A stretch of DNA of 22,526 nt. It comes from Chrysochromulina tobinii. Its lineage: Eukaryota > Haptophyta > Prymnesiales > Chrysochromulinaceae. The notes below the pieces were generated by a model. It was not told the origin of the DNA. It saw only the letters and a program-made list of their open reading frames with translations, and did no database searches. The translations under genes were made by a program, and so were the position numbers. Below, in pieces: positions 1 through 22,526 of this stretch (positions are counted from its first letter, which is position 1; the number at the start of each line of letters is the position of its first letter). The stretch is from the NCBI GenBank assembly GCA_001275005.1, contig JWZX01002017.1, forward strand, positions 1-22,526, in the 5' to 3' direction.

Positions 1-399
1 CGCCGCATCCTTTCACCACTTGGCAGCGCCGCCAGCGACGTAACGTCCGGAGCGAGCGGGGGAGCAGGTGCGAAGCGCGCACCGCCCCGCTACTCGCTCC
101 TGTGCGACAACAAGGAATGGGTCGTGGCGCAGGGCGAGCACAACGCGTGGGAGGTGCTCGTGCTCTTCTTGCTGCAGCGCGCTAAGCGCGGTGCGTGCCT
201 CGGAGCGGTGCCTCCCTCGGACCTTAGGCAAGAAGTATTTGGGAACTTCGAGACGGCGATGACGGGAGCCGAGGGCGCCGCGAAGATACAGAGGCCGGAA
301 GGGCCCACCGTGAGCTTCGGTCCACTGTACATTCTGCACCCGTGGTCGGAGGCTCTCGAGGAGCTCTCGCTCGAAGATGTGCACGCCAAGCTCCCGTGA
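1..399 (+). CDS. 3' end of an unrecognised protein-coding gene (cut by window edge)
   Basis: Frame 1 is open from the first base to a TGA at 397-399, giving the last 132 residues of a protein whose beginning lies outside the window. The visible part starts with a Gly/Ala/Ser-rich linker, followed by a more ordered-looking segment with Trp, Leu and charged residues (for example CDNKEWVVAQGEHNAWEVLV) that reads like a folded domain. I do not recognise the family. The open frame reaching the edge, the sensible residue mix and an AT-rich region starting about 220 bases beyond the stop support a real gene end. An antisense ORF (13-618) covers the same DNA but has a low-complexity Arg/Ser/Pro composition and is treated as a shadow. 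No intron is visible. Confidence 0.55.
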   Translation, partial: RRILSPLGSAASDVTSGASGGAGAKRAPPRYSLLCDNKEWVVAQGEHNAWEVLVLFLLQRAKRGACLGAVPPSDLRQEVFGNFETAMTGAEGAAKIQRPEGPTVSFGPLYILHPWSEALEELSLEDVHAKLP

Positions 400-867
400 C
401 AGCGCGCCTCGAGATGGCTTCGGAGACGGAGCCCGCTTCTGCAACCGTGCTAACTTCGTGGAGTCTGGAGAGGGGACCGGCGACCGCGGGGCTGGGGGGC
501 GAATGTGTTGGATGACGATTGTGAGTGTGCGCACCGGCAACACGGTACACGTTCGGCTACTCCTACTGAGTGAACTGAGTGCCGTGTCGTCTAAATGTAC
601 GTCTAAACACATCATCACTGCATAATTATTATCGGATTCGCCGGATAATTAAAAATTTGTGTAAAAACATCAAAATCTACAATCATCATCCTGCATGTTG
701 CCAGCTAATAAAAGCCTAAACATGAAGGGCAACTCCCACGTAGGTATGAATTGTGTTCAGCGGTCGACTGGCCGCCGGGCGGCAGTGACATCTCGACGAA
801 ACGCGGCGGTGCAGAATCCGCTGTGTGCTCGCATTTGGACATCGACCTTTGCGACCGTTTGGCCGCA
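400..867. other. intergenic region between tandem + strand genes
   Basis: No supported gene. The stretch around 620-690 is AT-rich in an otherwise GC-rich window and includes an imperfect hairpin (ATTATCGG ... CCGGATAAT, about 627-648) that could belong to the 3' end of the left gene or the promoter of the next one. The frame of the downstream coiled-coil gene is open from about 751, but the first in-frame ATG is at 868. Confidence 0.4.
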
Positions 868-2300
868 ATGGCCTCGCAAGAATTGCTGTACGAGAGGGCG
901 GCTAAGGCAATCCAGACTGGATCTCAGAAAGGGTCTGTTGATGGCGCCGATGCCGAACGCGCACGGCGAGTGAGCGAGCGACGTATTGCAGCCTTTGACG
1001 AGCTGCAGCGTGCTCGGGAGCAAGCGGCGATGGTGCAAGCCGAAGCCTACGAGCGCGCGCACGTTTCCGCGCAAGACCGCGCCAATCAGGAGGTTGACGA
1101 ACGCATGCGGAACATAGCAGCCGAGCGAGCTCGGCGAAGAGAGGCTGAGAAGGCGGCGACCTCGATTGATGCTGAGGCGCTGCGCATGCGCCGGGATGAA
1201 GAGCAGAGGCGCCGCACCGAGCTGGAGAAGAGCAAGAGACTGCTGCAGCAGAAGCGCGAGGAGCGCGAGAAGCGTCAGCAAGAGGCAGAAGCCAACGCGG
1301 CCAAGGCGGCCGCCGCTGCGTCGCTCGCCAAGCAAGAAGAAGGTCGCAAGACTTTCGTGAAGTGGCTGCAGAAGAAGGAGAATCATCGGGTGAGGCACGC
1401 GGAGGAGCGGCAGCGGCGGCAGGAGGTGGACAGCGCGCGCATCGCCGAGGAGCGCGCTCGCTCCGCGGATGTCATGGAGCGAGCCCGTGCGGCTGCGGAG
1501 CGTGAGCAGATTGAAGCGCGTCAGCGCTGGTCTGCGGTGGCGGAGGCGAAGGCGCGACGACGGCGCGAGGCGGAGCAGGTACTGAAGGAGGTGGAGCAGG
1601 TAGAGCAGGCGGAGCGCGAGGAGTTCGAGTGGCGTGAAGCCGTCGAGCGCCGGCGGCGCGAGGCGGTCGCGCGGCAGGCCCAATGGCGGGAGCAGCGTGA
1701 GCGTGAGGAGCGTGAGCGACGCGTGCAGAGACAGGAGGCGGATCGGAAAGCCGAGCTGCACCGGCTGCGAGAGCTCGCTGAACACGAGTGGCACGAAGCG
1801 GCCGCGGCGGCGTACGCGGCAGGCGCGCCCTTGCCCGCGCGCCCGGACACCAACGCGTTCGAGGCGCCTGCCGAGGCGGCCGCGCGGCGGCTGCGCGAAG
1901 ACCGTGTAGCCGCGGAGCATGTTCGCCTCTAGTGTCTAGTGTCTAGTGTCATGTCTAGTGTCTAGTCTAGGAGCATGTTCGCCTGGCAGAGGCGAGGGCG
2001 GCGGCGGAGAGGGCGGCGGCGAGGGCCTCGCCTCGCCCCGCCATGGCCTCAGCCGATGCAGTGCGCCCTCCCGCGTACGATGTAAGGGTGGGATACCCTC
2101 GCCCAGCCCCCTACGCCTACCCAGCCCCCTACGCCTACCCAGCCTCCTACCCTCACCCAACCACGGCCAGCCGCGCAAACCAGATGGCACCACCGAGTGG
2201 TCGCAGCAGCAACGACCCATGCGTATGTACCGAGTGTGGCAAGCGACTGAAGACCGCCGCTGGAATGCTCGATCATCGCAAGGCCATGCACATGAAGTGA
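868..2300 (+). CDS. coiled-coil protein with C-terminal C2H2 zinc finger (two-exon model)
   Basis: Exon 1 (868-1905) encodes about 346 residues of nearly continuous Glu/Arg/Ala-rich helix. A short FVKWLQKKEN segment resembles the Trp-Leu-Lys/Arg-Lys motif of CCDC34-like ciliary coiled-coil proteins; that link is tentative. The uninterrupted frame meets TAG at 1930. Removing 1906-1970 (GT-AG, 65 nt) joins it in phase to 1971-2300, which continues in the same style (AEARAAAERAAARAS). It then runs into three APYAYP-type repeats (about 2103-2150) and a canonical C2H2 finger, C-x2-C-x12-H-x4-H, ending HRKAMHMK. The total is about 455 residues. ATG 868 is the first in-frame ATG and has a fair context (GCCGCAATGG). 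Alternatively this is two genes: a coiled-coil ORF ending at 1932 and an 85-residue zinc-finger ORF from ATG 2043, which has a near-perfect Kozak context (CCGCCATGG). The coiled-coil and finger parts are certain; the fusion is inferred. Confidence 0.65.
1906..1970 (+). other. putative 65-nt intron bearing a copy of the downstream exon start
   Basis: It begins GTAGCCGCGG and ends GTCTAGTCTAG, and is phase 0 on both sides. The 15-mer GGAGCATGTTCGCCT occurs at 1914-1928 inside the intron and again at 1970-1984 across the acceptor, so the intron start duplicates the next exon. Between the two lies an irregular GTCTAGT-type microsatellite. Without splicing, the first copy runs into TAG at 1930. 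Confidence 0.5.
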
Positions 2301-2609
2301 GGGCGTGCACACCAAGGATCTGTGAAAGTAAGCTGTGAAGGTCTTGGCACACCAAGTGAGCAGGCGCGGCGCGCGCCAACTGCGCGCGCGAGCAGCTGGC
2401 CTTGAAGCTGGCCGTACGGAGTGTCTGACACGCGCATGGACACGCGAAGGGTTGGGGCGTGTGGCTTGTGCGTTACTGGGAGGAGAGTGCGGGTGGAGCG
2501 GGGTTTCGTCACGAGGGGCTCTGGTCATGATTATAATCGCTGGAGTATTCGCGGTATCTCGCACGTGACCCATCCTGCACTGATCCTGCACAAGAAAATA
2601 ATAGACCGA
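2301..2609. other. convergent intergenic region
   Basis: It lies between the stop of the zinc-finger frame and the stop of the minus-strand cupin gene, so it holds two 3' ends. Soon after the + stop there is TGTGAAAGTA and then AGCTGTGAAGG (about 2321-2341). The same kind of repeat follows the stop of the EF-hand gene. I see no other gene. Confidence 0.4.
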
Positions 2610-3806
2610 TCACGCCAGTTTCCGCGCCTTGTGCAGCGCTTCGAGGCGCGCCATCGACGCGCTGTCCTTTGCATTCGTGGCATTATCCTCGGCCTCGCGC
2701 CCGCACAGGGCAGGCGTGAACGCGGGCAGGCAGAGCACCGAGTACGTGGTCGCCTCGGGCCACACCCACTTGACGCGCAGCCCCTTGGGAAGGAAGACGC
2801 CCTGGCCGGCGACGATGCGCTTCCTCTGTCCCTCGCCGTAGTCGAACTCGATGGAGCCCGAGGTGCACACGACGTACTCATCGAATAAGGGCGCCTGCCA
2901 TGCCTCCTCAGAGGGGCCCTTGACCACCGCCCGGCCGAGCGAAGCGTTCGGGTCGCTCGAGGCCACGTTGCCAAAGTGCTCCGTGATCGTGATGCCCGGC
3001 GCCTCCACGACCGCCACCGGCTTCACGACGAGCGGCGTGATGCCCGCAGCCTGCTCCTTGCCCAGCGTCAGCGGCAGGGCCTCCGGAGCCTTCGATGCCT
3101 GCGCTGCCACGCGATGGAGCTCGGAGAGCGCGGCGCGCGAGCTCTGATCGACGACGGTGTCGGACGTTGCGGATGCTTCACTGCCGGGCGTGAGCGGCGA
3201 GAAGGCAGGGACACACACCACCGTGTATGTGCACGGCGCCGGCCACTGCCACTTGACTCGCAAGCCCGCGGGAAGGTAGACGCCCTCGCCAGCCGGCACG
3301 GTTGTCTTGACGATGCCTGCACCGTCCGCGGCCACCGTGAGTAGCTCGAGCGTGCCAGAATTCACGATTACGTACTCGGCGAAGCGTGGCACTTGGAATG
3401 CTGCTGTGTCAGCACGGTGCACGGTAGCGAGCGCAAAGGAGCAGCTGCTAGTCTTGCTCGCCACGTTGCCTATGAACTCACGAATAGTGATGCCGGGCGT
3501 GTCGAGGACAGTGACTGGGTCGTACACGATGGGCTCAGCGGACGACAGACTCGCTCCGGCAGCCAGCACCTTCTGCCTCCACTCCCAAGATCCATCGTCG
3601 GCCTGCACCATTTGCCAATATGATGGCTCGCAAACGGTTGCTGCAGTGGTTACGGTGCTGGCAGCTCCAACCAACAGCGTCGCGCGTGCGGACACGCTAC
3701 AGGCGAGGCGGCGGAAGGCCACGCCGAGGATGGATCGCATCGGCATCCCGCAGTTTTCCTCCTGCAGCCTTTTCCGGGACTTTTCCGCTGCCGGCAACTC
3801 CACCAT
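2610..3806 (-). CDS. duplicated-cupin (bicupin) domain protein
   Basis: A single uninterrupted frame of 398 residues from ATG at 3806. Two homologous beta-barrel units are visible, at roughly residues 98-205 and 268-375. Each has PGITI-x-E-x-x-GNVAS, then x-F-x-EYV, then a G-V-(Y/F)-LP-x-GLRVKW motif, then a TY-x-V-x-C-(V/L)-PAF tail. This is the RmlC-like cupin pattern with the fold's typical Gly/Pro turns. The usual metal-binding HxH and the later His are absent; Glu and Arg/Lys occupy those regions, so a classical mononuclear metal centre is unlikely and the ligand is unknown. The first 60 residues are basic then Ala/Thr/Val-rich and could be an organelle-targeting or signal sequence. The gene is intronless, unlike its neighbour at 4300-11306. 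Domain assignment is good; function is not determined. Confidence 0.75.
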   Translation of the reverse strand: MVELPAAEKSRKRLQEENCGMPMRSILGVAFRRLACSVSARATLLVGAASTVTTAATVCEPSYWQMVQADDGSWEWRQKVLAAGASLSSAEPIVYDPVTVLDTPGITIREFIGNVASKTSSCSFALATVHRADTAAFQVPRFAEYVIVNSGTLELLTVAADGAGIVKTTVPAGEGVYLPAGLRVKWQWPAPCTYTVVCVPAFSPLTPGSEASATSDTVVDQSSRAALSELHRVAAQASKAPEALPLTLGKEQAAGITPLVVKPVAVVEAPGITITEHFGNVASSDPNASLGRAVVKGPSEEAWQAPLFDEYVVCTSGSIEFDYGEGQRKRIVAGQGVFLPKGLRVKWVWPEATTYSVLCLPAFTPALCGREAEDNATNAKDSASMARLEALHKARKLA

Positions 3807-4299
3807 GAGGTGTGAACCCGATCTCGGGCGAAAAATGGGAGCTGACCTATTCGCAATAAATTGGCGACGCGACCACTGCGTGGCAGTGTTTCGTGTGGTA
3901 GTGGTTGGACGGTACCTTGTGTGTCGATAACAGTCGATTCAACTGACCCTCTCCGTCAATAAATTGGGACATAGCTGACCTATATTATTCGAAATTTTGC
4001 ATTTTGGGAACCGAACGTGACGAATCCGGATTCGACGAATATGCCTGTTCAGTAGTTCGACTCACCCCACCCCCAATACGATCGGATATCGGATCCATGA
4101 TTGTACTATCACGCACTGTTTAAACGCGGGCGGGTGTCCCGTGTCCGGTCCCATGGTGCGCCCCACGACATCAGATGCCACAGCATAGCCACAGCACACA
4201 GCTGCACAGCTCACAGGCCACAGCTCGCAAAAGGCCCCTCCCCGTCCGTGGTCGCTCTCACAGCTGCCAGGGTTCACAGCTCACCTTCACAGCTCACCT
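3807..4299. promoter_or_regulatory. promoter side of the cupin gene plus 3' flank of the EF-hand gene
   Basis: No gene is seen. The 10-mer GCTGACCTAT occurs at 3841-3850 and 3974-3983, and CAATAAATTGG at 3854-3864 and 3957-3967, so the region upstream of the cupin ATG carries two pairs of direct repeats. The same GCTGACCTAT recurs upstream of another minus-strand gene at 17095-17104. AT-rich sequence at 3980-4005 could be a core promoter element. At 4277-4306 a 15-bp tandem duplication (AGCTCACCTTCAC core) abuts the EF-hand stop codon. Confidence 0.35.
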
Positions 4300-7200
4300 T
4301 CACAAGAGCTGCCCGCGCAGCAGCGCCTCGACCTTCGCCTCGCGCCCGGCGCTCGGCGGCAAGGTGTTGAGCAGCATCTCGCGCAGCTCGTCCTCGGAGC
4401 GCCCGCCACGGCGCTGCTCGCGAATCCACGGAAGCCAAGAGGGGTCGATTGCCTTTTCGGGCGCGTCGAGCCATGAGGCGTCAATTGCTCTTTTCATCTC
4501 CTCCTCCAACTGGCCGAGCTCGTCCTTGAGCGCGGGCGTCAGCCCACCAGCGGCGAGGAACTCGGCCAGCGAGATCTTGCCGTCACCGTCCGTGTCCATC
4601 TTATTGAAGTGTATCTTCGCTTCTTCTTCGGGGACCTTCCACGCATGGGCGAGCTCCTCGACACTCACGTAGCCGTCCCCGGACGTGTCGAGGAGCTTGA
4701 AATGGGAGATGAGCTCTTTGCTGCGCCGCTTGAGCTCCGCGATCCGAGCCTTGGTGGATCGGACCTGATGAGGGACGCAATCAGACGCAATCAGACGTCA
4801 TCAGAGGATCCTCGGCGGATCGGACCTGATGAGGGACGCAATCAGACGCAATCAGACGTCATCAGAGGATCCTCGGCGGATCGGACCTGATGAGGGACGC
4901 AATCAGACGCGCGTACCTCGGAGCTCCGCACAGGCTCGTATTTGCGCCTCCATCTCGCGCCATGGACCACGCCGACGATGAGGGTCGGTGTCAGGAGGAG
5001 TAGCCAGAACATCGGCAGCAGTATGCCGAGTAGGTCGTCGAAGGTGGACACGTTGGGCATTGTGACGAGCCCGGTGTTCATCAGAGCGAGCACCACGAGC
5101 GACAGCCCCAGCCCCGCGAACACCTTGAGCGCTGGGTCATCGCCCAACACGGCGCTAGAGTGGGCCGTTGCGCTCCAGAGACCAAATACGAGCAGAGGCG
5201 CGAGGAGAAGGAAGAGAGGGGTGATGCGTACCTGATGCCCGAGGCGATCCGCCCACGATGAGCATGTAATTGGTGTGCAATCCGTATGCAATCCGTATGC
5301 AATCCGCACGGCAGCCCGAGCAGAAGGAAGTGAGGGGTGTGAAGAGAGGGGTGTGAAGAGAGGGGTGTGAAGAGAGGGGTGCTGCGTGCGCGGTATGGGG
5401 GCGGTGCGGTGGGGCGGTACGGGGGGCGGTACGGGGGCGGTACGGGGGCGGTACGGGGGGCGGTACGGGGGGCGGTACGTACCACTCCGGACGGTGCGAG
5501 CAGTGCGAGCAGCGTGATCGCCAGCGTGAGCCCAAGCGACGGGAGCGACGCGAAGAAGCGCGGATGCCACCCTCGCGCAATCAGCGCCGAGGGCATCTGG
5601 AGGGCGAGATGCTCCGTGGCCTCTACGAGCCATGGCAGCTCGTGCTGGGCGCATGGGCGCACCTGATGAGGGAGGCAATCAGCATGCAATCAGCGGCACG
5701 CAGACGCACTCAACCGCAATCAGCGGCAATCGGTCGCACTCGGGGGCAGCTCGGGGGCAGCTCGGGGGCACACACACCTGGTGCCGCGGGGTCACTCGAT
5801 AGGGTACGTGCATCGCCGAGCACCGAGCACGTCCACTCGCGAGAGCTGCGCGCTGTGCCGTATCCAGAGGGGTGGCCGGTGCGGGCAGCATTCGCAGAGG
5901 GGATCGCTGTGAACGCGCCGGGGTACGCGGCCCGCGCTGGAGGATGGCCGCGTTCTGGTTCTGGACGAGATTTTTCAGCACGCGCTCATTCGACTTGATG
6001 AGTTCGTCAATGGCGATGAGCGGCGGAACGGCGACGTGGCTGGTGAAGAGGCCGGGACTCGAAGGGCTCATTAGGGCTCGTCAGGGCTCATTAGGGCTCA
6101 TCAGGGCTCATTAGTGGAGGCACTCACCTGGTGAAGAGGCCGGGGCTTGAAGGGCTCCCGAGCCCGACGAGCGTCGTGCCGAGCGCGGACGATGCCTGGC
6201 GGCGCGAGAGCTCATCGGAGGCCTTGTGGAGGTGCTGGTCCAGCTGACGAAACCGAGAATTGGGCGGGGGGAGAGGGCTCCTCTCAGCGGTCGGCCATCC
6301 AGCGAGAGAGGCGATCTCCCTTCGGAGATCATCGGAGCTGTGCTCCTCCGAGTGTGCGCGCATGCAAGGGCGCGCGCATGCAAGGGCGCGCGCATGCAAG
6401 GGCGCGCGCATGCAAGGGCGCGCGCATGCAAGGGCGCGCGCATGCAAGGGCGCGGCCTTCCCCCACACCTTGTTGAGTAGCTCGTACAGCTTGGTGGGGA
6501 GGTAAGCTTCACACGAGGAGCGCCAGCCGTCGATACATTTCTTCCAGCATTGCTGCAGCTCGACCGGCGCGAACTCACACTCCATCAGCAGCATAGCGAA
6601 CTCGGCCTGATCGAGACCTTCCTCAGCGGAGCTGCTCCGGAGGTCATACTTCTTTAGCATCTCCCGAGCCTGATGAGGGAGGTCATCAGAGGTCATCAGA
6701 GACCATCAGAGGTCATCAGAGGTCATCAGAGGTCATCAGAGGTCATCAGAGGCAATCATACTTCTGGAGCATCGCCCGAGCATGTGGCCATCAGCGGCCA
6801 TCAGCGGCCATCAGTGGCCATCAGCGACAATCCGTGGTAATCCGCGGCCATTCTTGGCAAGCTGTGGCACGCAGCAGCAATCAGCGGCACTGAGCGACAC
6901 GCAGCGACAGTGAGCGGCAATGAGCGCCCACCTGTAAATCAGAGACCTGGATGCCGAAATGAATATGCAGAGCTCGCCTGACCTCGTACGCGGAGATGCG
7001 GCCGTTGCCGTCTTTATCGAAGTCATTGAACGCCCTGATGATCTCTTGTGGAATGCCCTCAAAGTCGAGAAGCTGCCGGATGAGCACCTGTTAAAGGGGG
7101 GGCACGGGGTGGAGCGCTCAGGGCTGACCGTCGAGGGGTCATCAAGTGGCAATCCGAGGCCATCAGAGGTGCAATCAGGCAGTCAAGTGACAAGCAGGCC

Positions 7201-10200
7201 ATCAAGTGGCAATCGCACCTCGCCCAGCTCGCGAAGCGGGTGATTCGCGGGCAAGCCCCCATGGGTGATGAGGGAGTTGCTTGAGTACAAGAGCTGCTCG
7301 AGCGCCTCCCCCATGCTCTTCATGACCGGTAGCAACTCGAACACTTCGAGCCGGTCGAAGACTTCGGCGACGCCTCGAAGCATCGCGAGGTCCTTATCAC
7401 ACTTTTTGGGATCGCGTTTGGGATCGAATTCGAAGCGATCGAGCGTCACCTCCTTCGCGACGCTCGTGAGCAGCCGCGCGTACATGAGGTAGTTACGCTT
7501 GACGAACCCCGCCCACGAGCGGCCGTCAACCTTCGCCTTCTCGGCCGCCGCCTTCTCGGCCGCCGCCTTCTCGGCCGCCGTCTTCTCAGCCGCCGCCTTC
7601 GCCGCGACCAAATAGGCAGCGCTCGTCCACGGCGTGAGGAAGAGCGTGCACGCGCGGATCAGGTGGATGACGCGAGTCGAGTTTGTTGGCAGATATTCGA
7701 GCTGGTTGTTGAAGAAGTGGTACCTGATGAGGGAGGTCATCAACGGTAATCAGGGTCACTCAGGGAGGATCGGGTACCTGATGAGGGAGGTCATTATGGA
7801 CAATCAGGGACACTCAGGGAGGATCGGGTACCTGATGAGGGAGGTCATCATGGACAATCAGGGTCACTCAGGGAGGATCGGGTACCTGATGAGGGAGGTC
7901 ATTAACGGTAATCAGGGTCACTCAGGGAGGATCGGGTACCTGATGAGGGAGGTCATCAACGGTAATCAGGGTCACTCAGGGAGGATCGGGTACCTGATGA
8001 GGGAGGTCATCATGGACAATCAGGGTCACTCAGGGAGGATCGGGTACCTGATGAGGGAGGTCATCATGAACAATCAAGGTCACTCAGGGAGGATCGGGTA
8101 CCTGATGAGGGAGGTCATCATGGACAATCAGGGTCACTCAGGGAGGATCGGGTACCTGATGAGGGAGGTCATCAACGGCAATCAGGGGGCACTCCGAGGG
8201 CTCTTAGTGTTCATCAGCAGCGTACATCGGCACCGCGACCAACGAGTGTGGGGAGCGATTGGTATTCAGTCCCTTGGCCTCTTGGTCGCCATACGATTTG
8301 AGAGCAGCGAGGATCGCCGCCTTGCTGCCGTCCGGAGGGCAACACGAAGACCACGCCTCCCCAGGCTTCTTGATGCTCGTCCCCTCAGCCAGAGCCCGGA
8401 GCTCATCGAGAGTCATCGCGTCCATCTTCTCACGACGGCGGCACAGTTCCGCGCTGATGAGGGGGGCAATCAGTGGCTGATGAGGGGGCAATCAGAGGCT
8501 GAGGAGGGTGGCAATCAGTGGCTGAGGAGGGAGGCCATCAGAGACTGTCAATGGCAATCAAGCCGAATGGCCTCTCGGGCAGTCAGCTTCAATCGGTGGC
8601 CATGAATGGCAATCGGTAGCAATTATGTCGGTTCAATCGGTGACCATGAATGGCAATCAGAGGCAATCAGAGGCAATCAGAGGCAATCAGAGGCAATCAT
8701 GTCGGTACCGGCGAGCCATCTGAAGCTCATGTGCGTTCAGATGATCGAAGAGGCATGGGAGGCAGCCGAGGACCGCATAATTGGTGAGTTCTGACTCGGT
8801 CGCAGGCGGACGGAGCGATAGCTGTGAACGAACGGGGTGCGAAGTGTGAACGGAGGGGGATGACGTCGCGCGCGCGCGAGAGAGAGCACTCCGCGGCACT
8901 CGGCGGCAAATGTGCGCAAGAACTCCTACCTGCTTGATAAGATGCGGCTCGCCGTTCTGTGCCAGCCAGAATTGCGAGAGCGAATGGAGCAACAGCTCCG
9001 CGTCTGCACGCAAGGCACCACTCAGAGGGCTCTGCCTGAGCTCCTCGCATTCGCGCTTGCGTGCATCACGCTCCGCACTGATGCCGAGAGGGAGGAAGTG
9101 GTGCAGGTAGCTCTTCAGCACGATCACGTATAGGGGCTCAAGATTCGTCACGCCGAGCCCAAGCACGTTGCCAAGCGCCGTGTCGGGCGCCTTGAGCGCC
9201 CACCGCTTCTGGACGAAATCGGACAAGGCATTTTCGCCTGATGGAGGGGGGGCATGATGAGAGAGGCCATCAGGGGGGGGCATGATGAGAGAGGCCATCA
9301 GGGGGGCATGATGAGAGAGGCCATCAGGGGGGGCATGATGAGAGAGGCCATCAGGGGGGGCATGATGAGAGAGGCCATCAGGGGGGGGCATGATGAGAGA
9401 GGCCATCAGGGGGGGCATGATGAGAGAGGCCATCAGGGAGGCCGATGAGAGAGAGGCACTCAGCGGTGACCTCACCGGCGGACGAGAGAGGCCATTGGCA
9501 AAAGAGGAACAGGTAGTATTCCCAAGCAGTGAGCCGGAGAGAGTCCTTCGGAAAAGCTGCTCTCAACTCGTTGCGATCGATGTGGCCGTCCCCGTTGCGG
9601 TCGATGCTGTGGACGTTGAGACGTTGCTGGAAGAGGGTCGGCAACGGCTGTCCAGCTCCAAGGTAGTGCCGGCACGCTGCTGGCAGGCACTTGCAGAAGA
9701 ACAGGTAGAGGTATTTGGGCGTGAGGGCCAAGCCGTTGGCGTCCACCCGCATCGACACTTCGCGCCACTTTTGGAAGAGGATCCCGGTGCGCGCGCCCTG
9801 TGGCGAGGGGGCCTCGAGCAGTCCGAGGAGTTTCTCCTGGAGCGCGGCTGCCTCGCGCACCTGAGGGGGCAATTAGGGAGGCAATTAGGGAGGCAATTAG
9901 GGAGGCAATTAGGGAGGCAATCACGGAGGCAATTAGGGAGGCAATTAGGGAGGTCATTAGGGAGGTCATCAGGGAGGTCCTCAGCGGCAGTGCCGTACAT
10001 TCCTTCTCGGCTCGACGAGCAGGTTCGCTTGCTCGTTCAGCCAGGCGTGATTCGTCGCCACGCCCCCACTGCCTCCCACCGTGACGTCTCCAAAGAGGCC
10101 GATCATCAGCTGCGGAAGGGTCCTGTGGAAGACCTCCAGCTCGTCGCCCTCCATCTGTGCCGCGTACTTGGCGCACGCCTCCGTCGCTTCGGATGGCGAC

Positions 10201-11306
10201 CTGATGAGGGAAGCCATCAGAGGCCATCAGAGAGGTCATCAGAGAGGTCATCAGAGAGGTCATCAGAGAGGTCATCAGAGGTCGTTAGAGGTCATTAGAG
10301 GCAATCAGGGGATACCAGTCGAGCACCTCGAGCAGGCGCACGCCTCTCGAGCACGCACGCCATCAGAGGCCATTAGAGGCCATCAGAGGCCATCAGAGGC
10401 AGCTCACCATTCGAGCAGCTCGAGCAGGCGCACGCCGCTCGTGTACACGCGTCGATCGCGATCGAAGACGCCTCGACGAGATTGCCCTGTGACAACAGCG
10501 CCCTGTGACGGCAGGTCGCCTGGCATGTTCACGTTGAACACCCAGAGGCCGAGGACGAGGAGGAGGAAGAGGAGGGCTACGCACCCGATCAGACCCGTGA
10601 CGACGAAGTCGGTGTTCGACTTGTTGCGTGCGGCGCTGGAGGGAACCTCCCTGCGACCCGATGGGCGACCTGAGAGGCCGGGCGCCTCCCGGGCCGGCTG
10701 CTGCGCCTCCACCTCTTTCATCGCGTGCTGCTCGTGCTGCTCCTCTACTCGACGCGCCTCCTCCGCCGCCTTCTGCTCCTGCGCCGCACGGAGTCCCTCC
10801 GCGGCCTTTGTGGCTGCGGCGGCGTCGGCCTCATCGGCGGCGCGCTGCAGCTCGTCGGCCGCGTGCTTGGCCGCGTCGCTCACGTACTCGCACCGCACGT
10901 CGCCCAGCGTCGCCACCTCCGCAGCGTTGCCACCTCCGTCGGCGGGCACGAACCACTGCGTCGCCACCGGAGAGTGGCGCTGCGAGCTGCGCGTATGCAG
11001 CAGCGGCTCGAGGCGTCCGCCGACGACGGCGCCGAGCGTCCATCCGGAGCGACGCGGCTCGTACTGGATGCGGAAGTGCTGCGCGCCGTCCATGGCGTCG
11101 AAGACGTCGGAGACCTCGCCGCCGGCATCCTCACGCTCAAGTTGTCGATGCTTGTAGGCCGCCGCATTGAGCGCCTGCTCGAGCCGAGGGTCCTTGGCGA
11201 GGCGTGCAGGGTAGTGGCCTCTGAAGACCACCTCGACGAGGTCGGGAGTCTTGGATATCACGACTCGGTCAGCGGCGGAATGGGCGAGAAGGACGAGACC
11301 GAGCAT
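4300..11306 (-). CDS. large multi-pass membrane protein with EF-hand calcium-binding domains (14 exons)
   Basis: Exons on the minus strand, in order: 11306-10408, 10200-9999, 9860-9476, 9237-8930, 8794-8709, 8453-8226, 7723-7219, 7087-6932, 6669-6469, 6345-6128, 6039-5778, 5662-5483, 5231-4917, 4764-4300. All 13 introns are GT-AG and every junction keeps phase, giving 4410 nt (1469 residues). Visible parts: a possible N-terminal signal (MLGLVLLAHS), a coiled coil at about 146-203, a transmembrane helix at about 234-257, canonical EF-hand loops at about 454-465 (DRNGDGHIDRNE) and 895-906 (DKDGNGRISAYE, followed by a degenerate partner), four hydrophobic helices at about 1188-1299, and a C-terminal EF-hand pair at 1341-1352 (DTSGDGYVSVEE) and 1372-1383 (DTDGDGKISLAE). 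It is probably a calcium-regulated membrane protein; I recognise no whole-length family. ATG 11306 is the first in-frame ATG. The acceptors at 8794 and 6345 are the least certain. The introns carry unusual repeats, listed separately. Confidence 0.8.
4753..4916 (-). repeat. intron 13 with a 61-bp tandem repeat that includes the acceptor and exon 14 start
   Basis: The sequence GGACCTGATGAGG recurs at 4761, 4822 and 4883, a period of 61 bp. In transcript sense each unit contains CTGATTGCGTCCCTCATCAG followed by GTCCGATCC, the first bases of exon 14. The acceptor and exon start are therefore present three times, but only the last copy continues the protein. The intron proper is 4765-4916. Confidence 0.8.
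5232..5482 (-). repeat. intron 12: degenerate copy of exon 13 start plus two microsatellites
   Basis: Bases 5317-5339 match the start of exon 13 (5201-5223) at 21 of 23 positions. This copy passes directly into a 15-bp array (GTGTGAAGAGAGGG core, about 5336-5380) and a GCGGTACGGGG array (about 5400-5480). The exon fragment seems to have seeded the microsatellite. The donor is GTACGTACC and the next exon starts GTACGCATC. Confidence 0.7.
6040..6127 (-). other. intron 10, flanked by direct repeats of the exon 10 end
   Basis: The 88-nt intron runs from GTGAGTGCC to CTTCACCAG. About 29 nt before the donor (AGCCCTTCAAGCCCCGGCC then TCTTCACCAG) are repeated before the acceptor (AGCCCTTCGAGTCCCGGCC then TCTTCACCAG). 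The repeat spacing, 88 bp, equals the intron length. Only a short series of (T)GAGCCCTAA/GA-type units lies between. Confidence 0.85.
6361..6456 (-). repeat. 16-bp tandem array in intron 9
   Basis: Six perfect copies of CATGCAAGGGCGCGCG start at 6361, 6377, 6393, 6409, 6425 and 6441. The GCGCGCATGC part is alternating purine-pyrimidine and self-complementary. The array fills most of the 123-nt intron (6346-6468). No CTGATG body repeat is visible here, so this intron looks different from the others. Confidence 0.85.
6670..6931 (-). repeat. intron 8: 10-bp array and copy of exon 9 start
   Basis: Eight 10-bp units (GGTCATCAGA on +, CTGATGACCT in transcript sense) occupy about 6681-6760. Directly beyond them, 6757-6781 matches the start of exon 9 (6645-6669) at 22 of 25 positions, 112 bp away. 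The 3' end is CTGATGACCTCCCTCATCAG, able to pair as a 7-bp stem with a 6-nt loop. Confidence 0.8.
7536..7595 (-). repeat. 15-bp coding repeat in exon 7
   Basis: Four copies of a 15-bp unit (CCTTCTCGGCCGCCG on +) encode an AAEKA-type repeat in the EF-hand membrane protein. The period keeps the frame. It is probably a short charged helix or linker. Confidence 0.75.
7721..8180 (-). repeat. 54-bp tandem array filling intron 6
   Basis: TACCTGATGAGGGAGGTCAT starts at 7721, 7775, 7829, 7883, 7937, 7991, 8045, 8099 and 8153: nine copies with an exact 54-bp period and few substitutions. In transcript sense each unit carries TGATGACCTCCCTCATCAG followed by GTACCCG, so every unit offers an acceptor and a GT. 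The 502-nt intron (7724-8225) starts GTACGCTGC and exon 7 starts GTACCACTT. Because 54 is a multiple of three, a spurious long + frame runs through it. Confidence 0.9.
8454..8708 (-). repeat. intron 5 with 10-bp oriented repeats
   Basis: The two ends hold GGCAATCAGA-type 10-bp units (about 8651-8700, and 8466-8540 in looser form). In transcript sense these are CTGATTGCCT. The 3' end is CTGATTGCCCCCCTCATCAG. Splicing joins exon 5 (ends ...CGCCG) to exon 6 (CGCGG...) in phase. Confidence 0.7.
9245..9440 (-). repeat. 27-bp tandem array in intron 3 with variable G-tracts
   Basis: CATGATGAGAGAGGCCATCAG starts at 9253, 9281, 9307, 9334, 9361, 9389 and 9416. The period varies from 26 to 28 because the poly-G run between copies changes length. 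In transcript sense each unit is a C-tract followed by CTGATGGCCTCTCTCATCAT. The intron is 9238-9475. Confidence 0.85.
9861..9998 (-). repeat. 12-bp tandem array in intron 2
   Basis: Nine near-identical units of AATTAGGGAGGC occupy 9871-9978 and grade into CATCAGGGAGGT at one end, showing that this family is a relative of the CATCAG repeats elsewhere. Donor GTACGGCAC, acceptor CCCCTCAG; exon 3 starts GTGCGCGAG. Confidence 0.85.
10201..10407 (-). repeat. intron 1 with a copy of the exon 1 end including its donor
   Basis: Bases 10316-10349 match the end of exon 1 (10408-10441) at 31 of 34 positions, 92 bp away, and the copy keeps the GT that follows (CTCGACTG/GTATCC against CTCGAATG/GTGAGC). 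The rest is 12-bp AGAGGTCATCAG-type repeats. The 3' end is CTGATGGCTTCCCTCATCAG. Confidence 0.8.
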
Positions 11307-11755
11307 TTGCGCGCTCGCTTCCTGATGATGAGTGCGAGCGCGCGGGACCGACCCACTGTGAACCAAATCACTCTACCGTTTATGGCGGTCAGCGTCGCTG
11401 CATTGCGTCGCTGTTTGCCTGTTTCGCTGAGTCGCACTGAGTGACCGAGTGACCGGGGGCCACACAAGGGGGGCCACATATACATATATATACGCCTCTC
11501 CTTATACGGTACATGTGCAGGTTTTGTGCACTGCGTACATGCCTCTGGGCGAGGCAAGTGGACGTGGTGTGCTTGCTTGTTTGCTTGCTGCCGGGCTTGG
11601 TGTCGTCGGTGTCATTCTCTCTGTCGACGGTGCGGTTTCGGCGGCTATTTTTGGCCGTTGACGAAACAAAAGCAGCGAGCGTGTTCGCTCGATCGTGTGG
11701 TCCCGCTGCTTTTGTCCTTGCAGCGGGAGCGTCACGGTGGCGCCGAGCCAAGTCA
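11307..11755. promoter_or_regulatory. divergent intergenic region between the EF-hand and PP2C genes
   Basis: No convincing gene. The start codons of a minus-strand and a plus-strand gene point away from this stretch, so it probably holds both promoters. An AT-only tract (ACATATACATATATATA, 11476-11492) is the only TATA-like element in a GC-rich setting and could be read from either strand. Which gene it serves cannot be told. Confidence 0.4.
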
Positions 11756-11793
11756 CGGCCATGCCGGGGGGAAGCTCAGCCCCGGCATGGCCG
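11756..11793. repeat. perfect 14-bp inverted repeat (hairpin)
   Basis: CGGCCATGCCGGGG at 11756-11769 is the exact reverse complement of CCCCGGCATGGCCG at 11780-11793, with a 10-nt loop GGAAGCTCAG. The stem is very GC-rich. It includes the ATG of the small ORF at 11761. Confidence 0.9.
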
Positions 11794-11991
11794 CCGTATA
11801 TGCCGGCCGTCAACGCCTCTGCTCCGTCAGCAACAAGGGATCCCAACCGCGACGACAGCATGAGCCCGACGGATCGGATAATTTTCATCGAAGTCTTCAT
11901 CGGGGTGATGGTGGTCTCGGTGCTTGTGTGCGCTTGGTACATGCCTTATTATCGAACGCAGCACATCGATGCTGCCCCTAAATGCCATTGA
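11761..11991 (+). CDS. small putative single-pass membrane protein (overlaps PP2C start)
   Basis: A 76-residue frame with a Pro/Ala-rich first half and a clear hydrophobic helix (IIFIEVFIGVMVVSVLV, about residues 43-59), then a short polar tail. The ATG lies in the stem of the palindrome at 11756-11793. The end overlaps the proposed PP2C start (11969) by 23 bases in another frame. It could be an independent small protein, an upstream ORF of the phosphatase mRNA, or an exon giving the phosphatase a membrane anchor through a splice I could not identify. No homologue is recognised. Confidence 0.3.
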   Translation: MPGGSSAPAWPPYMPAVNASAPSATRDPNRDDSMSPTDRIIFIEVFIGVMVVSVLVCAWYMPYYRTQHIDAAPKCH

Positions 11992-13392
11992 GTTCATGCA
12001 CCGACCGTCGAATCGCAGGATCAAGACTCGCAGGCGTATCGCGGCAAGCGCCGCGAACGCAGAGGTGTACGCAAGCCGCAACAAAAAGATACCCCCCCTC
12101 TCCGAGAAGGCGACGAATGTGACGAAGGCACTTGCATCGTCCTATGACATCACGTCGTCCGGCTTCAAGGCAGCTTTGGATCCAGGTGGGCCACTGTTCG
12201 AAGTGCTCATCGGAGAGGCCGCGATCTCGCTCGACGGCGAGGACCAAATGATGGTGCGAGACGTGACGGTTCATGGGGAACGACTGGTGATCGCGCTTGT
12301 GGCCGACGGGCACTGCGGCAAGGAGGCATCGATGCATTGCAAGGCAACGGCCATCGACGAGCTCCTTAAGGCGCTTCACGATGCCCCGGTCGGCCCATCC
12401 CCAGATGCGACGCATGTGCCACCACAGATGGCTGTGGGGTCTTCCGAGCCTCCACAGATGGCTGTGGGGTCTTCCGAGCCTCCACAGATGGCTGTGGGGT
12501 CTTCCATGCCAGAGCGACGCCCAATCAGCGAGGCAGCGTCGGTGACCGGCACGGCGTCTGCGCATGCGAGCGCAGGGAGGCCTGTGAATGTGAATGGGTC
12601 AGCGCTTCCGGGGAGCCTTGCAGACGGGTCGCACGTGATCGCCGCCGGCAGGCGAGCCTTCCTCGTGACACACGACGAGGTGCGCGCGTTGCGGACCATT
12701 CTGATGACCACTGATGACGGCTGACGACACCTGGATGACGCCTGATGACGCCTGATGGTCTCCTTCATCAGGTGCGTGCGAGGGCCAAGACGGCTGGCTC
12801 TACGCTGAGCGTGGTCGTGCTCAACGCGACGCGAGCGGAGCTGACGATGCTGCAATGCGGCGATAGTCTTGCGCGTCTGATCCCTCGAAGGGCGGCCGCC
12901 CAATCCCTCTGCGAGGACCATCGGCTTGAGTCGTCCGAAGCCGAGCGCGCGCGGGTGGGTGCGCTAGGGGGGCGCATCGAGCGCGCCGTGGACACCTGCG
13001 GCCGGCCTTTTGGGCCCTTGCGCTTGTGGCCCAGCGGCGTCATCCAGGCGCGCACGATCGGGGATCAGGACGTCGGCCGCTACATCGAGCCGATGCCCTT
13101 TGCTCGCACGTATCGACTTCCGGCGGCGGAGTCGTGCGCGGTCGTCGTCGCCACGGACGGCGTCTGGGACGCTCTCTATCCAACGGCTGTCGATGGCATC
13201 ATTCGATCGTCGATGATGTGCCTGCCGGAAGATGCGGCGAAGCTGCTGATCAACTCGTCCCTGACGCAACGGCACGCGTACAGCAACGACGGGGACAGGA
13301 TCCCAAAGGACGATGCCAGCTGCATCGTGATCCGGATCGAGCACTCCAAAGACCTCTTGGTGCGCCACGGGGGCTTCTGCAGGCTATGTTGA
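11969..13392 (+). CDS. PP2C-type serine/threonine protein phosphatase
   Basis: Two exons, 11969-12679 and 12772-13392, join in phase 0 for about 443 residues. PP2C (PPM) motifs appear in order: GEDQ (metal Asp), VADGHCG (for the usual DGHGG), GSTLSVVVL, CGDSLARLI, EDHRLESSEAERARV with GGRIE, ARTIGDQDV, ATDGVWDAL, and DDASCIVIRI (final metal Asp). PPM enzymes remove phosphate from Ser/Thr using two bound Mg/Mn ions; all the Asp positions I expect are present. The second Gly of DGHGG is displaced (DGHCG). An insertion with three PPQMAVGSSE repeats separates the DGH helix from the GST strand. A basic N-terminus (RRIKTRRR) precedes the domain. ATG 11969 and ATG 11996 are both possible starts; the frame stays open upstream to at least 11924 without an ATG. 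Confidence 0.85.
12421..12510 (+). repeat. 30-bp coding tandem repeat in PP2C
   Basis: CACAGATGGCTGTGGGGTCT starts at 12423, 12453 and 12483: three nearly identical 30-bp units encoding PPQMAVGSSE. They sit in a linker insertion of the phosphatase domain. Confidence 0.9.
12680..12771 (+). other. PP2C intron of the shared CTGATGAC-repeat family
   Basis: This 92-nt GT-AG intron starts GTGCGCGCG and the next exon starts GTGCGTGCG. Its body is CTGATGACC-type repeats on the + strand, and it ends CTGATGGTCTCCTTCATCAG. In minus-strand genes the same motifs lie on the minus strand, so the repeat follows transcription. Confidence 0.85.
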
Positions 13393-13546
13393 TAATCTTT
13401 TCTGAGAATGCAGTATCTCCAGGACGGGAGCAGGACCAATTACCAGAGTCTTCGGCGTGAGAAATCACGCTTGAAATTCGACAATGATGATTTAGGATCG
13501 GAAAATCAACTCGTTTAATTGAATTTCCATTTTGGGGCGATTAACT

Positions 13547-14143
13547 ATGAATTCCCTTTTTGGAAGGGCTGCTCAAAACGGGGCCTTCCTTCCCTTTTTT
13601 GGATGCTTTTTTTGGTCGTCCACAATGGTTGCCTCTCCAAACGCCAAGGAGGCTCGGCTCTTTGAACGGACTCGCAGTCCCACATCAAGCGGTAAGGACG
13701 GAGAAGGCGAAGATGACAACCTTAGCAGGCCGGGCTCCGACCTGAGCAGCGACGGAGATGACGCCAGCGGTGGCAGCTCAGACGTGGGCTTCCGATCAGG
13801 CACGGGCGACATCCACAGCGGCAGCCGCGGCGGTGTGCCTGGAGCAGTCGCACTCTTCTCGGCAGCCGATGCACCACTCAGCCATCTGTTGACATGCACG
13901 GAGATGCGCCGCTCTGCGTGGGAGGAGGTCATGGCTGTGCTGAGCCTGTACATCCGTGGCAAGTACGCGGCTTCGGTCGCTGACCGCATGATCCTCATGA
14001 TCGAGCCCAAGCTCGCATGCAAGATAGACATGCTCTCGTACGAGCAGGTGGCGATGCTCCGCGAGCGTGCGCGTGAGAAGCAACAGGACTCGGAGCTCTC
14101 CGGCATCGACGAGATGTTCCAGCGGATGGCCGGCATCTCGTAA
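13547..14143 (+). CDS. hypothetical protein with helical C-terminal domain
   Basis: A 198-residue frame from the first in-frame ATG (13547). ATG 13625 (CACAATGG, better context) would give 172 residues. The middle (about residues 40-95) is acidic, Ser/Gly/Asp-rich and probably disordered. The last 90 residues are Leu/Ala/Glu/Arg-rich and predicted helical (EEVMAVLSLYIRGKYAAS, DMLSYEQVAMLRERAREK). The first 30 residues of the longer form are hydrophobic and aromatic and could be a signal or targeting peptide. I do not recognise the family. It follows the PP2C gene on the same strand by about 150 bases, too close for much more than a short 3' end and promoter. Confidence 0.55.
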   Translation: MNSLFGRAAQNGAFLPFFGCFFWSSTMVASPNAKEARLFERTRSPTSSGKDGEGEDDNLSRPGSDLSSDGDDASGGSSDVGFRSGTGDIHSGSRGGVPGAVALFSAADAPLSHLLTCTEMRRSAWEEVMAVLSLYIRGKYAASVADRMILMIEPKLACKIDMLSYEQVAMLRERAREKQQDSELSGIDEMFQRMAGIS

Positions 14144-14737
14144 CGGCTTCTCGTCACGGCATCTCATAAGCCCTTTGCGCTCGATGCGCACGGGGCCGGA
14201 GTCGGGGCCGGAGTGTCGTGTGGGCTGTGGGGTCTCATTCAGTCCAGGCCGCCGATTCCCGCCACCACTTATGGCACGCTAGAGCGCCGTGCTCGCAGCC
14301 GTGCCTTCTCCGCCTCCATGCCCTCGCGTGTGACGCTGATGCTCGCAGCAGGACGCCGGCGCCGAGCGCGCTAGCGGAGCGGCGTCGGATATTAATATTT
14401 AATGCACGGCGATGGGCCGTGTCCGTCGTGTCTCGACGAGGAGTACACTTGTTCAGCGAACGACTCGTAGGAACCTATGGTATGTTTGTGATCGTCACAC
14501 CGCACACCACGTAAGGACGCAAACTCCGCAACAAACTCCGCAGTCGCGCTCATCCGACCAAAGGCCCGGGTAAAAACCACGTCGATTAAACCGAGAACGA
14601 TGCGCGCGGAACCGGGGAAAGCGTGCCACCAGAAAGCCGAGCCGCATGCCGCCGACGCGGCATCATGGAGCTTCCGTCATAGCCGCTGGCTCAATCGTTC
14701 CCAAAGTGAAGGCTCGCCAAAGCTCGCAAAGCGGGCG
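14144..14737. other. convergent intergenic region
   Basis: Two gene 3' ends face each other. A short direct repeat GGGGCCGGAGT occurs at about 14192-14214. Small ORFs here have no recognisable features. No RNA gene or repeat array is visible. Confidence 0.4.
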
Positions 14738-15457
14738 CTACACTCCGTGCGCAAAGGGTGAGCGCCGTGACGAGCGCATCGGCGACATAGGCGAGCCAAG
14801 CGGACGGTTGGTGAAGCCCTTGGAGCGGTGCACCGGGCTGGACCGACGGCTCGTCATCGGCGAGCCCATTGGGGGCGTGCTCGCGGCGGGAGGGAGCGGG
14901 TAAGACAGCGAGGGCGAGGCGGGCGGTGACCGCATGTCCCACGGCACCTCGTACTCGGATGTGGCGCGCTTGCTTCCAGCAAAGGAGGCCATCGAGGCGG
15001 AGCGCGAGAACGGGCGCGGCGAGGTCGCGACCGAGTGCCAATTATTGCCCTCGGGATCGTAGGCGGACGAGCCCCAGTGCGTGGTCAGCGAGCGCTGGGA
15101 GGGGTTCAATACATTGTACTGCGGCGCCTTCGGCGGCGTGTTCCACTTGAGTGGCTGTGGGTGGTGGAGCGACTTGGAAGCCACGACTTGCAGCGATTGG
15201 GGAACCTGCCCAGGCAAGATGTGTGACGTCTCGTACGGGCGGTAGGCGTGTGACGTCTGCGGACGGTGGAGGAAGGCGAGGTGGTAGTTTGGCTGGAAAG
15301 GGAGGTTCACGTCCGACGAGGCCGGTGGCACATTGAGGTTCCATCCGGGCTCCTCGACAACGGCGTTCTCCTCGGCCGGCATTCTAAGCACCTGCCACAG
15401 CTGGCTCGAGGGCGGAAAACGCCCGTGGTAGGACGCAAAGTCAGAAGGCCTGACCAT
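14738..15457 (-). CDS. hypothetical Pro/Ser-rich protein with basic SP-repeat tail
   Basis: A 239-residue frame from ATG 15457 (the frame is open upstream without an ATG). The N-terminal half has well-spaced aromatic residues (RPSDFASYHGRFPPSSQLW, NYHLAFLHRP, HAYRPYETSH). The C-terminal third is basic with many Ser-Pro sites (TPPMGSPMTSRRSSP, GSPMSPMRSSRRSP), a pattern often seen in cytoskeleton-associated proteins phosphorylated by proline-directed kinases. No domain is recognised; the cytoskeletal link is a guess. Antisense ORFs over the same DNA look worse in composition. Confidence 0.5.
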   Translation of the reverse strand: MVRPSDFASYHGRFPPSSQLWQVLRMPAEENAVVEEPGWNLNVPPASSDVNLPFQPNYHLAFLHRPQTSHAYRPYETSHILPGQVPQSLQVVASKSLHHPQPLKWNTPPKAPQYNVLNPSQRSLTTHWGSSAYDPEGNNWHSVATSPRPFSRSASMASFAGSKRATSEYEVPWDMRSPPASPSLSYPLPPAASTPPMGSPMTSRRSSPVHRSKGFTNRPLGSPMSPMRSSRRSPFAHGV

Positions 15458-15605
15458 CGTGCGCGGCACACACACGTCCCTCCTCCAGCTCTCTCCCGCG
15501 CGCGTCTGTTACATTTCCTGAGCGTTTTTGATCAACTCTTCGCAACTGAACTTTGTAAAAACAACGTCTGACTTTGGAAAACAGAGGAAATGCTCGGAAG
15601 GCTTT

Positions 15606-16892
15606 CTAAGGAGTGATCGACGACACCGACTTGTTGATCGAGAGCGTGCGCCTCCGCCCCCGCCATTCGGTGCCCAACTTTTGTTGGTAGGCGACTGCGC
15701 GTCGTTTGCTTGCTTGTTGGTAGGCGGCGGCATGGATAGTAGTGGGACACCAAACGTCGGACCTTCGAAGGACGGACGGTCCTCGGTGTTCGGCGAGCGC
15801 ACGCTTTTCAGATAAGAGTGGCAGGCTGTCGTTAAAGATGAGGCGTCCGGTCGCCGAGTCACGCCCAAAGTGGCAGCACGCTCTCTTAAAGTGCGCCATC
15901 GGCGCTGGGGAACAAGATTCCCTGGAGATGAACCGGTCGGTGCAATAGTAGATGGCATTCTTGCACACTGCCGGGTTGGAGTCCGCGGGCCGATCCTCTA
16001 AAAAACGGACTTGGAGCGACGCCAGCGTGAGGCAGTCCGTCGCCCAGTGCTCAGGGAAGACACTCAAGACGCGAGCGATGTGCAGCGTCAAATGCGGCAC
16101 AAATTGCAGCTCGTCGTTGACATATGGCCTACGGCCGCTCGCGTGCCGCGCGTACGCTGGGCAAAGGACTATGAAGTCCCACTGTCCCACTGGCCACTGG
16201 CGCAGCAACGTCGTCGTCGTCGTCGCTTCCGGAGCACTCTCATTCCGTGCGAGCATCTTCTTCGCCTCGGCATGTGAGTGGATGGCACTCGGAACCCAGG
16301 GGAAGGAAAAGTAGACGCTGTCAGCGCCGCTGCTGTCCAGGAAGATCGCAAGCTTTTGCATCTCAGCGCCCAGCTTCGCAGGTTTCCAGAAAGCCATGTC
16401 GAATCGTATGACGAGGACGCTGTCATAACTGCGCTGAAAGGGCGGCCGGCGAAGCAGCTCGGACGTCCACATTTGGTGCCACAGGCGCCCTTGGTTGCTC
16501 GATGGCTCCAAATCGTACAGCGTGAGGCGGGGCATCTTGAGATGGGCCCCTGTCGAAGACTCCCCTCCCCTGGCCTTGTCGTCATACACCCGGTACATCA
16601 GAGCTAGCAAGTCCGTGCAGTAGGCGACCCTGTATGTGTGCAGCGAGATGTCGATCTCGAGCCCAACTTGGAGCGCATAGTAGAGCTCCCGGTGCGACGC
16701 GCTCGCGAGCTGCTGAGCCCTCATACGATCTGGCGAGCAGAGATGTGAGCTCAAGTCGCGAGATCCAGATCGAGATCCACGCCCGAAACCTGTCGCATCA
16801 TATCGGAACGATTCGCCTCTCACGAGCATGAGTAGCGAGGGTCGATGGCTGCTGAGAGGCTCCATCAGACGGGCTGCAGATCCATTCCCCAT
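15606..16892 (-). CDS. hypothetical protein, possibly glycosyltransferase-like
   Basis: A 428-residue frame from ATG 16892 (alternative ATG 16865); the frame is open further upstream to about 16994 without an ATG, so a 5' exon is possible. The protein looks globular: PSLLMLVRGESFR near the start, a long alternating hydrophobic/charged core, then YDSVLVIRFDMAFWKP, FSFPWVP, QWDFIVLCPAYARH and several Cys in the last third (CKNAIYYCTD, RACCHFGRD). The strand-RFD pattern after YDSVLV is reminiscent of a nucleotide-sugar-binding acidic motif, but I cannot name the family. The last 60 residues are basic and may be disordered. It diverges from the intergenic region carrying GCTGACCTAT at 17095. Confidence 0.55.
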   Translation of the reverse strand: MGNGSAARLMEPLSSHRPSLLMLVRGESFRYDATGFGRGSRSGSRDLSSHLCSPDRMRAQQLASASHRELYYALQVGLEIDISLHTYRVAYCTDLLALMYRVYDDKARGGESSTGAHLKMPRLTLYDLEPSSNQGRLWHQMWTSELLRRPPFQRSYDSVLVIRFDMAFWKPAKLGAEMQKLAIFLDSSGADSVYFSFPWVPSAIHSHAEAKKMLARNESAPEATTTTTLLRQWPVGQWDFIVLCPAYARHASGRRPYVNDELQFVPHLTLHIARVLSVFPEHWATDCLTLASLQVRFLEDRPADSNPAVCKNAIYYCTDRFISRESCSPAPMAHFKRACCHFGRDSATGRLIFNDSLPLLSEKRALAEHRGPSVLRRSDVWCPTTIHAAAYQQASKRRAVAYQQKLGTEWRGRRRTLSINKSVSSITP

Positions 16893-17661
16893 TCCGAGTT
16901 GATTGCGCTTGAGGAGCGAGGAGCAGCCTGCTTGCCTCGCCACTTGGAACTCGTGGACGCCACCGTGCGGAGAGACGGCAATCGGTAGCACCACGCCTCG
17001 GCCTGATGACTGGCCGAGCGGTCGAGGCGCGGCCTTGGTGGTCGTCTTGACTCGACCGTCGACCCTCTCTTCCCCTCTCGTGAATACAGAATTGGCTGAC
17101 CTATTTGCCTGTGGAAAGCCCAGCGAGACTCACAGAGTACCCTCTGCGAGGGTCGAAACAGCGTCCCGTCGGTTCAAATTCACGAGACGAAGGGGAGTGA
17201 CTCGGCGCGGGAGCCCCCACACATTCATGTGGATATGACCTTCCTCGCTCCTCGAGCTTCACGGCTGGAGAAGCTTGAACAGCGCTTGAAAGCTGTCCGC
17301 TGAGGACGATCATATCGTATGCACATACATGGGAAATAACAAATAAATGTTTACGACAGCAGGCACCGCACCAACTGGCACCAACACGTCCAGACACCAC
17401 TGTGGACACCTGGATCCGGGCGAGTGCAGATGCCCTCAGATAAGCGAGATCCACAGGCTGCGGCTGAGGTAGTGGAGCGCGGAGCGTGGATTAGGGTGAG
17501 GGGGGCCGCAGCCACAGGGGCACAGCACACGAGAGAACGAGAGCCTCTCAGAATCAAATCCCAACTCGGGTTTGGAGCTCTCCAAGCCATCTCCAATTTG
17601 GAGTTCAAGGCGTCCCAAATATCCGCACAATAGAGATCAAGCAGAAGATCTCACTGTGGGT
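16893..17661. other. intergenic region, promoter side of 15606-16892
   Basis: No supported gene. GCTGACCTAT (17095-17104) matches the two copies upstream of the cupin gene. Near 17560-17610, short segments (TTTGGAGCTCTCC, CCAATTTGGAG) resemble parts of the 44-bp satellite that follows, perhaps decayed copies. Confidence 0.35.
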
Positions 17662-17826
17662 GAGATTGCTCCCGAATTGGAGTGCCCTGAGCAATCTCAC
17701 CAATTGAGATTGCTCCCGAATTGGAGTGCCCTGAGCAATCTCACCAATTGAGATTGCTCCCGATTTGGAGTGCCCTGAGCAAAATCACCAATTGAGATTG
17801 CTCCCGATTTGGAGTGCCCTGAGCGA
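17662..17826. repeat. 44-bp satellite of nested inverted repeats
   Basis: GAGATTGCTCCCGA starts at 17662, 17706, 17750 and 17794, an exact 44-bp period. Each of the first units contains GAGATTGCTC, a 17-nt loop, then GAGCAATCTC, a perfect 10-bp inverted repeat. Adjoining units form a second one, CAATCTCA-CCAAT-TGAGATTG. The array ends about 50 bases past the desaturase stop, so it may be in its 3' UTR. The third unit has an AAAATC change that weakens the stem, and the fourth is truncated. Confidence 0.9.
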
Positions 17827-17878
17827 GCGCGCGTGCCGGCGCCGTGGCCAAATTAGCGTACCAGCGCTATGGGGGCTC

Positions 17879-19231
17879 TCACATGGTCACGTCCTCTTTG
17901 AGATGGTACGCCACGGGGAAGCGACGCATCGACGTGTTCCCCACCGCGATGTCGACCGTCTTCTTAAGGCGCCAGAAGACGTTCTCCTTGACGTAGGGGA
18001 CGCCGTGGCGCTTGCAGATGGCCTGGACGAGGGGCTGCGCCTTCTGGTACGAGAGCATCGAGAGATCGGGCCACAGGTGGTGCTCGATCTGGTAGTTGAG
18101 CCAACCATGCACGAAGTCGATCGTATCCGTCCCCGTCGCGAAATTGACGGAGCTGATCGTCTGGCGCAGATAGAAGCTCGGTGAGCGTGCGGCCGCGTGC
18201 CCCTCGAACCGGTAGAGGTCGTCGCCGCAATGGTTGGTGGCGACGACGAGGAAGGCCCACGCGTTCGTTGCAAGCTCGCCCAGCACCAGGTTGATCAGCG
18301 AGTAGTAGCCCGCGCTCTTCGCGTACGTGGCCGGCGCCGCGCCAAGCAGCACCGCACACATAGCCGCGACGGCCGCGACGAGGAGCGGCAGCAGCACGAA
18401 GCGTCCGACGAAGAAGGGGCCGAGGACGCGCCCGAAGAACTCGACGTTCGTAAAGTACTTCTTGTACCAGGGCGTCATCCACGAGCCCAGCACGCACGGC
18501 GCCTCCTCCTCGGTCTCCGTGAAGCCGGTCGGCTGACCGGTGCGACGCGTCTGGTTCAGCTTGAGCACCTTGAACGTGTTGGGCGAGTAGTAGTACCACT
18601 TCCAGGTGCAGGCCATGAAAGCGACGAGCACGTACTTGAGCGGCAGCAGCGCCTTGGGCAGGTCGCGCACCAGCTTGAGGTTGCGCTCGACGAGATCGGG
18701 ATCCTTATCCTCGCCCAGGAAGTAGTGGTGCAGCTGGTTGTGCTCGACGTTCCACGCCTCGACGAGCATCCAGTCGAGCCAGTCGACGCAGCGGCGCCAC
18801 AGGCTGCCCACGCCGAACGTGAAACGGTTGTACCGCCCGCCCGTGTCCAGGCGGTCGAAGCCGCCGTGGCACACGTGATGCGCCACGATCGTCCATCTCG
18901 TCATGCAGCCGAGAGCAAGAGCGGCAATGGAGAGCGGGTTGACGCCAAAGGCCATGGTGAGGACACCGAAGGCCGTGCAGGTGCGCGACCACCGGACGAT
19001 CTTGTGCAGGTGCTCGACGTCCGCCTTACCCTCCATCGCTTGCAGCTCCTTGCCGAGTTCCTTGAGCTCACGTGCAAACTCGGGCAGATCCAAGGATGCG
19101 ATCCAGCGATCCTCCTTGGCGAGCATCAAGCCGGTCAGCTTCTCCGCAGGCTTGTTGGCTGCCGCCGCTTGATCGAGCGAATGCTCGTACGATGGGTTGC
19201 GGCTCAGCACGTCCTCGTCGGTGGTCATCAT
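17879..19231 (-). CDS. membrane fatty-acid desaturase (three-histidine-box family)
   Basis: An intronless frame of 450 residues from MMTTDEDVL at 19231; the ORF is open further upstream but has no earlier ATG. The three histidine boxes are HHVCH (118-122), HNQLHH (164-169) and QIEHH (381-385), which bind the di-iron centre that inserts a double bond into an acyl chain. Hydrophobic segments lie before box 1 and between boxes 2 and 3 (about 195-212, 270-300 and 305-330). A Gln in the third box is typical of front-end desaturases, but there is no N-terminal cytochrome b5 domain (no HPGG), so the electron donor must be separate. The substrate and position of the double bond cannot be told. No plastid presequence is obvious, so an ER location is plausible. 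Confidence 0.85.
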   Translation of the reverse strand: MMTTDEDVLSRNPSYEHSLDQAAAANKPAEKLTGLMLAKEDRWIASLDLPEFARELKELGKELQAMEGKADVEHLHKIVRWSRTCTAFGVLTMAFGVNPLSIAALALGCMTRWTIVAHHVCHGGFDRLDTGGRYNRFTFGVGSLWRRCVDWLDWMLVEAWNVEHNQLHHYFLGEDKDPDLVERNLKLVRDLPKALLPLKYVLVAFMACTWKWYYYSPNTFKVLKLNQTRRTGQPTGFTETEEEAPCVLGSWMTPWYKKYFTNVEFFGRVLGPFFVGRFVLLPLLVAAVAAMCAVLLGAAPATYAKSAGYYSLINLVLGELATNAWAFLVVATNHCGDDLYRFEGHAAARSPSFYLRQTISSVNFATGTDTIDFVHGWLNYQIEHHLWPDLSMLSYQKAQPLVQAICKRHGVPYVKENVFWRLKKTVDIAVGNTSMRRFPVAYHLKEDVTM

Positions 19232-19522
19232 CGGAAGGGCGATTCGAGGGGCGATTCGAGGTCCAGGGACGATGCAGGTTGCGATCCAAAAATGCGTCGG
19301 GTGCACGCGGGAGATGGCTGAGCTCCAGCGATCCCACGAAATGTCCGATTTGCGCCCGTGAAACGTCAGAATCAGATTCGGCGGTGCTTGCCAACGCGGC
19401 CTTTGCGCGGCCACGCACCTGCGAGGTCATGGGGTCATAGAAAAGAGGATTACCATGCGCATGTAACGACACATTGTGTTTCGGGTTTCGTTTGGGGTTT
19501 CTCAGAGCGAATCCAGAAACCC
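19232..19522. other. short intergenic region, desaturase promoter side
   Basis: It separates the oxygenase stop from the desaturase start; both genes are on the minus strand. A 13-bp direct repeat (GGGGCGATTCGAG type) lies at about 19237-19260, just upstream of the desaturase ATG. Nothing else is recognised. Confidence 0.35.
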
Positions 19523-20983
19523 TCAATCCACAACGAGTGCGGGTGGCTGCAACTCCTCGTACGGCACCCAGCACCCATGCAAGCCGTACGGCACGGCGCC
19601 CGGCAGGGCGAGCACTGCGACGATCACGTCGCACTCGTCGCCCCGCCACTCGCCGTCTAACTTCTGCGCGTCCAGCACATAGAGCCGCGAGCGGCGCCCA
19701 TCGCCAGCCTCGGCGCGCTCGGTGCCCATCACGGCGCGCTCAGGCTCGGCGCACGTGGCGAACACGAGCAGGTATCCTCGGTCGCCGTCGGCCGCGTCGT
19801 CCTGGGCCCCTCCAACGGAGTCTAGCTTGGGCACGAAGCAGCATTCGCTCACCACGTACCACCCGTCCGGTAGGCTCCACGTGCCCGCGAGGGCGCCGCT
19901 GCGTACATCCACCTTGATGACGGCATCGATTAGGATCCCTTCGAAAGGGGGGCCGTACCTGATGAAGGAGCCAATTACACTTAGTGGCCAGCAGTGGTCA
20001 TCCATGGTCATCAATGGTCATCAGTTGTCATAAGTGGTCATCATAGGTCATCAGTGGTCATCCGTGGTCATCAGAGGTCATCAGCGGGGCCCCCTTACCG
20101 GTTGGGCCCTCCCACCGTGCTGGGCCGGATCGCGAACGCGAAGCGCGCGTCGCGCCCCTGGAGCCTCGGGTCGAGTGCGGGGAACTCGAGGGGCACGTCG
20201 CAGAGCGGCTGCTCGGCAATGCACTTGCCTGAGAGTAGGTCGACAAGCCAGCGGTCATCAGGAGACATCAGTGGTCCTCAGTGGTCATCAGTGGTCCTCA
20301 GTGGTCCTCAGTGGTCCTCAGAGTGCACTTACCGGTGCGCGGGTCGACCAGCCAGCGGTGCAGGAACGCCGCTGAGTAGGCCTCGATGAAGGAGGAGGGC
20401 GTCGCTGGTTCTGAACGGAGCGCTGTCACGCAAACGAGCCCGTCGTCCCGCTCGTGTGCGTTGACCGTGTGCAGCACGACGCAAGGGTCCACCGCCGCCC
20501 ACATGACCTCCGACACGCCCGACACAGCGCCACCGTCCGCGGCGCCTCGAGCCTCGGGACCGCCCAATACGGCGCATCGAGCCTCGGGACCGCCCAATAC
20601 GGCGCGTGGCACGAGCCCTATGCGGCAGCCCGCTTTTGGTTCATAGGCCACAGGGAAGCGATCGAGGAGCAAACGGCGCGGGCGCACCTGATGAGGGACG
20701 TCATCAGAGGTCATCAGAGGTCATCAGAGCTCAGCAAACGGCGCGGGCGCACCTGAGGACGCACGAGAGGCCGTGCGTGCTCATCCACGGGGCCATCAGC
20801 GCTCATCAGTGGCCATCAGCGCTCATCAGAGGGGCCATCAGCCGATCGAGGAACCACCGAGCGCCGTGCCGGGCGCTCGCATGCCAATGGGGAGGCAAGC
20901 GCCGTGCTGGGCGCACCGTCAGAGCGAAGTCGAGCACCACCACGTAACCACCATGGCCGGCCACGTAACCACCACCATCCGGC

Positions 20984-21043
<60 letters not shown>

Positions 21044-22150
21044 CCACCACCACCATTCACAGCACCATTCACAGCAGCTTGCCCTCTGCCCGCCGGTGAT
21101 GCATCGCTCGAGTGTGCACGCCGGCTGGCCGTGATCGCGCAGTCGTGGATCATGCAGGCGGCCTCGCCGGCCAGAGGGAGGACCACTGGTGTGAATGGGC
21201 GGCCGTTGGCATCGAAGCGGTCGATGCGCGCGGCGGGCGGCCCGCTGGTGCAGTAGGTGACGCCGATGGCCTCGTGGGTGAACGGATCGACCTGCAATCA
21301 GTGGCAATCAGTGGCCATCAGTGGCCATCGGAGGCAATCAGTGGCCATCAGTGGGTGAACGGATCGACCTTCACATGGGCTATCGGTGGCAATTCACTGT
21401 CCATCCATGTCAATCCATGTCAATCCATGTCATCCGTGGCAATCCGTGGCAATCGACCTTGAAATGGGCCGTGGTCGCGCCGCCTGAAAATGGAAAGCGC
21501 TGCCTGTCGAGCATGATGCCGTCAAAGTCGCAGCTGGCGCGCGTCGTGGTGAGCGTCGCGTCAGTGGCGACGGTGAACTCGCACGGAAGGCATTGCTCCA
21601 TCAGGGCCAACACGCGCCCCGTGCCGCGTAGGCGAAGAAATGCCGTGTTTGCCGTGTCCTTCTGGGGCTGGGCCGCGCGCACGGCGTTCTTGAACAAGGC
21701 CCAGAGGAGCCGGTAGCCGTCCGGCGCCACGAGCGAGCCTAGGAAGAGGCCCTCTCCTGCCGCCTCCTCCTTGGAAAATCCGCAGGTGCGCAAGTAGGTG
21801 CGGCTGTAGCGGGGCTCGGATGCATCGGGCGGAAGCACCACACAGTGCACCATGCCGTCGCCGTCGAGCCATCCGCCCGCGGAGTCGTAGCGCGCATTCG
21901 GCCCGTTTTTGAGCACCGCACCGCGCGGAAAGTCGGAAGGGAGGCCGCCTCGCACAAAGGCCGCCTTGGCACTGCGGACCTCTGTGGCCACCGGCTTAAA
22001 CAGATCATTCATGATCTCGTTATTGCGTCCTTGAAGGTGCGCGTTGCGCAGCGCACGCTCGTTGGCGCCGGCAGTGATGCTCAGGCTAGCGATCGTCGGA
22101 GTCAGGGCAGCGACCAGGGCAAACACAAGGAGACTCGCCATGGCCACCAT
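19523..22150 (-). CDS. carotenoid cleavage dioxygenase (RPE65/CCD family)
   Basis: Five exons: 22150-21458, 21291-20917, 20687-20333, 20228-20099, 19958-19523. All phases agree, giving 662 residues. The family's four iron-binding histidines are all present: AHFKVDP (about H229, at the exon 1/2 junction), MIHDCAIT (H280), VVLHTVNA (H429) and YGLHGCW (H645). Other family features are the GLPSDFPRGAVLKNGPNARY and GWLDGDGMVH motifs in exon 1 and RIGLVPR in exon 3. CCDs split a carotenoid double bond with O2 to give apocarotenoids; the substrate cannot be told. The N-terminus (ASLLVFALVAALTPTIAS) is a signal peptide, which in an alga with a complex plastid could start a bipartite plastid signal. 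Oddities are an in-frame insertion of about 60 residues with polyalanine right after MIHDCAIT, a 30-bp coding duplication in exon 3, and introns with copies of flanking exons. Confidence 0.9.
19959..20098 (-). other. CCD intron 4, 10-bp repeat type
   Basis: A 140-nt intron, GTAAGGGGG to CCTTCATCAG. The body is CTGATGACCA-type 10-bp repeats in transcript sense (about 19985-20085). Exon 5 starts GTACGGCCC, similar to the intron start. Confidence 0.8.
20229..20332 (-). other. CCD intron 3, splice junctions inside a 104-bp direct repeat
   Basis: The 104-nt intron runs from GTAAGTGCA to CTCTCAG. The exon 3 end and donor (CGCTGGCTGGTCGACC, then GGTAAGTGCA) are duplicated at the acceptor (CGCTGGCTTGTCGACC, then GGCAAGTGCA), with spacing equal to the intron length. 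The exon 4 copy has GC where the donor has GT. Splicing restores WLVDPRTGKC. Confidence 0.85.
20541..20605 (-). repeat. 30-bp coding duplication in CCD exon 3
   Basis: Two 30-bp copies, 20541-20570 and 20571-20600, encode AVLGGPEARC-type repeats in a loop between RIGLVPR and the third His motif. The frame is kept. Confidence 0.85.
20688..20916 (-). other. CCD intron 2 with a perfect copy of acceptor and exon 3 start
   Basis: A 229-nt intron. Bases 20733-20756 are identical (24/24) to 20668-20691, the start of exon 3 plus the last acceptor bases, 65 bp away. The donor is GTGCGCCCAG and exon 3 starts GTGCGCCCGC. The 3' end is CTGATGACGTCCCTCATCAG. Confidence 0.85.
20986..21042 (-). repeat. 19-unit AGC/GCT trinucleotide repeat (polyalanine)
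   Basis: AGC repeated 19 times without interruption on +, read as GCT on the coding strand of CCD exon 2, gives Ala at about residues 315-333. It is flanked by Gly/Asn-Gly repeats and lies about 35 residues after the second iron-binding His. Confidence 0.9.
21292..21457 (-). other. CCD intron 1 containing an intact copy of the coding junction
   Basis: A 166-nt intron, GTCGATTGCC to ATTGCAG. Bases 21351-21380 reproduce exon 1 end joined to exon 2 start without interruption and would encode AHVKVDPFTH, against AHFKVDPFTH in the spliced product. 20 bp match exon 2 exactly (21351-21370 against 21274-21293). The rest is GGCAATCAGT-type 10-bp repeats and GTCAATCCAT units. Confidence 0.85.
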
Positions 22151-22526
22151 GATGAGGCGGAAGCGACGCTCTTTACGAAAAGGGATGCACGACGCGCGGA
22201 ATTGAGCGCCGTATCGGTATCCGAAAGCATCGCGGTTGTCGCGTCTGTCGTGTTAACGTTTTCACATAGCTACGCGAGAGTCAAAAGTACTTGTTCGCAT
22301 TCGGAGCTTGCAAAGCGCATGCCTTCCGTTCGTAACGGGCATGGCTTGCCATGCAAATGCAAAGGCTAAACTCACTCCTCTCCGAGCAAGCGTGCAGCTA
22401 GGGTGCAGTTTTCAGCGGCGTAGGCTGCGACTCTCTCTCGCGCGCGCCGACACCGAGCGCCATGCCCGCGCTCCCAGCTCACGGCGCCGAATCACGCGAG
22501 ACGGCACCACGCGCGGTTTGCGCGTC
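22151..22526. other. upstream region of the carotenoid oxygenase
   Basis: No supported gene. It probably holds the CCD promoter. A CG-alternating run (CTCTCTCGCGCGCGCC) lies at about 22431-22446. No clear TATA element is seen. Confidence 0.35.

What the first reader, a model, noticed from the sequence alone, without database searches (positions are those of the whole stretch)
4765..21457. A shared introner-like family: oriented 10-12-bp repeats and exons that start with GT
Introns of three unrelated genes on both strands have CTGATGACCT-type bodies in the transcript sense. Of 18 introns in these genes, 11 end in CATCAG and 11 are followed by an exon starting GT (1 in 16 expected). Often the intron's first 5-9 bases equal the next exon's first bases, for example GTGCGCGCG against GTGCGTGCG in PP2C. 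That is the mark of duplicated AG/GT at insertion, as known for introner elements and for tandem-duplication intron gain.
Basis: partly seen in the sequence, partly recalled or inferred. Interest (0 to 1): 0.9.

Follow-up and report, generated by a model that had tools for sequence, protein, structure and literature searches.

The report
Algal introns that copy themselves
In an uncultured marine alga, new introns appear to arise when the tail end of an existing intron is copied into the middle of another gene, with 18 to 50 letters of that gene duplicated around it, and in two cases both a source and a destination gene were found.

Summary
The genome (53 Mb, eukaryote, probably a haptophyte) has 1157 exact copies of the 15-letter intron end TGCCTCCCTCATCAG (reversed control 0); 782 (68%) are followed by GT. 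Repeat clusters lie in transcript sense (62 of 73; 0 antisense, 11 undetermined). The intron/exon match is not 5-9 bases but a direct duplication T of 18-50 nt at 24 curated sites: T(GT...)-E(...CAG)-T(GT...). Splicing removes T+E and restores the exon. The insert E brings CTGAT (branch-site-like) and the AG; the host exon supplies the 5' splice site. Of 22 sites in stretches fetched as a fresh test, 9 show T (mismatched pairs 0 of 456). A second, unrelated family has the same anatomy. For 2 of 5 inserts searched, a source intron was found in another gene: the insert is a 5'-truncated copy that ends exactly at the source's AG and carries a piece of the source gene's exon; a third has a probable source. 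This argues against a transposon with two defined ends and against simple AGGT duplication. I read it as introner-type intron gain by copying intron tails; template switching (slightly favoured) versus reverse transcription is unresolved. No RNA data.

The parts
19523..22150 (-). RPE65-type carotenoid oxygenase gene; exons 22150-21458, 21291-20917, 20687-20333, 20228-20099, 19958-19523
   Evidence: Spliced product 662 aa, Pfam RPE65 3.9e-64, against 1.6e-20 and 5.8e-15 for the first and last exon frames alone
20688..20916 (-). RPE65 intron 2 (229 nt), ends GTCCCTCATCAG, next exon starts GTGCGCCCGCGC; contains a T-E-T unit
20733..20756 (-). Left copy of duplicated target T (24 nt with the shared TCAG, 20 nt from GT) inside intron 2
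   Evidence: Identical to 20691-20668
20668..20691 (-). Right copy of T, from GT on the start of exon 3
21292..21457 (-). RPE65 intron 1 (166 nt), two successive insertions at one AAG|GTCGAT site
   Evidence: 20-nt duplicate 21370-21351 / 21293-21274, 100% identical; diverged duplicate 21469-21452 / 21380-21363
20229..20332 (-). RPE65 intron 3 (104 nt), CTGAGGACCA repeats, 18-nt flanking duplicate 20359-20342 / 20255-20238 (17 of 18)
19959..20098 (-). RPE65 intron 4 (140 nt), CTGATGACC repeats, ends CTCCTTCATCAG, next exon starts GTACGG
12680..12771 (+). Intron of the PP2C gene (by inspection), CTGATGACG repeats, starts GTGCGCGCG, ends CTTCATCAG, next exon GTGCGTGCG
   Evidence: PP2C domain in the frame that follows
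7724..8187 (-). Tandem array of 54-bp units in the EF-hand gene; 9 module ends, one per 54 bp, each unit running GTAC...CATCAG
4749..4910 (-). 61-bp units (2.7 copies) at an EF-hand gene 3' splice site; each copy repeats the exon start GTCCGATCC
6670..6781 (-). EF-hand gene insertion with 26-nt duplicate (6781-6756 / 6669-6644, 88%); T starts GC, a possible GC-AG intron
10350..10441 (-). EF-hand gene insertion with 36-nt duplicate (10441-10406 / 10349-10314, 92%)
5663..5775 (-). EF-hand gene, probable intron tail with the full 20-nt module CTGATTGCCTCCCTCATCAG, next exon GTGCGCCC
   Evidence: intron start not tested

Best explanation
This is an introner-type invasion in which new introns are made from the tails of old ones. 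A piece of an existing intron (any 5' start, but ending exactly at the intron's AG) is copied into an exon, and 18-50 nt of that exon end up duplicated on both sides: T-E-T. The insert brings CTGAT (branch-site-like, often tandemly repeated) and the 3' splice site; the duplicated exon piece starts with GT and serves as the 5' splice site, so splicing removes T+E and leaves the mRNA unchanged. When such an intron is copied again, part of the previous host's exon travels inside it. Shown here: T-E-T anatomy, dispersed 3' module, sense orientation, restored reading frames, two source-destination pairs. Inferred: that copying runs by template switching during DNA repair or replication (a growing strand leaves the target, copies a donor intron and re-enters the target slightly upstream at a short match just after AG); that the tight T+E total reflects selection for the shortest spliceable intron; that the CTGAT arrays and the 54/61-bp arrays grow later by tandem duplication.
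For: Module 1157 exact copies, 782 followed by GT. Fresh test: 9 of 22 sites with anchored T of score 12 or more, 0 of 456 mismatched pairs. Arrays: flanking repeats of score 14 or more in 60 of 114, null 4 of 307. Curated sites: T 18-50, E 30-91, T+E 65-114, variance of T+E below shuffled (p 0.00015); 18 of 24 junctions open after removal, 20 of 24 introns with a stop or frameshift. Source pairs: C395 to C19, 58 nt of the insert identical plus 6 nt after AG; C1396 to C107, insert of 68 nt identical, common string 73 nt. Family 2 shows the same anatomy. For template switching: exons on C1191 and C2241 share 11 nt at the T start and 8 nt at the T end.
Against: Source introns found for only 2 of 5 inserts; a third (L028) has a probable source, and 2 found nothing but themselves. 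In 13 of 22 fresh-test sites no T of score 12 was seen. 375 of 1157 modules are not followed by GT. Motif-free dinucleotide test over 66 duplications was not discriminating: GT/AG 28, other pairs up to 39. Unanchored test had a high null (64 of 214 against 58 of 78). Right-junction matches of the two traced pairs are 6 and 3 nt; unrelated T starts share 6 or more in 6.5% of pairs, so template switching rests mainly on one family-2 comparison. No RNA data.
Confidence: 0.62

Rival explanations
1. RNA route: the excised intron RNA, whose 3' end is the AG, is reverse transcribed at a nick in the target exon (target-primed), giving a precise 3' end, free 5' truncation and variable long target duplications, as in LINE-type insertion.
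For: Only RNA marks the intron's 3' end physically; inserts in both traced pairs end exactly at the source AG; 5' ends are free and T length varies; 26 RVT_1 matches, 22 over the cut-off, exist in the genome.
Against: C1191/C2241 exons match beyond the AG and at the T end, which excised-intron RNA would not require; no reverse transcriptase was linked to the module; the 7-bp hairpin is stable only in one module variant.
Confidence: 0.35
2. DNA transposon-type introner with terminal inverted repeats, cut and paste, with target duplication.
For: Dispersed family, target duplication; 5' splice site taken from the duplication, as published for Symbiodinium.
Against: No defined 5' end: in the traced pairs the insert starts inside the source's copy of its host exon (67, 73). 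T of 18-50 nt varies from site to site (81), unlike fixed 3-9 bp duplications.
Confidence: 0.04
3. Tandem duplication of an exon piece bearing AGGT creates the introns; the repeats are later expansions.
For: Some duplicates contain AG|GT: the L025 carrier gene and window 21370-21274. Later tandem growth is evident in the 54- and 61-bp arrays.
Against: Between the copies lies sequence of a dispersed family; 15 of 24 curated sites have no AG before the left copy; two traced inserts come from other genes.
Confidence: 0.04
4. No common descent: the module is a strong 3' splice consensus selected in ordinary introns, and the repeats are slippage.
For: CTGAT looks like a branch site (recalled consensus), and a 3' end must be AG.
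Against: 15-mer identity in 1157 copies, long host-exon duplications, and inserts shared between unrelated genes including exon-derived parts.
Confidence: 0.02

Closest known systems
Introner elements (Gozashti et al. 2022, PMC9860276: outline, passages and sections 7, 8, 15, 17, 23 seen; Micromonas, PMC3879977: passages seen)
   Same: Dispersed similar introns in genes of a marine protist; insertion into exons with target duplication; element carries one splice site and takes the other from the duplication; mRNA length unchanged.
   Different: Published duplications 3-9 bp (4 bp in a Chrysochromulina, 8 bp in an Aureococcus example); here 18-50 nt at the curated sites. Free 5' end with pieces of earlier host exons; two unrelated families with one anatomy; tandem-repeat bodies, which that survey filtered as low complexity.
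Introner-like repeated introns of Amoebophrya (PMC7789003, passages seen)
   Same: Repeated introns with direct repeats at exon/intron borders in a marine protist.
   Different: There direct repeats of 3-5 nt, inverted repeats of 8-20 nt and non-canonical splice sites; here long direct repeats, no inverted termini seen, GT-AG.
New introns of Daphnia by double-strand break repair (PMC4202315, passages seen)
   Same: Direct repeats of exon bases at opposite ends of new introns, read as staggered breaks; repeats inside the introns.
   Different: Repeats of 4-12 bp there; no dispersed insert family or source intron described in the passages I saw.
Intron transposition and its variants (review PMC3443670, passages seen)
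   Same: New introns that resemble existing introns of other genes; the review names reverse-transcription template switching as a possible variant.
   Different: The canonical route is reverse splicing of a whole intron into mRNA, which predicts full-length copies and no target duplication.
Tandem genomic duplication of AGGT exons (PMC3443670 passages; potato case PMC4974935, listing only)
   Same: Intron start repeats the next exon's start.
   Different: Foreign insert between the copies; AG usually not part of the duplicate.

Membership tests
Introner elements | Many similar introns in unrelated genes of one genome | tested here: met
   1157 exact module copies, 933 of the second core (not all of those in introns); sites read lie in unrelated genes
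Introner elements | Similarity spans the whole intron, both ends (criterion of the 2022 survey) | tested here: not met
   The 3' end is shared; the 5' end is the host's own exon piece
Introner elements | Insertion into exons creating a new intron | tested here: met
   T-E-T and restored frames; absence in relatives of the L025 gene only inferred
TIR DNA transposon | Two defined ends with inverted repeats | tested here: not met
   Insert 5' ends differ and start inside the source's exon-derived copy (67, 71, 73)
TIR DNA transposon | Short fixed-length target duplication | tested here: not met
   18-50 nt, variable
Tandem AGGT duplication | Nothing but duplicated exon sequence between the splice sites | tested here: not met
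   30-91 nt of foreign E at the 24 curated sites
Tandem AGGT duplication | AG|GT in the exon piece | tested here: inconclusive
   AG before T in 9 of 24 (81); AG|GT inside T at other sites
Target-primed retroelement | Fixed 3' end, 5' truncation, variable target duplication | tested here: met
   71, 73, 81, 98
Target-primed retroelement | A reverse transcriptase that recognises the insert's 3' end | not tested
   26 RVT_1 matches listed, none examined for the module
Reverse-splicing intron transposition | Complete intron at the new site, no target duplication | tested here: not met
   5'-truncated insert with T duplication

The most novel reading that the evidence does not exclude
Intron gain in this lineage needs no transposon. 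Any intron tail with a branch site and AG can be copied into an exon by a general cellular process (template switching or RNA-templated repair), with the new host providing the 5' splice site. Each jump adds a slice of the last host's exon, so introns hold a readable record of the genes they have passed through.
Probability: 0.35. Interest if true: 0.95.

Novelty: new variant of a known kind. Interest (0 to 1): 0.86.

Why it matters
How new spliceosomal introns arise is an old open question with few caught events. Here a source and a destination of the same intron tail can be named (100% identity over the 68-nt insert in one pair), target duplications are intact, and the genome holds over a thousand exact copies of one tail. 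The carried exon fragments let the direction of copying be read from sequence alone, and ocean metagenomes could supply presence/absence data. Because many bodies are tandem repeats, introner surveys that filter low-complexity families may have missed this class.

Tried and rejected
Rejected or leading nowhere. Box C/D snoRNA or other known RNA in the repeats (resemblance of TGATGA/CTGA recalled): Rfam at gathering thresholds gave 0 matches in the window. Hairpin as recognition signal: the CTGATGA variant folds (z -3.57), the common CTGATTG module does not stand out (z -0.83). Viral vector: three viral-collection contigs with the 17-mer show no CTGAT arrays and look like chance; one contig has the family-2 core before a CACCACAG|GTGAGT end, not followed further. 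Second copy of the L025 gene in the assembly: none near-identical among the 100 matches listed.

Tests that did not discriminate, told as they came out. Motif-free dinucleotide test over 66 duplications in the 20 sampled loci: GT/AG 28, other pairs up to 39; split afterwards by insert motif it gives 22 of 38 on the sense strand, 7 of 38 antisense, and 3 of 28 without motif. Unanchored repeat test at module sites: 58 of 78 but null 64 of 214. Random-anchor control: 29 of 275 anchors reach score 20 because many fall in arrays, against 24 of 55 modules, so I relied on mismatched-pair nulls. Of 57 distinct duplications found at arrays, 42 were kept as clean; 23 have GT/AG at equal offset (28 with GC), reverse-strand control 9.

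How the 24 curated sites were chosen: one search listed 85 single hits (48 family 1, 4 family 2, 33 neither). I kept by eye one hit per site on the sense strand whose insert ends in a family end and dropped 61: antisense hits, hits made of array sequence, tandem units, and sites whose AG comes from T or another end (for example window 21370). Their lengths were typed into. Six of 24 junctions are not open over the 90 nt tested; by eye several have another insertion just upstream. A 3-mismatch match on C449 was not looked at.

Literature. Open library only. 'introner' with 'template switching': one paper, the review PMC3443670, which names reverse-transcription template switching in passing. 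'introners' with 'target-primed reverse transcription': one paper, PMC11782384. Searches on haptophytes or Emiliania or Chrysochromulina with introns and repeats listed no title or abstract describing this. Subscription journals and supplements were not seen, so I cannot say it is not in print.
Full report
WHAT THE WINDOW IS. The window is contig C953 of a 53.15-Mb, 2253-contig assembly. Ten frames were scanned; they include a fatty acid desaturase, a PP2C phosphatase, an RPE65-type carotenoid oxygenase, an EF-hand protein and a cupin. The desaturase is 99% identical to a metagenome protein and 63% to one from Coccolithus braarudii, a haptophyte. I take it as an uncultured marine haptophyte, an inference from one gene. 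Besides the window I held 20 systematically taken 10-kb stretches, 8 small motif-chosen loci (L004 and L005 overlap L003 and were dropped from the counts), 20 small module-chosen stretches and four small follow-up stretches.

THE OBSERVATION. Introns carry CTGATNRC-type repeats in transcript sense. By a codon-usage model trained on these loci, 62 of 73 array clusters lie sense to the coding strand, 0 antisense, 11 undetermined; in the systematic sample alone 32 of 38 sense, 0 antisense, 6 undetermined. The 15-mer TGCCTCCCTCATCAG occurs 1157 times exactly (reversed control 0) and 4468 times within two mismatches (control 45). It is followed by GT in 782 of 1157 cases, against 4.8% after CAG in the sampled loci.

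T-E-T. The first bases of the intron repeat the first bases of the next exon, at 24 curated sites over 18-50 nt rather than 5-9. In transcript sense: exon | T | E | T exon, with T starting GT and E ending CAG. Fresh test: 20 stretches were fetched only because they hold TGCCTCCCTCATCAGGT; they contain 22 such sites, one with almost no upstream sequence. Nine of 22 have an anchored upstream copy of score 12 or more; 0 of 456 mismatched pairs do. At the 114 arrays of the earlier loci, flanking repeats of score 14 or more occur in 60, against 4 of 307 mismatched pairs. The curated insertions have T 18-50 (median 25), E 30-91 (median 49) and T+E 65-114 (median 77.5). T and E are negatively correlated (rho -0.63), and T+E varies less than under shuffled pairing (p 0.00015). 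I read this as a floor on spliceable intron length: a short insert survives only if T is long. Other sites differ: AG|GT lies inside T, or T straddles the start of an intron that was already there (by eye, L019).

SPLICING RESTORES GENES. 18 of 24 junctions are open over about 60 codons after removal of T+E; in 20 of 24 the unspliced sequence has a stop or a frameshift. RPE65 spliced by this rule gives one 662-aa product with a domain hit of 3.9e-64. An Arm repeat match, and filamin and asparaginase C-terminal matches below Pfam's cut-off, run across spliced junctions. On L025 the one intron of an EF-hand mitochondrial carrier is T three times with two different inserts between; splicing at AG|GT restores GAGAIGQ|VAVYPLEICKTRL.

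TWO FAMILIES, ONE ANATOMY. A second core, GCTCACCACGGCGCC (933 exact copies, reversed control 0), lies in introns without CTGAT arrays that end CCCCACAG, with perfect T of 34, 24 and 30 nt on L008, L020 and L028 and 35 nt on L055. In the held loci the core (two mismatches allowed, 48 hits) also lies in sequence that is not such an intron, so the 933 are not all introns.

SOURCE AND DESTINATION. I searched the genome for the 5' parts of five inserts. L029 (C19, an asparaginase gene): its 5' part is found on C395 twice inside 80-nt T+E units and once, with one mismatch, in the exon that follows, so coding sequence of the C395 gene sits in the C19 intron as part of a copied tail; 58 nt of the insert plus 6 nt after the AG are identical. 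L040 (C107): its 68 nt are identical to the tail of a C1396 intron, beginning inside that intron's copy of its host exon (AACTCCG) and ending at its AG. L028 (family 2): two relatives, C1191 and C2241; 59 nt identical to C1191, including CTCCCCCT, the end of C1191's T, but C2241's T has those letters too, so this source is only probable. L030 and L031 found only themselves. A 24-mer with 3 mismatches is expected about 0.02 times by my own estimate.

MECHANISM. Fixed 3' end, free 5' end and long variable target duplication argue against a transposon with two defined ends and against whole-intron reverse splicing. Two routes remain. Template switching: the unrelated exons on C1191 and C2241 share GTACGTGGGCG at the T start and CTCCCCCT at the T end around similar inserts, as if a strand entered the donor at one short match and left it at another. 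Against it, the two traced pairs match by only 6 and 3 nt after the AG, and unrelated T starts share 6 or more in 6.5% of 276 pairs and 11 or more in none. Reverse transcription of excised introns explains the exact AG end directly. I put template switching slightly ahead.

AGE. Many T copies are 100% identical and one insert is identical to its source over 68 nt, so copying looks recent. Thirteen metagenome proteins 95-98% identical to the L025 carrier cross the intron site without interruption. Full-length close relatives also appear for the desaturase, read here as one uninterrupted frame, but none above 59% for the intron-rich RPE65 gene. This suggests that the L025 intron is absent from those relatives; the gene callers are unknown, so it is an inference.

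KNOWN WORK. Gozashti et al. 2022 cite 3-9 bp target duplications for earlier introner families and show 4 bp in a Chrysochromulina; they filtered low-complexity families (PMC9860276). Daphnia new introns have 4-12 bp repeats (PMC4202315 passages); a survey of 213 introns reports 4-30 bp, mean 11.4 (PMC11782384 passages); Amoebophrya 3-5 nt (PMC7789003 passages). I cannot say whether this genome was in the 2022 survey.

Noticed in passing
L008 1689, L020 4331, L028(-) 9802, L055, L056: Second intron-tail family (core GCTCACCACGGCGCC, 933 exact genome copies) with the same T-E-T anatomy; the core also occurs outside such introns.
   Followed up: partly
window 7724-8187 and 4749-4910: Tandem arrays whose every junction reads CAG|GT, so each 54- or 61-bp unit could itself be an intron; possible stepwise splicing.
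   Followed up: no
window 6756-6781: Duplicated target starts GC instead of GT: a candidate GC-AG intron.
   Followed up: no
window 17661-17824: 44-bp repeat, 3.7 copies, with ATTGAGATTGCTCCCGAATTGG-type units, between genes.
   Followed up: no
window 20982-21043: GCA repeat inside an RPE65 exon, read as a run of about 20 alanines.
   Followed up: no
L052 (IMGVR_UViG_3300027760_000958) 4495-4514: A contig in the viral collection (G+C 68%) holds the family-2 core followed by CACCACAG|GTGAGT, with GACGAACCCT repeats upstream; algal DNA or a virus carrying such an intron.
   Followed up: partly
L025 (-) 1558-1797: Three copies of T with two inserts of different repeat units: two successive insertions at one site, apparently absent from 13 close relatives.
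   Followed up: partly
G000 C127:6586-6684: Five exact modules at 21-bp spacing, a tandem array of the intron tail alone (from the place list).
   Followed up: no
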